64,000 bases of DNA from the NCBI RefSeq assembly GCF_000331225.1, contig NZ_ANFY01000006.1, positions 62,001 through 126,000 of the forward strand, in the 5' to 3' direction. Of the stretch, positions 1 to 64,000 are shown piece by piece (the first letter of the stretch is position 1; each line of letters opens with the position of its first letter). The position numbers and the translations under genes were made by a program. The notes under the pieces are model-generated. The model was not told the origin of the DNA. It was given only the letters and a program-made list of their open reading frames with translations, and searched no databases. The stretch is from Sandarakinorhabdus sp. AAP62 (GTDB lineage: Bacteria; Pseudomonadota; Alphaproteobacteria; Sphingomonadales; Sphingomonadaceae).

Positions 1-2664
<2,664 letters not shown>

Positions 2665-2668
<4 letters not shown>

Positions 2669-3927
2669 AGGTCCAGCTTGTCGATCATCGGCTGGGTGAT
2701 CAGGCACACGCCCTTGTCCGTCCGGCGGAAGCGCCTGGCGTCGAGCACCGGGTCTTCGCCCACCACCAGGCCGGGCGGGATCTTGACGCCGCGATCCAGC
2801 ACCACCTTGTTCAGCCGCGCGCCCCGACCGATATCGCACCACGGCAGGATCACCGATTCCTCCACCCGCGAATAGGACCGGGTGAGCACCGAGGTGAACA
2901 GCAGGCTGCGGTTCACATGGCTGCCCGAAATGATGCAGTTGCCGCTGACCAGGCTGGAGATGGCCTCGCCGCGCCGCCCGTCCTCGTCGTGGACGAACTT
3001 GGCCGGCGGCAGCATTTCGGCGTGGGACCAGATCGGCCAGTCGCGATCATAGAGATCAAGCTGCGGGATGATCTGGGTGAGATCGACATTGGCTTCCCAA
3101 TAGGCATCGAGCGTTCCCACATCGCGCCAATAGGCGCCGCCTTCATCCTTGCCGCGTACGCAGCTATCGGAAAAACGGTGCGCCACCGCTTTCCCATGCG
3201 TGACGAGGTAGGGGATGATGTCCTTGCCGAAATCGCGGCTGCTGGCCGGATCGGCGGCATCACGGCGCAACTGTTCGAACAGGAAGCGCGTGGTGAAGAC
3301 ATAGATGCCCATCGACGCCAGCGACACGTCGGGCTTGCCGGGCATGGCGGGGGGATCGGCGGGCTTCTCGACGAATTCAACGATCCGGTCCGTATCGTCC
3401 ACCGCCATCACGCCGAAACCACTGGCCTCGGCGCGCGGCACTTCCATGCAGGCCACGGTCACGTCGGCCCCCTGGTTGACATGCTGTTGCAGCATCACCT
3501 CGTAATCCATCTTGTAGATGTGATCGCCGGCGAGGATGACGATATATTCCGGACGGTGCCCTTCGATGATGTCGATATTCTGGAACACCGCATCAGCCGT
3601 GCCTTCATACCATTGGGTTTCCGAAACACGCTGCGAAGCGGGCAATATGTCGAAGCTTTCGTTGCGTTCCGGGCGCAGGAAGTTCCAGCCCATCTGCAGG
3701 TGGCGGATCAGCGAGTGCGCCTTGTATTGGGTGGCAACGCCGATGCGGCGGATGCCAGAATTCAGCGCGTTGGACAGCGCGAAATCGATGATGCGCGTCT
3801 TGCCGCCGAAATAGACCGCGGGCTTGGCGCGCCGATCGGTCAATTCCATCAGCCGGCTGCCGCGCCCCCCTGCCAGTACATAGGCCATGGCGTCACGCGC
3901 CAGCGGTGCCTGTCTCTTCTGTGCCAT
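2665..3927 (-). CDS. glgC: Glucose-1-phosphate adenylyltransferase (ADP-glucose pyrophosphorylase)
   Basis: Makes ADP-glucose from glucose-1-phosphate and ATP, the committed and usually allosterically controlled step of bacterial glycogen synthesis. The 420-aa protein carries the nucleotidyltransferase motif [28 protein letters not shown] at residues 16-43, the sugar-phosphate loop around FVEKPADPP, and the C-terminal left-handed beta-helix region ([14 protein letters not shown]). ATG at 3927 is preceded by a strong GGGGAGGG ribosome site. A 37-bp gap with a small CCACC/GGTGG hairpin (3946-3960) separates it from glgB. The stop is shared with the glgA start. Length and motifs are standard. 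Confidence 0.97.
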
Positions 3928-3964
3928 GCGATCCCTCCCCTGATGCCACCGTTCTGGTGGTCAC

Positions 3965-6118
3965 TCATCCATCATACGCAAACATCATCGTTGAAAGCGG
4001 TGGCAGGATGACGTGCGCCGCGCCGTCTGTCACCGTGATCTGGCCCAGATTGCCCTGGCCGCTGCCGCCGTAAATGGTCGCATCGCTATTCAGCACTTCG
4101 CGCCACACGCCATCGTGCGGCAGCGACAGGCGGTAATGGCCGTGATGCATGGGCGTCATGTTGCTGATCACCGCCACCGGCTTCGCGCCCGGCGCCTTTC
4201 TCAGCCAGGCGAACACGCTGGCTTCATTGTCGTTCACCACCAGCCATTCGAAACCTTCGGCCTCGCAATCGCGGGCGTGGAGCGCCGGGGTTTCGCGGTA
4301 AAGGCGGTTCAAGTCGCGCACCAGCCGCAGCACGCCGGCATGAGCGGGCGCGTCGAGCAATTCCCAATCAAGCGCGCGTTCCTCGCTCCATTCGCGGCGC
4401 TGGGCGAATTCCTGGCCCATGAACAGCAATTTCTTGCCGGGATAGCCCCACATCAGGCCATAGTAAGCGCGCAGATTGGCGAATTTCTGCCAATCATCGC
4501 CGGCCATCTTGGTGAGCAAGGACCCCTTGCCGTGCACGACCTCGTCGTGGCTCAGCGGCAGCACGAAATTCTCGGCAAAGGCATAGACCAGGCCAAAGGT
4601 GATTTCGTCATGATGGTGTTTGCGGTGGATGGGATCACGCGCCATGTATTGCAGCGTGTCGTGCATGAAGCCCATGTTCCACTTGAAGCCAAAGCCAAGG
4701 CCGCCTTCATGCGCCGGCTTCGAGACACCGGGCCAACTCGTTGATTCTTCCGCAATCGTCACGATGCCGGCGTGGCTGCCATAAAGCGCCTTGTTCATGG
4801 CGCGCAGGAATTCGACCGCCTCCCAATTCTCGCGGCCGCCCTGTTCGTTGGGGATCCACTCGCCGGCCTTGCGGCTGTAATCGCGGTAGAGCATCGAGGC
4901 GACGGCATCGACGCGCAGGCCATCGACATGATATTTTTCGGCCCAGAACAGGGCGTTGTTGACGAGGAAGGCCATCACCTCGCGCCGGCCGAAATTATAG
5001 ATGGCGGTGTTCCAATCGGGGTGGAAGCCCAGCCGCGGATCTTCATGTTCATAGAGCGCGGTGCCGTCGAAGTGCGCGAGGCCATGTTCATCGGTCGGGA
5101 AATGCGCCGGCACCCAGTCGATCAGCACGGAGATGCCGGCGCGGTGGGCGCCATCGACAAAGCGGGCAAAGCCGGCAACGTCGCCGAAACGGGCGGACGG
5201 GGCATAGAGGCCGGTGGTCTGGTAGCCCCAGCTCGGATCATAGGGATGTTCGGAGACGGGCAGGAATTCGATGTGGGTGAAACCCATGTCCACTGCATAG
5301 GGGATCAGCGTTTCGGCCATCGCATCCCAGGTCTGGAACCAGCCATTGGCATCGCGCCGCCATGAACCGGGGTGGACTTCATAGATGGACATCGGCACCC
5401 GGCGCGGATCGACGCTGGCCCAGTGCGCGCGGTGGGCGGCATCGCCCCAATCGGGCTTGGCCGGCTGCGCGGTAAGCGAGGCGGTTTTCGGGCGCAGTTC
5501 GGAGGCGACGGCGTAGGGATCGGCCTTCAGCGGCAACACCGCGCCATCGGGGCCGACGATGCGATATTTATAGGCCTGGCCCTCGCCGATATCGGGCACG
5601 AAGATTTCCCACACGCCGATATCGATGCGGCGGCGCATCAGGTGGCGGCGATGGTCCCAGCCATTGAAATCGCCGACCACGCTGACAAAGCGGGCATTGG
5701 GCGCCCACACGGCGAAATGCACGCCGGCCGCGCCTTCATGGGTGATCAGGTGCGCGCCCAGCTTGTCGAACAGGCGGAGGTGGGTGCCCTCGGCGATCAG
5801 GAAATCGTCCATCGGGCCCAGGACAGGCCCAAAACTGTAGGGATCGGTCACCCACCACGCGTGGCCGCCGCCGTGGCAGTGATATTTCACGGGCTGCGGC
5901 TTGCCTTTCAGCTTGCCCTCGAACAGGCCACGATCATCGACGCGCGCCAGTTTGCCGAGCGGCTTGCCCTTCAGGCTATGGGCTTCCGCCGTTTCCGCAC
6001 CCGGCAGGATGGCGCGGGCGAACGGCCCTTGCGGGCCGTCGTGCACGCCAAGCAGCGCGAAGGGATCGGCGTGGATGCCGTCCAGCAGTGCAGCAATGGC
6101 CTCCCCCGGTGGCTGCAT
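3965..6118 (-). CDS. glgB: 1,4-alpha-glucan branching enzyme (GH13)
   Basis: Introduces alpha-1,6 branches into glycogen. The 717-aa protein has an N-terminal CBM48-like region (HFAVWAPNARFVSVVGDFNGW), then the GH13 barrel with GLRVDAVASMLYRDY (nucleophile Asp about residue 404), the acid/base Glu in TIAEESTSWPGV and the transition-state Asp in LPLSHDEVVHGKG, followed by a C-terminal beta domain. The ATG at 6118 is chosen because the conserved start (MQPPGEAIAALLDGIHADPF) begins there and GAGG lies just upstream, inside the end of glgP. Only 5 bp separate it from the glgP stop, so the two are cotranscribed. Confidence 0.96.
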   Translation of the reverse strand: MQPPGEAIAALLDGIHADPFALLGVHDGPQGPFARAILPGAETAEAHSLKGKPLGKLARVDDRGLFEGKLKGKPQPVKYHCHGGGHAWWVTDPYSFGPVLGPMDDFLIAEGTHLRLFDKLGAHLITHEGAAGVHFAVWAPNARFVSVVGDFNGWDHRRHLMRRRIDIGVWEIFVPDIGEGQAYKYRIVGPDGAVLPLKADPYAVASELRPKTASLTAQPAKPDWGDAAHRAHWASVDPRRVPMSIYEVHPGSWRRDANGWFQTWDAMAETLIPYAVDMGFTHIEFLPVSEHPYDPSWGYQTTGLYAPSARFGDVAGFARFVDGAHRAGISVLIDWVPAHFPTDEHGLAHFDGTALYEHEDPRLGFHPDWNTAIYNFGRREVMAFLVNNALFWAEKYHVDGLRVDAVASMLYRDYSRKAGEWIPNEQGGRENWEAVEFLRAMNKALYGSHAGIVTIAEESTSWPGVSKPAHEGGLGFGFKWNMGFMHDTLQYMARDPIHRKHHHDEITFGLVYAFAENFVLPLSHDEVVHGKGSLLTKMAGDDWQKFANLRAYYGLMWGYPGKKLLFMGQEFAQRREWSEERALDWELLDAPAHAGVLRLVRDLNRLYRETPALHARDCEAEGFEWLVVNDNEASVFAWLRKAPGAKPVAVISNMTPMHHGHYRLSLPHDGVWREVLNSDATIYGGSGQGNLGQITVTDGAAHVILPPLSTMMFAYDG

Positions 6119-6123
6119 GAGCC

Positions 6124-8547
<2,424 letters not shown>

Positions 8548-8787
8548 GCAGACATCTCTTTCGTTGTGCGCCAGGCCGCACGCTGTATTTCTTGGCCTGT
8601 GAACGTTATCAATGCAAGCCCATCGGCCCCATCGTTCTGCGCTGACTATGACGCCTGGCTTGCGCAGGGCAACAGGCGATTGCCCCAAGGCACCCGCGCC
8701 TGCCGTGGCCACACTCTTGAAGAATAGCTGCAACCGCCGGCGAAGCTGATACAGGCAGGAAAACCGATCCTGAAGGACTCGCCTCCA
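8548..8787. promoter_or_regulatory. Divergent glgP / putA intergenic region
   Basis: 240 bp between the divergent starts of glgP and putA must hold both promoters. I see a GAAGGA ribosome site for putA near 8771 but no clear operator palindrome. The Lrp/AsnC-type activator gene often found next to alphaproteobacterial putA is absent here. Confidence 0.5.
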
Positions 8788-11700
8788 ATGCCCGGCCGCA
8801 CCGCCCCCTTTGCCGCCTTTGCCCCAGCCGTGCGCCCCGAAACATCATTGCGGCAGCGCATCACCGCCGCCTGCCGGACGCCGGAGCCCGAGGCGGTCGC
8901 CGCCCTGCTGCCGCTGGCCGAACTGGCGCCGGCCCTGCGCCCGGCGGTCGCCGATACGGCGCGAACGCTGGTGACGGCGCTGCGCGCCAAGGGCCAGCAG
9001 GGCGGCGTCGAAGGCCTGGTGAAGGAATATTCGCTGTCCAGCCAGGAAGGCGTGGCGCTGATGTGCCTGGCCGAAGCGCTGCTGCGTATCCCCGACAATG
9101 AAACTCGCGACGCACTGATTCGCGACAAGATCGCTGGCGGCGACTGGCAGGCGCATCTGGGCGACAGCAAGACCTTGTTCGTCAACGCCGCCACCTGGGG
9201 CCTGATGGTGACGGGGAAATTGACCGCGAGTTTCGCCGATACCGGGCTGGGCGCCGTGCTCACCCGCCTGCTGGCGCGCGCCGGCGAACCGGTGATCCGG
9301 CGCGGCATCGATATGGCGATGCAGATGATGGGCGATCAGTTCGTCACCGGCGAAACCATCGCGGAAGCGCTGATCCGCGCCCGCCGGCTGGAAGCGCAGG
9401 GCTTTGCCTACAGCTATGACATGCTGGGCGAAGCGGCGACCACCATGGCCGATGCGAACCGCTATTTCGCCGATTATGCCCACGCCATCCACGCCATCGG
9501 CGCGGCGGCGGCCGGGCGCGGCATCCTGATGGGCCCCGGCATCTCGATCAAGCTTTCGGCCCTGCACCCGCGCTATGCCCGCGCCCAGCTTGATCGGGTG
9601 ATGCGCGAACTGCTGCCGCGGGTGCAGTCGCTGGCAGTGCTGGCCCGATCCTATGGCATCGGCTTCAACATCGATGCCGAAGAGGCCGACCGGCTGGAAC
9701 TGTCGCTCGATCTGCTGGAGGCGCTGGCGCTGGCGCCCGAACTGAAGGGCTGGGACGGGCTGGGCTTTGTCGTGCAGGCCTATGGCAAGCGCTGCGGGCA
9801 AGTCATCGACTGGCTGATCGATCTGGCCCGGCGGGCCGATCGGCGCCTGATGGTGCGGCTGGTGAAGGGCGCCTATTGGGACAGCGAGATCAAGCGCGCC
9901 CAGATCGATGGCCTCAGCGATTTTCCGGTGTTCACCCGCAAGCTGCACACCGATGTGTCCTACCTGGCCTGCGCGGCCAAGCTGCTCGGCGCGCGCGATG
10001 CGGTGTTCCCGCAGTTCGCCACGCACAATGCCCACACGCTGGCCGCCATTCACACGATGGCCGGGCCGGATTTTGCCATCGGCGATTACGAGTTCCAGTG
10101 CCTGCACGGCATGGGCGAGGCGCTGTATGAAGAGGTGGTGGGGCCAGACAGGCTGAACCGCCCGTGCCGCATCTATGCGCCGGTGGGCACGCACGAAACG
10201 CTGCTGGCCTATCTGGTGCGGCGCCTGCTGGAAAATGGTGCCAACAGCTCGTTTGTGCACCGCATCTGGGACGAGAATGTATCCATCGATGAACTGATCG
10301 CCGATCCGGTGGCGGAAGCTCGCGCGACTGGCGGCAGCCCGCTCCCGATCATCGCCCTGCCCGCCGCGCTTTATGGCCAGCGCCGCAATTCGCTGGGGAT
10401 CGACCTGTCGAGCGAGACGGCGCTCGCCGCCCTGTCGCAGCGACTGCGGGACAGTGTTGCCATCGCCTGGTCGGCGCGGCCGATGATCGCCGGCCACGCA
10501 GCCGAACAGGCCGCCATGCCGGTCTGCAACCCGGCGGATCGCGATGATGTGGTCGGCAGCGTGGCCTTTGCCACCCCGGCCGATGTGGCCTGGGCTGCTG
10601 AAGTGGCGGCGAAGGCTGTTGCCGGTTGGTCATCGCGGCCCGTCAGCGAACGCGCCGCGATGCTGGAACGCGCCGCTGACCGGTTGGAAGCCGAGATGCC
10701 GCTGCTGATGGGGCTGATCATCCGCGAAGCCGGCAAATCCGCCGCCAATGCCATCGCCGAAGTGCGCGAGGCGGTGGATTTCCTGCGCTATTATGCTGAA
10801 CAGGCGCGGCAGACGCTGACCGCCGCACACCGTCCGCTGGGGCCGGTGCTGTGCATCAGCCCGTGGAATTTCCCGGTGGCCATCTTCATCGGCCAGGTCG
10901 CCGCCGCGCTGGCGGCCGGCAACAGCGTCATCGCCAAACCAGCCGAGGAAACCCCGCTGATCGCGGCCCAGGCCATCCGCATCCTGCACGAAGCCGGCGT
11001 GCCGGCCGATGCGCTGCTGTTCGTGCCCGGCGACGGCGCGGTGGGCGCAGCGCTGGTCGCACGGGCAGAAGTGGCCGCCGTGATGTTCACCGGCTCGACC
11101 GAAGTCGCCAAGCTGATCCAGGCCGAACTGGCCCGCCGCGGCGACCACCCGATCCCGCTGATTGCCGAGACCGGCGGCCAGAATGCCATGGTGGTCGACA
11201 GTTCGGCGCTGTCGGAACAGGTCACCGCCGATGTGATTGCCTCGGCCTTTGACAGTGCCGGCCAGCGCTGTTCGGCGTTGCGCATCCTGTGCCTTCAGGA
11301 AGATATCGCCGACAAGCAGCTGGCCATGCTGAAGGGCGCGCTGGCCGAACTGCGGCTGGGCCACCCCGATCTGCTGGCAATCGACATCGGCCCGGTGATC
11401 ACCGCCCAGGCCCAGCAGGGCATCGTGGCCCATATCGAGCGCATGCGCGGGCTGGGCTGCAAGGTGCATCAACTCGCCCTGCCCGCCGACACGGCGCGCG
11501 GCAGCTTCGTGCCGCCGACCATCATCGAGATCGACGATATCGCCCAGATCGGCCGCGAAGTGTTCGGCCCGGTGCTGCACGTGGTGCGCTTCCAGCGCGA
11601 CGACATGAGCGCGCTGATCGATGCCATCAACGCCACCGGCTATGGCCTCACCTTCGGCCTGCACACGCGGCTGGATGAAACCATCGAAACCGTCACCGCA

Positions 11701-12414
11701 AAGGCAGCGGCGGGCAACCTCTACATCAATCGCAACATCATCGGCGCGGTGGTGGGCGTGCAGCCCTTTGGCGGGCGCGGCCTGTCTGGCACCGGGCCCA
11801 AGGCCGGCGGGCCGCTGTATCTGGGCCGGCTGGTGCAGTCCGAACCCGATACCAGCCTTGCTGCTGGCCACCCGCCCGATCCAGCCGCCGTGGCCTGGGC
11901 CGAATGGCTGGAGGCCGCCGCCATGGACGCCAGCGCCGCCCTGGTGCGCGAAGCCATCGCCAGCGCCTTGACCGGCCTGACGCTGGAACTGCCCGGCCCC
12001 GTTGGCGAAACCAACCTTTATGCCCTGCACCCGCGCGGGCGGGTGCTGCTGATCCCCGCCACCGAGGCTGGCCTTGCCGTCCAGATCGGTGCCGCGCTGG
12101 CCGCCGGCAACAGCGCCGCCATCGTCTGGCCGGGCGGGCCGCCGCCAGCCTTTGCCAGCCTGCCACCACTGGTCAGCCAGCGGTTGACATGGCTGCCGGA
12201 TCTGCCCGCCACTGCGACAAGCGCTGCCGTGCTGGTGGAGGCCGCGACGCCCGGCCTGCTGCCGCGCCTTGCCGCCATGGCTGGGCCGATCCCGATCGTG
12301 CAGCTCGCCGATGCAACCGGCCGCTATCGCCGCGACTGGCTGGTGGAGGAAGTCTCCACCTCCACCAACATCACCGCCGCCGGTGGCAATGCCAGCCTGA
12401 TGGCGATGGTCTGA
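8788..12414 (+). CDS. putA: Bifunctional proline dehydrogenase / L-glutamate gamma-semialdehyde dehydrogenase, type B
   Basis: Oxidises proline to glutamate in two steps, with FAD then NAD+, channelling the P5C/semialdehyde intermediate. The 1208-aa protein starts directly with the alpha domain (no ribbon-helix-helix DNA-binding domain), followed by the PRODH barrel (RLMVRLVKGAYWDSEIKRAQ about residues 352-371), the ALDH domain (SPWNFPVAIF about 690; catalytic Glu794 in ETGGQN and Cys828 in GQRCSALR) and a C-terminal ALDH-fold-like domain from about 1040. The extra C-terminal domain without RHH makes it type B, so it cannot repress its own gene. Its stop overlaps the next start (ATGA-type), giving an operon with the D-amino-acid lyase and RidA. 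Confidence 0.95.
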   Translation: MPGRTAPFAAFAPAVRPETSLRQRITAACRTPEPEAVAALLPLAELAPALRPAVADTARTLVTALRAKGQQGGVEGLVKEYSLSSQEGVALMCLAEALLRIPDNETRDALIRDKIAGGDWQAHLGDSKTLFVNAATWGLMVTGKLTASFADTGLGAVLTRLLARAGEPVIRRGIDMAMQMMGDQFVTGETIAEALIRARRLEAQGFAYSYDMLGEAATTMADANRYFADYAHAIHAIGAAAAGRGILMGPGISIKLSALHPRYARAQLDRVMRELLPRVQSLAVLARSYGIGFNIDAEEADRLELSLDLLEALALAPELKGWDGLGFVVQAYGKRCGQVIDWLIDLARRADRRLMVRLVKGAYWDSEIKRAQIDGLSDFPVFTRKLHTDVSYLACAAKLLGARDAVFPQFATHNAHTLAAIHTMAGPDFAIGDYEFQCLHGMGEALYEEVVGPDRLNRPCRIYAPVGTHETLLAYLVRRLLENGANSSFVHRIWDENVSIDELIADPVAEARATGGSPLPIIALPAALYGQRRNSLGIDLSSETALAALSQRLRDSVAIAWSARPMIAGHAAEQAAMPVCNPADRDDVVGSVAFATPADVAWAAEVAAKAVAGWSSRPVSERAAMLERAADRLEAEMPLLMGLIIREAGKSAANAIAEVREAVDFLRYYAEQARQTLTAAHRPLGPVLCISPWNFPVAIFIGQVAAALAAGNSVIAKPAEETPLIAAQAIRILHEAGVPADALLFVPGDGAVGAALVARAEVAAVMFTGSTEVAKLIQAELARRGDHPIPLIAETGGQNAMVVDSSALSEQVTADVIASAFDSAGQRCSALRILCLQEDIADKQLAMLKGALAELRLGHPDLLAIDIGPVITAQAQQGIVAHIERMRGLGCKVHQLALPADTARGSFVPPTIIEIDDIAQIGREVFGPVLHVVRFQRDDMSALIDAINATGYGLTFGLHTRLDETIETVTAKAAAGNLYINRNIIGAVVGVQPFGGRGLSGTGPKAGGPLYLGRLVQSEPDTSLAAGHPPDPAAVAWAEWLEAAAMDASAALVREAIASALTGLTLELPGPVGETNLYALHPRGRVLLIPATEAGLAVQIGAALAAGNSAAIVWPGGPPPAFASLPPLVSQRLTWLPDLPATATSAAVLVEAATPGLLPRLAAMAGPIPIVQLADATGRYRRDWLVEEVSTSTNITAAGGNASLMAMV

Positions 12415-13544
12415 TGCACACGCTCTCCACCCTTCCCACCCCGGCGCTGCTGCTCGATCGCGGCATTGCCGCCCGCAACATGGCGCGCATGCAGGGCCAT
12501 CTCGCTGGCGTGGCCAGCGGCGTGCTGTTCCGCCCGCATCTGAAGACCGCCAAGAGCATCGCGGTGGCCGACATGCTGTTCGGCGGCGGCCGCCACCCCA
12601 TCACTGTTTCCACCTTGAAGGAGGCAGAACTGTTCGGCGCGGCGGGCTTTGCCGACATTCTCTACGCCGTCGGCCTGTCGCCACAGAAGATCGCGTCGGT
12701 GCAGGCGCTACGCGAAAAGGGCATCAATCTCACCGTCGTCACCGACAATATCGCCATGGCCGCCGCGATCTGTGCGGCTGCACCCGGCGGCGAGTTGCCG
12801 ACACTGATCGAGCTGGATGTGGATGGCCACCGCGCTGGCGTCGCCTTCGATGATGGCACGGCCCTCATCGCCATCGCCGCTGCACTGGGCCCGAATTTTG
12901 CCGGCGTGATGACCCATGCCGGCGGCTCCTACGCCTTGTCCGATCCGGACGCGCTGGCCCAGGCGGCCGATCTGGAAGCCGCCCGCGCCGCCGCCGCCCG
13001 CCACTTGCTCGAACAGGCCGGCCACGCCTGCCGCATCGTCAGCATCGGATCGACGCCCACCGGCAACGCGGTGCGCAATCTGGATGGCGTCACCGAATTT
13101 CGCGCCGGCGTCTTCATGTTCGGCGATCTGGTGATGCACGGGGTGGGCGTCTGCCCGCTGGAAGACATTGCGCTATCCGTGCTGGCCACGGTGATCGGCA
13201 CCTATCCCGATCGCGGGCTGGTGATTGTCGATGCCGGTTGGATGGCGCTGTCTCGCGACCGCGGCACCAGCGGCCAGGCCGTGGATCAGGGCTATGGGCT
13301 GGTGTGCGCCGCCGATGGCACGGTGCTGGATGACGTGATCGTGGTGCAAGCCAATCAGGAACATGGCGTGATCGGCGTGCGCCCCGGTGCTGCGGCCCGC
13401 CTGCCCGATCTGCAGGTGGGTGACCGTCTGCGCATCCTGCCCAATCACGCCTGCGCCACGGCGGCCCAGCATGGCTGGTACAATGTGGTGGACAGCGGAT
13501 CAGACCGGATTGCCGCCCGCTGGGAGCGTTTCAATGGCTGGTGA
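12414..13544 (+). CDS. D-threonine aldolase / D-serine dehydratase family lyase (PLP and metal dependent)
   Basis: 376-aa member of the alanine-racemase-N fold group that includes eukaryotic-type D-serine dehydratase (DSD1), D-threonine aldolase and D-3-hydroxyaspartate aldolase. The PLP lysine is K44 in RPHLKTAK. The C-terminal domain carries the metal pair His345/Cys347 in PNHACAT, the zinc-site signature of this group. The ATG at 12414 overlaps the putA stop. The exact reaction (dehydration of D-serine, or retro-aldol cleavage of D-threonine or hydroxyaspartate) cannot be read from sequence. The adjacent RidA gene, which would clear 2-aminoacrylate, slightly favours a dehydratase; that is inference. 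Confidence 0.85.
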   Translation: MHTLSTLPTPALLLDRGIAARNMARMQGHLAGVASGVLFRPHLKTAKSIAVADMLFGGGRHPITVSTLKEAELFGAAGFADILYAVGLSPQKIASVQALREKGINLTVVTDNIAMAAAICAAAPGGELPTLIELDVDGHRAGVAFDDGTALIAIAAALGPNFAGVMTHAGGSYALSDPDALAQAADLEAARAAAARHLLEQAGHACRIVSIGSTPTGNAVRNLDGVTEFRAGVFMFGDLVMHGVGVCPLEDIALSVLATVIGTYPDRGLVIVDAGWMALSRDRGTSGQAVDQGYGLVCAADGTVLDDVIVVQANQEHGVIGVRPGAAARLPDLQVGDRLRILPNHACATAAQHGWYNVVDSGSDRIAARWERFNGW

Positions 13545-13932
13545 TGACGATATCCGCTGCGTCAACCCCGAGGGCTCTGCCCCGCCGGGTGGCCATTATT
13601 CGCACGCCGTCGTGGCGGGCGGCTTCGTCTTCGTTTCCGGGCAATTGCCGGTGCGGCCCGATGGCAGCCACGCGGCGCAAGCCGATTTCGCCACCCAGGC
13701 CCGGCAGACGCTGGCCAATCTGTTCGCCGCACTGGAAGCCGCCGGCACCACGCGCAACGCTCTGGTCAAGGTCACCGTCTATGTGACCGACATCGCAGAC
13801 TGGCCGCTGTTCAACACACTCTATGCCGAGGCCATGGGCGATCACCGCCCGGCCCGCGCAGTGGTGCCGGTGCCCCTGCTGCACCACGGCTATCGCATCG
13901 AGATCGAGGCCATCGCACTGGCTTGCGGATGA
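13534..13932 (+). CDS. RidA/YjgF/YER057c/UK114 family enamine/imine deaminase
   Basis: 132-aa protein with the RidA layout: an N-terminal GGHYSHAVVAGGFVFVSGQLP strand pair, a central helix LANLFAALEAAG, VKVTVYVTDIADW and the C-terminal RIEIEAIAL strand that supplies the active-site Arg/Glu pocket. Family members form trimers and hydrolyse reactive enamines such as 2-aminoacrylate released by PLP dehydratases. The ATG at 13534 overlaps the end of the upstream lyase by 11 bp, so the two are translationally coupled. This genomic pairing suggests the RidA protects against the intermediate of the upstream enzyme or of imines from proline oxidation. Confidence 0.9.
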   Translation: MAGDDDIRCVNPEGSAPPGGHYSHAVVAGGFVFVSGQLPVRPDGSHAAQADFATQARQTLANLFAALEAAGTTRNALVKVTVYVTDIADWPLFNTLYAEAMGDHRPARAVVPVPLLHHGYRIEIEAIALACG

Positions 13933-13972
13933 TGGCCGCGCGCGCCTGATCCTGCGGTCGCGCGATCATTTA

Positions 13973-13986
13973 TACAATCGATTGCA
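13973..13986. promoter_or_regulatory. LacI-type operator upstream of the fructosyltransferase operon
   Basis: TACAATCGATTGCA is a 14-bp palindrome (one mismatch to TGCAATCGATTGCA) centred on CG, as in LacI/PurR-family sites. It lies 74 bp upstream of the GH68 start. Closely matching copies precede the TonB receptor (20241-20254) and the permease (22867-22880) of the same locus, so the LacI regulator at 20.4-21.4 kb is the likely binder. Confidence 0.7.
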
Positions 13987-14059
13987 AATTGCTGTTGCAA
14001 AGCCTTGCCCCATTTCCTAGGCCTTGGCGCACGCTGCTTTGCATAGGGATTCATCGGCC

Positions 14060-15184
14060 TTGACCTCAGCATGGACGCACGAGCATGTTTCCCGCATCGA
14101 GGGGCAGGATTTTCCCGCTGTCCGCTTGATTGGGGAACGCCAGGCTCGCCCTCTCCTTCCCGGCATCCTGCTGTGGGACATGTGGCCCGTGCAGCAGACG
14201 GACGGCAGCATCGCCGACATTGCTGCAGGCTCGCTGTGGATGGCGCTGGCCGCGCCCGACCGGTCGGATCCGGCCCGGCGCCATTTCGAAGCGCGCATCC
14301 GGCTGCTGCATCTGGCGGGCGAGCAATGGCGCGATCTGGGCTGGGCTCTACCCGATACCGATTATCCGTTCGAGCGTGAATGGGCCGGAACCGCCGTGCT
14401 GAAGGGCCGGATGGTTTCCCTGTACTTCACTGCCGCCGGCTTGGCCGATCAGCCCGGCGGCTATCAGCAGCGCCTGTTCGAAGTGCATGGCCATTTGCAG
14501 GCCGACGGGCAGATCAGCGACTGGGGACCCCTGCGGGAATCGGTGGCCAACACTGGCGACCATTATGATCTGGCCGATCAGCAGGAAGGCGAGCCCGGCA
14601 AGATCACCGCCTTTCGCGATCCCGCCTTCTTCCGCGATCCGGCTGACGGGCAGGAATATCTGGTGTTCACGGCCTCTCTGGCCGGTGCGACGTCGGCCTA
14701 TAATGGCGCGGTCGGCATTGCCCGCCGCCGGGGCGCGGACAGCTGGGAATTGCTGCCGCCGCTGCTGCAGGCCGACGGCGTCAACAAGGAACTGGAACGT
14801 GCGCACATGGTGGCGCGCGATGGGCGTTACTATCTGTTCTGGGTGACCCAGGCGAGCACCTTCAACCCGGAAGGGCCAGTGGGTCCAACAGGGCTTTACG
14901 GTATGGTGTCCGATCGGCTTTTCGGTGATTATGCACCGATCAACGGCAGTGGGCTGGTGCTGGCCAATCCGCGCGCCGAACCGTCGCAAACCTATAGCTG
15001 GCATGTCACAAGGGAGCTGCTGGTGAGCAGCTTTGTCGATCATTGGGGCCTGAACGGGCGCAGCCTGGCGGATGATCCCGGGCTTGCCGCCGCCAGCTTT
15101 GGCGGCACCCCGGCGCCATTTGTCCGGCTGGTGCTGGATGGCCAGCGCGCCAGCCTGGGCAGCGATGCGGCCCATGTCGGCTGA
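14060..15184 (+). CDS. GH68 fructosyltransferase (levansucrase/inulosucrase or sucrose hydrolase)
   Basis: Cleaves sucrose through a fructosyl-enzyme intermediate, releasing glucose and passing fructose to water or a fructan. The 374-aa protein has all three GH68 catalytic elements: nucleophile Asp40 in LLWDMWPVQ, stabiliser Asp187 in FRDP and acid/base Glu246 in ELERAH. It is short for the family and has no signal peptide, so it is either cytoplasmic or exported unconventionally, as described for the leaderless Zymomonas enzymes. The start is uncertain: TTG at 14060 has AGGGA about 10 bp upstream; TTG at 14024 is the alternative. First gene of an overlapping operon with fructokinase and halogenase, under a LacI-type operator. 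Confidence 0.88.
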   Translation: MTSAWTHEHVSRIEGQDFPAVRLIGERQARPLLPGILLWDMWPVQQTDGSIADIAAGSLWMALAAPDRSDPARRHFEARIRLLHLAGEQWRDLGWALPDTDYPFEREWAGTAVLKGRMVSLYFTAAGLADQPGGYQQRLFEVHGHLQADGQISDWGPLRESVANTGDHYDLADQQEGEPGKITAFRDPAFFRDPADGQEYLVFTASLAGATSAYNGAVGIARRRGADSWELLPPLLQADGVNKELERAHMVARDGRYYLFWVTQASTFNPEGPVGPTGLYGMVSDRLFGDYAPINGSGLVLANPRAEPSQTYSWHVTRELLVSSFVDHWGLNGRSLADDPGLAAASFGGTPAPFVRLVLDGQRASLGSDAAHVG

Positions 15185-16064
15185 TCCGTCAACCATGTTT
15201 GGCGCTGTCGAAGCCGGCGGCACGAAATTCGTGCTGGCAGTCGGCCATGGCCATGATGCGATTGTGGCGCAAACCCAGATCCCGACGACGACGCCGGCCG
15301 AAACGCTGGCGCGCGCCATCGGGTGGTTCCAGCAGCAGGGCGCGGTCGCAGCCCTGGGCATCGCCTCGTTCGGGCCGGTCGATCTCGATCCGGCCTCGCC
15401 AAGCTGGGGCCATGTCACCGACACGCCCAAGGCGGGCTGGAGCCAGACCAATGTGGCGGCCCGTCTTGGCGATGCGATTGGCTGCCCGGTTGGGTTTGAT
15501 ACGGATGTGAACGGGGCGGCGATCGGCGAATATCTGCACGGCGCGGCGCGCGGCTGCGATGTCGCCATCTATGTGACGGTTGGCACCGGCATTGGCGGCG
15601 GCGCGGTGATCGGCGGCCATACGGTGAAGGGCGTGCGCCATCCCGAAATGGGCCATGTCATGCTGCAGCGCCATCCGCAGGACCGGGATTTTGCCGGCGC
15701 CTGCCCGGTGCATGGCGATTGCCTCGAAGGCCTGGCCTCGGGCCCGGCGATCAAGGCGCGCTGGGGCGCGTCGCTGTCGGAACTGCCCGCCGATCATGTC
15801 GCGCACGATGTGATCGCCGATTATCTGGCGCAATTCTGCCAGACGCTGATTGCGCTCTATTCCCCGCAGCGCATCATCATGGGCGGCGGGGTGATGCAGA
15901 CCAGCGGGCTGCTGGACAGGGTGCGGGACAAGGCCAGCGCGCGGGCCGGGCGCTATTTCGGCGTCGATGCCAGCACGATCATCATGCCGCCTGGCCTCGG
16001 GACCGGGGCCGGCATTGCCGGCGCCTTCGCACTGGCCGGAAGGGCCCTGCATGGCGAACGCTGA
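15174..16064 (+). CDS. ROK-family fructokinase
   Basis: Phosphorylates fructose released from sucrose. The 296-aa protein begins with GAVEAGGTKFVLAV (ATP phosphate-binding loop of the BsFRK-like ROK subgroup), has the substrate loop VTVGTGIGGGAVIGG with catalytic Asp in FDTDVNGAAIGE, and a zinc site made by His/Cys/His/Cys in HPEMGH and CPVHGDCLEG. The ATG at 15174 overlaps the GH68 stop by 11 bp; a second ATG at 15195 is possible. Position between a sucrose-cleaving enzyme and the halogenase, with overlapping ends, ties it to sucrose or fructan use rather than general glucose phosphorylation. Confidence 0.9.
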   Translation: MSADPSTMFGAVEAGGTKFVLAVGHGHDAIVAQTQIPTTTPAETLARAIGWFQQQGAVAALGIASFGPVDLDPASPSWGHVTDTPKAGWSQTNVAARLGDAIGCPVGFDTDVNGAAIGEYLHGAARGCDVAIYVTVGTGIGGGAVIGGHTVKGVRHPEMGHVMLQRHPQDRDFAGACPVHGDCLEGLASGPAIKARWGASLSELPADHVAHDVIADYLAQFCQTLIALYSPQRIIMGGGVMQTSGLLDRVRDKASARAGRYFGVDASTIIMPPGLGTGAGIAGAFALAGRALHGER

Positions 16065-17589
16065 CGCCATGACCATCGTCATTGTCGGCGGCGGCACGGC
16101 GGGCTGGCTGACAGCGGCGTTCCTGCAGAACCAGTTGCCGCACACGCTGAACCGCCCGGTGGCGATCACCGTGATCGAAGCAGACGACATTCCAACCGTG
16201 GGCGTGGGCGAGGCCACCATCCCGTCGATCCGCCAGACGCTGGCCGCCTGCGGAATCGAGGAACATCTGTTCCTGAAACACTGCGGCGCCACCTTCAAGC
16301 AGGGCATCAAATTCATCAACTGGCGTGACGATCCCGGGACGCACGGCACCAACCATTATTTCCACCCCTTTGGCGATCAGATCATGGTCGCGGGGCGCGA
16401 TGCGACCTGGCAATGGCTGCAACTGCCGCCGGCCGAACGCGGCGCCTATGCCGAGCGATTTTCCGTGCAGGCCGAAATTGCCCGCAGCGGCCGGGCACCG
16501 AAGAATTTCACCGACAAGCCTTATGATGGCGCGCTCGCCTATGCCTATCATCTCGATGCCGGCAAGCTGGCGCAGTTTCTGAAAACGCTGAGCAAGGCGC
16601 GCGGCGTGTGCCACAAGCTGGGCAAGGTGATGGCCATCGAACGCGATGCTGACATCATCACTGGCCTGCAACTGGACGACGGCGAGCGGGTCGCGGCCGA
16701 TCTGTTCATCGATTGCACCGGCTTTGCCGCCCGGCTGATCAATTCCGACCGGCAGAACCGTTTCAACAGCCTGTCGGGCACCCTGTTCGTTGATCGCGCC
16801 GTGGTGACACGGGTGGAAAATGCCAGCCTTGCCGACGTGATTGGCTATACCAAATCGACCGCGCATAGCGCCGGCTGGATCTGGGATATCGCGCTGCAGG
16901 ACCGGCGCGGCGTCGGCCATGTCTACAGCTCGCGCCATATCGATGATGATGCCGCCAGGGCGGAGTTGGCCGCCTATGTGCAGCAGCCGGTCGAGACACT
17001 GGAAACGCGCCGGCTCGACATGCGCATCGGCTATCATGATCAGCAATGGCGCGGCAATTGCGTGGCGATCGGCCTGTCCAGCGGCTTTCTCGAGCCGCTG
17101 GAATCAACCGGCATCTATCTGATCGAAATGGCCAATTGGGCGCTGCTGGAATTTGTGCCGCGCTATCTGGCCGGGGCTTCGCCGCAGGCCGGCTACAATC
17201 GCATCCTGCACAATCATTATGACAATATCGCCGATTTCCTGAAGCTGCACTATTGCCTGTCCAACCGCCGCGACACGGATTTCTGGCGCGACAATTGCCG
17301 CACGGAAACCATCCCGGCCACGCTGCAGGCCAATCTGGCGGCGTGGCGGTCGGCGGTGCCCAGCGTCTATGATTTCCACAGCACCACCCAGTGTTTTTCG
17401 GCGACGAACTACAAGTTCGTCCTCTACGGCATGGGCTGGGGCGCAAGCGGCGCGCAGGCGGCGGAAGCGAACCCGCAGATCAGCACCATGATGCACGAAC
17501 TGGCCCAGCGCCGCGCAAAGCTGCGCGATTTCGTGCTGCGCGACACGGTGCCCAACGCCGCCTATTTCGCAGCGCTTCAAAAGCTCTAG
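16051..17589 (+). CDS. Tryptophan halogenase-like flavin-dependent halogenase
   Basis: 512-aa FAD enzyme of the PrnA/RebH superfamily. It keeps the FAD motif GGGTAGW at residues 13-19, the VGVGEATIPSI segment, the lysine that forms the hypohalous acid adduct (Lys83 in TFKQGIKF), the WxWxI sequence at 276-280 that suppresses monooxygenation, and the active-site Glu351 in PLESTGIYL. On these residues it should be a working halogenase, but the substrate is unknown. The ATG at 16051 overlaps the fructokinase end by 14 bp. Genes of this subgroup often sit next to TonB receptors and sugar genes in sphingomonads, xanthomonads and caulobacters, with no settled role. Confidence 0.88.
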   Translation: MANADAMTIVIVGGGTAGWLTAAFLQNQLPHTLNRPVAITVIEADDIPTVGVGEATIPSIRQTLAACGIEEHLFLKHCGATFKQGIKFINWRDDPGTHGTNHYFHPFGDQIMVAGRDATWQWLQLPPAERGAYAERFSVQAEIARSGRAPKNFTDKPYDGALAYAYHLDAGKLAQFLKTLSKARGVCHKLGKVMAIERDADIITGLQLDDGERVAADLFIDCTGFAARLINSDRQNRFNSLSGTLFVDRAVVTRVENASLADVIGYTKSTAHSAGWIWDIALQDRRGVGHVYSSRHIDDDAARAELAAYVQQPVETLETRRLDMRIGYHDQQWRGNCVAIGLSSGFLEPLESTGIYLIEMANWALLEFVPRYLAGASPQAGYNRILHNHYDNIADFLKLHYCLSNRRDTDFWRDNCRTETIPATLQANLAAWRSAVPSVYDFHSTTQCFSATNYKFVLYGMGWGASGAQAAEANPQISTMMHELAQRRAKLRDFVLRDTVPNAAYFAALQKL

Positions 17590-17628
17590 GCCTTCGCTGG
17601 CTGGCGTCAGGCAGCGGCAATGACGGTC

Positions 17629-17664
17629 AAAAAAAATGGCGCCCGCGGTCCGCGAGCGCCATTT
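17629..17664. terminator. Bidirectional intrinsic terminator between halogenase and TonB receptor
   Basis: A long inverted repeat, arms AAATGGCGC (17634-17642) and GCGCCATTT (17656-17664) with an inner GCGG/CCGC stem, lies between the convergent stops. A run of eight A on the left gives the U-tract for minus-strand transcripts, and ATTTCT on the right serves the plus strand. Confidence 0.8.
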
Positions 17665-17681
17665 CTCCGGTTGCGACCCGT

Positions 17682-20144
17682 TCAGAAGGTGAAGCGGATA
17701 TTGGCGGCCATGGTGCGACCCATGATGGACCGCCCGATGGTCACCGTGTTGGGCGCTCCGGCGAACAGGGATTCGCGCCCGTCATTCGCCGATTCCGTGA
17801 TCCCCGCCTTGTCGAACAGGTTGTTCACGTTGAGCGAGAATTCCAGATTGTCGGTGATGTTCACCGCCCCGGTCAGATGGACCACCGAATAGCCCTTCTG
17901 GGTGAGCGTGTTGGCATCATTGGCAAAGCTGTCGCCAGTGCCGATCCAGCTCGCCGACAGGCGCACCCGGTCGAAGTTGAGGCTGGGCGTGACGGCCCAG
18001 ATCAGCCTGGCCTGGCGTTGCGGCCGGTTGCCGATCAGCGCGTTGTTCACGACATTGGCGGAATTGCGCGCATCGGAAATCTCGGCATCGGTATAGGTGG
18101 CCGTGGCATAGAGATTGAACACGCCGCTCTTGTAATAGGCTTCGAGCTCAAGGCCCTTGGCTTCATATTTGCGGATCTGCCCGGTCGGCGGCGTGATGGT
18201 GATGTTGGATTCCTCGGTTTCCGACAGGAACAGCGTGCCGTAGAGATCGAGTTCGCCGCCGCCCAGCTTCAGATTCTGCGCCTTGAAGCCGATTTCATAC
18301 TGCTTGACCTTGTCGACATAGGCGCCTTCCGCACCGGCCAAAAGGCCGCCGCTCGCATCGCGCACGCCGAAATCGAGCGCGCGGTCGAAGTTGAAGGAAG
18401 CACCGCTCGAGGCGCGGCCGAACACCGAGAGATTGTCGCCAATCAGATAGTTGGCGCCAATGGACCAGGCGAAATTATCGGCCCTCAGATTGGCGCGGGC
18501 ATCCACCACGCCGGTGTTCAGCGAAACCGTGGCTTCCGAACCGGTGATCCGGCCATCGCCATTGACATCGAACGGCGCGCCGGCGCCCGCGGTGCGCACA
18601 CCGTTCTGGCGCATGAAGTCATAGCGCATGCTGGCGTCAAGACTGAGATTGCCGGTCTTCACGGCGACCGCGGCGAAGGGCGAACTGGTTTCGGCTTCGA
18701 GGTCGTAATTGCGGTTCGACCCATCCCAGCCAAAGGCCTGGTTGACGCCGGCGATCCCGTTGATCGAACCCGGCACGTTGATCAGCGCGGCATTGTTCTC
18801 GGTGGTGGTGACCAGCCGCGTCCAGTGCCAATCCTGCTTGAAATTCTGATGCATGAAGAAGTGACCGACAGCCAGATCGACCGTGGTGTCACCGCCCGCC
18901 TCGAAGGTCTTGGAGAGGCGCACGTCGTTGGCAAAGTTGCTCAGATCATCAAGATTGACGTCGAACACCGCAACTTCGGAGGCAAAGCCGTTGGGCAGAT
19001 TGGCCGCCGTCACCGCCGCGCCGGCCTGCGGACCATTGAAATAGGTCGATCCGGCGAGCGACGCCGCATTCAGGGCGCCATAGGTGAAGAAGCCGAGGAA
19101 TTCGCCCGAGATATCCTGATAACGGGTCTTGGTCTGCAGTTCGATGCCGCTGCCAAGATCGAACTTGGTTTCGAGGCCGATCGAGCGGACCTTGTGGTTC
19201 AGGCCGTCGGCCACATCATAGGGTTCCAGCTGATTGCGGCCATTCACGGCCAGGCCGTTGCGGGTGAAGGGGCTGTACAGGCTGTGATTGGCGGCGCTGA
19301 AACCGCCCAGGCTGGTGCCGACCACGCCGCTGTTGGCATCGCCGGTGCGCGAAACCAATTGCGGGAAATAGGCCTGTTCCTTCTTGTCGATGATCTTGCC
19401 GATCACGCGGACATAGCCGGCATCGAATTCCTTGGTGAGGCTCAGGCGGATCTGGCCGCCCGAAACCGGGCTGTAGCCGGAATTGCGGAAATCGCCGCCC
19501 TGCTGGAAATGGCCGCCGAGGTGGAAATAGAGATCGTCCGCCAGACGGGCGCCATATTCGGCATCAACGCGATAATCCCGATAATCGACCCCGGCCCGGA
19601 AGGCGACCGAGCCGCCCTCGGTCTTGCCGGTCTTGCCGATCAGGTTGATGATGCCGCCGGGGCCGTTGGTGGTGAGCGTGGAGGCGGTGCCGCCGCGCAC
19701 GGATTCCACCCGGGCCAGCGTGGCATCGGCCTTGAAGAAGCCATCGGCCGGCGCAAACAGATGATCGCCGAACAGCAGGATGGGCAGGCCATCTTCCTGC
19801 ATGGAAAGGAACTTGGCGCCGCCGGTCGAGATCGGAATGCCGCGCACGTTGATGTTGGAGTTGCCGCCGCCCGAGGAGCTTTCCGAACGGATGCCCGGCA
19901 GCTGGCGGAAGACTTCGGCGAGGTTGGTCGGGTTGGTGGCGGCGATGGCCTCGGCACCAAGCGAGGAGACCGAGATGGAGGAATCGATCTTGTTCTGCCC
20001 GGCCGAGGACACCACGCCGGTGACGACAATCTCGATGTCTTCCGCGCCCGTGTCAGCCGCTTCGGCGACCTGCGCCTGCGCGCTCGCACCCAGGAAGCCA
20101 GTCGTTGCAACCGTTGCCAACAAGACGCGACGGATCAGTTTCAT
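17682..20144 (-). CDS. TonB-dependent receptor, probably for sucrose or fructo-oligosaccharides
   Basis: 820-aa outer-membrane receptor. The N-terminus MKLIRRVLLATVATTGFLGASAQAQ is a signal peptide, followed by IEIVVTG (start of the plug), the plug motif around LAEVFRQLPGIRSESSSGGG and VESVRGGTASTL, a large 22-strand barrel, and a C-terminal aromatic residue (IRFTF) as the assembly signal. Context decides the proposed ligand: it is between the fructosyltransferase operon and the LacI/permease genes and has two LacI-like palindromes in its upstream region. Comparable receptors accompany sucrose loci in Xanthomonas. Ligand is inference; the receptor class is certain. Confidence 0.93.
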   Translation of the reverse strand: MKLIRRVLLATVATTGFLGASAQAQVAEAADTGAEDIEIVVTGVVSSAGQNKIDSSISVSSLGAEAIAATNPTNLAEVFRQLPGIRSESSSGGGNSNINVRGIPISTGGAKFLSMQEDGLPILLFGDHLFAPADGFFKADATLARVESVRGGTASTLTTNGPGGIINLIGKTGKTEGGSVAFRAGVDYRDYRVDAEYGARLADDLYFHLGGHFQQGGDFRNSGYSPVSGGQIRLSLTKEFDAGYVRVIGKIIDKKEQAYFPQLVSRTGDANSGVVGTSLGGFSAANHSLYSPFTRNGLAVNGRNQLEPYDVADGLNHKVRSIGLETKFDLGSGIELQTKTRYQDISGEFLGFFTYGALNAASLAGSTYFNGPQAGAAVTAANLPNGFASEVAVFDVNLDDLSNFANDVRLSKTFEAGGDTTVDLAVGHFFMHQNFKQDWHWTRLVTTTENNAALINVPGSINGIAGVNQAFGWDGSNRNYDLEAETSSPFAAVAVKTGNLSLDASMRYDFMRQNGVRTAGAGAPFDVNGDGRITGSEATVSLNTGVVDARANLRADNFAWSIGANYLIGDNLSVFGRASSGASFNFDRALDFGVRDASGGLLAGAEGAYVDKVKQYEIGFKAQNLKLGGGELDLYGTLFLSETEESNITITPPTGQIRKYEAKGLELEAYYKSGVFNLYATATYTDAEISDARNSANVVNNALIGNRPQRQARLIWAVTPSLNFDRVRLSASWIGTGDSFANDANTLTQKGYSVVHLTGAVNITDNLEFSLNVNNLFDKAGITESANDGRESLFAGAPNTVTIGRSIMGRTMAANIRFTF

Positions 20145-20217
20145 CAGTCAGTTCCTCCCCGATCGCCCTTGTGATCCGGGCGATTATTGTGTGTGCAGCC
20201 TGAGTGGTAATCGCGAA

Positions 20218-20254
20218 AACAAACGATTGCAATCAAAAAATGCAACCGATTGCA
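20218..20254. promoter_or_regulatory. Tandem LacI-type operators upstream of the TonB receptor
   Basis: Two palindromes centred 23 bp apart: AACAAACGATTGCA at 20218-20231 (two mismatches in the left arm) and TGCAACCGATTGCA at 20241-20254. About two helical turns between centres would put bound dimers on the same face. They lie 75-110 bp before the receptor start and match the sites at 13973 and 22867. Confidence 0.7.
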
Positions 20255-20378
20255 TCAACCAGGCAAGCGGCGGCTACTGCGGCTCTTTATTCTTTATATT
20301 CATGTGTTTAGGATGATCTTGCGCCCACCGGGCGGCTGCCGCCCGCGACACCACCATCCAACACGGGCGCAAGCTGTT

Positions 20379-21401
20379 TCAGCGCGGCAGGGCCGTGCCT
20401 GCGGTGCTGCCTCGAATCACCAGCCGGGTTGGCGTGAGCGTCGCCTTGACCGGCTTGCCGGCGATCTTGTCGATCAGCGCCTTGACCATGATCTCCCCGC
20501 CCAGCGCGATATTCTGATCGATGGTGGTCAACCCCGGCGAGATCATGTCGGCCTGGCCAATATTGTCATAGCCGACGATGGCGACATCTTCGGGCACGCG
20601 CCGGCCGCTGGCCTGAACCGCGTGGATGGCGGCAATGCCCAGCACGTCTGATGCGGCAAAAATGGCGTCAAACGCCGTCTTGCCGTCGCACAGTTCGAGG
20701 ATCTTGCGATAGGCTTCATGGCCATCGAACGAACATGGCACCAGCAGCGGCTCGGCGCCCTGTCCCTGCAGGGCTGACACCAGCCCTTCGTAACGCAGCT
20801 TCACTTCGGGCAGATCGATATCACCCAGGAACAGGATGCGGCGCCGGCCAATGTCGCCGAGGTGCTGGCCCGCCAGCCGTCCGCCTTCGAAATTGTCGCT
20901 GCCCACCAGCGTATAATCCGCCGCATCGATCATGCCGCCCCAGACGACAACCCGATTGGCCGCATCACCCAGCGAATTCAGCCGCTCCGTCCGCCCGGCC
21001 TGGCCGATGACGATCAGGCCATCCGCCTTGCCCGAAACCAGCAGCCGCCGTTCGGAAATCTCCGATGGGCTGTTGGGCAGGTTGATGATCAGGTCATAAT
21101 CATGCTTGGCCGCCGCCTGCGAGACGGCGCCGATCATTTCAAGAAAGAAGGGATCGGAAAGCGTCTGGTGCGAGCCCGGATAGACCGGAATGACGATGCC
21201 CAGCGTCTGGCTCGATTGCTTGCGCAGGTTGCGGGCGCGGGCGTTGATCGCATAGCCCGTTTCATGCGCGAGCTGCAGAATCTGCGCCTTTGTCTTGTCG
21301 TTGACCAGCGGACTGTCGTTCAGGGCGCGGGACACGGTCGAGATGTCGACGCCTGACAGCTTCGCAAGACCGCTCATCGTCATTCTGCCGCGATCAGCCA
21401 T
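20379..21401 (-). CDS. LacI-family transcriptional regulator of the sucrose locus
   Basis: 340-aa repressor with an N-terminal LacI helix-turn-helix (MSGLAKLSGVDISTVSRALND, about residues 9-29), the hinge region (RNLRKQSSQTLGIVIP) and a periplasmic-binding-protein-like sugar domain ending in VIRGSTAGTALPR. The ATG at 21401 has AAGGTGA about 12 bp upstream; a GTG at 21431 would add ten residues. The gene lies between the TonB receptor and the permease on the same strand. Matching palindromes upstream of the GH68 operon, the receptor and the permease make it the obvious local regulator, with sucrose or fructose as probable inducer. No copy of the site precedes its own start. Confidence 0.9.
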   Translation of the reverse strand: MADRGRMTMSGLAKLSGVDISTVSRALNDSPLVNDKTKAQILQLAHETGYAINARARNLRKQSSQTLGIVIPVYPGSHQTLSDPFFLEMIGAVSQAAAKHDYDLIINLPNSPSEISERRLLVSGKADGLIVIGQAGRTERLNSLGDAANRVVVWGGMIDAADYTLVGSDNFEGGRLAGQHLGDIGRRRILFLGDIDLPEVKLRYEGLVSALQGQGAEPLLVPCSFDGHEAYRKILELCDGKTAFDAIFAASDVLGIAAIHAVQASGRRVPEDVAIVGYDNIGQADMISPGLTTIDQNIALGGEIMVKALIDKIAGKPVKATLTPTRLVIRGSTAGTALPR

Positions 21402-21472
21402 CCGCTGTTTTTCACCTTGCATCAAACGCACCCAGGCCCGACTGGCACCCCGCCGATGCGTACAGTCACTTC

Positions 21473-22807
21473 CTAGCCACCAACCAGTTCCTGTTCAACC
21501 GGCACGCGGTGCCCGGCATTCACCAGCAGGGTTGCCAGCGCACCCATCAGCATCAGGCCGCCACCCAGCAACAGCACATTGCGCGGATCACCGCCCAGCA
21601 ACGGGCGATAGATCAGCGGCATGGTCAGGCTCTGGATCAGCATGGGGATGACGATGAACATGTTGAAAATGCCCATGTAGATGCCATTCCTCGCGGGCGG
21701 GATGCAATCGGCCAGCATCACATAGCTGTTGCCCATCATCCCGGCCCAGCCGATGCCGATGCCCAGCATCAGCACGAACAGCATCGCCGGCGTTTCGGCG
21801 CCCGGGATCAGGAACATGGCGATGCCCGACGCGGTGAGGCAGGCGGCATGGGTGAGGCGCGCGCCCAGCCTGGCCACGATCGGGATCAGCAGCAGCGCGC
21901 CAAGGAAGGCGACGAAATTGTAGAGGGCGCCGGCCTGCTGGGTGGTCAGCGTCGCTGCGCGAAAGGCGGCGCTGGTCGGGTCGCTGGTATCATGGAGTGA
22001 ACGACCAACGGCAAAGGTGACATATTGCCAATAGGCGAACATCGCATACCATTGGCAGAACATGGCCAGCGCCAGCTGCCGCATCGGCCGGGGCATGTCC
22101 CTGATGGCATCGCCAATCTCGGCCAGGGTTGCCGTCACCGTCATCGGCTGCCGGGCCAGCGCGGCCTTCTCGTCAGCGGTCAGCGGCAATTCCGGCACGC
22201 GCCAGACCGACCAGACGATGGTGGAGATGGACAGGATCGCGCCGATGATGAAGGCGATGCGCACGATCACCGGAATGCCGTTCGCGTCCAGCACATCCCT
22301 CGCCACCACGGCCGTCAGCAAGGTGGGCGCCAGATAGGACAAGGTCTGCGCCAGCCCGGTAAACGCACTCTGCGTCAGAAAACCGACCGAGCGCTGTCCA
22401 CGCGCCAGCCGATCGGCAACATAGGCACGATAGGGCTCCATGGTGATGTTGTTGCCGGCATCCAGGATCCACAACAGCGCGGCCGCAGCCCACAGGGTCG
22501 GGGAAAAGGGCATCAGGAACAGGCAGAGGCTGCAGATGATCGCGCCGATCAGGAAATAGGGGGTGCGGCGGCCATGGCGCGAGGTGGTGCGGTCGCTCAT
22601 CGCGCCGATGATGGGCTGAACAATCAGCCCGGTCATCGGCCCGGCCAGCCACAGCAGCGGCATCGAAGCCTCATCCGCCCCCAGCACGCCGTAGATCGGC
22701 CCCATATTGGCCTGCTGCAGGCCGAAGCTGAATTGCAGCCCGAAAAAGCCGACATTCATCTCGATGATTCTCGGCAGCGGCAGCAATGGCCTTGCGGCGA
22801 TGTTCAC
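21473..22807 (-). CDS. MFS/GPH-type sugar permease, sucrose transporter-like (SLC45/SUT group)
   Basis: 444-aa inner-membrane protein with twelve predicted hydrophobic segments. The loop after TM2-3 reads SDRTTSRHGRRTPYF, the conserved RxGRRxP signature of plant sucrose carriers and the Xanthomonas SuxC-type permeases, and the start EMNVGFFGLQFSFGLQQANM also fits. It would import sucrose with protons after outer-membrane uptake by the nearby TonB receptor. ATG at 22807; a LacI-like palindrome lies 60 bp upstream at 22867-22880. The gap to the lacI start is about 70 bp, so the regulator may also be read from this promoter. Confidence 0.88.
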   Translation of the reverse strand: MNIAARPLLPLPRIIEMNVGFFGLQFSFGLQQANMGPIYGVLGADEASMPLLWLAGPMTGLIVQPIIGAMSDRTTSRHGRRTPYFLIGAIICSLCLFLMPFSPTLWAAAALLWILDAGNNITMEPYRAYVADRLARGQRSVGFLTQSAFTGLAQTLSYLAPTLLTAVVARDVLDANGIPVIVRIAFIIGAILSISTIVWSVWRVPELPLTADEKAALARQPMTVTATLAEIGDAIRDMPRPMRQLALAMFCQWYAMFAYWQYVTFAVGRSLHDTSDPTSAAFRAATLTTQQAGALYNFVAFLGALLLIPIVARLGARLTHAACLTASGIAMFLIPGAETPAMLFVLMLGIGIGWAGMMGNSYVMLADCIPPARNGIYMGIFNMFIVIPMLIQSLTMPLIYRPLLGGDPRNVLLLGGGLMLMGALATLLVNAGHRVPVEQELVGG

Positions 22808-22866
22808 CTGGCAATCTTCCCCATCTCACGTGTCTTTTGCCTTGTGTGGCATGGATGCGGGTTTTT

Positions 22867-22880
22867 TGCAATCGTTTGCA
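22867..22880. promoter_or_regulatory. LacI-type operator upstream of the sucrose permease
   Basis: TGCAATCGTTTGCA, a 14-bp palindrome with intact TGCAA/TTGCA arms and central CG, 60 bp before the permease ATG. Third member of the set at 13973 and 20241. Confidence 0.72.
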
Positions 22881-22933
22881 TTCGCTGCCTGGCCATGGCT
22901 GCGCCGCTGCGCGCTGGCTGGCGCTGGCCCCGG

Positions 22934-23161
22934 CCAGGCGAACAGCAGGCCGGGCTGCTTCGGATCCTCGCGCACCACATTCACCGGGCCGCTGTCGGGC
23001 AAGCCGCCCACGATGCGCGTCCAGCGCCGCCCGCCGTCATGCGTGCGCCAGATGTGCGGCCGCATGTCGTCCCGCCTCATGCCGTTGACCGCCGCATAGG
23101 CCGTGTCGCTGCTGAAATGCCCGGCATCGAGGCCGGCTGGCGCAACCCCCGGCACGGCAAG
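22934..23161 (-). pseudogene. Remnant of a BNR-repeat/VPS10-like (sialidase-fold) protein
   Basis: Minus-strand translation of this stretch reads DAGHFSSDTAYAAVNGMRRDDMRPHIW, then RTHDGGRRWTRIVGGLPDSG and VNVVREDPKQPGLLFA, an internal piece of the large exported BNR/Asp-box beta-propeller proteins, with the DGGRRW Asp-box. No start, signal sequence or remaining propeller is present: after about 75 residues the similarity ends in the permease promoter region. Now part of the 462-bp spacer between the permease and the DUF4331 gene. Identification rests on motif recognition only. Confidence 0.6.
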
Positions 23162-23269
23162 TTGCGAAAAGGGCTGCGAAAAGGGCGTTGAAGTGGCGGT
23201 GGACGTCACCCGCCCCGGTTGACACAAACGCCAAGCTGTTAGACAAAATGCCCCAAGGTGGGGCCTGAA

Positions 23270-23920
23270 ATGAACCAAGCTCGATGGCTGAAGAAATCAT
23301 TGCTTGGCGCTGCCGCCATTGCATTGCTGGCATTTGGCGGCAGCCGCGCGCTTGTCGCTGCCGATCACTTTGATCCGCCCGCCCGCACCGGGTCCGATAC
23401 CAATACCGTGGGCTTCGATGTCGCCGCCGATATCGCCGATCTCTATGCCTTCCACGATGCCCAGAACGTCTATATCGCCATCAGCTTCGGCGGGCCATCG
23501 GCCACCAATCTGCCCGGCTTCTACGATCCCGATGTGCTCTACACGATCAACGTGTCGAACGTGGCCCCGCGCACCGATGTCGAATTCCCCATCGAGATCC
23601 GCTTTGGCCGCGATGGCCCCAATCCCGGCATCCAGGTCCGCAATCTGCCGGGCGGCATCACCATCGAAGGGCCGGTGGAGCGCAACCTGACCGCCAGCAA
23701 CGGCATTGTCGTGCGCGCCGGCGTGTTCGATGATCCCTTCTTCTTCGATCCCCAGGGCCTGCGCGATTCCCGCGCCACCGGCAACCTGTCGTTCAACAAC
23801 CAGCGCAACCGCTTTGCCAACCTCAACTCCACCTTCGTGATCATTTCCATCCCGCGTCCGCTCATCGATCGCGGGGTGCCGCTTGATTTCTGGTCCACGT
23901 CGGCGCGGATAAGGCAGTGA
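23270..23920 (+). CDS. DUF4331-family exported protein
   Basis: 216-aa protein with a signal peptide (KKSLLGAAAIALLAFGGSRALVA) followed by ADHFDPP, DIADLYAFHDAQNVYIAISFGG, and FDDPFFFDPQGLRD, the recurring blocks of the DUF4331 family. No enzymatic role is known; members are periplasmic or secreted and often lie beside TPR proteins. The ATG at 23270 follows AAGGTGGGG; an in-frame GTG at 23258 is less likely. It is shorter than typical DUF4331 proteins of 400-500 aa. The next gene encodes a related lipoprotein, so the pair may be a split or duplicated form. Confidence 0.85.
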   Translation: MNQARWLKKSLLGAAAIALLAFGGSRALVAADHFDPPARTGSDTNTVGFDVAADIADLYAFHDAQNVYIAISFGGPSATNLPGFYDPDVLYTINVSNVAPRTDVEFPIEIRFGRDGPNPGIQVRNLPGGITIEGPVERNLTASNGIVVRAGVFDDPFFFDPQGLRDSRATGNLSFNNQRNRFANLNSTFVIISIPRPLIDRGVPLDFWSTSARIRQ

Positions 23921-23925
23921 CTGGC

Positions 23926-24630
23926 ATGATCCTGAAAGCCCCCGTGTTGCGATTGGCATCCACCCTGGCGCTCGCCTTCGTGCTGGCCAGTTGCGGAGAG
24001 AAAACGCCGGACACGATCGTCGTCAGCCCCACGCCGGCGCCGACACCGGTGCCGCCGCCCGCCCCCACACCGACCAGCTTCAATGTCACACCCTGCCTTG
24101 CGCAGACGGCGGTGCCTGGCCGCAGCGTCGCCGATCTGGTCGTGCCCGATCTGCTGCGGCTCGATCTCACGCAGCCCGCCGGCTTCCCCAACGGCCGTCG
24201 CTATCTCGATCCGGTCATCGACATCACGCTGGCGGTGATTTTTCTCGATCTGCGCCGGCATCCGGCCACCGTTTTCGCCAATCTGCCGGTGAACCCCAAT
24301 GGGGTCGATCAGCCGCTGCCCGATAGCTTCCCGTTCCTGGCGCCGCCGTTTGGCAACCCGCCAACCGCCAATGGCGCCGGCAGCAACTTCCAGTTCCGCA
24401 CGGATCCGGCCTCGGCCTATGTTCGCGTCGATCGCGCCGCCATGCCGGGTGTTTCGACCGCGCTGATATCGGGCAACCCCAGCAAGAACAGCTATAACGA
24501 CGACACGCCGGCCATCGATGCCACGTCGAAATGGGTCCCCGAAATCTCGAACACATTGACCATCCTGACCAACGCCCTGGCCGATGATCTTGGCCGGCTG
24601 GGCCTGACCATCTGCGCCACACCAGGTTAG
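23926..24630 (+). CDS. DUF4331-like lipoprotein
   Basis: 234-aa predicted lipoprotein: signal segment LRLASTLALAFVLA, lipobox LASC, then a Pro/Thr/Val-rich linker (about residues 30-50) that would project the domain from the membrane. The rest (PCLAQTAVPGRSVADLVVPDLLRLD, LDPVIDITLAVIFLDL, NDDTPAIDATSKWVPEISNT) resembles the C-terminal half of DUF4331 proteins, without known catalytic residues. ATG at 23926 is 5 bp past the upstream stop with AAGG at 23911; a GTG overlapping that stop is the alternative. Part of a three-gene operon with the DUF4331 and TPR genes. Confidence 0.7.
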   Translation: MILKAPVLRLASTLALAFVLASCGEKTPDTIVVSPTPAPTPVPPPAPTPTSFNVTPCLAQTAVPGRSVADLVVPDLLRLDLTQPAGFPNGRRYLDPVIDITLAVIFLDLRRHPATVFANLPVNPNGVDQPLPDSFPFLAPPFGNPPTANGAGSNFQFRTDPASAYVRVDRAAMPGVSTALISGNPSKNSYNDDTPAIDATSKWVPEISNTLTILTNALADDLGRLGLTICATPG

Positions 24631-24632
24631 CA

Positions 24633-25949
24633 ATGGCTGTTGCCGAACGACCGCCCGCGCAGCGATGGTTTCTGCTGCTGTGGGTGCTGCTGGCCTTGCT
24701 GGCCATTGGCGCCCTCTGGGCCATCAACCGGTTGACGGCCGCACCCCAGGGCCCAACGCCGCGCATCTGGCCCGACACGCCTTATTCGACCGACGGCCTG
24801 CCACGCTCCTATGACATGGCCATGGCGCGCGCCGAAATCGCCGTTGCCAACGCCAGCGCCGCCGTCGCCCGCGCGCCCGATCAATGGCTGATGCACGAAA
24901 TCCTTGCCAGCGAGATTCTGGCAAAGGCCCAGCTTTCAGGCGCCTACGATGATTATGCGGCCGCCGAACGCGCGCTGGAAGATGGCTTCAAGGTCGCCGT
25001 GGCCGGCAGCGGGCCCCACATGGTGCGTGCCAGTCTCGAATTCACCATGCATCGCCTCGCTGGTGCCGAACGACAACTTGACGCGATCGATCGCTATGTG
25101 GTCCCGCCCGACCGCGGGGAGCGTGCCGAAATCGCGGCCATGCGCGGTGACATCGCCTTCTACCGCGGCCAGTACAGCGAGGCCCTGGCCCATTACGACC
25201 AGGCCGATGCCCTGCTGCCCAATGCCGCCAGTTTCCGCCGCGCCATCCATGCCGCCCGGACCGGGAACCCGGATCGGGCGCTGGCCTGGTTCACCCAGGC
25301 GGAAAACGCCTACCGCTCGCCCTCGCCGCAAACCCGCGCCTATTTCGCCCTCCAGCGCGGCATCGTGGAGCTTGATCGCGGCAGGCTGGACGCGGCCATG
25401 GCGCATTTCCGCACCGCCGATCGCCTGTTCCCCGGCCGCTGGCTGTTCCAGGAACACATTGCCGAGGTCCTCACCCGGCAAGGCAAGACCAGCGAAGCCG
25501 AAACACTCTATCGCGCGATCGTCCGCCGTACGGGCCATCCGGAATTCATCGATGCCTTGGCCGGGATCGCCGCTGCCAGGGGCGACGCCGCCTCCGCAGC
25601 GCGGCTTCATGCCCAGTCATCGGCGCTCTGGGCCCGCCGCCTGCAGCAATTCCCGGAAGCCACCTATGGCCACGCCATCGATCACTGCATCGCCAAACGG
25701 GACTGGCCCTGTGCGCTCAACCTGGCGCAGAAAAATCATCAGGCCCGCCCCTTTGGCGAAGCCAGGATCGCACTGGCACGCGCCTTGCTGGGCAGCGGCC
25801 GGATCAGCGAGGCGCGCGCCATGATCGAAACGGTCCTCGCCTCGGCCTGGCGCACCCACGATCTGCACCGCGCGGCGGCAGAAATCTATGCCGCCAGCGG
25901 CATGGTCGCCAAGGCGCAGGAACAGGCCCGGCTTGCCAGCGCGGCATAG
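24633..25949 (+). CDS. Membrane-anchored tetratricopeptide repeat protein
   Basis: 438-aa protein with a single N-terminal membrane segment (FLLLWVLLALLAIGALWAI, about residues 13-31) and a periplasmic array of TPR-like helix pairs, visible as repeats such as GDIAFYRGQYSEALAHYDQADALLP and AEVLTRQGKTSEAETLYRAI. TPR domains mediate protein contacts; nothing shows an enzymatic function. It starts 2 bp after the stop of the DUF4331-like lipoprotein, so the three form one transcription unit and probably one envelope complex. Confidence 0.85.
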   Translation: MAVAERPPAQRWFLLLWVLLALLAIGALWAINRLTAAPQGPTPRIWPDTPYSTDGLPRSYDMAMARAEIAVANASAAVARAPDQWLMHEILASEILAKAQLSGAYDDYAAAERALEDGFKVAVAGSGPHMVRASLEFTMHRLAGAERQLDAIDRYVVPPDRGERAEIAAMRGDIAFYRGQYSEALAHYDQADALLPNAASFRRAIHAARTGNPDRALAWFTQAENAYRSPSPQTRAYFALQRGIVELDRGRLDAAMAHFRTADRLFPGRWLFQEHIAEVLTRQGKTSEAETLYRAIVRRTGHPEFIDALAGIAAARGDAASAARLHAQSSALWARRLQQFPEATYGHAIDHCIAKRDWPCALNLAQKNHQARPFGEARIALARALLGSGRISEARAMIETVLASAWRTHDLHRAAAEIYAASGMVAKAQEQARLASAA

Positions 25950-25953
25950 GCTG

Positions 25954-26106
25954 AGCGCCGGACGGCGCTTGAATCAGGTTACGCCCATCAGATCAATGGG
26001 TTTCGACGCCAGACTCGATTGCAACGCGGTTGGATCACAAACCCGCTGATGCCGAGCTTGTCGAGGCACGCACCACAGTCCGCGCGTGCCTCGACAAGCT
26101 CGGCAT
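25954..26106. repeat. REP-like long inverted repeat between convergent genes
   Basis: A perfect 23-bp inverted repeat (arms 26049-26071 and 26084-26106, loop 12 bp) built on GCCGAGCTTGTCGAGGCA, similar to intergenic palindromes dispersed in sphingomonad genomes. A small AGCGCC/GGCGCT hairpin at 25954-25969 precedes it. Located between the TPR gene and the HbpS-like gene, both ending here, so it may also end transcription or stabilise messages. Confidence 0.75.
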
Positions 26107-26134
26107 GAGCGGTTCTGTCTACGCGCAATCGACC

Positions 26135-28090
26135 TTAAAGCGCCTGACAGACATTCTGCTCGGGCGTATCGACAAAGGGCGCAAACGGACAGCCAACAAA
26201 GCGCAGCCGCACGCCCGTGCTGCCCGCCACCGGCACCACGATCTGATCGGACCGCATGCTCGCCGGCGGCAGGCCAATGCCTCCCACCCGCAGCCCGGCA
26301 TTGTTCAGGCCCAGGAAGCTCACCATGTCATCCTGGTCGATCCCGTCGCCCGAAACCCCGATGGCGCCAACCAGCGTGTTGCCGCGATAGATCGGCACGG
26401 CGCCGGGGAAGATCTGCAGGCCATTGGCCAGCCGGTTCGATCCGCCGGGATGGTTGGGCAGGAAGGTGCAGCGCGGCAGGTTGATGTTGCCCAGCATGGC
26501 CGCCAGATTCTGCACGACCAGCGCCGATTGCAGGCCGTTGGAAAAGGGCGAAAACAGGGTGATCGGCCGGCTCAGCGGACCTGGCGCCCGCGCCACTTCG
26601 CCATCGGGGAAATAGGGCCGCGCCACCAGCCCCAGTGCCCGGTTGCTCACGGCAAACCGCCCATCAAAGGCGCCATTGGCTGGCCCGAAGAACGATGACA
26701 GCCGGGTCACGAAATCGCGCACATTGGCGTCTGGATTGCCAATCGCCGTCGTCACCGCCCCCAGATCGGCGGCCACGCGCGATCCGGAGAAGAACGCCGA
26801 CGACCGCGCCTTCTGCAGGCTCACATCAATCCCGAAGATCGGCGCATCGGGCGCGCGCACCAGCCCCAGCGCCACCCCGCGCGTATCCACCACCGAAATC
26901 GAAACTTCGCCCCGGCTGTCCAGCGGTCGCCGGATCTGCGCGCGCGAACGGCTCATGATCTTGAATGCTTCTTCCAGCACGGCGCGCACTTCGGCTGCCG
27001 TCAGCGGGCTGGCCACTTCCGCCCCGTCGGTGGCAGCGCGCACCGGATAGCGGTTGTTGCCGGCCCCGTCGCTCAACACATAGGCATCGGGATTGTTGAA
27101 CTCCGCCGCCGTCGCCGGCCGCACCCCGCTCGCCTCGCTGCCATAGGGCGTCCCGGCCACGATCCCGCTGCCCGCAAAATTTGCCACCGCCACCAGAGTG
27201 CCTGCCGTGCCCAGCAACGCCGTGCTGGCACTCGCCGGATTGGCGCGCAGCCCATCGGTCCTGGCGTCGCTATAGCGCAACAAGGTGCCATCCACCGAAA
27301 TCCGCTCGGCCCGCACCGTTTCGGGTGCCGGGAACGCCGTTGTCCCGGCCAGGGCGATGAACTCCTCGTCATCGGCATCGACGTCGACAACTTCCGGATC
27401 AAAGCCATAGTCGCCGTCGCCCATCACCCCGATGCCGCCGACCACCACGCCGTTCTTGTAGAGCGGGAAGCCGCCGGCATCCGCCGCCAGCCCCAGCGGC
27501 GAGCGCTTTGGCCCGATCATCGGCGAGCCCACGCCAAAGCGCGTGTTCAGATCCGAACAGGGCAGCTGAGAAAATTGCACACCAAACAGCGGCCCCGATT
27601 CCAGCCCGCGCGCATTGGCGCTCGGCGGAAAATGCTCCTGCACGATCATCGACGCCGTTCGCGTTGAAAAGGCATTGCCGCTGCTGGAGAGATAGGCCCC
27701 GGTAATCGCCTTGGCGATCGCAGCCAGTTCGGCCCGAAACTCGACATTCTGCACATCGAGATTGCCGGCCGAGCCACCAGGCCGGGCCCGCGCCATCGTC
27801 CGCGCCCCGTTCATCCGATAGACCGCCAGCACATTGCCGACCCGATCGACCACGGCCACCACCACCGGCAACCCGCGCGCCTGCGCCTCGGCAACGGTGC
27901 GGGCAATCACGTTTTCCACATCGGCCGTCGTCAGCGCTTCCTGTGCCGGCCGGGAAAACACGCTGGGCGGCGCCGTCGGCGTGGGCGTGCCGCCCCCCAC
28001 CGAGCCACCGCTGACCGGGCTGGCCGGACCGCCCGACCCGCCGCAGCCTGCAACCAGCAGCGCCAGTGCCGAAATTCCAACCAACCGCAT
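26135..28090 (-). CDS. Lipoprotein with two HbpS/GlcG-like (haem-degrading family) domains
   Basis: 651-aa protein. MRLVGISALALLVAGCGGSGG is a lipoprotein signal with lipobox VAGC, then a Gly/Pro/Thr linker. Domain 1 starts with ALTTADVENVIARTVAEAQARGLPVVVAVVDR and ends near GGIGVMGDGDYGF; domain 2 starts with LTAAEVRAVLEEAFKIM and ends near VGAIGVSGDGIDQDD. Both show the HbpS/GlcG (PF03928) layout, known from the secreted haem-binding HbpS and from uncharacterised GlcG. Each domain has large insertions compared with the 140-aa standard family member. ATG at 28090 is chosen for the lipoprotein signal; the frame is open well beyond. Function unknown; haem or corrinoid sensing at the membrane is a guess. 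Confidence 0.72.
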   Translation of the reverse strand: MRLVGISALALLVAGCGGSGGPASPVSGGSVGGGTPTPTAPPSVFSRPAQEALTTADVENVIARTVAEAQARGLPVVVAVVDRVGNVLAVYRMNGARTMARARPGGSAGNLDVQNVEFRAELAAIAKAITGAYLSSSGNAFSTRTASMIVQEHFPPSANARGLESGPLFGVQFSQLPCSDLNTRFGVGSPMIGPKRSPLGLAADAGGFPLYKNGVVVGGIGVMGDGDYGFDPEVVDVDADDEEFIALAGTTAFPAPETVRAERISVDGTLLRYSDARTDGLRANPASASTALLGTAGTLVAVANFAGSGIVAGTPYGSEASGVRPATAAEFNNPDAYVLSDGAGNNRYPVRAATDGAEVASPLTAAEVRAVLEEAFKIMSRSRAQIRRPLDSRGEVSISVVDTRGVALGLVRAPDAPIFGIDVSLQKARSSAFFSGSRVAADLGAVTTAIGNPDANVRDFVTRLSSFFGPANGAFDGRFAVSNRALGLVARPYFPDGEVARAPGPLSRPITLFSPFSNGLQSALVVQNLAAMLGNINLPRCTFLPNHPGGSNRLANGLQIFPGAVPIYRGNTLVGAIGVSGDGIDQDDMVSFLGLNNAGLRVGGIGLPPASMRSDQIVVPVAGSTGVRLRFVGCPFAPFVDTPEQNVCQAL

Positions 28091-28508
28091 CGCCGTTCCC
28101 GCCCCTGCCCGGCCCCCGCCGTCAGTCCTGAGCGGGGCCGGCGCCCATTGCATTTCAGATTGCCCCCGCAGACCGGTCATGACCGCCCCTCTCAATGCCC
28201 GCCACACAGTAGCGAAGCCCCCACCGGATGCAATGGAAACCAGCCATTTCATGCACATGACTGTGGATTTACGGCCAAACCATTGCCCTGCAGCAATAGC
28301 ATGCCGAAAACCCCGCGCCAAGCCGCATTGCCCCTGGCCGACAGTCTTGCCCATGCCAGAAACCATTGATTTGATTGACACAACCAGATTCGAGCGGCGC
28401 CGAAAAACCTGTTTGGGACACGGAGATCGGGACCAATGGTGACATGCAGGCAGGATTGGAGCCTGACACCCAACCGCTTGGCGAACCAGCATGCCCCGGC
28501 GAACACGC

Positions 28509-28586
28509 CGCCGCGATATTCCTGCCAGGCTGGCCAGCCAGCACCATCGCCATCACTCGGCGCTGACGCGGGGTGAGCGTCGTCAG
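28509..28586 (-). pseudogene. Remnant of a FixJ/LuxR-type helix-turn-helix
   Basis: Minus-strand translation gives LTTLTPRQRRVMAMVLAGQP followed by GRNIAA, which matches the first helix pair of FixJ/NarL output domains (LTPREREVLxLVxxGxxNKxIA). The recognition helix (GISxRTVExHR) does not follow in any frame and there is no receiver domain, so this is a decayed fragment. Supported by motif only. Confidence 0.5.
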
Positions 28587-28626
28587 CCGCGAACCAGGCT
28601 CAGCGCCAAATATCCCTATTTTCCCT
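28586..28626 (+). repeat. Direct repeat copy 1 of a 41-bp element
   Basis: GCCGCGAACCAGGCTCAG followed by a CAAAT, TCCCT, TTTTCCCT tail. The same 41 bp recurs in the same orientation at 35771-35811 with four mismatches. The two copies bound a 7.2-kb block. Confidence 0.7.
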
Positions 28627-28654
28627 CGATTGCCCGACCAAAGCGGCCAACGGC

Positions 28655-30409
28655 CTATCGCTGGTAAACCAGCTTGCCATTGACGATGGTCGCCCGAATC
28701 CGGCCGGTCAGGATTTTCTCCGGCGCGGTTGCAGCCAAGGCGAAGGGATCAATATCCATCACGGTCAGATCAGCCCAGCGGCCCCTGGCAATGATCCCGG
28801 TCTGGGCTTCGCGGAAGGCGGCATGGGCTGACCAGCTGGTATAGCCCCGGATCGCTTCCTCGATGGTCAGCCGCTCTGCCGGATACCAGCCGCCTTGGGG
28901 CTGCAGCTGCTTGTCCTGGCGGGTGATCGCGGCATGGAGGCCATAGAAGATGCTGTGGTCAGAGCCCGGATTGTCGGCATTGAAGGTCAGTCGCGCGCCG
29001 CCTGTGCGCAGCGAGCGCCAGGCATAGGCGCCACGGATGCGTTGCGGGCCCAGGCGCTCTTCGGCCCAGCCCTTGTCCTCCACCGCGTGGGGCGGTTCCA
29101 TCGAGGCAATCACGCCCAGCCGGGCAAAACGCGGCTGGTCTTCGGGAGAGACGACCTGGGCGTGTTCGATCCGGTGGCGATTGCGGGCAGTGGCGGAATC
29201 GGCCTTGAACTCGGCCTCCAGGAAATCGAGCACTTCGCGGTTGCCGGCATCGCCGATGGCATGGATCCCCAGCTGGAAACCGGCCTTCATCGCCGCCCTG
29301 GCCAGATCACGATCAAAACCATAGCCGCTGCCGCTGATGCCGCGGTGGCCCGGCTTGTCTTCATAATCGGCGAGCAGCCGCGCCCCGCGCGATCCCAGCG
29401 CGCCATCGTAATAGGCTTTGACCGCGCGGGTGACGAGCATGGAGTCATTGTCACGGTCCGGCCCCCGGGCGATCCAATGCCGCATCAGGGGCGGGTCGCG
29501 CAGCGAGAGCATGGCATAGACCCGGATCGGCAGGCGGTTCTCGTCCTCCAGCTGCTGGAGGGCGGCCATCGCCTGGGCAGGCACACCGGCCTCGTGCACC
29601 ATCACATAGCCGTCGCTGGCCATCTGCGTGAGGCCCTTCAGCGCATGGCGCGCGACCACCGCCTGCGGCTCGGGCGGCACCGCCGCTTCGACCATCGTCG
29701 CCGCGCGGTTCAGGAACAGGCCATTGGGTTCGCCATCCGGGCCCAGCCGCATCTCGCCGCCGACCGGCACCGGGCTGGCCCTGGTGATCCTGCCGGCATC
29801 GAGCGCGGCCTGGTTGATCCAGATGGCAAAGCCGTGCAGACCGCGCAGCACCACCGGATGATCGGGCACCGCCGCGCTCAACAGCTGCTTGTCCGGATAG
29901 CGGTTGGCCCAGGCCCCCTCGTCCCACCCGGCCCCGAAGATCCATTCGCCCTTGGGGACGGACTTCGCCCGCTCCGCCACCTTGGCGACCGCCTCTGCTT
30001 CGGTGGCAACGTCGGTCAGATCGACCGATTCCAGCTTGGCGCCCAGTTCGACGAAATGGGTATGGGAATCGACCAGCCCGGGGATCACGGTCGCGCCATT
30101 GAGATCGATCACTTTGGTCTGCTTGCCGCGCAGCGCCAGCGCCCCCTTGTCATTGCCGACATAGACGATCTTGCCGCCACGGATCGCCACCGCTGCGGCA
30201 TCGGGGTGCCACTTGCCGTTCGTAATGGGCGCATCGGGCGCAGGCTTGCCATCGAGCGCGGGTTCGCCCCAGCGCAGCGTATAGACATGGGCATCAGTCA
30301 GAATCAGATCCGCAGCGCCGGCGGCGGTCTTGGCCATTGAAGGGTCGGCACTGGCGGAGACCAGGACGGCGCCGAACACGCTTGCCAACAGACCCGCCTT
30401 CATATCCAT
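28655..30409 (-). CDS. Exported amidohydrolase, YtcJ-like (Amidohydro_3 family)
   Basis: 584-aa metal-dependent hydrolase. Signal peptide at the N-terminus, then ADLILTDAHVYTL, the metal-binding His pair in DSHTHF (about residues 116 and 118), the mid-protein IHAIGDAGN and RIEHAQ histidines and the C-terminal VMDIDPFA, typical of PF07969. Members hydrolyse amides or N-formyl groups of unknown natural substrates; this one should act in the periplasm. The start may be ATG 30409 or, better spaced from GGGGAG, ATG 30403. Single gene with promoter in the 223-bp spacer upstream. Confidence 0.87.
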   Translation of the reverse strand: MDMKAGLLASVFGAVLVSASADPSMAKTAAGAADLILTDAHVYTLRWGEPALDGKPAPDAPITNGKWHPDAAAVAIRGGKIVYVGNDKGALALRGKQTKVIDLNGATVIPGLVDSHTHFVELGAKLESVDLTDVATEAEAVAKVAERAKSVPKGEWIFGAGWDEGAWANRYPDKQLLSAAVPDHPVVLRGLHGFAIWINQAALDAGRITRASPVPVGGEMRLGPDGEPNGLFLNRAATMVEAAVPPEPQAVVARHALKGLTQMASDGYVMVHEAGVPAQAMAALQQLEDENRLPIRVYAMLSLRDPPLMRHWIARGPDRDNDSMLVTRAVKAYYDGALGSRGARLLADYEDKPGHRGISGSGYGFDRDLARAAMKAGFQLGIHAIGDAGNREVLDFLEAEFKADSATARNRHRIEHAQVVSPEDQPRFARLGVIASMEPPHAVEDKGWAEERLGPQRIRGAYAWRSLRTGGARLTFNADNPGSDHSIFYGLHAAITRQDKQLQPQGGWYPAERLTIEEAIRGYTSWSAHAAFREAQTGIIARGRWADLTVMDIDPFALAATAPEKILTGRIRATIVNGKLVYQR

Positions 30410-30632
30410 TTGCTCCCCGGCATGGTCGTCGTCAGATCATTTGAGACAGCTGGCCGCGCAGATTGGCGACGTGTCGGCCTCATCGTTGATGTTAGGCGGC
30501 GATCCTGCGGTGTTGCAAGCGCCGATGGTCGATACGGTCACATTGAACACCGGCCTTAGGTCGTGAACTCATAAGCGCGGACGTCTGCAATTGGGTGGTT
30601 AGCGGAGTGACAGATCCTGAATGAGGCAAGCA

Positions 30633-31334
30633 CTAAAGCGGAAGCCAAGCGAACCGTTTGCGGAGTTCCCGTGTTGCATGCTCTCGGAACCACTCCCCGT
30701 GCGAAATGACAGCCTGAGTTGGCCCCCAGTCCAATATCGCCGCAACCGCCTTGGCACCCGCTGCACGGTCCCGCATTCCGAGACGATAAAGCAACGGCGT
30801 GCGCCCATTGGGATAAGTGACCCCTTCGACGTGGGCAATCAGGCGACCAAGCGTTGACTGATTTTCAAGTCGCACATTCACGATCAGATCCGTGAGGATC
30901 GCCGTTCGCGATGCACGGTGGAAAAACACATGTTCATCGAAAGCGCGGCTGCCCTCGAAAACAACCCGGTCAATCTCGCCGGACCATGGGTCGCTTCGTC
31001 GATCACCAAACAAGGCGGAAAAAGTCAGGTCTGGCCGTTTGGCAGGAAGGCCATGTGGCCCGATGAGCTCAGCGTCAGGGTAATGATCCTGCCACTCCTT
31101 CAAAAAGAAGTGATGATAGACATTGGGCGCGATCAGATAACGGAGCGGCCCGAGGTTCTCGATCTCCGCCGCAAGGTCAGAATTGTAGGAAACCGGCGAG
31201 TGTATCCACATGCTTCCATCGCTGAGACGGACGATCGTGGAGCGGGTGCCCAAGCGCAAACCCATGAATTTGATTTCGGTGCCGTTTGCCACCCAGATGT
31301 CGGGGCCGATCGGCTCGAGTTGCATTGCGACCAT
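30633..31334 (-). CDS. DUF4336 domain protein (metallo-beta-lactamase-like fold)
   Basis: 233-aa protein matching DUF4336: LEPIGPDIWVANG at the start, then RSTIVRLSDGSMWIHSPV, LRYLIAPNVYHHFFLKEW, and AILTDLIVNV, near ISHGEWF. The fold resembles metallo-beta-lactamases but the HxHxDH site is not present; no reaction is known. The ATG at 31334 has GAGGA six bases upstream, and the conserved start falls here rather than further upstream where the frame is also open. Base composition is lower in G+C than the flanking operons, suggesting acquisition. No operon partner. Confidence 0.8.
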   Translation of the reverse strand: MVAMQLEPIGPDIWVANGTEIKFMGLRLGTRSTIVRLSDGSMWIHSPVSYNSDLAAEIENLGPLRYLIAPNVYHHFFLKEWQDHYPDAELIGPHGLPAKRPDLTFSALFGDRRSDPWSGEIDRVVFEGSRAFDEHVFFHRASRTAILTDLIVNVRLENQSTLGRLIAHVEGVTYPNGRTPLLYRLGMRDRAAGAKAVAAILDWGPTQAVISHGEWFREHATRELRKRFAWLPL

Positions 31335-31642
31335 ATTCAATCCTCGTGCGATGAGCCTATGCCATATCAGCTTATGGCAGGCGTAAACGTTTGACCAAGC
31401 CGCGTAATCGGTGTCGCTTTCAGAATGTCGGTTGCTGGCGAAAAACCCATTAAAGCTGGCGGGCAGATTTCGGGATTGATCTCGGCCGCCGGTCATCACC
31501 GTGGATGGGTGGTTGGCCGACGGCAGGTTTGAGACCGAAATTGCCCATAGCGTCCACTCCTCTGAATGCTGACTTCAGAATAAGGGATCGAGAAATGGGA
31601 AGCGCAAAAAAGGCGCTCCCCAAAAACTCCGCCTGTCACGGA
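31335..31642. other. Intergenic, low-GC, with a hairpin past the SnoaL-like gene
   Basis: 308 bp. The only feature seen is an imperfect hairpin with arms GGGAAGCGC and GCGCTCCC at 31597-31620, placed where transcripts of the minus-strand SnoaL-like gene would end. The frame of the DUF4336 gene runs into this area but without similarity. Confidence 0.4.
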
Positions 31643-32014
31643 TCAGCTTAAATCAATAATTCGGGCTAGCTTTCCGCCCGAGATCGTAATGAACGAGGCG
31701 CCGCGCATTGCGAATTGCTCTCCAGCCTTCATAGGGCCCAGGTCAATGGCCGGGGTGCCGGTCCAGTCCACCTCCAACGCGGCATGATCGCCTTCGATAA
31801 CTGCGTTCCTGACCGCTTGGTGCCGAATAGTGAACATCGTTGCCGCCTGTTGTGCGATTTCGGCGAAGGCGGCGCTGCCCTCGATCTTCATACTTTGCCC
31901 TGAATTGGAAACATTCTCAAATACAACATCATCGGCAACACATGCCACCATTGCAGCAACATCCTTGCAATTGTAGGCGTCGAGATAGTTTTTAATGATT
32001 GCAGGTAGAGTCAT
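31643..32014 (-). CDS. SnoaL-like / NTF2-fold protein
   Basis: 123-aa protein of the SnoaL-like group: IIKNYLDAYNCKDVAAMVACVADDVVFENV at the start, a central beta sheet (VRNAVIEGDHAALEVDWTGT) and C-terminal FITISGGKLARIIDL. The group includes small cyclases, isomerases and hydratases that bind substrates in a cone-shaped pocket, but the residues seen do not identify a reaction. ATG at 32014 with GAAGAAGGGCAA upstream. Stands alone in a low-GC stretch between the DUF4336 gene and the acyl-CoA dehydrogenase. Confidence 0.75.
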   Translation of the reverse strand: MTLPAIIKNYLDAYNCKDVAAMVACVADDVVFENVSNSGQSMKIEGSAAFAEIAQQAATMFTIRHQAVRNAVIEGDHAALEVDWTGTPAIDLGPMKAGEQFAMRGASFITISGGKLARIIDLS

Positions 32015-32567
32015 GGATATTGCCCTTCTTCCAGAAGTGCGTCACCGATCGTCGGCATGTTAGACGACGTAGACACGCATTTTAAACTGAAGATGCCAGT
32101 AGGCATCTGTTCACTCAGACGGACCCGACCTGACGTATCAGGCCGGGCGATTAAATCGCCTGCCGGTCGCTACTGCGATGTGAACAAAAAGAGCCATAAG
32201 CTTACTGTTCTGGTTTAACCCTGATTGTCAAGGTGGCGGTGTGATGGGCAGGGTCTGCCGATTTAAAAGGACAAGCGCAAATATCTGAGCGGTTTGGTCT
32301 TTCCGTGCCGAAACCGACCTATGTTTGCAGAATCAGTTCCATTGAATTTTTCCAGATCGCTCGGTGGACATGAAAAAAACCGGGATCAGGTGAGTGGCGC
32401 CGATCTAAGCCTTCGCGACAATAACCTGGTGGCACAAGCGACCGCTTCGGGATCGAAAGCAGCCGCGCGGCTTTATGGGTCTGCGTCCCAGGACCATCAC
32501 CAAATGATGGGCTTGCGCGCCCGTGGCGTGGTGGCAAGCATGCGGGCGGACAAGAGGACCTGAGACG
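32015..32567. other. Divergent intergenic region with three consecutive hairpins
   Basis: 553 bp of lower-GC sequence between the SnoaL-like gene and the acyl-CoA dehydrogenase. Three perfect stem-loops lie in 70 bp (32091-32108, 32129-32142, 32146-32160). An open frame at 32294-32563 has no family features and I do not call it a gene. Both flanking promoters must lie here. Confidence 0.45.
32091..32160. repeat. Cluster of three perfect short inverted repeats
   Basis: AGATGCC/GGCATCT (32091-32108, loop 4), CCTGA/TCAGG (32129-32142, loop 4) and GGCGATT/AATCGCC (32146-32160, loop 1). None is followed by a T-run in either direction, so simple termination is unlikely for all three; operator sites or an attenuator-like RNA are possible. 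Confidence 0.5.
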
Positions 32568-33812
32568 ATGACCAATATCTTCACCAATCCCGAGATGAAC
32601 GATCTGCGCATGTCGGAAAAGGCGCGGCCGCTGTTCGATGCTGTTGTCCGTCACATCAACGAGAATGTCGTGCCGATTGCGGAGAAATTCGAGGAACTGG
32701 GCAAGGGCCGGGCCGATCGCTGGAGCTGGGCGCCGGGGCAGCTGGAGTTGCTGCAGACGGCCAAGGACAAGGCCAAGGCGGCGGGCCTGTGGAATTTCTT
32801 CCTGCCCAATGCCGAAACCGGCGAGGGGCTGAGCAATCTGGATTATGCCTATATCGCCGCCGAACTGGGCAAGGTGCCGCTGGCATCGGAATCCCTGAAC
32901 TGCTCGGCGCCCGACACCGGCAACATGGAAGTGCTGGAACGGGTGGGCACGCACGAGCAGAAGAAGCGCTGGCTGGAGCCGCTGCTCGCCGGTGAAATCC
33001 GTTCCGCCTATGCCATGACCGAGCCTGATGTGGCCTCGTCTGATGCCAAGAACATCCGCACCCGCGCGGTGCGTGATGGCAAGGACTGGGTGATCAACGG
33101 CGAGAAATTCTACATCTCGGGTGCCGGTGATCCGCGCTGCAAGGTGATGATCGTGATGGTGCGCACCAGCGACGATGGCCCGGCGAGCAGCCAGCAATCC
33201 CAGATCCTCGTGCCGATGGACACGCCAGGCGTGAAGATCCTGGGGCCGATGCATGTGTTCAGCGAAGATCACGCGCCGCGCGGCCACATGCATCTGCGCT
33301 TTGAAAACGTCCGGGTGCCGTATGAAAATATCCTGCTCGGCGAAGGCCGCGGGTTCGAGATTTCACAAGTGCGGCTGGGGCCGGGGCGTATCCACCACTG
33401 CATGCGCACCATCGGCAAGGCCGAGATCGCGCTGGATTACATGGTGAAACGCGGCAATAGCCGCGAGGCGTTTGGCCGCCCGCTGATCATGCTGGGCAAG
33501 AATCTGGAACTGATCGCCCGCGCCCGCATCGAGATCGAGGCGATGCGCCTGATGGTGCTGAAGGCCGCCAAGGCGATGGACGTGCTCGGCAACCGCGAGG
33601 CGCGGGTGTGGGTGAGCATGGTGAAGGCGATGGTGCCGGAAAAGACCTGCCAGATCATCGACCAGGCCATCCAGATCCACGGTGCCGCCGGCATTTCGCA
33701 ATGGACCCCGCTGGCCGAACTCTATGCCGACGTTCGCCACCTGCGCTTTGCCGATGGTCCGGACGAGGTGCACCACATGGTGGTCGGCCGGCACGAGACG
33801 GGGCTGCACTGA
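32568..33812 (+). CDS. Acyl-CoA dehydrogenase (ACAD10/11-like)
   Basis: 414-aa flavoprotein that oxidises acyl-CoA to enoyl-CoA. Seen: YAMTEPDVASSDAKNIRTRA (FAD/substrate motif), GEKFYISGAGDPRCKVMIVM, GRIHHCMRTIGKAE, the QIHGAAGISQWTPLAE C-terminal block, and ADGPDEVHH near the end. The pattern fits the ACAD10/11 branch rather than short-chain dehydrogenases. ATG at 32568 with AAGAGGAC eight bases upstream. Followed after 46 bp by an SDR on the same strand, so a short catabolic operon is likely; the natural substrate is unknown. Confidence 0.92.
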   Translation: MTNIFTNPEMNDLRMSEKARPLFDAVVRHINENVVPIAEKFEELGKGRADRWSWAPGQLELLQTAKDKAKAAGLWNFFLPNAETGEGLSNLDYAYIAAELGKVPLASESLNCSAPDTGNMEVLERVGTHEQKKRWLEPLLAGEIRSAYAMTEPDVASSDAKNIRTRAVRDGKDWVINGEKFYISGAGDPRCKVMIVMVRTSDDGPASSQQSQILVPMDTPGVKILGPMHVFSEDHAPRGHMHLRFENVRVPYENILLGEGRGFEISQVRLGPGRIHHCMRTIGKAEIALDYMVKRGNSREAFGRPLIMLGKNLELIARARIEIEAMRLMVLKAAKAMDVLGNREARVWVSMVKAMVPEKTCQIIDQAIQIHGAAGISQWTPLAELYADVRHLRFADGPDEVHHMVVGRHETGLH

Positions 33813-33858
33813 TCGTTCAGCCCCCTTTGCAGCGGCCCCGATTCAAGGACACAAGATC

Positions 33859-34647
33859 ATGGACACCAGCAGCCTGTTCCGCCTCGATGGCCGCGTCGCG
33901 CTTGTCACCGGGGGCAGCCGCGGCATCGGCAAGATGATCGCCGCCGGCTTCATTGCCCAGGGTGCCAGGGTCTATATCTCGTCACGCAAGGCGCCGGCCT
34001 GCCTCGAAACGGCGGCGGAACTGGGGCCAAACTGCATCCCGCTGCCACAGGATGTCTCGACCGTCGCCGGCTGCCAGGCGCTGGCCGCACAGCTCGCCGC
34101 GCAGGAAGCAAGGCTCGACATTCTCGTCAACAATGCCGGTGCCGCCTGGGGCGCCCCGTTCGAGGAATTTCCGGAAAGCGGCTGGGACAAGGTGATGAAC
34201 CTGAACGTCAAATCGCCGTTCTTTCTCACGCAGGCGCTGCATGGCCTGTTGAAGGCATCGGGCACGCACACGCAGCCGGCCAAGGTGATCAACATCACCT
34301 CGATCGACGGTATCCGTCTCAATCCGCAGGAAACCTACAGCTACCACGCCTCCAAATCGGCGCTGATCTATCTCACCAGGCGCATGGCGGCGCGGCTGGT
34401 GAAGGATGGGATCAATGTCACCTCGATTGCGCCGGGCGCCTTTGCCAGCGAGATGAACCGGGTCGCGCGCGATCACGGCGATGCGATTGCCAAGTTCATC
34501 CCCTCCCGTCGCATTGGTGTTGACGAAGACATGGCCGGCGCCGCCATCTACCTCGCCAGCCGCGCCGGGGATTATGTTGTGGGCGACACGATCACCGTGG
34601 ATGGCGGCGTCGCCCATGCCAGCACCGGGGCCGGCTTCGCCGATTGA
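33859..34647 (+). CDS. Short-chain dehydrogenase/reductase (3-oxoacyl reductase/RhlG-like)
   Basis: 262-aa classical SDR: NAD(P) motif TGGSRGIG at residues 17-24, NNAG (LVNNAGAAWG), catalytic Ser in ITSID, YxxxK in SYHASKSALIYL, and the C-terminal GDTITVDGG. The NPQETYSYHASK context is close to RhlG and related 3-oxoacyl reductases. ATG at 33859, 46 bp after the acyl-CoA dehydrogenase, so they probably act together on an acyl or hydroxyacyl substrate; exact role unknown. Confidence 0.88.
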   Translation: MDTSSLFRLDGRVALVTGGSRGIGKMIAAGFIAQGARVYISSRKAPACLETAAELGPNCIPLPQDVSTVAGCQALAAQLAAQEARLDILVNNAGAAWGAPFEEFPESGWDKVMNLNVKSPFFLTQALHGLLKASGTHTQPAKVINITSIDGIRLNPQETYSYHASKSALIYLTRRMAARLVKDGINVTSIAPGAFASEMNRVARDHGDAIAKFIPSRRIGVDEDMAGAAIYLASRAGDYVVGDTITVDGGVAHASTGAGFAD

Positions 34648-34657
34648 TGACGGCGGC

Positions 34658-35644
34658 TCAAACGGGTCGCTGCTGCTTGGAAGCAGTATTTTCGTTGGTC
34701 TGCCACATCTCGACGATGGTACGCAGCGCCGTGACAAACGCCAGCGGCTGATCGAGCATGAGGTGGTGGCGCGCCTCCGGAACCGCGATGATCGGAATAT
34801 CGGCGCCGCCCAATTCGCGCACATAGTCAGCCGAGTCCGGCGTGAACAACAGGCTTTGGGCGCCATAGACGATGGCCTTGCGGCCCGGCGTCGCCACAAC
34901 GCGCTTGCCCATCTCATGCCACCCCGGTTCCGCGTCGTTCTGACGGAAGACTTCCGGATCAAATTTCCAGGTCCAGTCCGCGCCGCTGCGGCGCAGCGAG
35001 TGAAAGGCCATGTAATCCATCAGAAAGGGCTCACCGACAGGCTGCGGCGGGGACAGGACATAGCGGCTGCGCGCGGTGGGATAGTCCGGATAGCGACGTT
35101 GCGGCTTGTCGGGGTCGCCCGAGCCCGGACGCCCGTTGCCTTGCCGGTTCCGCTCCTCCAGCACCTCGGGCCGCAGCACCATCATGTCGCACAGGATCAG
35201 GCCGGAAAATCGCTCCGCGGCCAACGCCATCGCGGTCAGGCCAACGGAAGCGCCAAAGCTGTGCGCAATGATGACCGGCTTGGAGGGGCCTTCGAACAGC
35301 CCCAACGCCTCGGCCACCCCGATCATCTCGGCGCCGCGCGCCTGCGTGTCGCACCCGGGCCGATTGGCGCTGTCGCCCATGCCCGACAGATCATAGGCGA
35401 TGACATGATGATCCCCCGCCAGAAACGGCGCGATGAACGCAAAGCAGCGCGCATGCGCCAGAAAGCCATGCGTCATCAAGATCGGCGGATGCGCGGCGTT
35501 GCCCCACCGAAAATAATGTACGCGCGTGCCCGCGACGTCGATGAAGCCTTCCTCGCGCGGCACGGCGAGGGCTTCATGAAACCAGCCGGGCAGCGCATCA
35601 GGCTGCGGTGCCCACAGCGGGTCGATGTCATCACTTGCGTCCAC
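34658..35644 (-). CDS. Alpha/beta hydrolase
   Basis: 328-aa alpha/beta-hydrolase-fold protein. HGF (oxyanion) in MTHGFLAHAR, nucleophile Ser in IIAHSFGAS (first Gly of GxSxG replaced by Ala), GMGDS after strand 5, and the late catalytic His in PEARHHLMLDQP. Substrate unknown; its convergent position with the acyl-CoA dehydrogenase/SDR pair, stop only 10 bp from theirs, suggests an ester or lactone related to that pathway. The GTG at 35644 is chosen because a full AAGGAGGT site lies seven bases upstream; a TTG at 35689 gives a longer frame but a worse context. Confidence 0.87.
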   Translation of the reverse strand: MDASDDIDPLWAPQPDALPGWFHEALAVPREEGFIDVAGTRVHYFRWGNAAHPPILMTHGFLAHARCFAFIAPFLAGDHHVIAYDLSGMGDSANRPGCDTQARGAEMIGVAEALGLFEGPSKPVIIAHSFGASVGLTAMALAAERFSGLILCDMMVLRPEVLEERNRQGNGRPGSGDPDKPQRRYPDYPTARSRYVLSPPQPVGEPFLMDYMAFHSLRRSGADWTWKFDPEVFRQNDAEPGWHEMGKRVVATPGRKAIVYGAQSLLFTPDSADYVRELGGADIPIIAVPEARHHLMLDQPLAFVTALRTIVEMWQTNENTASKQQRPV

Positions 35645-35770
35645 GCCTGGACCTCCTTGCAAACCACTCGCACTTTGCGGTGCTTTCAACTCAGGACAAA
35701 GCCCTGAGATGCTGCAGGTTTGATGGTGACGGTGATGGCGTTATCAGACAGTTGGCGATGGAAGAGGTCT

Positions 35771-35811
35771 GCCGCGAACCAGGCTCAGGGGCAAATTTCC
35801 CTGTTTTCCCT
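35771..35811 (+). repeat. Direct repeat copy 2 of a 41-bp element
   Basis: Matches 28586-28626 at 37 of 41 positions, same orientation. Here it runs into a further TCCCTG repeat and an inverted CAGGGA series that is missing from copy 1. Confidence 0.7.
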
Positions 35812-36002
35812 GTTATCAGTATATTTCGCAGCCGCTTCCGCGGCTAACTGCGCGCGTATGCCCCTGAGAAATCAACCATTCCCTCGAAAAGTACCGCTTT
35901 CGGAACAGGGACTTGGTGTCGCGATAACAGGGAATTTCAGATGCGATTTCAGGGAATGCTCATCAACCAAACAGGCAAGGCCTGCCAACCAAGCTTGGTC
36001 GG

Positions 36003-36131
36003 TTAGAACCCGTGATCATCCTTGTCTCCAAACACTTCTTCGCGCGCAAACTGTGCCTCGATTGCTTGAACAGACATCGCCCACTCCGCATTCTGAAGCG
36101 CCTCCGTCGCCCAACGCGAGAACTCGGCTGC
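36003..36131 (-). pseudogene. Possible C-terminal fragment of an unknown protein
   Basis: Minus-strand frame immediately after a stop reads AAEFSRWATEALQNAEWAMS, then VQAIEAQFAREEVFGDKDD and ends HGF-stop. It looks like a natural amphipathic C-terminus, not a random high-GC shadow, but there is no start, no ribosome site and no recognised family. A decayed gene or mobile-element end is possible. Confidence 0.25.
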
Positions 36132-36235
36132 TCACTTCGACATGAGCCTGATCGGTGGCAGGAGCGGCGGCGAGCAGGCTCACAGGCGATTTCTGCGCAT
36201 CAGGACGCCAAATATCTCCTTGTATCGCACGCGGC

Positions 36236-37312
36236 TCAACTCTTGATGGCCTTCAGGCCCCACGCAAACACCTTGCGTGTGTTTTCCTCTTCCAGTGCAA
36301 ATTGCGCCGCCGGTGAAAGTCCGCTGACAGTCGGTAGCTTGGTCTGGCGCTTGGAAACCATGGCGAGCCACCTCTCGACGCGCGGCTGGCGGTCAGCAAA
36401 CGGCGCGTGATAGCCGCTGGTCAGCACAGGCACCCTCAGCGGATCACGGGTGATCAGTTCGGTGGTGGGGAAGATCTTCGGGTTGGCCTTTCGCATCATC
36501 CCGAACAGTTTGGCCTGATCAGTCATGCCAGTATCGAACAGCACTTCAGACAGCAGGAAGCCATCCTCGTAGGGCGCCACGCCCATGTCCTTCAGGGAAC
36601 AGGCCTTCACCCACGGACTGAGCGCAGCGACCGTCTCTTCCGGCATTTCCATGAAACTCATGTTGTTGCCGGGATCAATCAGGCTGCCGAGATATTCGCT
36701 GTCGATACGCTTCAGCAGCGCGACATGTTCATGAACCGTGCGGTCCTTGTGGTTCTCCAGCGCGATCGCGATGCGATATTTCTCGGCAATCGGTACACAG
36801 CGTTCGATGATGGCATTGGCTTCGGCCAGCCAGCTGTACCAATCCTCGCGGCTGCGGAAGGTCTCGTACCGCCGGCCGGTGCCACCTTCGGGCGGACGCG
36901 AAACTGCGCGCACACAGGTGGCGCCCAGCGCCGCTGCGGCCTGCACGCTGGCTTCGAACGGGCCATAATCGCCGTCGCGCCGGCTGGGCAGCGCGGCCTG
37001 GCCTTCATAATACATGCCCAGTTCGTCCAGCCGGGCCCGGAAGCGTGCGATGTGGGCCTTGCCCACGCCGATCTGCACACCGCCACCGCCCAGGCTGCGG
37101 ACATAGTCGAGGAAGGCCACCGGATCATCGCGCAGGCCTCTGGCCACGCCGTCGAGCCCGCGCAGATGCGCCGAAAGCCCGGTGCCGGCGATGCCGAGCG
37201 GCGACTTGGGCGGCAGCGCGCCTTCCGACTGGGCAATGGCCAGGCTGGGGAAGCCGGCAAACAGGGTAGCGGCAAAGCCGGCCTGTGCGAACCGGCGACG
37301 GCTCATCAGCAT
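36236..37312 (-). CDS. Tat-exported sugar isomerase/epimerase-like TIM-barrel protein
   Basis: 358-aa AP-endonuclease-2/xylose-isomerase-like barrel with a twin-arginine signal (SRRRFAQAGFAATLFAG) and cleavage near AIAQ. Probable metal ligands are the Glu in IALENHKDR, Asp in SLIDPGNN, the KACSLKDMG region and the Glu in TTELIT. Acts in the periplasm, on a free sugar or keto-sugar; exact isomerase or epimerase reaction unknown. It follows the TonB receptor gene on the same strand after 76 bp that contain a strong hairpin, so it is likely co-transcribed and under the same GntR-type operator at 40261. Confidence 0.85.
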   Translation of the reverse strand: MLMSRRRFAQAGFAATLFAGFPSLAIAQSEGALPPKSPLGIAGTGLSAHLRGLDGVARGLRDDPVAFLDYVRSLGGGGVQIGVGKAHIARFRARLDELGMYYEGQAALPSRRDGDYGPFEASVQAAAALGATCVRAVSRPPEGGTGRRYETFRSREDWYSWLAEANAIIERCVPIAEKYRIAIALENHKDRTVHEHVALLKRIDSEYLGSLIDPGNNMSFMEMPEETVAALSPWVKACSLKDMGVAPYEDGFLLSEVLFDTGMTDQAKLFGMMRKANPKIFPTTELITRDPLRVPVLTSGYHAPFADRQPRVERWLAMVSKRQTKLPTVSGLSPAAQFALEEENTRKVFAWGLKAIKS

Positions 37313-37345
37313 TCAGCATCTCCCTTCGCATCGCCTTGAAACAAA

Positions 37346-37370
37346 TGTGCCGGGCACGAGGCCCGGCACA
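37346..37370 (-). terminator. Strong intercistronic hairpin after the TonB receptor gene
   Basis: Perfect 10-bp stem TGTGCCGGGC/GCCCGGCACA with a 5-base loop between the receptor stop and the isomerase start. Only ATTTG follows in the minus direction, so it may reduce read-through or protect the upstream message instead of ending all transcription. Confidence 0.6.
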
Positions 37371-37388
37371 AGTGACTTCAGAAGTTGA

Positions 37389-40037
37389 TCAGAACTTTGT
37401 CCGCAACGTGAGTTCCAGCGTCCGCCCGAATGGCGAGTGGGCGTTGCCGAAGAAGCCCTGCGTGCCATCATAGAAGGGCGGCCAGCGGTTGAAGATGTTC
37501 GATCCGCGCAGCTGGATCTGGCTGCCCTTCAGCACGTTGGGCAGATTATACTGAACGGTGAGATCGAACGTCTCCCAGCTCTTCACATTGGGGAAGGCGG
37601 TGCCGGAGGTGATGTTGGTGAACGGGCCGATGTAGGTCATGAAGGCCGACACGGTCAGATCATCCAGGTTCCAGCTCAGCTGGCCGCGGCCGCGCCACTT
37701 GATGGCGCTCTGCTGGCCGATGATATCCTGGAAACCGGTGCCCGGCGCAAGTTCCTGACGGAAGCCCAGCTGGCGGTTGGCGTTCACGTTCAGCGTGAAA
37801 TTGCCGATGCTGGTGGGCACCTTGTAGCTCAGATCAAGATCGAGACCATCGATGATGCGCTGGCCGACATTGATCGCAAACGACTGGAAGATGGCATCGA
37901 TCCGCGCCGGCACCGGGCTCTGCGGTGGCGCTGCCGCAATGGCCGCCGCCACCTGCGCCGGGGTCGGATTGCGGATCACCGCGAAGCTGAAGAACGGGTT
38001 GTTGAACGCGTCCGCCTGCGTCGGCTTGTAGACCAGATTCTTGTAGGTCACATTGTAGTAGGTGACGCTCAGCTTGAGGCCGGGGACAAAGCTGGGCGTG
38101 AAATCGGCGCCCAGCGAGTAGGTTTCGGCCTCTTCCGGGGTCAGCGCCGGATTGCCGCCGCCCTGGTTGTAGATGTTCACGTTGTTGCCGAAGCCGGCGA
38201 TGTTCAGGCCGATCTGCGGCACGCCGAAGATCGAGGTGATCAGGCCCATGTTCGGCGCGACAAAGCTGGTGCTCCACGAACCCCGCAACGACAGGTCCTT
38301 CACCGGTGCATAGACCAGGCCAACCTTCGGATTGAAGGTACCGCCCAGCTGCTGGTAGTGGTCGTACCGGCCGGAAACCGACAGTTCCAGCCGCTCGATG
38401 CCGGGCATGCCGTTCTGCGAGGTGAAGAACGGCAGGTTGATTTCGGCAAAGGCCGCCGCCACGAAGCGCGAAATCCGGTCGTCGCGCACCAGCAACTGGG
38501 TCGGGCCGGGCACGCCGCCGATCTGCAGCTGATCGGCCTGTTCGTCGCGGAACTCGGTGCCGACAGCCATGCGGGCGTCGCCGCCACCAAGGGCGAACAA
38601 CGGGCCATCGGCCTTCACCATCAGCTGGCGCAGAAACTGCGAGCTGTCATTGATCTGCGTGAAGCCATTGTCGATCTGGGCCAGCACGCCCGGATTGTTC
38701 TGGCCAGCCTGGCCAAACGGGTTGAAGGCGGTGGTCAGCGTCGACCCATTGGCCAGATTCTGCGCCGCGATCAGATCGATTTCCGGCTGCGAGTTGAAAT
38801 CGTTGGTCTTGGAATAATGGGTCATCACGTTGAGCAGCCAGCCACCGCCCAGCTTCACGTCGGCACCCAGCGTGATGGCCAGCACTTCGGATTTCTGCGT
38901 GTTCACCGGGTTGGGGAACAGGCCTTCGCCGTTGCGCACCACGCTCACGGTCTGGCCCGGCGTCAACGACACGCCCGGCGGCAGCAGCAGATAGGGATTG
39001 TTCTGCGGCACGGTGATGTTGAGGTTGCGTGGGTTGGCCACGCGCGAGGTTTCAAGGTTGGAATAATTGGCTTCGGCCCACAGCGTGACAGTGTCGTTCA
39101 GTTCCTGCCGGGCCGTCGCCAGCACCGAATAGCGCGTCGATTCCGGCACCACTTCCTGCGCCAGCTGGTTTTCGCAGCGGTTGCGGTTGGCGTTGCCGGT
39201 GGCAAACGACGGATAGGCATAGACGGTACTGCCAATGGTGACGTTGGGCAGCGAGCAGGTGGTGGTGCGCCGGTCAATGCCGCCGCGGAACCGCTGATCG
39301 GCCCGGATGAAGGGGATTTCCTCGTTGGTGGGCGACTTGTTGGCGCTGTACTCGCCAACGATCATCACGTTGCCGGTGGACCATTTCTTGCCCCAGCCCA
39401 GCGCCAGGTTGCGCTTTTCATAGGAATGTTCGGGCGAGAAGCCGTAGGTGCCCTGCGCTTCGAAGCCATCCATGTCGCGGCGGTAGACGAAGTTGGCAAC
39501 ACCGGCGACGGCATCGGAACCGTAAACGGCCGACGAACCATCGGCGACGATCTCAACGCGGCCGATGCCCAGCACCGGGATCATGCCCGGATCGGGCAGC
39601 ACGGCTTCACCGCCGACGGCGGCCATGCGGTGGCCGTTGAACAGCGCCAGCGTCGCGAAGATGCCGATATTGTGGATGTTGGGCAGGAAACCGCCGGTGC
39701 GGAAACGGCCGGTGGTGGCCACTTCGTGATTGACGCCGAAGTTGCCAAGTTGCGGCACCAGGCTGAGCAGTTCCGACAGGTTGGCCGGCGCGTTGACCTT
39801 CACGAATTCCTGATCGACGCCGATCAGCGGCGACCCGATCGGCGCGACGCCGCGGATGCTGGTGCCGGTCACCACGATTTCGGCGGCTTCCTCGGCAGCG
39901 CCGGACTTGTCATCGGCTGCGGCTGCGGCTGTCTGGGCGGCAGCAGCCCCGGCGAGCGTGAACGCAAGTGCGGCAGCACCCGCCATGCAAGTGGCGCGGT
40001 GCAGTTGGCCCCGCTTCAGGAATAGGATGCGCGTCAT
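37389..40037 (-). CDS. TonB-dependent receptor of the sugar-acid regulon
   Basis: 882-aa outer-membrane receptor: long signal region ending near AGAAAAQT, IVVTGTSIRG start of the plug, IGRVEIVADGSSAVYGSDAVAG plug motif, a large barrel and LRTKF C-terminus. The plug style (GSSAVYGSDAVAGVANF) is that of the large receptor group expanded in sphingomonads for plant-derived carbohydrates and other organics. ATG at 40037 after GGGGGAGAAAGC. A CTGTATACAG palindrome lies between a probable TTGACG -35 and -10 box at 40251-40280, which links it to the nearby GntR regulon. Substrate is inferred to be a sugar or glycoside. Confidence 0.92.
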   Translation of the reverse strand: MTRILFLKRGQLHRATCMAGAAALAFTLAGAAAAQTAAAAADDKSGAAEEAAEIVVTGTSIRGVAPIGSPLIGVDQEFVKVNAPANLSELLSLVPQLGNFGVNHEVATTGRFRTGGFLPNIHNIGIFATLALFNGHRMAAVGGEAVLPDPGMIPVLGIGRVEIVADGSSAVYGSDAVAGVANFVYRRDMDGFEAQGTYGFSPEHSYEKRNLALGWGKKWSTGNVMIVGEYSANKSPTNEEIPFIRADQRFRGGIDRRTTTCSLPNVTIGSTVYAYPSFATGNANRNRCENQLAQEVVPESTRYSVLATARQELNDTVTLWAEANYSNLETSRVANPRNLNITVPQNNPYLLLPPGVSLTPGQTVSVVRNGEGLFPNPVNTQKSEVLAITLGADVKLGGGWLLNVMTHYSKTNDFNSQPEIDLIAAQNLANGSTLTTAFNPFGQAGQNNPGVLAQIDNGFTQINDSSQFLRQLMVKADGPLFALGGGDARMAVGTEFRDEQADQLQIGGVPGPTQLLVRDDRISRFVAAAFAEINLPFFTSQNGMPGIERLELSVSGRYDHYQQLGGTFNPKVGLVYAPVKDLSLRGSWSTSFVAPNMGLITSIFGVPQIGLNIAGFGNNVNIYNQGGGNPALTPEEAETYSLGADFTPSFVPGLKLSVTYYNVTYKNLVYKPTQADAFNNPFFSFAVIRNPTPAQVAAAIAAAPPQSPVPARIDAIFQSFAINVGQRIIDGLDLDLSYKVPTSIGNFTLNVNANRQLGFRQELAPGTGFQDIIGQQSAIKWRGRGQLSWNLDDLTVSAFMTYIGPFTNITSGTAFPNVKSWETFDLTVQYNLPNVLKGSQIQLRGSNIFNRWPPFYDGTQGFFGNAHSPFGRTLELTLRTKF

Positions 40038-40348
40038 GCTTTCTCCCCCAACGCAGTTGCTGCCAGGCAGGCAATTCATGGCAATGGGGGGGACGGCGTC
40101 AGATCTGCTGCCGGATTTGCCGGCAATGTGGGCAGACCATCTGCCCACTCCACCCTCCCCACACACCACCATGCGCGCGCCCCTGCTGCATGGCAGGGCC
40201 TGTCACGACACCGGCTGGCCGCCACGCCTCTTCCGGGCAATGGCTTGCAACACTTGTAGACTGTATACAGATGGCGTCAACGCCAAACTGTAATAGGGTG
40301 CGGGGTGCATCGATCAGAAGGCAATCAATCGCCCGGTGATGCAGAAAA
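40038..40348. promoter_or_regulatory. Promoter region of the TonB receptor and end of glcF
   Basis: 311 bp. Contains the operator at 40261-40270 with a minus-strand -35-like TTGACG ending near 40277 and a -10-like CTACAAG near 40255. The rest of the stretch shows no gene. Confidence 0.5.
40261..40270. promoter_or_regulatory. GntR/FadR-type operator (CTGTATACAG) at the TonB receptor promoter
   Basis: Perfect 10-bp palindrome placed in the spacer of the probable receptor promoter. Matched 9 of 10 at 44286-44295 and at 60489-60498, and by its GTATAC core at 49833-49838. Confidence 0.65.
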
Positions 40349-41620
40349 TCAACAGTTTTGCGGCGAGAGACCCGGCGGCGTTGGCCCGCCACTGGCCCAA
40401 TCCAGCAGTTCCACCATGTGGACGATATGCAGTTCAGGCCCACCGCTCTGCCCAATCTGGCCGATGCAGCCGATGTTGCTGCTGGCCACGATCTGCGCGC
40501 CGGTGGCCGCCAGCGCCGCCTGCTTGCGGCGCTTGAGTTCGGCCGAAAGTTCGGGCTGCAGGATGGCATAGCTGCCGGCCGAACCGCAGCAGACATGGGC
40601 TTCGGCCGGATCGCGCACGTCAAAGCCGGCCGCCACCAGCAACTGGCGCGGCGCCGCCTTCACCTGCTGGCCGTGCTGCAGGGAACAGGCGCTGTGCCAG
40701 GCGACAGCGATGCCGGGAGGCAGCTGCGGCGGCAGCGGCGGCAACAGGGCCAGATATTCGGAAATGTCGCGCGCCTGGGCGGCAATGGCAGCGGCGCGGG
40801 CGGCCATGGCGGGATCATCGCCAAACAGCGCTGCATAATCCTTGATCACCGTGCCGCAGCCTGATGCGGTGATGATGATGGCATCCACCGGCCCCACCGC
40901 TTCCCAGGCTTCGATGTTGGCGCGGGCATGGGCGGCGGCGGCGGCTTCGCGGCCGAGGTGATGATCGAGCGCACCACAGCAGGCCGATTGCCGGGTGATC
41001 ACCACCTCCACGCCATGACGGGCGAGCAGGCGCAGCGCCGCATCGTCGATGGCCGGACGCAGCACCGGCTGCACGCAGCCCAGGTGCAGGATAACCCGGC
41101 CAACGCGGGCAGCGGCCGGCAGCGGTGGCGCCAGGCGCTCGGCCAGACCTGCTGCCGGCACATCATCCGGCACCATCGCCAGCATGGCCGCCAGGCGGGC
41201 GGGCAGCAACGGCGCCAGCCCCCGCACCAGCCGGCCCGCGCGCAGAGCCAGGCGGAAAAGGCCGCGCCGGGTGAGCAGCGCCGGCAGCAGGGCGCGCAGC
41301 AGGCGATCGGGCAGCGGCCGGCGATGGGTGGTTTCGATATGGGCGCGGGCGGCATCAACCAGATGCATGTAATCCACCCCCGACGGGCAGGTGGTGGTGC
41401 ACGACAGGCACGACAGGCAGCGATCGATATGGTGCACGGCACGCGGGGACGGGGCAGCGGCCGGGTTGGCCAGCATATCCTTCATCAGCCAGATGCGGCC
41501 GCGCGGGCTGTCCAGCTCGTCGCCGGTGACCAGGTACGTCGGGCAAGTGGCAGTGCAGAAGCCGCAGTGCACGCATTTGCGGATGCGATCCTGCGCGGCG
41601 GCGACATCGATGCTGCTCAT
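40349..41620 (-). CDS. glcF: Glycolate (2-hydroxyacid) oxidase iron-sulfur subunit
   Basis: 423-aa protein with two N-terminal 4Fe-4S ferredoxin motifs (CVHCGFCTATCP and CLSCLSCTTTCP) and two CCG domains (ACCGALDHH, VCCGSAGSY) that bind a further cluster. Passes electrons from the flavin subunits to the quinone pool. ATG at 41620 overlaps the glcE stop (ATGA). The three Glc subunits are encoded in order D-E-F, each overlapping the next. Similar three-subunit oxidases act on D-lactate, so substrate (glycolate versus lactate) is set by context here. Confidence 0.93.
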   Translation of the reverse strand: MSSIDVAAAQDRIRKCVHCGFCTATCPTYLVTGDELDSPRGRIWLMKDMLANPAAAPSPRAVHHIDRCLSCLSCTTTCPSGVDYMHLVDAARAHIETTHRRPLPDRLLRALLPALLTRRGLFRLALRAGRLVRGLAPLLPARLAAMLAMVPDDVPAAGLAERLAPPLPAAARVGRVILHLGCVQPVLRPAIDDAALRLLARHGVEVVITRQSACCGALDHHLGREAAAAAHARANIEAWEAVGPVDAIIITASGCGTVIKDYAALFGDDPAMAARAAAIAAQARDISEYLALLPPLPPQLPPGIAVAWHSACSLQHGQQVKAAPRQLLVAAGFDVRDPAEAHVCCGSAGSYAILQPELSAELKRRKQAALAATGAQIVASSNIGCIGQIGQSGGPELHIVHMVELLDWASGGPTPPGLSPQNC

Positions 41621-42750
41621 GCCGCGCCTCCCGGTGCCGCGGCGGGCGACAGGATGCCGGCGGGATCGAACAGCGCCTTCACTCGCGCCGACAGGGCGGC
41701 CACGCCCGGTTCCAGCGGCGCACGCGCCGGGATCGGGCCGTCGCCGCGCAGCCGTTCGGCATGGCCCTCGCGGCCGGCCGCCTGCGCCACCAGCGCATGC
41801 ACATCGAGGTCGGCCGCACTGGCCGGCAGCAGCACCCAGGCCAGCGCGCCGGCCCAATCCAGCCGCAACCGCGCTGCTGGCGGCAGCAAGGCCGCCAATG
41901 CCGGCGCACGGCTGGCGGGCAGCGGACAGCGCCAGATGATTTCGTCGGCGCGGGCATGGCCATGAAGGCTGGCGATCGCCGCCCACAGCGCGCGGCTGGC
42001 GTCGCCCTCGATCAGCTGGCCAGCGGGCAGCCGGGCGCGGGCGGCGTCCACCAAGGCTGGCAGCACGGCCGCGCTGGCCTCGATGCGCAACTGCACCGCG
42101 CCCTCACTCCACGCCGCGCCGGTGATGCCGCCGTCGATCATCAGCGCATCGGCCATGATGCGCACTGCCTTGGCCGGCGTGTCGGCGGGGAGCAGCAGGG
42201 TCGCCTGCGCCGGCGCCAGCGGCAGCACTTTCAGGGTGATCTGAGTCAACACCGCCAGCGTGCCGCGTGAGCCGGTGAGCAGGCGCGGCAGATCAAAGCC
42301 CGTCACATTCTTCAGCACCTTGCCGCCAGCGGTTAAAATCTCGCCGCGCCCGGTCACACCCGAAAGGCCCAGCACATGATCACGGCAAGCCCCGGCGAAC
42401 GGTCGGCGCGGGCCGGAAAGCCCGCTCGCAATGGCACCGCCGATCGTGCCATGGCCCAGCCCCCAGATGGCATCAGGCGAAGGCGGCTCGAACGCGAGGC
42501 ACTGGCCGGATTGCGCCAGCAGTCGTTCGACATGATCGAGCGGCGCCGACGCTGGCAGGGTGAGCAGCAGCTCGGCCGGATCATGATCAATGCTGCCACC
42601 AAGACCGGTCAGATCCAGGTCCGCCTCGGCTGGGCCAGGGCCGATGCCGGGCCGGCTGCCGCTGCCGGAAACGGCCAGCGACCGCCCATGCGCCGCTGCA
42701 TCGCGGATCACTTCGGCCAGTTGCTCAGTCGTGGCAGGGCGACAGGCCAT
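41617..42750 (-). CDS. glcE: Glycolate oxidase FAD-binding subunit GlcE
   Basis: 377-aa FAD-binding-4 protein, a shorter paralogue of GlcD without the C-terminal catalytic half. Seen: the FAD region PPSPDAIWGLGHGTIGGAIASGLSGPRR and GKVLKNVTGFDLPRLLTGSRGTLAVLT, typical of GlcE. Needed for activity of the GlcDEF complex on the inner face of the membrane. ATG at 42750 shares its A with the glcD stop. Length is normal. Confidence 0.92.
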   Translation of the reverse strand: MACRPATTEQLAEVIRDAAAHGRSLAVSGSGSRPGIGPGPAEADLDLTGLGGSIDHDPAELLLTLPASAPLDHVERLLAQSGQCLAFEPPSPDAIWGLGHGTIGGAIASGLSGPRRPFAGACRDHVLGLSGVTGRGEILTAGGKVLKNVTGFDLPRLLTGSRGTLAVLTQITLKVLPLAPAQATLLLPADTPAKAVRIMADALMIDGGITGAAWSEGAVQLRIEASAAVLPALVDAARARLPAGQLIEGDASRALWAAIASLHGHARADEIIWRCPLPASRAPALAALLPPAARLRLDWAGALAWVLLPASAADLDVHALVAQAAGREGHAERLRGDGPIPARAPLEPGVAALSARVKALFDPAGILSPAAAPGGAA

Positions 42751-44234
42751 CAGAATCGGGGCAATTCAGGAAATGGCAGCCGCCCACCATGGACATGCAT
42801 GGCGTTCATTTCGGCACAGCGCGACAGGGTGGGGAATAATTTGCCGGGATTGAGCAGGCCATGCGCGTCAAAAGCGCATTTCAGCCGGCTCTGCACCGCC
42901 AGATCGATGGCGCTGAACTGATGTTCCATCAGATCGCGCTTTTCCACACCCACGCCATGTTCGCCGGTCAGCACGCCGCCGGCATCAACGCAGGCTTTCA
43001 ATATCGCGGCACCGGCCGCTTCTGCCGCCGCGGTCTGGCCCGGCACCGATGCATCATACATCACCAGCGGGTGGAGATTGCCATCGCCTGCATGGAACAC
43101 GTTGGCCACCCCCAGGCCGTGGCGGGCGACAATGGCGCTGATCTCGCCCAGCACCGCGCCAAGCTGCCGGCGCGGGATGGTGCCATCGACGCAATAATAA
43201 TCCGACGCGATGCGACCCACGGCGGGAAACGCCGCCTTGCGCCCGGCCCAGAACAGCAGCCGCTGCGCTTCGTCGGTGGAGGCGCGCAGGTGGGTGCAGT
43301 TGTGAGCCTTGGCGATTTGGGTGATGCGGGCAAGCTGGTCGTCAACCTCGGCCGCGCTGCCATCGGCTTCCGCGATCATCAGCGCTGCCACATCGGTCGG
43401 GTAACCCGCCTGCACGAAATCCTCGGCCGCGCGGATGGCCGGTGCGTCCATCATCTCCAGCCCGGCCGGGATGATGCCAGCCGCGATGATCGCCGCCACA
43501 CAGTCGCTGGCATCGGCGACGGAGGGAAAGCCGAGCAGCAGCGCGCGCTGCGTCGCGGGTTTGGGCAGGATGCGCACCGTCGCTTCGGTGACGACGCCCA
43601 ACAGCCCCTCCGAGCCACAGACCAGACCGAGCAGATCATAGCCGGCCTGCTCCTGCCCCGGGCCACCCAGGCGCAGCACCGTGCCATCGATCAGCACCAG
43701 TTCCACCCCCAGCAGATTGGGGCTGGTGGTGCCATATTTCAGGCAATGCACGCCGCCGGCATTTTCCGCGACATTGCCGCCAATCGAACAGGCAATCTGG
43801 CTCGACGGATCGGGCGCATAATAAAAGCCCTTGTGCGCAATGGCTTGCGATACGGCGAGATTGGTCACACCCGGCTGCACCACGGCGCAGCGATTGTCAT
43901 AATCCACGCGCAATATGCGGTTGAAGCGCGCCATGCCGAGCACGATGCCATCGGCCAGCGGCAGCGCCCCGCCCGACAGCGAGGTGCCCGATCCGCGTGC
44001 GACCACCTTCACGCCATTGGCATGGCACCAGGCCAGCACCCGGCTCACCTGTTCCGTCGTGCGCGGCAACACCACGGCCAGCGGGCTTTGCCGGTACATC
44101 ACCAGCCCATCGCTGCCATAGGGCGAGACGCCATCCACATCGGCGATCACCCCATCCGGCACGATGGTGCCAAGCGCAGCGGCGATTTCAACCTGTCGGG
44201 CCATGACAGCAGCGTCGGGTTCTGGCATCTTCAT
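42750..44234 (-). CDS. glcD: Glycolate oxidase catalytic flavoprotein subunit GlcD
   Basis: 494-aa FAD-linked 2-hydroxyacid dehydrogenase. FAD-binding-4 domain (VVARGSGTSLSGGALPLADGIVLG about residues 77-100; IGGNVAENAGGVHCLKYGTT about 150-170) and FAD-oxidase C domain with HAGDGNLHP and the C-terminal GEHGVG. Converts glycolate to glyoxylate; close homologues use D-lactate. First gene of glcDEF, divergent from the IlvD/Edd dehydratase over a 110-bp region with a GntR-type operator. In this setting it would remove the two- or three-carbon hydroxyacid made by the FAH-type hydrolase. Confidence 0.93.
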   Translation of the reverse strand: MKMPEPDAAVMARQVEIAAALGTIVPDGVIADVDGVSPYGSDGLVMYRQSPLAVVLPRTTEQVSRVLAWCHANGVKVVARGSGTSLSGGALPLADGIVLGMARFNRILRVDYDNRCAVVQPGVTNLAVSQAIAHKGFYYAPDPSSQIACSIGGNVAENAGGVHCLKYGTTSPNLLGVELVLIDGTVLRLGGPGQEQAGYDLLGLVCGSEGLLGVVTEATVRILPKPATQRALLLGFPSVADASDCVAAIIAAGIIPAGLEMMDAPAIRAAEDFVQAGYPTDVAALMIAEADGSAAEVDDQLARITQIAKAHNCTHLRASTDEAQRLLFWAGRKAAFPAVGRIASDYYCVDGTIPRRQLGAVLGEISAIVARHGLGVANVFHAGDGNLHPLVMYDASVPGQTAAAEAAGAAILKACVDAGGVLTGEHGVGVEKRDLMEHQFSAIDLAVQSRLKCAFDAHGLLNPGKLFPTLSRCAEMNAMHVHGGRLPFPELPRF

Positions 44235-44264
44235 GCGATCATCCTGGGCTGCGACGGGTCTGGT

Positions 44265-44301
44265 TTGACAGGGTAAAACTGTCGTCTATATACAGTTTTA
44301 C
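44265..44301. promoter_or_regulatory. Promoter and GntR/FadR-type operator between glcD and the dehydratase
   Basis: TTGACA (44265-44270), a 16-bp spacer and TATATA (44287-44292) form a consensus-like promoter for the dehydratase. Overlapping its -10 is CTATATACAG (44286-44295), 9/10 to the site at 40261, within longer inverted arms GTAAAACTGT and ACAGTTTTAC (44273-44282, 44292-44301). The central TATATA can also serve the divergent glcD transcript. Confidence 0.72.
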
Positions 44302-44344
44302 GGCGGCGCAAGACGATAGACCGCGCCCGTGCGGGGGAGAACAA

Positions 44345-46162
44345 GTGGCAGACGGCGGCACCCCAGACAGCGGGAACCCCGGCAGGGCCCCGGATGGCAG
44401 CCGGCGGCGCCTGCGCTCGCAGGACTGGTTCGCCAATCCCGACCGGCCCGACATGGTGGCGGTCTATCTCGAGCGCTTCATGAATTATGGCCTCACACCG
44501 GCCGAATTGCGTTCTGGCCGTCCGATCATCGGCATCGCCCAGTCGGGCAGCGATCTCAACCCTTGCAACCGTGTGCACCTGCAACTGGCGCAGCGGGTCA
44601 AGGAAGGCATTCGCGACGCCGGCGGCATCGCCATGGAATTCCCGCTGCATCCGATCTTCGAGAATTGCCGCCGCCCTACCGCCGCGCTCGATCGCAACCT
44701 GGCCTATCTGGGGCTGGTCGAGATATTGAACGGCTATCCTCTCGATGGCGTGGTGCTCACCACCGGCTGCGACAAGACCACGCCCAGCGGCATCATGGCC
44801 GCCGCCACAATGGATCTGCCGGCCATCGTGCTGTCCGGCGGGCCGATGCTGGATGGCTGGCACGAAGGCAAGCGGGTCGGCTCCGGCGCGGTGATCTGGG
44901 CCAGCCGCAAGCGCCTCGCCGCCGGCGAGATCGACGAGGAGGGCTTCATCGCCGCTGCTGCCGCGTCCGCCACGTCGGTCGGTCATTGCAACACCATGGG
45001 CACCGCCTCCACCATGAACGCCATCGCCGAAGCGCTGGGCCTGTCCCTGCCCGGCTGCGCGGCGATACCGGCGGCCTGGCGGGAACGGGCGCAATATGCC
45101 TACGCCACTGGGCACCGTATCGTCGAGATGGTGCGTGACGATCTGCGCCCCAGCCGCATCCTGACGCGGGAAGCCTTCCTTGATGCCATCACGCTCACCG
45201 CGGCGATCGGCGGTTCCACCAATGCCCAGCCGCACATCACCGCGATGGCCCGCCACGCCGGCCAGAACATCACGGTGGACGACTGGCGGGACCGGATGGG
45301 CGTGCCGCTGATCCTCAACATGGCACCGGCAGGTACCCACCTCGGCGAAGGCTTTGCCCGCGCCGGCGGCGTTCCGGTGGTACTGAAGGAACTGGCCCGC
45401 GCCGGCCTCATCCACCCTGAACGGCTGACCGTAACCGGGCAGACGCTGGCAGCCAACATTGCCAACGCCCCAGATGCCGATGGTGACGTGATCCGCACCG
45501 TGGCCGATCCGCTCCGCCCCGCTGCCGGCCTGATGCCGATCAGCGGCAATCTGTTCGATTTCGCCATCCTGAAGGCCAGCGTGATCAGCGACGAGTTCCG
45601 CCGCCGCTACCTGGAGCGAACGGGAGCGCACGGCGTCTATGAAGGCCGCGCCATCGTGTTCGATGGCGGCGATGATTATCATCACCGCATCAACGATCCG
45701 GCGCTGGGGATCGATGCCGATTGCATCCTGGTCATGCGGGGCGCCGGCCCAATCGGCTGGCCGGGCAGCGCCGAAGTGGTCAACATGCAGCCGCCCGATG
45801 CGCTGATCCGCGCCGGCATCACCAGCCTGCCCACCATTGGCGATGGCCGCCAATCCGGCACGTCAGATTGCCCGTCGATCGTGCATTGCTCGCCCGAAGC
45901 GGCAGCTGGCGGGGGACTCGCCTGGCTGCGGACAGGTGACATCATCCGCATCGATCTCAATGCCGGCCGCTGCGACGCCCTGGTGGACGAAGCCGAAATC
46001 GCCCGCCGCATGGCCGAATGGCCGGCCGCTCCGCCAGCCAGCCACACCCCGTGGGAAGCGCTGTACCGCGCCCATGTCGGCAGCCTGGAAGGCGGCGCCG
46101 TGCTGGAATTCGCCGTGGATTTCCAGAAGGTCGGGGCGCGCCTGCCCCGGCACAACCACTGA
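44345..46162 (+). CDS. Sugar-acid dehydratase, IlvD/Edd family (arabinonate/xylonate dehydratase-like)
   Basis: 605-aa iron-sulfur dehydratase that removes water from an aldonate to give a 2-keto-3-deoxyaldonate. Fe-S ligand cysteines at about 74 (NPCNRVH), 142 (TGCDKTTPSG) and 215 (GHCNTMGTAST); C-terminal GPIGWPGSAEVVNM and the DGRQSGTS loop. Both the length and the SQDWFANPDRPDMVAVYLERF start fit the pentonate dehydratase branch rather than dihydroxyacid dehydratase IlvD. GTG start at 44345 after GGGGGAGA. Divergent from glcDEF under a GntR-type operator, followed by the regulator gene and an FAH-type hydrolase. Confidence 0.9.
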   Translation: MADGGTPDSGNPGRAPDGSRRRLRSQDWFANPDRPDMVAVYLERFMNYGLTPAELRSGRPIIGIAQSGSDLNPCNRVHLQLAQRVKEGIRDAGGIAMEFPLHPIFENCRRPTAALDRNLAYLGLVEILNGYPLDGVVLTTGCDKTTPSGIMAAATMDLPAIVLSGGPMLDGWHEGKRVGSGAVIWASRKRLAAGEIDEEGFIAAAAASATSVGHCNTMGTASTMNAIAEALGLSLPGCAAIPAAWRERAQYAYATGHRIVEMVRDDLRPSRILTREAFLDAITLTAAIGGSTNAQPHITAMARHAGQNITVDDWRDRMGVPLILNMAPAGTHLGEGFARAGGVPVVLKELARAGLIHPERLTVTGQTLAANIANAPDADGDVIRTVADPLRPAAGLMPISGNLFDFAILKASVISDEFRRRYLERTGAHGVYEGRAIVFDGGDDYHHRINDPALGIDADCILVMRGAGPIGWPGSAEVVNMQPPDALIRAGITSLPTIGDGRQSGTSDCPSIVHCSPEAAAGGGLAWLRTGDIIRIDLNAGRCDALVDEAEIARRMAEWPAAPPASHTPWEALYRAHVGSLEGGAVLEFAVDFQKVGARLPRHNH

Positions 46163-46207
46163 TCGGCACCAATGGCGGGACATTTGCCCAAGTCGCTGCC
46201 TGCCGGC

Positions 46208-46243
46208 TTGCGTGCCGGCGATTGCGGCCTATATGCTGTACAA
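46208..46243 (+). promoter_or_regulatory. Probable promoter of the GntR regulator gene
   Basis: TTGCGT (46208-46213), 16-bp spacer, TATATG (46230-46235), with a CTGTACA element at 46236-46242 that weakly resembles the operator at the other four promoters. It lies in the 139-bp gap between dehydratase and regulator, so the regulator can be expressed on its own. Confidence 0.4.
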
Positions 46244-46301
46244 AATGCTGGGTCACGCGCGGCAACAGTGCAGCGGCCTCAGCAAAGAGGAAACTGGCAC
46301 C

Positions 46302-46979
46302 GTGGCGACTGCAGAACCCCTCGCCCTGACCGAGACGCCGTCCACCCTGCGCAACCATATCGCGCGCGCCTTGCGGCAGCAGATATTGGCGGGCCGGTAC
46401 AAGCCGGGCGACCGGCTGAACGAAAGCCAGATCGCGCGCGAATTTACCACGAGCCGCATTCCGGTGCGCGAGGCGTTGTCCCACCTGCAGGAACAGGGCC
46501 TGGTGATGAACCTGGAACGCCGCGGCATGTTCGTCATGCAGCTTTCCGAAACCGAGGTGCAGCAGATCAATTCACTGCGAATCGTGCTGGAAGCCGAAGC
46601 GATGAAGCTGGCGCGGGCCCACCTGACCCCCGAAATTCGCGCCCAGCTGGAAGAACTTGTGGACCAGATGGAGCATTGGGAGGGCCCGCTGGCCGAAGCC
46701 GCCGATCTGGATCGCCGCTTCCACCAGTTGATCTGGCGCACCGCCGGCAATCCCTGGCTGGAACGCATGCTGGATCAACTGACGATCGCGCTGTTCGCCC
46801 ACAAGACACTGGAACATGTGTCGCGCGAGATGCGGCAATGGCGGCTGAATCATCATCGCGAACTGCTCGACGTGGTGACTGGTGGCAACGCCGATCCGCG
46901 CATGGCGCTGCTCACCCACTTGCGCATGGCCTATTCCGAACCGGAGCGTTTCTCCAGCATGGCGCTGACCGACGATTGA
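46302..46979 (+). CDS. GntR-family regulator, FadR (FCD) subfamily
   Basis: 225-aa repressor: N-terminal winged HTH (LRNHIARALRQQILAGRYKPGDRLNESQIAREFTTSRIPVREAL, about residues 14-57) and a C-terminal all-helical FCD domain that normally binds a carboxylate ligand through a metal (DLDRRFHQLIWR, NHHRELLD). Start GTG 46302 with AGAGGAAA upstream; no similarity before it. Lies between the dehydratase and the FAH hydrolase. It is the only GntR gene in the window and the natural candidate for the GTATAC-core sites at 40261, 44286, 49833 and 60489, with a sugar acid or keto-deoxy acid as inducer (inference). Confidence 0.9.
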   Translation: MATAEPLALTETPSTLRNHIARALRQQILAGRYKPGDRLNESQIAREFTTSRIPVREALSHLQEQGLVMNLERRGMFVMQLSETEVQQINSLRIVLEAEAMKLARAHLTPEIRAQLEELVDQMEHWEGPLAEAADLDRRFHQLIWRTAGNPWLERMLDQLTIALFAHKTLEHVSREMRQWRLNHHRELLDVVTGGNADPRMALLTHLRMAYSEPERFSSMALTDD

Positions 46980-47028
46980 ACCCCTGCCCGCTGGCAGGGA
47001 CATTCCTGCCAGATGAAAGGGCAAATCC

Positions 47029-47874
47029 ATGAAATTGCTGCGTTACGGAGCCCGCGGCCATGAACGGCCGGGCGTGCTCGACAGCGCGGGGCAGATTCGC
47101 AGCCTCGCCGGCATCATCCCCGATATCGATGGTGCGCTTCTGGACCGGCTGCCCGCGGCACTGGCCGGCATCGACGTGACAGCGCTGCCGGTGGTAAGCG
47201 ATGATGTGCGTATCGCCGAACCGGTGGGCCGCGTTGGCAAGTTCATCTGCATCGGCCTCAACTATATCGATCATGCCAACGAAGCCGGCATGGCCGTGCC
47301 GACAGAGCCGATCATCTTCATGAAGGCCACCTCCAGCATCATCGGGCCGAACGACGATGTGCTGCTGCCGCCGACATCGGTAAAGAGCGATTGGGAAGTG
47401 GAACTGGGCGTCGTGATCGGCCGCGAGGCCCGCTATGTCAGCAAGGACGCGGCGATGGACCATGTCGCCGGGCTGGTGCTGGTCAACGATCTTTCGGAAC
47501 GCGAATATCAGCTGGAACGCGGCGGCCAGTGGGACAAGGGCAAGGGCTGCGACACGTTCGGCCCGTTCGGCCCGTGGCTAGTGACGCTGGAAGAGGTGGA
47601 CGACATCAATAATCTGGACCTGTGGCTTGATCTGAACGGCAAGCGCGTGCAGACCGGCAACACTGACAAGCTGATCTTTGATGTGCCTACCGTGGTGTCT
47701 TACGTCAGCCAGTTCATGAGCCTGCAGCCCGGCGACATCATCTCCACCGGCACACCGCCCGGCGTGGGCATGGGCATGAAGCCGCCGGTGTTTCTGAACG
47801 ATGGCGATGTAATGGAACTGGGTATCAGCGGGCTGGGCCGGCAGCGCCAGCAGGTCAGGCGCTGGCCGGGCTGA
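47029..47874 (+). CDS. Fumarylacetoacetate hydrolase family protein (2,4-diketo-3-deoxyaldonate hydrolase-like)
   Basis: 281-aa FAH-fold enzyme. Contains IGLNYIDHANEAGM, EPIIFMKATSSIIGPNDDV, the metal ligands in WEVELGVVIG (Glu) and LVNDLSEREYQ (Asp), KGCDTFGPFGPWL, and STGTPPGVGMGM. This subgroup includes the 2,4-diketo-3-deoxy-L-fuconate and -pentonate hydrolases that split the C3-C4 bond, giving pyruvate plus lactate or glycolate; many are labelled ureidoglycolate lyase. Starts 49 bp after the regulator. The BDH2-like SDR gene just downstream on the other strand would make its substrate, which supports the assignment. Confidence 0.85.
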   Translation: MKLLRYGARGHERPGVLDSAGQIRSLAGIIPDIDGALLDRLPAALAGIDVTALPVVSDDVRIAEPVGRVGKFICIGLNYIDHANEAGMAVPTEPIIFMKATSSIIGPNDDVLLPPTSVKSDWEVELGVVIGREARYVSKDAAMDHVAGLVLVNDLSEREYQLERGGQWDKGKGCDTFGPFGPWLVTLEEVDDINNLDLWLDLNGKRVQTGNTDKLIFDVPTVVSYVSQFMSLQPGDIISTGTPPGVGMGMKPPVFLNDGDVMELGISGLGRQRQQVRRWPG

Positions 47875-47894
47875 ACCTGCTCCGGAATGGGCCC

Positions 47895-48086
47895 TGGAGC
47901 GGTTTTCGATCAACTTGGGTCTGCGGCGCGGGAGCGATTTTGGTTTGGGGCAAGAAGCGAGGAGGGCGCGATGCCTTAAGCATCGTAACCGATGAGCGAC
48001 GCTGCCCTGAGCCGAAATCGCCCCGCCCCGAAGGGGTCGCCCTTAAGGGCGATGACGCTGATCCAAGTTGGTCGAAAGCTGCTCTA
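47895..48086. mobile_element. MITE-like palindromic intergenic element
   Basis: About 192 bp between the convergent FAH and SDR genes that folds back on itself. Outer arms 47895-47925 and 48056-48086 are about 31-bp imperfect inverted repeats (AGCGGTTTTCGATCAACTTG against AGCAGCTTTCGACCAACTTG). Inner arms built on GGGAGCGATTTTGG/ CCGAAATCGCCCC also pair, and two TTAAG palindromes occur inside. It has no coding capacity; its right end contains the SDR stop codon. A non-autonomous transposed element is the best reading; a structured RNA is the alternative. Confidence 0.6.
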
Positions 48087-48824
48087 AAGGCTCATGCCGC
48101 CATCAATGACGATGTTGCTGCCGCTCATGAAGGTCGCCTCGTCGCTGGCCAGCAACACGGCGACGGCGGCGATTTCCTCGGGCGTGCCGATGCGGCCCAT
48201 CGGCTGCCGCGCCACGAAGGCGGCACGGGCCGCATCGGCATCACCGGTGGCGGCAAGACGATCCGCCAAGCTGGGGCTGTCTACCGTGCCAGGGCTGATG
48301 GCATTGCAGCGGATTCCATCGGCGATGAAATCGCGCGCCACCGACATGGTCAGGCCGATCACCGCCGCCTTGGTGGTGGCATAGGCGCAGCGGTTGGGCG
48401 CCGCCTTCACCGACGACACAACCGAAGCGATGTTGATGATCGAGCCCCGCCGCCGCGCCTGCATCGCCGGCAGGAACGCCCGGATGGTGGTGGCCATCGC
48501 CAGCACGTTCAGGTTCCAGCTGCGGTTGAAATCCTGCGCCGTGCTTTCAAGGATGGTGCCATTGGCCACCCAGCCGGCGCAGTTCACCAGCACATCGACA
48601 TTGCTGTGGGTCACTGCCGCTTCATTCACTGCCACCTCATCAGTGACGTCCAGCACCACCAGGCGCGCGCCGGTACCGGCATAGGCGGCGGCCAGGCGAT
48701 CGGCTGCGATGTCGGTGGCGATCAGGGTCGCGCCTTCAGCCAGAAAGGCCCGACCGATAGCAAGGCCGATCCCCTGCGCGGCGCCGGTCACAAGGGCGGT
48801 GCGGCCTGCCAGTCTGCTGCTCAT
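48084..48824 (-). CDS. SDR dehydrogenase, BDH2-like (2-keto-3-deoxyaldonate 4-dehydrogenase candidate)
   Basis: 246-aa classical SDR: NAD motif TGAAQGIG (residues 13-20), NCAG, catalytic Ser134 in NIASVVSSVK, Tyr148 and Lys152 in NRCAYATTKAAVIGLT, and PGTVDSPSL. The VVSSVK..PNRC.Y..TKAAVIGLT block is the hallmark of the BDH2/DHRS6 branch that includes the bacterial 2-keto-3-deoxy-L-fuconate dehydrogenase. With the dehydratase and FAH hydrolase next to it, oxidation of C4 of a 2-keto-3-deoxyaldonate is the expected reaction. Its stop lies in the MITE-like element. 14 bp separate it from the next SDR upstream, so the two form an operon. Confidence 0.85.
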   Translation of the reverse strand: MSSRLAGRTALVTGAAQGIGLAIGRAFLAEGATLIATDIAADRLAAAYAGTGARLVVLDVTDEVAVNEAAVTHSNVDVLVNCAGWVANGTILESTAQDFNRSWNLNVLAMATTIRAFLPAMQARRRGSIINIASVVSSVKAAPNRCAYATTKAAVIGLTMSVARDFIADGIRCNAISPGTVDSPSLADRLAATGDADAARAAFVARQPMGRIGTPEEIAAVAVLLASDEATFMSGSNIVIDGGMSL

Positions 48825-48838
48825 GTGCGGTGTTCCAA

Positions 48839-49669
48839 TCAGGCTGGATACAGACCGGCGGCGCCGTCAATGCGCACCACCTGGCCCGAAACGAAGCGGC
48901 TGTCTGGCCCGGCAAGAAACGCGACCACGCCGGCCACTTCCTCGGGCGTGGCATAGCGGTCGAGGTTGGGGCCGGCGGCCATCATGGCGGGATCAGTGGT
49001 GCGGGTGGCGAGGAAGCGCGCACTCATCGTCGGGCCGGGCGACACCACGTTCACGCGCACGCCATGCGGGCGCATCTCCATTGCGAGACAGCGGGTGTAG
49101 TGCACGATGGCGGCCTTCATGCAGCCATAGACCACCTCACTGGTCACGGCGCGATGACCGTTGAGCGAGCCGAAGTTGATCACGCTGCCTTCGTTACGCG
49201 CCGCCATGCCGGGCATCACGGCACGGCAAACCAGCATGGTGCCGATGAAATTGCGATTGATGATGGCCTGCGTGTCGGCAAGGCTGATGTCCAGCGCGCC
49301 ATTGGGGTCGGGCTTGCCGCCAGCCGCGCCAATATCACCGCCCGCGCAATTGATCAGGATCGAAATTGGTCCCAGCGCCTGTTCGGTGGCGGCTACCATG
49401 GCAGCCACCTGCGCCTCATCGGCTATATCGCCCAGAACGGCGGCAGTGCGCACACCCAATTGCGCCGCCAGACGTTCAGCCAAGCCGGTCAGGCTCTTTT
49501 CCTCGCCAAACTGCGCCGGTGCGTTTTCCGAGATATCATGGACGGCGACATCGGCACCCAGTTCCGCCAACCGCGATGCGATGGCCCGCCCCAGACCGCG
49601 GCCTGAACCAGTGACCAGGGCCACTTGTCCTGACAGGCTGGCCGTGCTGACCCGCGCCCATTCGTTCAT
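48839..49669 (-). CDS. SDR family oxidoreductase
   Basis: 276-aa classical SDR: TGSGRGLG NAD(P) motif, NCAGG, catalytic Ser in INFGSLNG, Tyr/Lys in YGCMKAAIVHY, and C-terminal SGQVVRIDGAAGLYPA. The substrate is unknown; position suggests a sugar alcohol, aldehyde or lactone linked to the same pathway. ATG at 49669 with GGAGA upstream. Cotranscribed with the BDH2-like SDR, and divergent from the permease gene over 221 bp that contain a GntR-type operator. Confidence 0.85.
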   Translation of the reverse strand: MNEWARVSTASLSGQVALVTGSGRGLGRAIASRLAELGADVAVHDISENAPAQFGEEKSLTGLAERLAAQLGVRTAAVLGDIADEAQVAAMVAATEQALGPISILINCAGGDIGAAGGKPDPNGALDISLADTQAIINRNFIGTMLVCRAVMPGMAARNEGSVINFGSLNGHRAVTSEVVYGCMKAAIVHYTRCLAMEMRPHGVRVNVVSPGPTMSARFLATRTTDPAMMAAGPNLDRYATPEEVAGVVAFLAGPDSRFVSGQVVRIDGAAGLYPA

Positions 49670-49809
49670 GACCAATTCTCCCTGGCCTGGCGCCACAACC
49701 GAGCCCCCCACTTGCCACCATGCCCGCCCCAAGCTGGTCCATTTCCAGGCTGCCCCTCAAATGGGGGCAGCGGCAAGCTCAATATCGACATTGGCCCGGA
49801 CAGGGTGAA

Positions 49810-49845
49810 TTGACAAGCAAAAATCGTATTCAGTATACACTTGCG
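49810..49845 (+). promoter_or_regulatory. Promoter with GntR-type operator before the permease operon
   Basis: TTGACA (49810-49815), 18-bp spacer, TATACA (49834-49839). The -10 is inside CAGTATACAC (49831-49840), whose GTATAC core equals that of the site at 40261. This would control the five-gene operon 49.9-55.6 kb. Confidence 0.62.
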
Positions 49846-49890
49846 CCTGCCGATAGTCTAAGCGCACACTATCCAGGCGAATTGGGGGGA

Positions 49891-51150
49891 ATGGCACGTG
49901 ACGGAATCGCAGGCATGACCCCCACCCGCGTGCGCCACGGCGTTGTGGTGATGGCGCTGGCGCTGGCCATCCTGGCCTATGTCCAGCGCGTGGCGATCAG
50001 CCAGGCCGCCGGACCGATCTCGGCCGATCTTGGTCTCGACAAATCGGAAATGGGCATGGTGTTCGGGGCATTCGGTCTGTCCTACGCCCTGTTCGAAATC
50101 CCGATGGGCCTGGTTGGCGACAAGCTCGGGGTGAAGAAGATCCTGTCTCGCCTGGTGCTGGCCTGGTCGTTCTTCACGGCGCTGACAGGGGCGGCGTGGA
50201 GTTTCACCTCGATGTGGGTGATCCGGTTTCTGTTTGGTGCGGGCGAGGCAGGGTGCTTCCCCAATCTCACCCGCATGCTCAGCCAGTGGCTGCCGCGCGG
50301 CGAGCGGGTAAAGGCGCAGGCGTTGATGTGGGCCTGCACGCGCTGGGGCGGCGCTGTCACGCCGCCGCTGGTGCTGCTGGCAATCAATTTCGTCGGCTGG
50401 CGCTGGGCCTTCGTGCTGTTCGGCCTGCTGGGTGCGGCCTGGGTCGCGTGGTTCTCGCGACGCTTCCATGAACGGCCGGCCGATCATCCGGGCGTGAACG
50501 ATGCCGAACAAGCGCTGCTGGCGGAATCGCAGGCGCTGGTCGCCCATGCGCCCGAAAGCTGGGTGAAACTGCTGCTGCGCCCGCAGGCGCTGCTGTTGTG
50601 CCTGCAATATTTCTGCTGGTCCTATGTCTGGTATTTCTTCGTCACCTGGATGCCGACCTTCCTGGGCGAGGCACACGGCCAGAGCGCGGCCGGCATGGCC
50701 GGCCTGTCGGTTCTGCCGCTGCTCATGGGCGGGCTTGGCTCGCTCACCGCCGGGATGCTGCCGCTCTGGGTATCGCGCCGCGCCGTTGCCATCGGCTGCT
50801 TCACCAGTGTCGCCATCCTGATGGCGCTGGTGCCGCAGGCCGGCAACGTTTGGGTGGCAATCGCGCTGCTCGCCAGCGTTGCCTTTCTGGGCGACATGCT
50901 GGTGCCGATCAGCTGGAACCAGTGCGTGGAACTGGGCCAGGGCTATACCGCCACCATGGGCGCGGCAATGAACATGTTCGCCAATTTCTCCGGTTTCCTG
51001 GCACCCGTGGTTGGCGGCATGCTGCTGGAAGCCAGCGGCAATGATTGGACGCCGATGCTGTGGCTGATGTCGGGTGTCGCCGGTATCGGCGCCATAAGCT
51101 GGATCGTGATGGGAGCCGTGGGCACCGCGCCTGCCGCCGTAAAGGGATAA
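49891..51150 (+). CDS. MFS transporter, anion:cation symporter (sugar-acid) type
   Basis: 419-aa, twelve-segment permease of the ACS group that carries hexuronates, galactarate, tartrate and similar anions. Seen: AYVQRVAISQAAGPISADLGLDKSEMGMVFGAFGLSYALFEIPMGLVGDKLGVKK (TM1-2 and loop), RFLFGAGEAGCFPNLTRMLSQWLPRGER after TM4, typical for the group. It should import the aldonate made in the periplasm. The start is uncertain: ATG 49891 directly follows GGGGGGA with poor spacing, and ATG 49915 is an alternative. First gene of an operon with SDR, sugar dehydrogenase, mutarotase and MBL-fold genes. Confidence 0.88.
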   Translation: MARDGIAGMTPTRVRHGVVVMALALAILAYVQRVAISQAAGPISADLGLDKSEMGMVFGAFGLSYALFEIPMGLVGDKLGVKKILSRLVLAWSFFTALTGAAWSFTSMWVIRFLFGAGEAGCFPNLTRMLSQWLPRGERVKAQALMWACTRWGGAVTPPLVLLAINFVGWRWAFVLFGLLGAAWVAWFSRRFHERPADHPGVNDAEQALLAESQALVAHAPESWVKLLLRPQALLLCLQYFCWSYVWYFFVTWMPTFLGEAHGQSAAGMAGLSVLPLLMGGLGSLTAGMLPLWVSRRAVAIGCFTSVAILMALVPQAGNVWVAIALLASVAFLGDMLVPISWNQCVELGQGYTATMGAAMNMFANFSGFLAPVVGGMLLEASGNDWTPMLWLMSGVAGIGAISWIVMGAVGTAPAAVKG

Positions 51151-51154
51151 GCAC

Positions 51155-51910
51155 ATGCAGATTTCACTCGCCGGCCGCACGGCCGTGATCATTGGCGCCA
51201 GCGGCGGGCTGGGCGAAGCCATGGCCGAAGCTATGGGCGCCGCCGGCGCCCGGCTGGCACTGGTCGGACGCCGGCGGGAAAAGCTGGACGCCCTTGCCAG
51301 CCGACTGGCAGCCAATGGCGTCGAGGTGGCCGTGTTCACCGCCGATGTGACCGATGAAGCCAGCGTGGCCGCGCTGGCGGCTGCCGTGAACGGATGGTCG
51401 CCCAATCCACAGATCTTGATCAATTCGGCTGGCACCAACATCCGCAAGAATCTGGTCGAATTCAGCCTGTCCGAATTCCGCAGCGTGATTGATTCCAGCC
51501 TGATTTCCACCTTCCTGGCCTGCCATGCCTTCGTGCCGGGCATGATGGGCACCGGCTATGGCCGCATCATCAACCTGGCCTCGATCATGGCGCATATCTC
51601 GCTGCCAGGCCGCACCGCCTATTCCTCGGCCAAGGCCAGCCTGCTGGGCCTGACCAAGGCGCTGGCGCTGGAACTGGCCGCCGAAGGCATCACGGTCAAC
51701 GCCATCAGCCCCGGCCCGTTCGGCACCGAGATGAACCGCCCGGTGATGGACAATCCCGAGGCCAATGCCGCCTTCCTGGCCAGCCTGCCCGTCGGCCGCT
51801 GGGGCAAGGTGGAGGAGATCGGCGCGCTGGTCACCTATCTCTGCTCCGATCTCGCCGGCTTCGTCACTGGCACCGATATCCTGATCGACGGGGGCTGGAC
51901 AGCACGGTGA
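51155..51910 (+). CDS. SDR oxidoreductase, gluconate 5-dehydrogenase-like
   Basis: 251-aa classical SDR with IGASGGLGEAM (NAD(P) motif, residues 13-20), NSAGTN, catalytic Ser in INLASIMAHIS, YSSAKASLLGLTKALA, PGPFGTEMN and C-terminal TGTDILIDGGWTAR. Pattern nearest to gluconate 5-dehydrogenase and related polyol/keto-sugar reductases; substrate unproven. 4 bp after the permease stop, and its own stop overlaps the next GTG start (GTGA), so firmly in the operon. Confidence 0.87.
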   Translation: MQISLAGRTAVIIGASGGLGEAMAEAMGAAGARLALVGRRREKLDALASRLAANGVEVAVFTADVTDEASVAALAAAVNGWSPNPQILINSAGTNIRKNLVEFSLSEFRSVIDSSLISTFLACHAFVPGMMGTGYGRIINLASIMAHISLPGRTAYSSAKASLLGLTKALALELAAEGITVNAISPGPFGTEMNRPVMDNPEANAAFLASLPVGRWGKVEEIGALVTYLCSDLAGFVTGTDILIDGGWTAR

Positions 51911-53436
51911 TCCGCCGGATCGGCCTTGCTGCGAGCCTGGCACTGGGGGCGGCCCTGCTGTCGGCGCAGGCCCCGCCGCCAGCCGCGACCGCCGGCTTTG
52001 GCGGCGGTCGCGAACTGCAGCGGCTGACGGGGGAGCGCTTCACCGAAAACTGCAGCGGCTGCCATGGCGCCCCCGGCACTGCTGGCCGCGCACCCAATTT
52101 GTTCGACCAGAGATTGCTGTCCCAGCGCAGCGACGATGATCTGTTCCGCATCATCACCAATGGGGTGGAGGGTGCCGAGATGCCGGCCTTTGGCGAGGTG
52201 CTGCCATCGGAACAGATTTGGCAGTTGATCGCCTGGCTGCGGCTGGAAGCCGAAAACACCCAGCCCCGGCCCCGGTTCATTGCCGATCCGGCCGGCGCGG
52301 TGATCGCATCGGAACAGCAGAAATTCCGCATCGACGTGGTGGCGCAGGGGCTGGAAACGCCGTGGGGCCTGGCCTTCCTGCCTGATGGCCGGTTGCTGGT
52401 GACCGAACGCGCTGGCCGACTGCGCATCATCGATCGCAAGGGCAGGCTGCTGCCGCAGGCCGTGACCAACACGCCGCCGGTGTGGGAACGGCAGGATGCA
52501 GGCCTGTTGGACGTGGCGGTGGACCCCGATTACCGCAAAACCGGCTGGATCTACCTCAGCCTCGTCGAACTGCAGCCCGGCTATCAGCTGCCGCCAGCCC
52601 CGGCCCTGAAGCCCGGCGAACGGCCGCCCAATCACCCATCGATGACGGTGATCGTGCGCGGCCGCCTCAACCGGCAGGGCGCGTGGGTGGATGCGCAGAC
52701 GCTGTTCCGCGCGCCACTCGATCGCTACACGCCCAGCGGCGTGCATTATGGCTCGCGCCTGGCCTTTGATCCGCAGGGAAGGCTGCTGTTCACCGTCGGT
52801 GAGCGCGGCGACATGAAGAACGCGCAGGATCTGTCGACACCGCTGGGCAAGCTGCACCGCATCAATCGCGATGGCAGCATCCCGTCGGACAACCCGTTCG
52901 TGAACCGCCCGGACGTGGTGCCATCCATCTGGTCATGGGGCCATCGCAACCCGCAGGGCCTGGCCTTTGATGCCGCTGGCCGCCTGTGGGAGGCCGAACA
53001 TGGCCCCAGCGGCGGCGACGAGATCAACCTGATCCAGCCCGGCGGCAATTATGGCTGGGGCGTCGTTTCGATGGGCATCCAGCCCGGCATCGCGGCGCGC
53101 ACGGCGCCGGGCATGATTGGCCCGATTACCTATTATACCCCCACCATCGCACCTTCCGGCATCGCGCTCTATCGCGGCAATCGCTATCCGTCGTGGAGCG
53201 GCAACCTGTTCGTGACCGGTCTGGCCGGCCAGCAGCTACGCCGGCTGGTGCTGGATGGAGAACGCATCACCCACGAGGAAGTGTTGTTCAAATCCTATGG
53301 CCGGGTGCGCGCCGTCACCACCGGGCCCGACGGTCTGCTCTATGTGCTGTTGCAGCGGCCCACCGGGCAGGGCACCGGCCAGCCGCTGTCAGCCTCCACC
53401 CCTGGCCTCGTCATCAGGCTGGTCCCGCTGCCATGA
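51907..53436 (+). CDS. Periplasmic sugar dehydrogenase (PQQ glucose/sorbosone type) fused to an N-terminal cytochrome c
   Basis: 509-aa exported protein. Signal peptide to about residue 22, then a class I cytochrome c (CSGCH at 49-53, distal Met in GAEMPAFG), then a GSDH beta-propeller (ETPWGLAFLPDGRLLVTERAG, GVHYGSRLAFDPQG with the catalytic His, WSWGHRNPQGLAFD, GEHGPSGGDE-like AEHGPSGGDEINL). It would oxidise an aldose to its lactone with PQQ and pass electrons directly to its own haem. Soluble Asd/Gdh homologues usually have the haem domain absent or C-terminal. GTG start overlaps the SDR stop; its stop overlaps the epimerase start. Confidence 0.88.
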   Translation: MIRRIGLAASLALGAALLSAQAPPPAATAGFGGGRELQRLTGERFTENCSGCHGAPGTAGRAPNLFDQRLLSQRSDDDLFRIITNGVEGAEMPAFGEVLPSEQIWQLIAWLRLEAENTQPRPRFIADPAGAVIASEQQKFRIDVVAQGLETPWGLAFLPDGRLLVTERAGRLRIIDRKGRLLPQAVTNTPPVWERQDAGLLDVAVDPDYRKTGWIYLSLVELQPGYQLPPAPALKPGERPPNHPSMTVIVRGRLNRQGAWVDAQTLFRAPLDRYTPSGVHYGSRLAFDPQGRLLFTVGERGDMKNAQDLSTPLGKLHRINRDGSIPSDNPFVNRPDVVPSIWSWGHRNPQGLAFDAAGRLWEAEHGPSGGDEINLIQPGGNYGWGVVSMGIQPGIAARTAPGMIGPITYYTPTIAPSGIALYRGNRYPSWSGNLFVTGLAGQQLRRLVLDGERITHEEVLFKSYGRVRAVTTGPDGLLYVLLQRPTGQGTGQPLSASTPGLVIRLVPLP

Positions 53437-54548
53437 GACCGGCACTGATTCTGGCCATGGCCCTGATGGCTGCGCCGGCCTTCGCCGCCACCGCCAGCAT
53501 TGCGCCTTTCGGCACCAACGCCAAGGGCGAGACCGTCGAAGCCATCACCCTGGCCAACAAGGCCGGCATCAAGGTGGTGATCCTCACCCGCGGCGGCGCT
53601 CTGGCCGAAGTGTCGGTGCCGGATCGGCAGGGACGCCTTGCCAATGTCGTGCTCACCCGGCCCGATTTCGTCGCCTGGGATCGCGGCGGTTCCTTCAACA
53701 CGCTGATCGGTCGTTTCGCCAACCGTATCGCTGGCGGCGGCTTCAGCATCGATGGCCAGCGCTTTGCCCTGCCAGCCAATCCCGAAACCGGCATCACCAT
53801 TCACGGCGGGCAAGGTGGCTGGGGCACCAGGCTGTGGAAGCCCCGACTGATCCCGTCAGGCAGCACGGCCGGGGTCGAGCTCAGCCTCGACAGCCCGGAT
53901 GGCGACAATGGCTTTCCCGGTGCGGTGAAGGTGACCGCCACCTACACGCTCAATGACGCTGGCGAGCTGCGGCTGGACTGGCGGGCGACGACCACGAAGC
54001 CGACGCACATCAACGTCACCAACCACGCCTATTTCACCCTGGCCGGCCATGGCGGCGCGCCGGTGGACAGCCAATCGCTGCGCCTGTTCGCCAGCCGCTA
54101 CACGCCGGTTGATGCCAGGATGATCCCCACCGGCGAAATCGCGCCCGTGGCCGGCACACCCTTCGATTTCCGCAAGCCGCAGCCGATTGGCCCGGCCCTG
54201 CGCAGCAACCACCCGCAGATCCTGCTGGCACGCGGCATCGATCACAATCTGGTGATCGACGGTGCGGCCGGCACCTTGCGCGCTGCTGCAGAGCTGGTGG
54301 ATTCAGTCTCCGGTCGGCGCCTGCTGGTTTCCACCACCGAACCGGGCATGCAGGTCTATACCGCCAACAATTTCAACGGCAGCCAGCCCGCCAGCAACGG
54401 CCTGCTGCTCCGGCAAGGCGACGGGATCGCCTTTGAAACCCAGCATTTTCCCGACAGTCCCAACCAGCCGTCCTTCCCGTCCACGTTGCTGCGGCCCGGT
54501 GAGGTCTTCACCTCCACAACCGTCTATGCCTTTGGTGTGATCAAATGA
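53433..54548 (+). CDS. Periplasmic aldose 1-epimerase (mutarotase)
   Basis: 371-aa protein with signal peptide (MRPALILAMALMAAPAFA) and the GalM fold: FNTLIGRFANRIAGG, His124 in TIHGG, catalytic acid His198 in NVTNHAYF and base Glu335 in AFETQHFPDSPN. It interconverts alpha and beta anomers, here likely to supply the anomer that the neighbouring sugar dehydrogenase accepts. The start overlaps the dehydrogenase stop (ATGA), and its own stop overlaps the next ATG. Confidence 0.92.
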   Translation: MRPALILAMALMAAPAFAATASIAPFGTNAKGETVEAITLANKAGIKVVILTRGGALAEVSVPDRQGRLANVVLTRPDFVAWDRGGSFNTLIGRFANRIAGGGFSIDGQRFALPANPETGITIHGGQGGWGTRLWKPRLIPSGSTAGVELSLDSPDGDNGFPGAVKVTATYTLNDAGELRLDWRATTTKPTHINVTNHAYFTLAGHGGAPVDSQSLRLFASRYTPVDARMIPTGEIAPVAGTPFDFRKPQPIGPALRSNHPQILLARGIDHNLVIDGAAGTLRAAAELVDSVSGRRLLVSTTEPGMQVYTANNFNGSQPASNGLLLRQGDGIAFETQHFPDSPNQPSFPSTLLRPGEVFTSTTVYAFGVIK

Positions 54549-55612
54549 AACGCCTCGCTGCGGCTTTCCTGGCCCTTGCCGCGCCAGCGCAGGCGCAGGA
54601 ACTGAAGATCGTCAGCATCGACGTCGAGGGTGGGGCTGCCACACTCTATGTCACGCCAGAGGGTCGGTCGCTGCTGATCGATGCGGGCTGGCCTGCGGGG
54701 CGCGGGGTGCCGCGCGCTGCACCGGGCGAACCGCCGGTGCCAGCCTCGGCTTCAAGTGCAGAACGAATTGTCGCCGCCGCCCGTGCCGCCGGCCTCAAGC
54801 GGCTCGATCATGTCGTCATCAGCCATTATCATGTCGATCATGTTGGCGGCCTGTTGGACTTGCTGAAGCTGTTCCCGGTCGGGCAGGTGATCGATCATGG
54901 TCCCAACCGCGAACCGCTGCGTGAAGGGCTGAACCCCGGCCAACGCGCCAATGCGCCGGCCACATTGTACCCGCTCTACACGGCGGCCATTGCCGGCCTG
55001 AAACACCGCGTGCTGGCCGCGGGCGAACGCCTGCGCGTCGGCGGCCTTGAACTGATGGCCGTGAACAGCGATGGCGAAGCCAGCCCGCGCCCGCTGCCGG
55101 GCGGCGGTGGCCCGGGGCATGGCTGTGATGGCCCGGCGGCCAAGGCCGAGAATGGCGGCGAGGAGAACCCGCGATCGCTGGGGCTCCTGTTGCGCTGGGG
55201 CAAGGCCCGCATCCTCAGCCTCGCCGACACGACGTGGACGCTGGAGCACAGCCTGGTGTGCCCGGTGAACCGCATCGGCCGGGCCGACCTGATGTTTGCC
55301 AACAACCATGGCAGCGATCTGTCCAACCCGCCGTCGCTGCTTGCCAGCGTGGCTCCGCGTGTCGTGGTGGTGAACAATGGCCCCACCAAGGGCGGTGACG
55401 CCGCCGTGCTGCAGCGCCTGCAGGCCCTGCCCGGCACCGTGGTGTGGCAGCTGCACGGGGCGCTGCGCAACCCGGCCGCCAATGTTGCGCCAGCGCGTAT
55501 CGTCAACCCCGGCCGCGATGACAATGGCAATTTGCTGATCAGCGTGCGCCGCGACGGGCGCATCGCCATCAGCAACCCGCGCACCGGGGCCAGCGAGACC
55601 TATTCGCCCTGA
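54545..55612 (+). CDS. Exported metallo-beta-lactamase-fold hydrolase
   Basis: 355-aa protein with signal peptide (to AQAQ, residue 18) and the metal motif ISHYHVDHVGG (His94, His96, Asp98, His99); further ligands probably in LADTTWT and NNHGSD. The DVEGGAATLYVTPEGRSLLIDAGWP start resembles ComEC-type MBL domains. Substrate unknown. As the last gene of a periplasmic sugar-oxidation operon it could be the lactonase that opens the lactone, but this is inference. The 3' end overlaps the convergent ABC permease gene by 13 bp. Confidence 0.8.
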   Translation: MKRLAAAFLALAAPAQAQELKIVSIDVEGGAATLYVTPEGRSLLIDAGWPAGRGVPRAAPGEPPVPASASSAERIVAAARAAGLKRLDHVVISHYHVDHVGGLLDLLKLFPVGQVIDHGPNREPLREGLNPGQRANAPATLYPLYTAAIAGLKHRVLAAGERLRVGGLELMAVNSDGEASPRPLPGGGGPGHGCDGPAAKAENGGEENPRSLGLLLRWGKARILSLADTTWTLEHSLVCPVNRIGRADLMFANNHGSDLSNPPSLLASVAPRVVVVNNGPTKGGDAAVLQRLQALPGTVVWQLHGALRNPAANVAPARIVNPGRDDNGNLLISVRRDGRIAISNPRTGASETYSP

Positions 55613-57138
55613 GCCGGCTCGGGCTCGGGTTGGTCATTCGGCAGCGGCGGGTCGCCCACCCGCCGGCCTGACAGCCGCCCCAGCAGCTTGAAGGCATAGA
55701 GCATCACCCGACCGCGCACGGCCGATTCCGGTCCCGCATGGGCCGGCAGGCCCAGTGCGGGCAGATCGGCGCGGGCAGCAACACTTCCGGCATCGGGATG
55801 CAGGGCAATGGCCAGCAACAGTCGCTGCAGCGCCGGCGCCGCAAAGCGTGCCTGCAATTGCGCTTCCACCAGCAGTGGCAAATGGCGTTCCAGCGGGTCC
55901 ATTTGCAACAGGTCGGGCACGGCAGCGATCAGCAACAATGTGCGCACCTGCTGTTCCTCGCTGCCGGAGCGGGCCGGAGGCCAATCCGCCAGTTGCCGCT
56001 GGATGCGGGCCAGCGCATTTTCCAGCACCGCATCAGGCGGCCCGTTGGCGATCGGCGCGACCAGGCCGGAATCGGGTGGCAGCCGTTCAAACGCGATGCC
56101 ATCAAGGGCGGCGGCAAGATCGTCCGTGGCTGCCGCCGGCACCGGCGGCTGGGGCGGGGCCGCGATGGGCGCAGCGAGCGGTGATGCAGCAGCTGGGGCA
56201 GCAGCAGATGGGGCAGCAGCTGGAGCAGCGGCCGCCGCAACGGTAATGCCGGGCGCAGGCCGCACATAATCGGCCGGCTGGCCGGCGTTGGCGGTGTCCG
56301 GAGCGGCGGGCATCGGCTGCTGGCGGACATTGGCCACCACCACCAGCGCCAACCACAGCCCGATCAGCGGCAGCAGCCACAAACCACGGCGGCCGGGCCG
56401 CAGCGGCGCGGCCGGTTCCCAGCGAAACAGCAGCACGGCCGCCAGCAGCGCCAGCAAGCCGTGGCCTGCCAGCGCCAGCAGTTCAAATCCCGCTGCGCGC
56501 GTGCCCGTGCCGGTGACCGCCGTCTGGATCGCCACCACCGCATGGCGGCCAGGCAGCAGATTGGACCACGGCAGCGCCCAATCGGGCAGGCTGGCCAGCG
56601 GCACTGCCACGCCGCCCAGGATCAGCATTGGCAGGAAGATGCACTGGCCCAGCGCCTGCACCGCCGGCACATTTGGCGCCAGATTGCCGATCAGCGCGCC
56701 AAGGCACAGGAAACACAGGCCTGCGATGGCCAACGCCAGCACGGTCGACACCGGGTGCGGCAGCGGCGGCATGCCCAGCGCCCGCGCCGCCCAGTGCTGC
56801 AACAGCAGGGCACCAGCCAGCAGCGCCGCCCGCGCCAGCACCAATGCCACCACAAAGCGCCAGCGCGGGGCCGGCGTGAGCGCATAGTGCCGCCACAGCC
56901 CGCTCTCGCGCTCGCTGACCATCTGGGTGGGCAGGCCGAAGGCCGCACTGCCCAGGATGGTGATCGTGAAGAACTGGCCGGCATGCAGCGCCAGCGGCAC
57001 AGGATCATCGCCGTAAAGCGCAGCAAAGCCGGCGAGGAACAGCAGCGGGAACAGCCAGCCATAGATCAGCGCCATCGGGTTGCGCAGCGAGGCCAGCAGA
57101 TTGGCGCGCACCAGTGGCCACAGCGGTCCTTCAGTCAT
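55600..57138 (-). CDS. ABC-2 type permease with an unusual C-terminal periplasmic extension
   Basis: 512-aa protein. Residues about 1-255 are an ABC-2 permease with six hydrophobic segments (ANLLASLRNPMALIYGWLFPLLFLAG, FGLPTQMVSERESGLWRHYALTP, FLPMLILGGVAVPL). A seventh hydrophobic segment (LWLLPLIGLWLALVVVANV) is followed by a long Ala/Pro linker and about 150 residues of helical, soluble sequence with no recognised family. The start is ATG 57138, overlapping the ATPase gene by 8 bp. Partner of the ATPase at 57131-57790, downstream of a cytochrome c dehydrogenase; ABC pairs of this kind are known beside PQQ- and cytochrome-linked dehydrogenases, with unclear cargo. Confidence 0.82.
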   Translation of the reverse strand: MTEGPLWPLVRANLLASLRNPMALIYGWLFPLLFLAGFAALYGDDPVPLALHAGQFFTITILGSAAFGLPTQMVSERESGLWRHYALTPAPRWRFVVALVLARAALLAGALLLQHWAARALGMPPLPHPVSTVLALAIAGLCFLCLGALIGNLAPNVPAVQALGQCIFLPMLILGGVAVPLASLPDWALPWSNLLPGRHAVVAIQTAVTGTGTRAAGFELLALAGHGLLALLAAVLLFRWEPAAPLRPGRRGLWLLPLIGLWLALVVVANVRQQPMPAAPDTANAGQPADYVRPAPGITVAAAAAPAAAPSAAAPAAASPLAAPIAAPPQPPVPAAATDDLAAALDGIAFERLPPDSGLVAPIANGPPDAVLENALARIQRQLADWPPARSGSEEQQVRTLLLIAAVPDLLQMDPLERHLPLLVEAQLQARFAAPALQRLLLAIALHPDAGSVAARADLPALGLPAHAGPESAVRGRVMLYAFKLLGRLSGRRVGDPPLPNDQPEPEPAQGE

Positions 57139-57790
57139 GGCCGGGCCTTTCCTGCAGCAGATCGGCCAGCACCGCGCCCGCCACCAGTCGGCCATTGTCG
57201 AGCAGCACCAGCCGATCACACAGGCTGGCGGCCTCGTCGCGGTCATGGGTCGCCATCAGGATGGCCGCACCGGTTTCCCGCCGTTCGGCGAGGATGGCGG
57301 CAAGATCGCGCCGCATGGCCGGGTCGAGCGCGGTGGCAGGTTCATCAAGCAGAATGACAACCGGCCGGTGCTGCAATGCCAGCGCCAACGCCAGCCGCTG
57401 TCGCTGGCCGGCCGAAAGGCGGCGCACCTGCTGCTGCGCGATGGCGGTCAGACCGAGGCGCGAGGCCAGATCGGCGCAGGGCGCCACGCCGTGCAGGACG
57501 GCAAACAGCTGCAAGGTCTCGGCCACGCGCAGCCGTTCGGGCAGGCCGGGCTGCTGCATCAACAGGCCAGTGGCCCGCCGCGCCGCCGGGCTGCCCGGTG
57601 GATGGCCGGCCACGCTGATCTGCCCCGCCTGCGGCCGGGCCAGGCCGGCCACACAGTCCAGCAGGCTGGACTTGCCGGCACCGTTCAGCCCGATCAGGCC
57701 GACGATCTCGCCCGCTGCCGCCGTGATCGACACGTCATCCACCACGCGGCGCCCGTCGCGGCTGCGGGTCAGGCCCTCGATCAGGATCAT
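57131..57790 (-). CDS. ABC transporter ATP-binding protein
   Basis: 219-aa ATPase: Walker A GLNGAGKSS, Q-loop MQQPGLPERL, signature RLSAGQRQRL, Walker B VVILLDEPATALD and the H-loop MATHDRDEA. Length and the CcmA/NatA-like arrangement match ABC-2 exporters. ATG at 57790 begins 10 bp after the stop of the cytochrome c dehydrogenase gene; the end overlaps the permease start, so the three are one operon under the operator at 60484-60503. Confidence 0.93.
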   Translation of the reverse strand: MILIEGLTRSRDGRRVVDDVSITAAAGEIVGLIGLNGAGKSSLLDCVAGLARPQAGQISVAGHPPGSPAARRATGLLMQQPGLPERLRVAETLQLFAVLHGVAPCADLASRLGLTAIAQQQVRRLSAGQRQRLALALALQHRPVVILLDEPATALDPAMRRDLAAILAERRETGAAILMATHDRDEAASLCDRLVLLDNGRLVAGAVLADLLQERPGHD

Positions 57791-57800
57791 GCCTTCACCC

Positions 57801-60446
57801 TCATCGCTGCGGGGCGTCGATATCCTTTTCCGACCAGGGCGTGGTGCGGTGGGCAAAGGCCAGGCGCCATTCCTTGACGGCGGCCGGCGGCAACGGCGTT
57901 GCCGTATTGCCCCAGCTCTGGCGGACATAGGTGAGCACGGCGGCCACCTCCTCGTCGCTCATGGCGCTGCCGAGCGGCGGCATCAGGCCGATCTTGCCTT
58001 CCAGTCCGTTGGTGAGGATGCGCACCGGCACATCGCCGTTCGCGGCAACACGCTTCGATCCGGCCAGTGGCGGCGCCACCGTGGCCTGGCCCTGGCCTTG
58101 CAGCTGGTGGCAGCCGGAACATTGCTCGACATAGATCGACTGGCCGCGCCGGAACAAGGCTTCTTCGCCGGCACTGCGCGGTGGCAGCGCTGGCGGCGCC
58201 GGCCGGCCCGGCCAGGTGACCAGCGCCAGCAATTTCCTAGCCGGCTCGGCCAGTGCGTCCTTGCCGTCGGCCAGCACCGCCAACCCGCGCGGCTCCGACG
58301 CCAGTTCGAAGCGGCTGCCGCCGCCACGCTGCCGGGTGACGCCGGGGATATTGCCGCCCGCGCGCCCGCCGGCCACGGCATTGCCGCCGGCCTGCACGCC
58401 GCCGGCCAGCCCGAGGGCCAGCCCGTCGAGCAGGGCGTTGCGCACCAGTGCCGGCTGCCCGGCATCGCCGGCCATCGCCACCAACTGGCCAATGGCGGCA
58501 TCGCGGCGCTTGGCCAGCGCACCAGACAGCATGGCCAGCGCCTCGCGCGGCGCGCCAGCCTGGCCAGCCAGCGCGGTGAGCACCGCCATCTCGCCGCCCT
58601 TGAGGCCTGAAAGCGCCGCATCGACCAGCACCGGATCATCGCCCTGCGCATTCAGCAACGCAATCATCGGTGCGGTACGCTGTTCGGCCGGCAACGCGCC
58701 AAGGCTGGCGGCAAGCTGCACGCGCACCTGCCAATTGGCGTCGACGGCCAATGCCAGCGCCGCCTTGCTCATCTTCCTGTCGCCCGTGGCCAGCCAGGGT
58801 TCGGCCAGCCGCAAGCCGGCGGCGCGCAATTCCGGCCGCGTATCGGCCATTGCGATCAGCGCCAGCGCTGGCTGCATGCCGCCGATGCCATTCAGCGTCC
58901 AGAGCGCGTGCAGGCGGGTGCGCCAATCGGTCTTGCGGTCGCGCACCAGCCGTTCCAGCAGGGGCCGGCTCCTGGGATCAGCCCGCTGCACCAGCAGTTG
59001 CTGGGCGGTGTCGCGCCACCAGCCATTGGGGTGCGCCAGATGCGCCACCAGGCTGGCGGTCGTATCGCGGCTCATCTGCGGGCGGGCATCGCGCGGCATC
59101 CGGGCGGCCGCACCATTGGCGCCAACATGCACCACCCGATAGATGCGGCCATGGCCGGTGCCCCGCGCCAGCCCGCGCTTGTTGATATAATCCCGGAGAT
59201 AATCGGTCTGCAGCGGGCCATCCTGCGAGACACCGCGATACATGTCGGCGATGTAGATGGTGCCATCAGGGCCGCCAGCAAGCGCCGTGGGCCGGAACCG
59301 CACGTCGGTGGAGGCGAGGAATTCGCCCCTGGCATAATAATCCTCTGCCGCCATCCGGCCCTGGCCATCATCCTTCAGCCGCAGCAGGTGCACGATGTTG
59401 GTGGCCCCATCCGCCACGAAGGCCATGCCCTGCACGTCGGCTGGCAGGCGGGTGCCGCGATAGATCAGGGGCGAGGACACGCCGCCATAATAGCTGGCGG
59501 TGCCATCGGCGCGGAACACCTCACGCCGGTAGCCGCGATTGAGACCGAAGGTGGGATGGGCTGGCCAGATGTTGGTTTTCTCCTGATCGACGAGATTCTC
59601 GTACAGTCCGCGGGTGCGCACCAGATCGGGATTGCGGGCAAAATAATCCGGCGAAACATAATCGACGAACAGCGGATCGGTGTTGACGTTGCGATAGATG
59701 CGCCCGGCATCATCCTGGGTGACGCCCCACTGGCCGCGGCGCAGGCCCGGCACGGTGACGAACTGGCCGGCCCTGTAGGCGACGTTCCATTCATGCTCGG
59801 AAACGACCAGCAGATTGTCCATCCCCCAGAACAGCCCGTTGGCGCCATGTTCGAGCACGCCCAGCCGGGCAAAGCCGTCGGCGACTTTCTCCCTGGTATC
59901 GGCCTTCAGGTCACCATCGGTGTCGCAGGCCTTCCACAGCGTTGGCGGCTCGCCAATCAGCGCGCAGCCACCCGCGAGGATCTTGAAGGCGCGGGGCAGC
60001 ACCAACTTGTCGGCAAAGACCGTGCGCTTGTCGAACACGCCATCATTGTCGCTATCATCCAGCACCACCAGGCGGTTCACCGGTTCCAGGCTGTTTTCCA
60101 TCGACAAATTGTGCGCCCAGCCGGGCAGTTCCATCACCCAGAGCCGACCTTCGCCATCGAATTCCATCAGGATCGGATCCTGCACCAGCGGTTCGGTGGC
60201 GACCAGTTCCACCGCATAGCCCGGCGGCATCGCAAAGCTTTTCAGCGCATCGGCGGGCGCGCGCACCGGCGGTTCATCGGGCTCTTCCGCCGTGAAGAAG
60301 GGCCAGGGCCGGTTCAGTTCGCTGCGCGGCGGCACGGCCAGATCGGCTGCCGCCAACAGCAACGGTGCCGCCAATGCTGCGGCTGCCGCGCCCATCCCTG
60401 CCCTGCGACGTGCCCTGTTTCCTGCCCTGATCATCATCCTGCCCAT
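57801..60446 (-). CDS. Cytochrome c-containing membrane-bound dehydrogenase (PVC-type/GSDH propeller, HEAT-like repeats)
   Basis: 881-aa exported protein. Signal region (GAAAAALAAPLLLAAADLA), then a propeller of the putative membrane-bound dehydrogenase type (PPGYAVELVATEPLVQDPILMEFDGEGRLWVMELPG, HGANGLFWGMDNLLV, GPDGTIYIADMYRGV), HEAT-like helical repeats about 460-720, and a C-terminal cytochrome c (CSGCHQ near residue 776, distal Met in GLMPPLGSAM). It probably oxidises a sugar in the periplasm and passes electrons to the respiratory chain. ATG 60446 (or the ATG 12 bp later). The upstream palindrome at 60484 places it in the GntR regulon. Closest groups are abundant in Planctomycetes and Bacteroidetes. 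Confidence 0.85.
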   Translation of the reverse strand: MGRMMIRAGNRARRRAGMGAAAAALAAPLLLAAADLAVPPRSELNRPWPFFTAEEPDEPPVRAPADALKSFAMPPGYAVELVATEPLVQDPILMEFDGEGRLWVMELPGWAHNLSMENSLEPVNRLVVLDDSDNDGVFDKRTVFADKLVLPRAFKILAGGCALIGEPPTLWKACDTDGDLKADTREKVADGFARLGVLEHGANGLFWGMDNLLVVSEHEWNVAYRAGQFVTVPGLRRGQWGVTQDDAGRIYRNVNTDPLFVDYVSPDYFARNPDLVRTRGLYENLVDQEKTNIWPAHPTFGLNRGYRREVFRADGTASYYGGVSSPLIYRGTRLPADVQGMAFVADGATNIVHLLRLKDDGQGRMAAEDYYARGEFLASTDVRFRPTALAGGPDGTIYIADMYRGVSQDGPLQTDYLRDYINKRGLARGTGHGRIYRVVHVGANGAAARMPRDARPQMSRDTTASLVAHLAHPNGWWRDTAQQLLVQRADPRSRPLLERLVRDRKTDWRTRLHALWTLNGIGGMQPALALIAMADTRPELRAAGLRLAEPWLATGDRKMSKAALALAVDANWQVRVQLAASLGALPAEQRTAPMIALLNAQGDDPVLVDAALSGLKGGEMAVLTALAGQAGAPREALAMLSGALAKRRDAAIGQLVAMAGDAGQPALVRNALLDGLALGLAGGVQAGGNAVAGGRAGGNIPGVTRQRGGGSRFELASEPRGLAVLADGKDALAEPARKLLALVTWPGRPAPPALPPRSAGEEALFRRGQSIYVEQCSGCHQLQGQGQATVAPPLAGSKRVAANGDVPVRILTNGLEGKIGLMPPLGSAMSDEEVAAVLTYVRQSWGNTATPLPPAAVKEWRLAFAHRTTPWSEKDIDAPQR

Positions 60447-60483
60447 ATGGCTTTCGTGCCGCAGGTGGCGGCGCTTGGCAATT

Positions 60484-60503
60484 GCATACTGTATATAGTA
60501 TGC
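60484..60503. promoter_or_regulatory. GntR-type operator at the cytochrome c dehydrogenase promoter
   Basis: A 20-bp palindrome GCATACTGTATATAGTATGC; its core CTGTATATAG is 9/10 to the site at 40261. For the minus-strand promoter a TCTGAC -35 about 17 bp from TATATA fits, so the operator covers the -10, as at the other sites. Confidence 0.65.
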
Positions 60504-60591
60504 GCCAATCGCAAGTCAGAACCGGTCCGCCTTGACGGGGTGGACGACGTGCCGCAGCACGATATCCGGTCGCGGTCGGGCAGGAGGCAGG

Positions 60592-61245
60592 GTGCAGGTG
60601 CAGGCGATGCAGGCAGGATCAGGTGCGCGCTGGCTGGTGTTGCTGACGGGGTTGCTGGCCGCCATCCTGCTGCCGTGGGCGCTGGTTGGCGACGATCTGG
60701 CCCGCTGGACGCTGGCAGCGACAGCGGCACTGGCCGATCGGCCGTGGCTGGTGATGGCGTTGGTGGTGCTGCTGCTGGCACTGGATCCCGTGCTGCCGGT
60801 GCCGTCCAGCATCGTTGCCGTTGCCGGTGGCAGCGCGCTGGGCGCGGGTGTGGGGGCAGCAGCGATCTTCATGGGCCTGATGACTGGGGCGCTGATTGGC
60901 TATTGGCTGGGCCGCCAGCCCGGCCGGGCGCTGGCCGGGCGCCTGGTTGGTGATGCCGCGCTGGCCGGGCTTGATCCCCGGGTTCGCCCCATCGGTCCGC
61001 TGGCCCTGCTGCTCAGCCGACCGGTGCCGGTGGTGGCTGAAGCCGTGGTGATCCTGGCCGGCGCGGCGCGGCTGCCGTGGCGGCCGTTCCTGCTGGCCGT
61101 CGTGCCCGCCAACGCCGCCCTGGCATTGGCCTGGGCCGGCCTTGGTGCCACGGCGTCTGCCGGCCATCTGATGCCGGCCCTGGTGGGCATCATTGCCCTG
61201 CCCGCGCTGGCCTATGCCCTGTGGCATCTGTTCCGCCGCGCCTGA
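60592..61245 (+). CDS. DedA/TVP38-type (SNARE-associated/VTT domain) membrane protein
   Basis: 217-aa hydrophobic protein with five or six membrane segments. The core ALDPVLPVPSSIVAVAGGSALGAGVGAAAIFMGLMTGALIGYWLGR and LLLSRPVPVVAEAVVILAGAARLPWRPFLLAV has the G-x-x-x-G/Pro-rich reentrant pattern of VTT domain proteins (DedA/TVP38), several of which flip lipid carriers or polar lipids. AGGAGG at 60582-60587 supports GTG 60592 or 60598; ATG 60607 is too far away. Divergent from the cytochrome c dehydrogenase and followed after 24 bp by a TonB receptor, possibly cotranscribed. Confidence 0.75.
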   Translation: MQVQAMQAGSGARWLVLLTGLLAAILLPWALVGDDLARWTLAATAALADRPWLVMALVVLLLALDPVLPVPSSIVAVAGGSALGAGVGAAAIFMGLMTGALIGYWLGRQPGRALAGRLVGDAALAGLDPRVRPIGPLALLLSRPVPVVAEAVVILAGAARLPWRPFLLAVVPANAALALAWAGLGATASAGHLMPALVGIIALPALAYALWHLFRRA

Positions 61246-61269
61246 TCCCCTTCAGCCAATCGAGTGCCC

Positions 61270-63090
61270 ATGCTGCTTGCCACCCTGTTGCTTGCCCAAT
61301 CCGCCGCGGTGGCACCGCCGCTGGTCGTCACGGCCTCGCGGCTGCGGCCGCTGGCCAGTGCGATCCGCATCGAGTCCGACCAGCTTGATGCATCGGGCAG
61401 TATCGCGGCGGCCGCCGCCGGGGTGCCCAACCTGTTCATTGCGCAGCCGGGCGGACGCAGTGGCTTTGCCGCCGCCACGCTGGACGGTGCCGATCCCAAT
61501 TTCACGCTGGTGCTGTTCGATGGCGTGCCGATCAACAACGCCACCAGTTCCCGCGGCGGCGCCGTCAACCTGGCCGAGATCGGCAGCTTCGGGCTCGCCA
61601 GCCTCGACCTGCTGCCGGCCCAGCTTTCGGCCGTGCATGGTTCGGGCGCGCTGGCCGGCGTGCTGGCGATCACGCCGCGCGGCCCGGCCGAGCGGCTGGA
61701 GCTCACGGCCCAGGCCGGCGGGATCAGCCGGGGCGGCCACACGCTCGCCGCTGGCCTGTCCGGGCCGATCGGCGGCGGCTGGGGCGCCAGCCTGACCGGC
61801 CAGATCGACGATGATGGCACGCCGACGCCGCTGGCCCGGTTCGTCGCGCGCACCGCCGTGCTCAGGCTGGTGCGCGGTGACGGCGCCGACCGGCTGCTGC
61901 TGCGCGTCAACGACATCGACGCCGCGGGCTTCCCGGATGCCAGTGGCGGCGCCCTGCTGGCCGAACGCCGCATCGCCGAACAGCGCCGGGCGCGGGAATA
62001 TCTGGCCGCCGTGCGAACGCGCCAGCAACTCGGCGACGGCCTGGCGCTGGATCTCAATGCCAGCTGGCTCGGCCGCAGCGACAGCATCGCCAGCCCCGGC
62101 GTGGCCGGTGCCGCCAGCAATCCCGCCGGCCTGCCCGCCAGCACGGATGCGACGTGCTATGATCGCCTGCTTGGCCAGGCCAGCCTGGCCTGGACCGCCG
62201 GCACCGCGCAGATCGCCGCCGGCATCGAAGGCAGCAACGAACGCGGCCGCGCCACCGGCGAACTTGATTTCGGCTTTTTCACGCTACCCACCGCCTATCG
62301 GCTGGATCGCGGCGCCTGGGCCGGCTTTGCCGAAGTTGCCGCCCAGGCCGGCGCCGTGTCCGGCAGCGGGGCGGTGCGCGTCGATCGCTTCGGCAGCCTG
62401 AAGGCGCGCATTTCGGGCCGCATCGCCGCGGCTGCCGAACTGGGCCACGGCTGGCGGCTGGAGGCTTCGGCCGGCAGCAGCTTCAAGGCGCCCAGCTTCT
62501 ATGCCCTGGCCAATCCGCTGGTCGGCAATCCGGCGTTGCGGCCCGAATCCGGCCAGCGCGGCGATGCGGCGTTGATCTGGCAGCAGGAAGGCACACGGCT
62601 GCGGCTGGGCGGCTTTGTTGCCCGTTATCGCGACCTCATCGATTTCGTGTTCCAGCCGGCGCCGGCGCTGGTCAACCGCGGCCGCGTTGCCGTCGATGGA
62701 GTAGCCGCCAGCCTGGTGCAAAACCTGGGCGACCTGCAGCTTGATCTGGCCGTGCAGCATATCTGGCCACGCGACCGGGCCGGCGGGCCCGACCTGCTTC
62801 TGCGACCGCGCTGGCGGGCCAATGCCGCCGTGCGCTGGCAGGCGGCAGAGCGGCTGGCCATCAACCTGCGGGCCGGCCACGTCGGCGCGCGTGATGATGA
62901 ATCGGTGCCGGGGGGGCGGCAGCGCCTGTCACCCTATGTGCAGGTGGCTGCCGATGCCCGCTGGCAGGCGACGGATGCGCTGGCGATCAGGCTGGCCGCC
63001 GACAATCTGATCGATGCCGAATGGCAGGATGCCGCCGGCTTCCCGGCCCCGCCACTGCGCCTGCGCCTGCTGGCCAGCGTTCGGCTGTGA
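61270..63090 (+). CDS. Small TonB-dependent receptor, BtuB-like
   Basis: 606-aa outer-membrane receptor. Very short signal (MLLATLLLAQSAAVA), LVVTASRLRPL (TonB box/plug start), plug motif FTLVLFDGVPINNATSSRGGAVNLAEI and LSAVHGSGALAGVLAI, then a barrel ending in LRLLASVRL. The compact size and plug style match BtuB and small colicin/metal-type receptors, so the ligand is probably a cobalamin, a metal complex or similar small molecule rather than a glycan. ATG 61270 is preferred to GTG 61264. No cobalamin riboswitch is visible: only 24 bp lie between it and the upstream gene. Confidence 0.85.
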   Translation: MLLATLLLAQSAAVAPPLVVTASRLRPLASAIRIESDQLDASGSIAAAAAGVPNLFIAQPGGRSGFAAATLDGADPNFTLVLFDGVPINNATSSRGGAVNLAEIGSFGLASLDLLPAQLSAVHGSGALAGVLAITPRGPAERLELTAQAGGISRGGHTLAAGLSGPIGGGWGASLTGQIDDDGTPTPLARFVARTAVLRLVRGDGADRLLLRVNDIDAAGFPDASGGALLAERRIAEQRRAREYLAAVRTRQQLGDGLALDLNASWLGRSDSIASPGVAGAASNPAGLPASTDATCYDRLLGQASLAWTAGTAQIAAGIEGSNERGRATGELDFGFFTLPTAYRLDRGAWAGFAEVAAQAGAVSGSGAVRVDRFGSLKARISGRIAAAAELGHGWRLEASAGSSFKAPSFYALANPLVGNPALRPESGQRGDAALIWQQEGTRLRLGGFVARYRDLIDFVFQPAPALVNRGRVAVDGVAASLVQNLGDLQLDLAVQHIWPRDRAGGPDLLLRPRWRANAAVRWQAAERLAINLRAGHVGARDDESVPGGRQRLSPYVQVAADARWQATDALAIRLAADNLIDAEWQDAAGFPAPPLRLRLLASVRL

Positions 63091-63095
63091 ACGAA

Positions 63096-63131
63096 CTGGC
63101 GCGCCGCCCAGGGGAGGAGTCAGCGCGCCAG
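63096..63131. terminator. Possible hairpin between convergent receptor and esterase genes
   Basis: CTGGCGCGC (63096-63104) pairs with GCGCGCCAG (63123-63131) around an 18-base loop, directly after the receptor stop. No T-run follows on the plus strand within ten bases, so termination is only possible. Confidence 0.4.
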
Positions 63132-63180
63132 CCTGTGGCCCTTTTGGAGCCACCGTCCAGGATTACGACCTGATCGCCAA

Positions 63181-64000
63181 TCAGGTCGCCATCACGGCAC
63201 GGCGTGCGACGCCGGCCGGATCCATCATCACCTTCGACACATTGTCATAGACCATCGTCGGCACCCGGTTGTCGTGCGCCGGCCAGGCCATCCCCTTGAT
63301 CGACGGGTTGCCGGTGCGGGCAAAGGCCGCCCAGGCACTGCTCATCGCCCGGCCCAGCGCCTGCGCGCCCGGGGTGTTGCCGGTGGCGGTGGCCCAGCGC
63401 TCGACATTGTCGGTGGCGAACGGAATGTCGATGCAGTGGAAGCTGCCCCAGCGGCCTTCCAGCGTCGGGCAGGCATAGGTCATGTACCAGGTGAAGGCCG
63501 CCGTGCCCTGCGCCGTTTTCAGCTTGGCGAAATGCACGCTGTTGTTGCGCCCGGTCATCGCCGCCATCACGCGCGACAGATGGCCGGGAGACAGGCCGGG
63601 GAAGGCCGCGCGGAAGGCCGCCAGCGCCTCGCCCCGGCTGGCAGCGGGTACATTGGCCATGCGCTTCAGCAGTTCGGCTTCATCGAATTCCGGCAGCGCC
63701 CCGCCCGATTCATCGCGCACGCTGCCCACCACCAGCGGCACATGCGCGGAAATGGCTGGCGCCCGATCCACGAACGGCGCTTCCGGGATGGTGACGCCAT
63801 CGACCACCGGCGACCAGCCCGGTGCCCGGCGGCGCGGGCCGCCAATGGTCAGATTGGTCGGCTGCCCGGCCGAAAGCCGGCGCGCCACCTTCTGCCCGGC
63901 ATCGATCAGCGCGGCGGTGGGGATGGCCTGCAGGCGGAAGACTTCCTTGCCGATGCCCAGTTCGGCCAGCACCTCGCGGGTGAAGGCGCGGGCTCGGTTG
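63181..64000 (-). CDS. Carboxylesterase type B family (partial, N-terminus outside window)
   Basis: C-terminal 273 residues of a para-nitrobenzyl-esterase-like hydrolase. Seen: PVVDGVTIPEAPF, PLVVGSVRDESGG (the acidic triad member is the Glu), TWYMTYACPTLEGRWGSFHCIDIPFATDN (catalytic His in GSFH) and WAAFARTGNPSIKGMAWPAHD, the standard C-terminal block of the family. The nucleophile elbow GESAGG and any signal peptide would be encoded beyond position 64000. The frame is open at the window edge. Substrate cannot be told. Confidence 0.92.
   Translation of the reverse strand, partial: NRARAFTREVLAELGIGKEVFRLQAIPTAALIDAGQKVARRLSAGQPTNLTIGGPRRRAPGWSPVVDGVTIPEAPFVDRAPAISAHVPLVVGSVRDESGGALPEFDEAELLKRMANVPAASRGEALAAFRAAFPGLSPGHLSRVMAAMTGRNNSVHFAKLKTAQGTAAFTWYMTYACPTLEGRWGSFHCIDIPFATDNVERWATATGNTPGAQALGRAMSSAWAAFARTGNPSIKGMAWPAHDNRVPTMVYDNVSKVMMDPAGVARRAVMAT

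Follow-up and report, generated by a model that had tools for sequence, protein, structure and literature searches.

Gene content and strand organisation of the locus

The window analysed here is a stretch of 64,000 nucleotides from Sandarakinorhabdus sp. AAP62. Between 36236 and 60446 it contains all fifteen gene kinds listed in a first-pass annotation, as confirmed using Pfam and NCBIfam profiles, frames picked by codon-position GC, and translations. The same annotation had described these genes as one supra-operon, but they are split over five alternating strand blocks rather than placed on one strand behind one promoter, and we therefore reject a single operon.

The first block (minus strand) comprises a xylose-isomerase-like TIM-barrel protein with twin-arginine-type export (ISO, 36236–37312; PF01261, E = 2e-9; SRRRF motif identified by eye), with orthologues at 82% in locus L002 and 63% in locus L003, a TonB-dependent receptor (37389–40172; PF00593 and PF07715), whose real start is probably downstream of the listed ATG, and glcF-like Fe-S (40349–41620), glcE-like (41617–42750) and glcD-like FAD (42750–44234) subunits. 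The second (plus) encodes an IlvD/Edd sugar-acid dehydratase (44345–46162), a GntR/FCD regulator (46302–46979, start approximate; PF00392 and PF07729) and a predicted FAH-family 2,4-diketo-3-deoxyaldonate hydrolase (47029–47874). Two short-chain dehydrogenases make up the third (minus): SDR1, of the BDH2/L-KDFDH 4-dehydrogenase type (48084–48824), and SDR2 (48839–49732, real start near 49667; PF13561).

The fourth block (plus) begins with a putative MFS sugar-acid permease (49720–51150, real start near 49921; PF07690), for which the best NCBIfam match is the D-galactonate transporter subfamily TIGR00893 (222 bits, cut-off 395). It continues with SDR3 (51155–51910; Pfam/NCBIfam profiles and synteny), which is conserved beside the permease, an exported cytochrome c-fused glucose/sorbosone-type (PQQ-type) aldose dehydrogenase (GSDH; 51907–53436; PF07995 at 377 bits, PF13442; relatives 7cdy and 2g8s), an exported aldose 1-epimerase or mutarotase (53442–54548, start approximate; PF01263 and TIGR02636) and an exported MBL-fold hydrolase (54545–55612; PF00753), whose nearest solved relatives are ComEC-type domains. 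The fifth (minus) holds an ABC-2 permease with a C-terminal extension (55600–57246; PF01061 and PF12698), an ABC ATPase (57131–57928; PF00005; top NCBIfam match TIGR03864, 143 bits, cut-off 302) and a PVC-type DUF7133 propeller-HEAT-cytochrome c protein (57801–60446; PF23500, PF13442 and TIGR02604). The unit seems to reach past 60503, taking in a BtuB-like TonB receptor (61264–63090, plus; profiles and synteny), conserved beside the DUF7133 gene, an exported carboxylesterase that runs past the window edge (63181 to about 64810, minus; PF00135 for the complete gene) and, beyond that edge, one more receptor-like gene, which has no Pfam match.

The conserved core and its relation to Route III

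The first-pass annotation had proposed conservation of the neighbourhood across sphingomonads as a check, and this is what we found: the genes for GntR, the FAH hydrolase, SDR1, SDR2, the MFS permease and SDR3 occur together, in rearranged order, in 10/10 sphingomonad core loci from at least five genera, which excludes chance grouping. The aldose dehydrogenase accompanies them in eight of the ten loci, and the mutarotase and the MBL-fold gene in six each.

The closest solved structures are, for SDR1, the H. huttiense L-KDF 4-dehydrogenase (8y11/8xwk, 244 bits) and, for the FAH enzyme, L-2,4-diketo-3-deoxyrhamnonate hydrolase (8gsr, 338 bits; NF053535, 419 bits, cut-off 500). In all ten core loci SDR1 keeps its Ser-Tyr-Lys residues and the carboxylate motif R-T-R-R that marks type 1 L-KDF dehydrogenases, and the FAH protein keeps His82/Glu85 (C–C cleavage) and the acidic ligands. 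These structures and residues support the earlier proposal that the route is non-phosphorylating and runs through a 2-keto-3-deoxyaldonate 4-dehydrogenase and a diketo-acid hydrolase of the FAH type. The predicted biochemistry fits published Route III, in which a 2-keto-3-deoxyaldonate undergoes 4-oxidation and then hydrolysis; the available part of PMC6336799 describes this route for L-rhamnose, L-fucose and pentoses, the last yielding glycolate.

The core resembles H. huttiense Route III (C785_RS13675 and C785_RS20550; PMC6336799 and PMC11199699, both available in part) in its type 1 4-dehydrogenase motif, its FAH residues and NAD-linked 4-oxidation followed by hydrolysis, but differs in an invariant Met at the Trp252 position of SDR1 (10/10 loci), in GlcDEF/Dld and in the quinoprotein entry genes. 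Among 20 control enzymes this position is Trp in 13 and Phe in one, with no aligned residue in six. According to the accessible text of PMC11199699, Trp252 of the H. huttiense enzyme touches the C6 methyl of L-KDF, Met is also named as a common residue there, and L-KDFDH favours 4(S) substrates, a gluconate-derived one among them. A Met at this site would suit D-KDP, from a pentose, equally with a D-deoxyhexonate. A hexonate such as D-gluconate, giving D-glycerate as the second product, is very improbable as the substrate: a XylD-type dehydratase takes D-gluconate (PMC9795676, in the part available) and L-KDFDH has weak activity on D-KDGlu, but this activity is 105-fold below that on L-KDF (PMC11199699, in part).

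In a tree of sphingomonad loci, to which the H. huttiense protein did not belong, the core FAHs form one clade of their own (100/100), separate from the loci of L-rhamnose and L-fucose-like type. Sphingomonad L-rhamnose Route III, known as LRA, and its L-fucose counterpart share the dehydrogenase–hydrolase logic and bacterial order with the core; the control loci carry an RhmD-like dehydratase in 28/51 and LldD in 14/51, whereas the core loci show no RhmD-like match and LldD in 0/9. Together with Met rather than Trp in all ten loci, this does not fit the L-fucose/L-rhamnose branch.

The dehydratase (phmmer, 936 bits) contains the Fe-S cysteine and serine motifs defined in the portion of PMC5770437 consulted. 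It adjoins the core in five of the ten loci, the window included; four of the other five genomes encode a 58–71% relative elsewhere, and in the fifth, G946 (71% complete), the best relative reaches only 41%. Its nearest solved structure is the Caulobacter D-xylonate dehydratase 5oyn, of the oxidative D-xylose (Weimberg) pathway; as a difference from that pathway, 78/80 relatives of the dehydratase are without core neighbours in the flanks covered. The cluster fits neither the Weimberg nor the Dahms pathway, for which a semialdehyde dehydrogenase or a KDP aldolase would be expected: aldehyde dehydrogenase and DHDPS-type aldolase families are both missing from the Pfam matches at 36–63 kb.

Candidate operator and proposed periplasmic entry

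A candidate operator, TGTAT-N5-ATACA, is present at four promoters of the window and at a fifth site just outside it, near the carboxylesterase (C6:126826, PWM 22.8). Scored with a leave-clade-out PWM, the strongest site in the window lies at 49823–49843 (20.8) and overlaps a TTGACA-N18-TATACA promoter; the others lie between the DUF7133 gene and the VTT/BtuB-like genes (60479–60508, 15.4), between glcD and the dehydratase gene, again with TTGACA-N18-TATACA (44276–44298, 13.9), and upstream of the TonB receptor (40251–40273, 12.9). At two promoters the candidate overlaps the -10 box. When the -10 hexamer is masked, the site at 44276–44298 stays first in the window, while that at 49823 falls to rank 40 and that at 40251 to rank 182; the matrix also scores 15.0 to 18.2 at three genome places outside the unit. 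The description of the locus as GntR-regulated is indirectly supported by a candidate operator common to four promoters and is weakened by two sites that overlap the -10 box and lose rank on masking or score near background. In related genomes the candidate operator lies close to the starts of quinoprotein, receptor, ThuA and GSDH genes and, in G827, about 0.5 kb ahead of dld, while the PWM search found none before dld in G893 and G365. The gene set is probably a multi-promoter regulon under the GntR/FCD protein, which would bind this operator.

Predicted export signals, read by eye, support the earlier suggestion that the first steps are periplasmic. The entry dehydrogenase looks PQQ-dependent. 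It shares the GSDH domain with the PQQ aldose dehydrogenases of the Asd/YliI type, but unlike them it carries a fused cytochrome c, and its genome is one of eight of the ten in which neither pqqC nor pqqE scores over cut-off. PQQ uptake from outside is possible; the BtuB-like receptor resembles E. coli BtuB more closely than it does PqqU, the receptor for PQQ. The MBL-fold protein may act as a lactonase. The scanned genes include no recognisable glycosidase, whether a quinovosidase or another.

The locus could instead combine two neighbouring systems: one block for Route III, and a separate block of quinoprotein, receptor and ABC genes that would oxidise glycosides in the periplasm through 3-keto type chemistry (involving ISO and ThuA, families known from 3-keto-glycoside clusters). 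Consistent with this, the receptor/ABC/DUF7133 genes lie beside the cluster in only four of the ten genomes (the DUF7133 gene also adjoins it in G396, G385 and G365), and genome G536, from another family, has the BtuB-like/ABC/DUF7133 set and GSDH-like genes, and the 60 kb read there gave no match to FAH, SDR1, the dehydratase or GntR. We consider this arrangement unlikely, however, as the blocks travel together in those four genomes with operator-like sites in common, and lie on one strand in G365.

The D-type oxidase and the proposed route

The glcDEF genes resemble the E. coli glc operon in GlcD (58% identity) but differ in GlcE and GlcF (only 34–38% identity) and in the absence of a glcA- or glcB-like match from the core loci. 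Against the NCBIfam equivalogs, GlcF scores over cut-off (NF008434, 413/333 bits), while GlcE (NF008439, 255/284) and GlcD (650/897 and 492/568) fall under. A D-type oxidase is encoded in 9/9 readable core loci, as GlcDEF in six and as Dld replacing glcDEF in three (Dld of G365 reaches 902 bits against NF008387, for which the cut-off is 391), and the L-lactate enzyme LldD in 0/9. Of 51 control FAH loci, six carry GlcD or Dld and 14 carry LldD (at least 59% identity); Fisher tests of core against control give 3e-7 for the D-type and 0.10 for LldD, values that are too small because the loci are related. The E. coli GlcDEF enzyme oxidises glycolate and D-lactate at comparable rates (PMC10272880, in the part available). 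The Dld exchange, the lack of LldD and the E. coli activity make D-lactate the likeliest second product, ahead of glycolate, and D-lactate in turn would point to a D-6-deoxyhexose such as quinovose.

The first-pass annotation had deduced a pentose, with glycolate as product, from the dehydratase type and GlcDEF. Such a route, in which D-xylose or another pentose passes through xylonate to D-KDP, SDR1 oxidation and cleavage give pyruvate and glycolate, and GlcDEF forms glyoxylate, is the main competing explanation, possible but less probable than D-lactate formation. The dehydratase is closest to D-xylonate dehydratase and, apart from a 35% IlvD-like gene, this genome yielded no second match to such an enzyme; a homologue of SDR1 uses D-KDP and with the hydrolase yields glycolate (PMC6336799, in part); and Met at position 252 changes a methyl contact. 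Malate synthase is encoded elsewhere in 10/10 genomes, so glycolate is still a possible product. The case is weakened by Dld in three of the nine readable loci, by the absence of any glcB- or gcl-like gene from the ten core loci searched, and by the dehydratase class, which does not distinguish pentonates from hexonates, since IlvD/Edd enzymes also accept hexonates and a 6-deoxyhexonate (PMC9795676, in the part available).

From the families, active-site residues, synteny, GlcDEF/Dld exchange and common operator-like motif, all visible in the sequence, we infer the enzyme activities, the order of steps and a substrate, either quinovose (a D-6-deoxyhexose with the D-gluco configuration) or D-rhamnose. 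We give roughly even odds (about 0.5) to a multi-promoter regulon, probably GntR/FCD-controlled, that oxidises a D-configured sugar by non-phosphorylating Route III, most likely to D-lactate. The TonB receptor would admit the sugar, or its ester or glycoside, to the periplasm, where the mutarotase and the cytochrome c-linked quinoprotein would oxidise C1; the lactone would be opened, perhaps by the MBL protein, and the aldonate imported by the MFS carrier. The IlvD/Edd enzyme would then form the 2-keto-3-deoxy acid, SDR1 would oxidise C4 with NAD, the FAH enzyme would release pyruvate together with a D-2-hydroxy acid, for which D-lactate is the likeliest candidate, and GlcDEF (Dld in relatives) would convert the latter to pyruvate. 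A point against this order is that it gives no task to SDR2, SDR3 or ISO.

The earlier statement that these parts are not united in any described system stood up in the open-access literature searched, with the qualification that the pentose-to-glycolate Route III is published (PMC6336799, available in part). The gene set may be best seen as a novel branch of an already known pathway, not as a system of a new kind. More tentatively, and with the balance against it, it could be the first dedicated route for D-6-deoxyhexoses of the quinovose type, with a periplasmic quinoprotein in bacteria that lack PQQ synthesis of their own and need the cofactor from outside, Route III to D-lactate, a last step for which GlcDEF and Dld are interchangeable, and one operator. 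Our searches of open-access literature brought up no described pathway for D-6-deoxy sugar use. These sugars occur in plant saponins and resin glycosides, and a D-lactate branch, if true, would explain how bacteria could use them. It would also suggest a pathway dependent on PQQ from neighbours, and that a ‘glycolate oxidase’ annotation can mask a D-lactate role.

Gene content and conservation of the set

Open frames in the window (C6:62001-126000; the genome measures 3.13 Mb and is listed as 100% complete) were picked using codon-position GC, and their genes were then identified by family scans, which together confirmed every kind of gene named in the first-pass annotation. GlcF passed its NCBIfam cut-off, while the window's GlcE and GlcD missed theirs. 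The strand alternates across five blocks between 36236 and 60446, so the gene set is not one operon, and the single operon previously proposed is not borne out. Elsewhere in the window, a GH68 levansucrase/invertase, ROK kinase, tryptophan-halogenase-like flavoprotein, TonB receptor, LacI regulator and MFS protein lie together at 14024-22807, perhaps a sucrose or fructan locus, and an adjacent gene pair with partial DUF4331 matches (one under the cut-off) is followed by a TPR protein at 23258-24630.

Among 80 dehydratase relatives with flanking DNA examined, the cluster was present in only two, from Novosphingobium piscinae KCTC 42194 (L002) and Polymorphobacter multimanifer DSM 102189 (L003 in G397, the same cluster as that of genome G385 and counted once). 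With SDR2 as the query, eight of 397 genomes from the family were found to hold the core set, the window genome among them, and FAH identified one more, G365, among 396 genomes of the order. With L002, these make ten core loci spanning at least five genera. All ten carry the GntR regulator, FAH (a putative 2,4-diketo-3-deoxyaldonate hydrolase), SDR1 (a BDH2/L-KDFDH-type 4-dehydrogenase), SDR2, MFS and SDR3. Of the other genes, counted across ten loci of which some are cut by contig ends, the cytochrome c-glucose/sorbosone-type dehydrogenase (GSDH) is present in eight, ThuA in seven, mutarotase and the exported MBL-fold protein in six each, the dehydratase in five, and the exported xylose-isomerase-like protein in three. 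This last protein occurs in two of the 396 genomes of the order, the window genome included. The dehydratase is not adjacent in five loci, and four of those five genomes hold a 58-71% relative elsewhere.

A candidate operator

We built a 21-base matrix for the candidate operator TGTAT-N5-ATACA from the SDR2/MFS and GntR promoters of other species. With near relatives left out, its top four scores in the window were at 49823 (20.8), 60481 (15.4), 44276 (13.9) and 40251 (12.9), and a carboxylesterase gene and a receptor-like gene flank a fifth candidate at C6:126826. The best leave-clade-out site outside the unit (the gene set from 36236 onwards, which seems to extend past the window end) was at 20282, its score of 12.0 being near the 12.9 of the weakest member; column-shuffled matrices gave at least four matches in 2% of 300 trials. 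In relatives, candidate sites lie near the starts of the quinoprotein, receptor, ThuA and GSDH genes, and in genome G827 one lies ∼0.5 kb upstream of dld.

When one mismatch was allowed, the half-site pattern occurred at 12 places across the genome versus 7 for the reversed control; three of the 12 are inside the unit and the remaining nine are within script-called frames, some of them doubtful. Three stretches at these nine places, away from the unit, scored 15.0 to 18.2 on the matrix: C9:227036 (L256), C20:42806 (L250) and C2:34482 (L251). Two of the window's candidate sites overlap a −10 box, and we considered whether the motif is mere promoter sequence. When the −10 hexamer was masked, candidate sites stayed at ranks 1 and 3 but two other sites fell, so the candidate operator is only partly independent of the promoter. 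Given the two −10 overlaps, the two losses on masking and the comparable scores at three other places in the genome, the operator is likely yet unproven.

The terminal enzyme and the sugar

To compare the last enzyme, we used the nine readable core loci, G982 being excluded because a contig end cuts it. Six of these hold glcDEF (the window, L002, G385, G872, G946 and G841) and the other three hold Dld (G365, G827 and G893), with the G365 protein scoring 902 against an NCBIfam cut-off of 391; LldD was found in none of the nine. As controls, 51 loci with more distant FAH genes (L119-L129 and L183-L222) were drawn from 67 non-core FAH places among 70. GlcD or Dld was present in six of them, four of which also had LldD, and 14 of the controls carried LldD with at least 59% identity. 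These counts leave out weak glcF-like matches (28-33%) without glcD at eight loci and weak LldD-like matches (33-38%) at five. Fisher's test of core against control loci put the D-type enzymes at 3e-7 and LldD at 0.10, figures that are only indicative because the genomes are related. In the FAH tree, neither sugar label fitted four of the control loci. The L-rhamnose-type control loci L212, L213, L214 and L216 have glcD and glcF near lldD, as if GlcDEF there served D-lactate, and L222 (G179:C31:78000-97999) pairs a distant FAH gene (53%) with a Dld gene (61%) ∼1 kb away, possibly a second D-lactate branch.

Dld, by its model name and its annotation in E. coli, acts on D-lactate. E. coli GlcDEF is described as oxidising both D-lactate and glycolate, with comparable rates for the two (PMC10272880). 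The substrate shared by the two enzymes would therefore be D-lactate. Glycolate is a possible end product; malate synthase has no value in discriminating between them, because it is found in all ten genomes.

The closest characterised relative of the dehydratase is the Caulobacter D-xylonate dehydratase 5oyn (936 bits), followed by the galactonate dehydratase 7m3k. The Caulobacter enzyme is reported to prefer D-xylonate and D-gluconate, and two bacterial dehydratases to be strict at C2 and C3 while accepting both pentonates and hexonates (PMC9795676). The FAH protein is closest to L-2,4-diketo-3-deoxyrhamnonate hydrolase 8gsr (338 bits). In Route III, where a 2-keto-3-deoxyaldonate is oxidised at C4 and hydrolysed, cleavage makes C5 of the sugar the chiral carbon of lactate, so on stereochemical grounds D-lactate would come from a D-series 6-deoxyhexose, which with the D-gluco configuration would be quinovose. 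D-rhamnose would yield the same 2-keto-3-deoxy acid. Among the open-access literature matches listed, none described such a gene combination or quinovose breakdown by it.

SDR1 is closest to 8y11, 8xwk and 8y4j, chains that form a group with 8y46, with human BDH2 (2ag5) coming after; 8Y46 and 8Y4J are reported as L-KDF 4-dehydrogenase complexes (PMC11199699). Arg148, Thr183, Arg192, Arg214 and the Ser-Tyr-Lys residues are kept in all ten core loci, and the Trp252 position is Met in all ten. The same R-T-R-R occurs in twenty control enzymes (at least 50% identity), where the Trp252 position holds Trp in 13 and Phe in 1, with nothing aligned in 6. In the report on these complexes, Trp252 makes contact with the L-KDF C6 methyl, a W252M mutant does about tenfold worse on L-KDF, and Met is among the common residues at this position (PMC11199699). 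The methionine counts mildly against L-fucose as the substrate, and does not help to tell pentose and D-deoxyhexose substrates apart.

The periplasmic genes and their possible cofactor

Over-cut-off matches to pqqC and pqqE were found only in G365 and G872; in the other eight core genomes, including the window genome and G946 (71% complete), neither gene was over the cut-off. For the quinoprotein steps, PQQ would have to come from an external source, unless these proteins work without it. The idea that the BtuB-like receptor imports PQQ, as PqqU does in E. coli, was rejected: for the window protein an alignment was obtained to BtuB (E 3e-20) but none to PqqU. Its relatives gave weak PqqU matches, always below BtuB, and comparison of the window receptor and relatives with these two proteins identified no PQQ receptor; calling it a PQQ importer is a guess. 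The MBL-fold protein is unproven as a lactonase, because its closest solved relatives are ComEC-type domains. The isomerase-like protein matched no solved structure at 0.001, and its predicted structure (mean pLDDT 41, from three sequences) was set aside.

The receptor/ABC/DUF7133 end of the set is also present in G385, G365 and the genome of L002. G365 has DUF7133, ABC, GSDH, mutarotase, MBL, Dld, dehydratase, GntR and FAH all on one strand, an arrangement that links the periplasmic genes with the core in this genome, and in G827 (L170:14063-19467) two PQQ-propeller dehydrogenases, a cytochrome c and an MBL protein adjoin core genes. In plasmid searches no record matched DUF7133 across 80% of the protein, and distant FAH genes were numerous. 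In another alphaproteobacterial family, a region of genome G536 (L149-L151, C9:600000-659999) holds a BtuB-like receptor, an ABC pair, a DUF7133-cytochrome c protein and several GSDH-like genes, with no match to FAH, SDR1, the dehydratase or GntR; judging from this genome, the periplasmic block may form a separate module.
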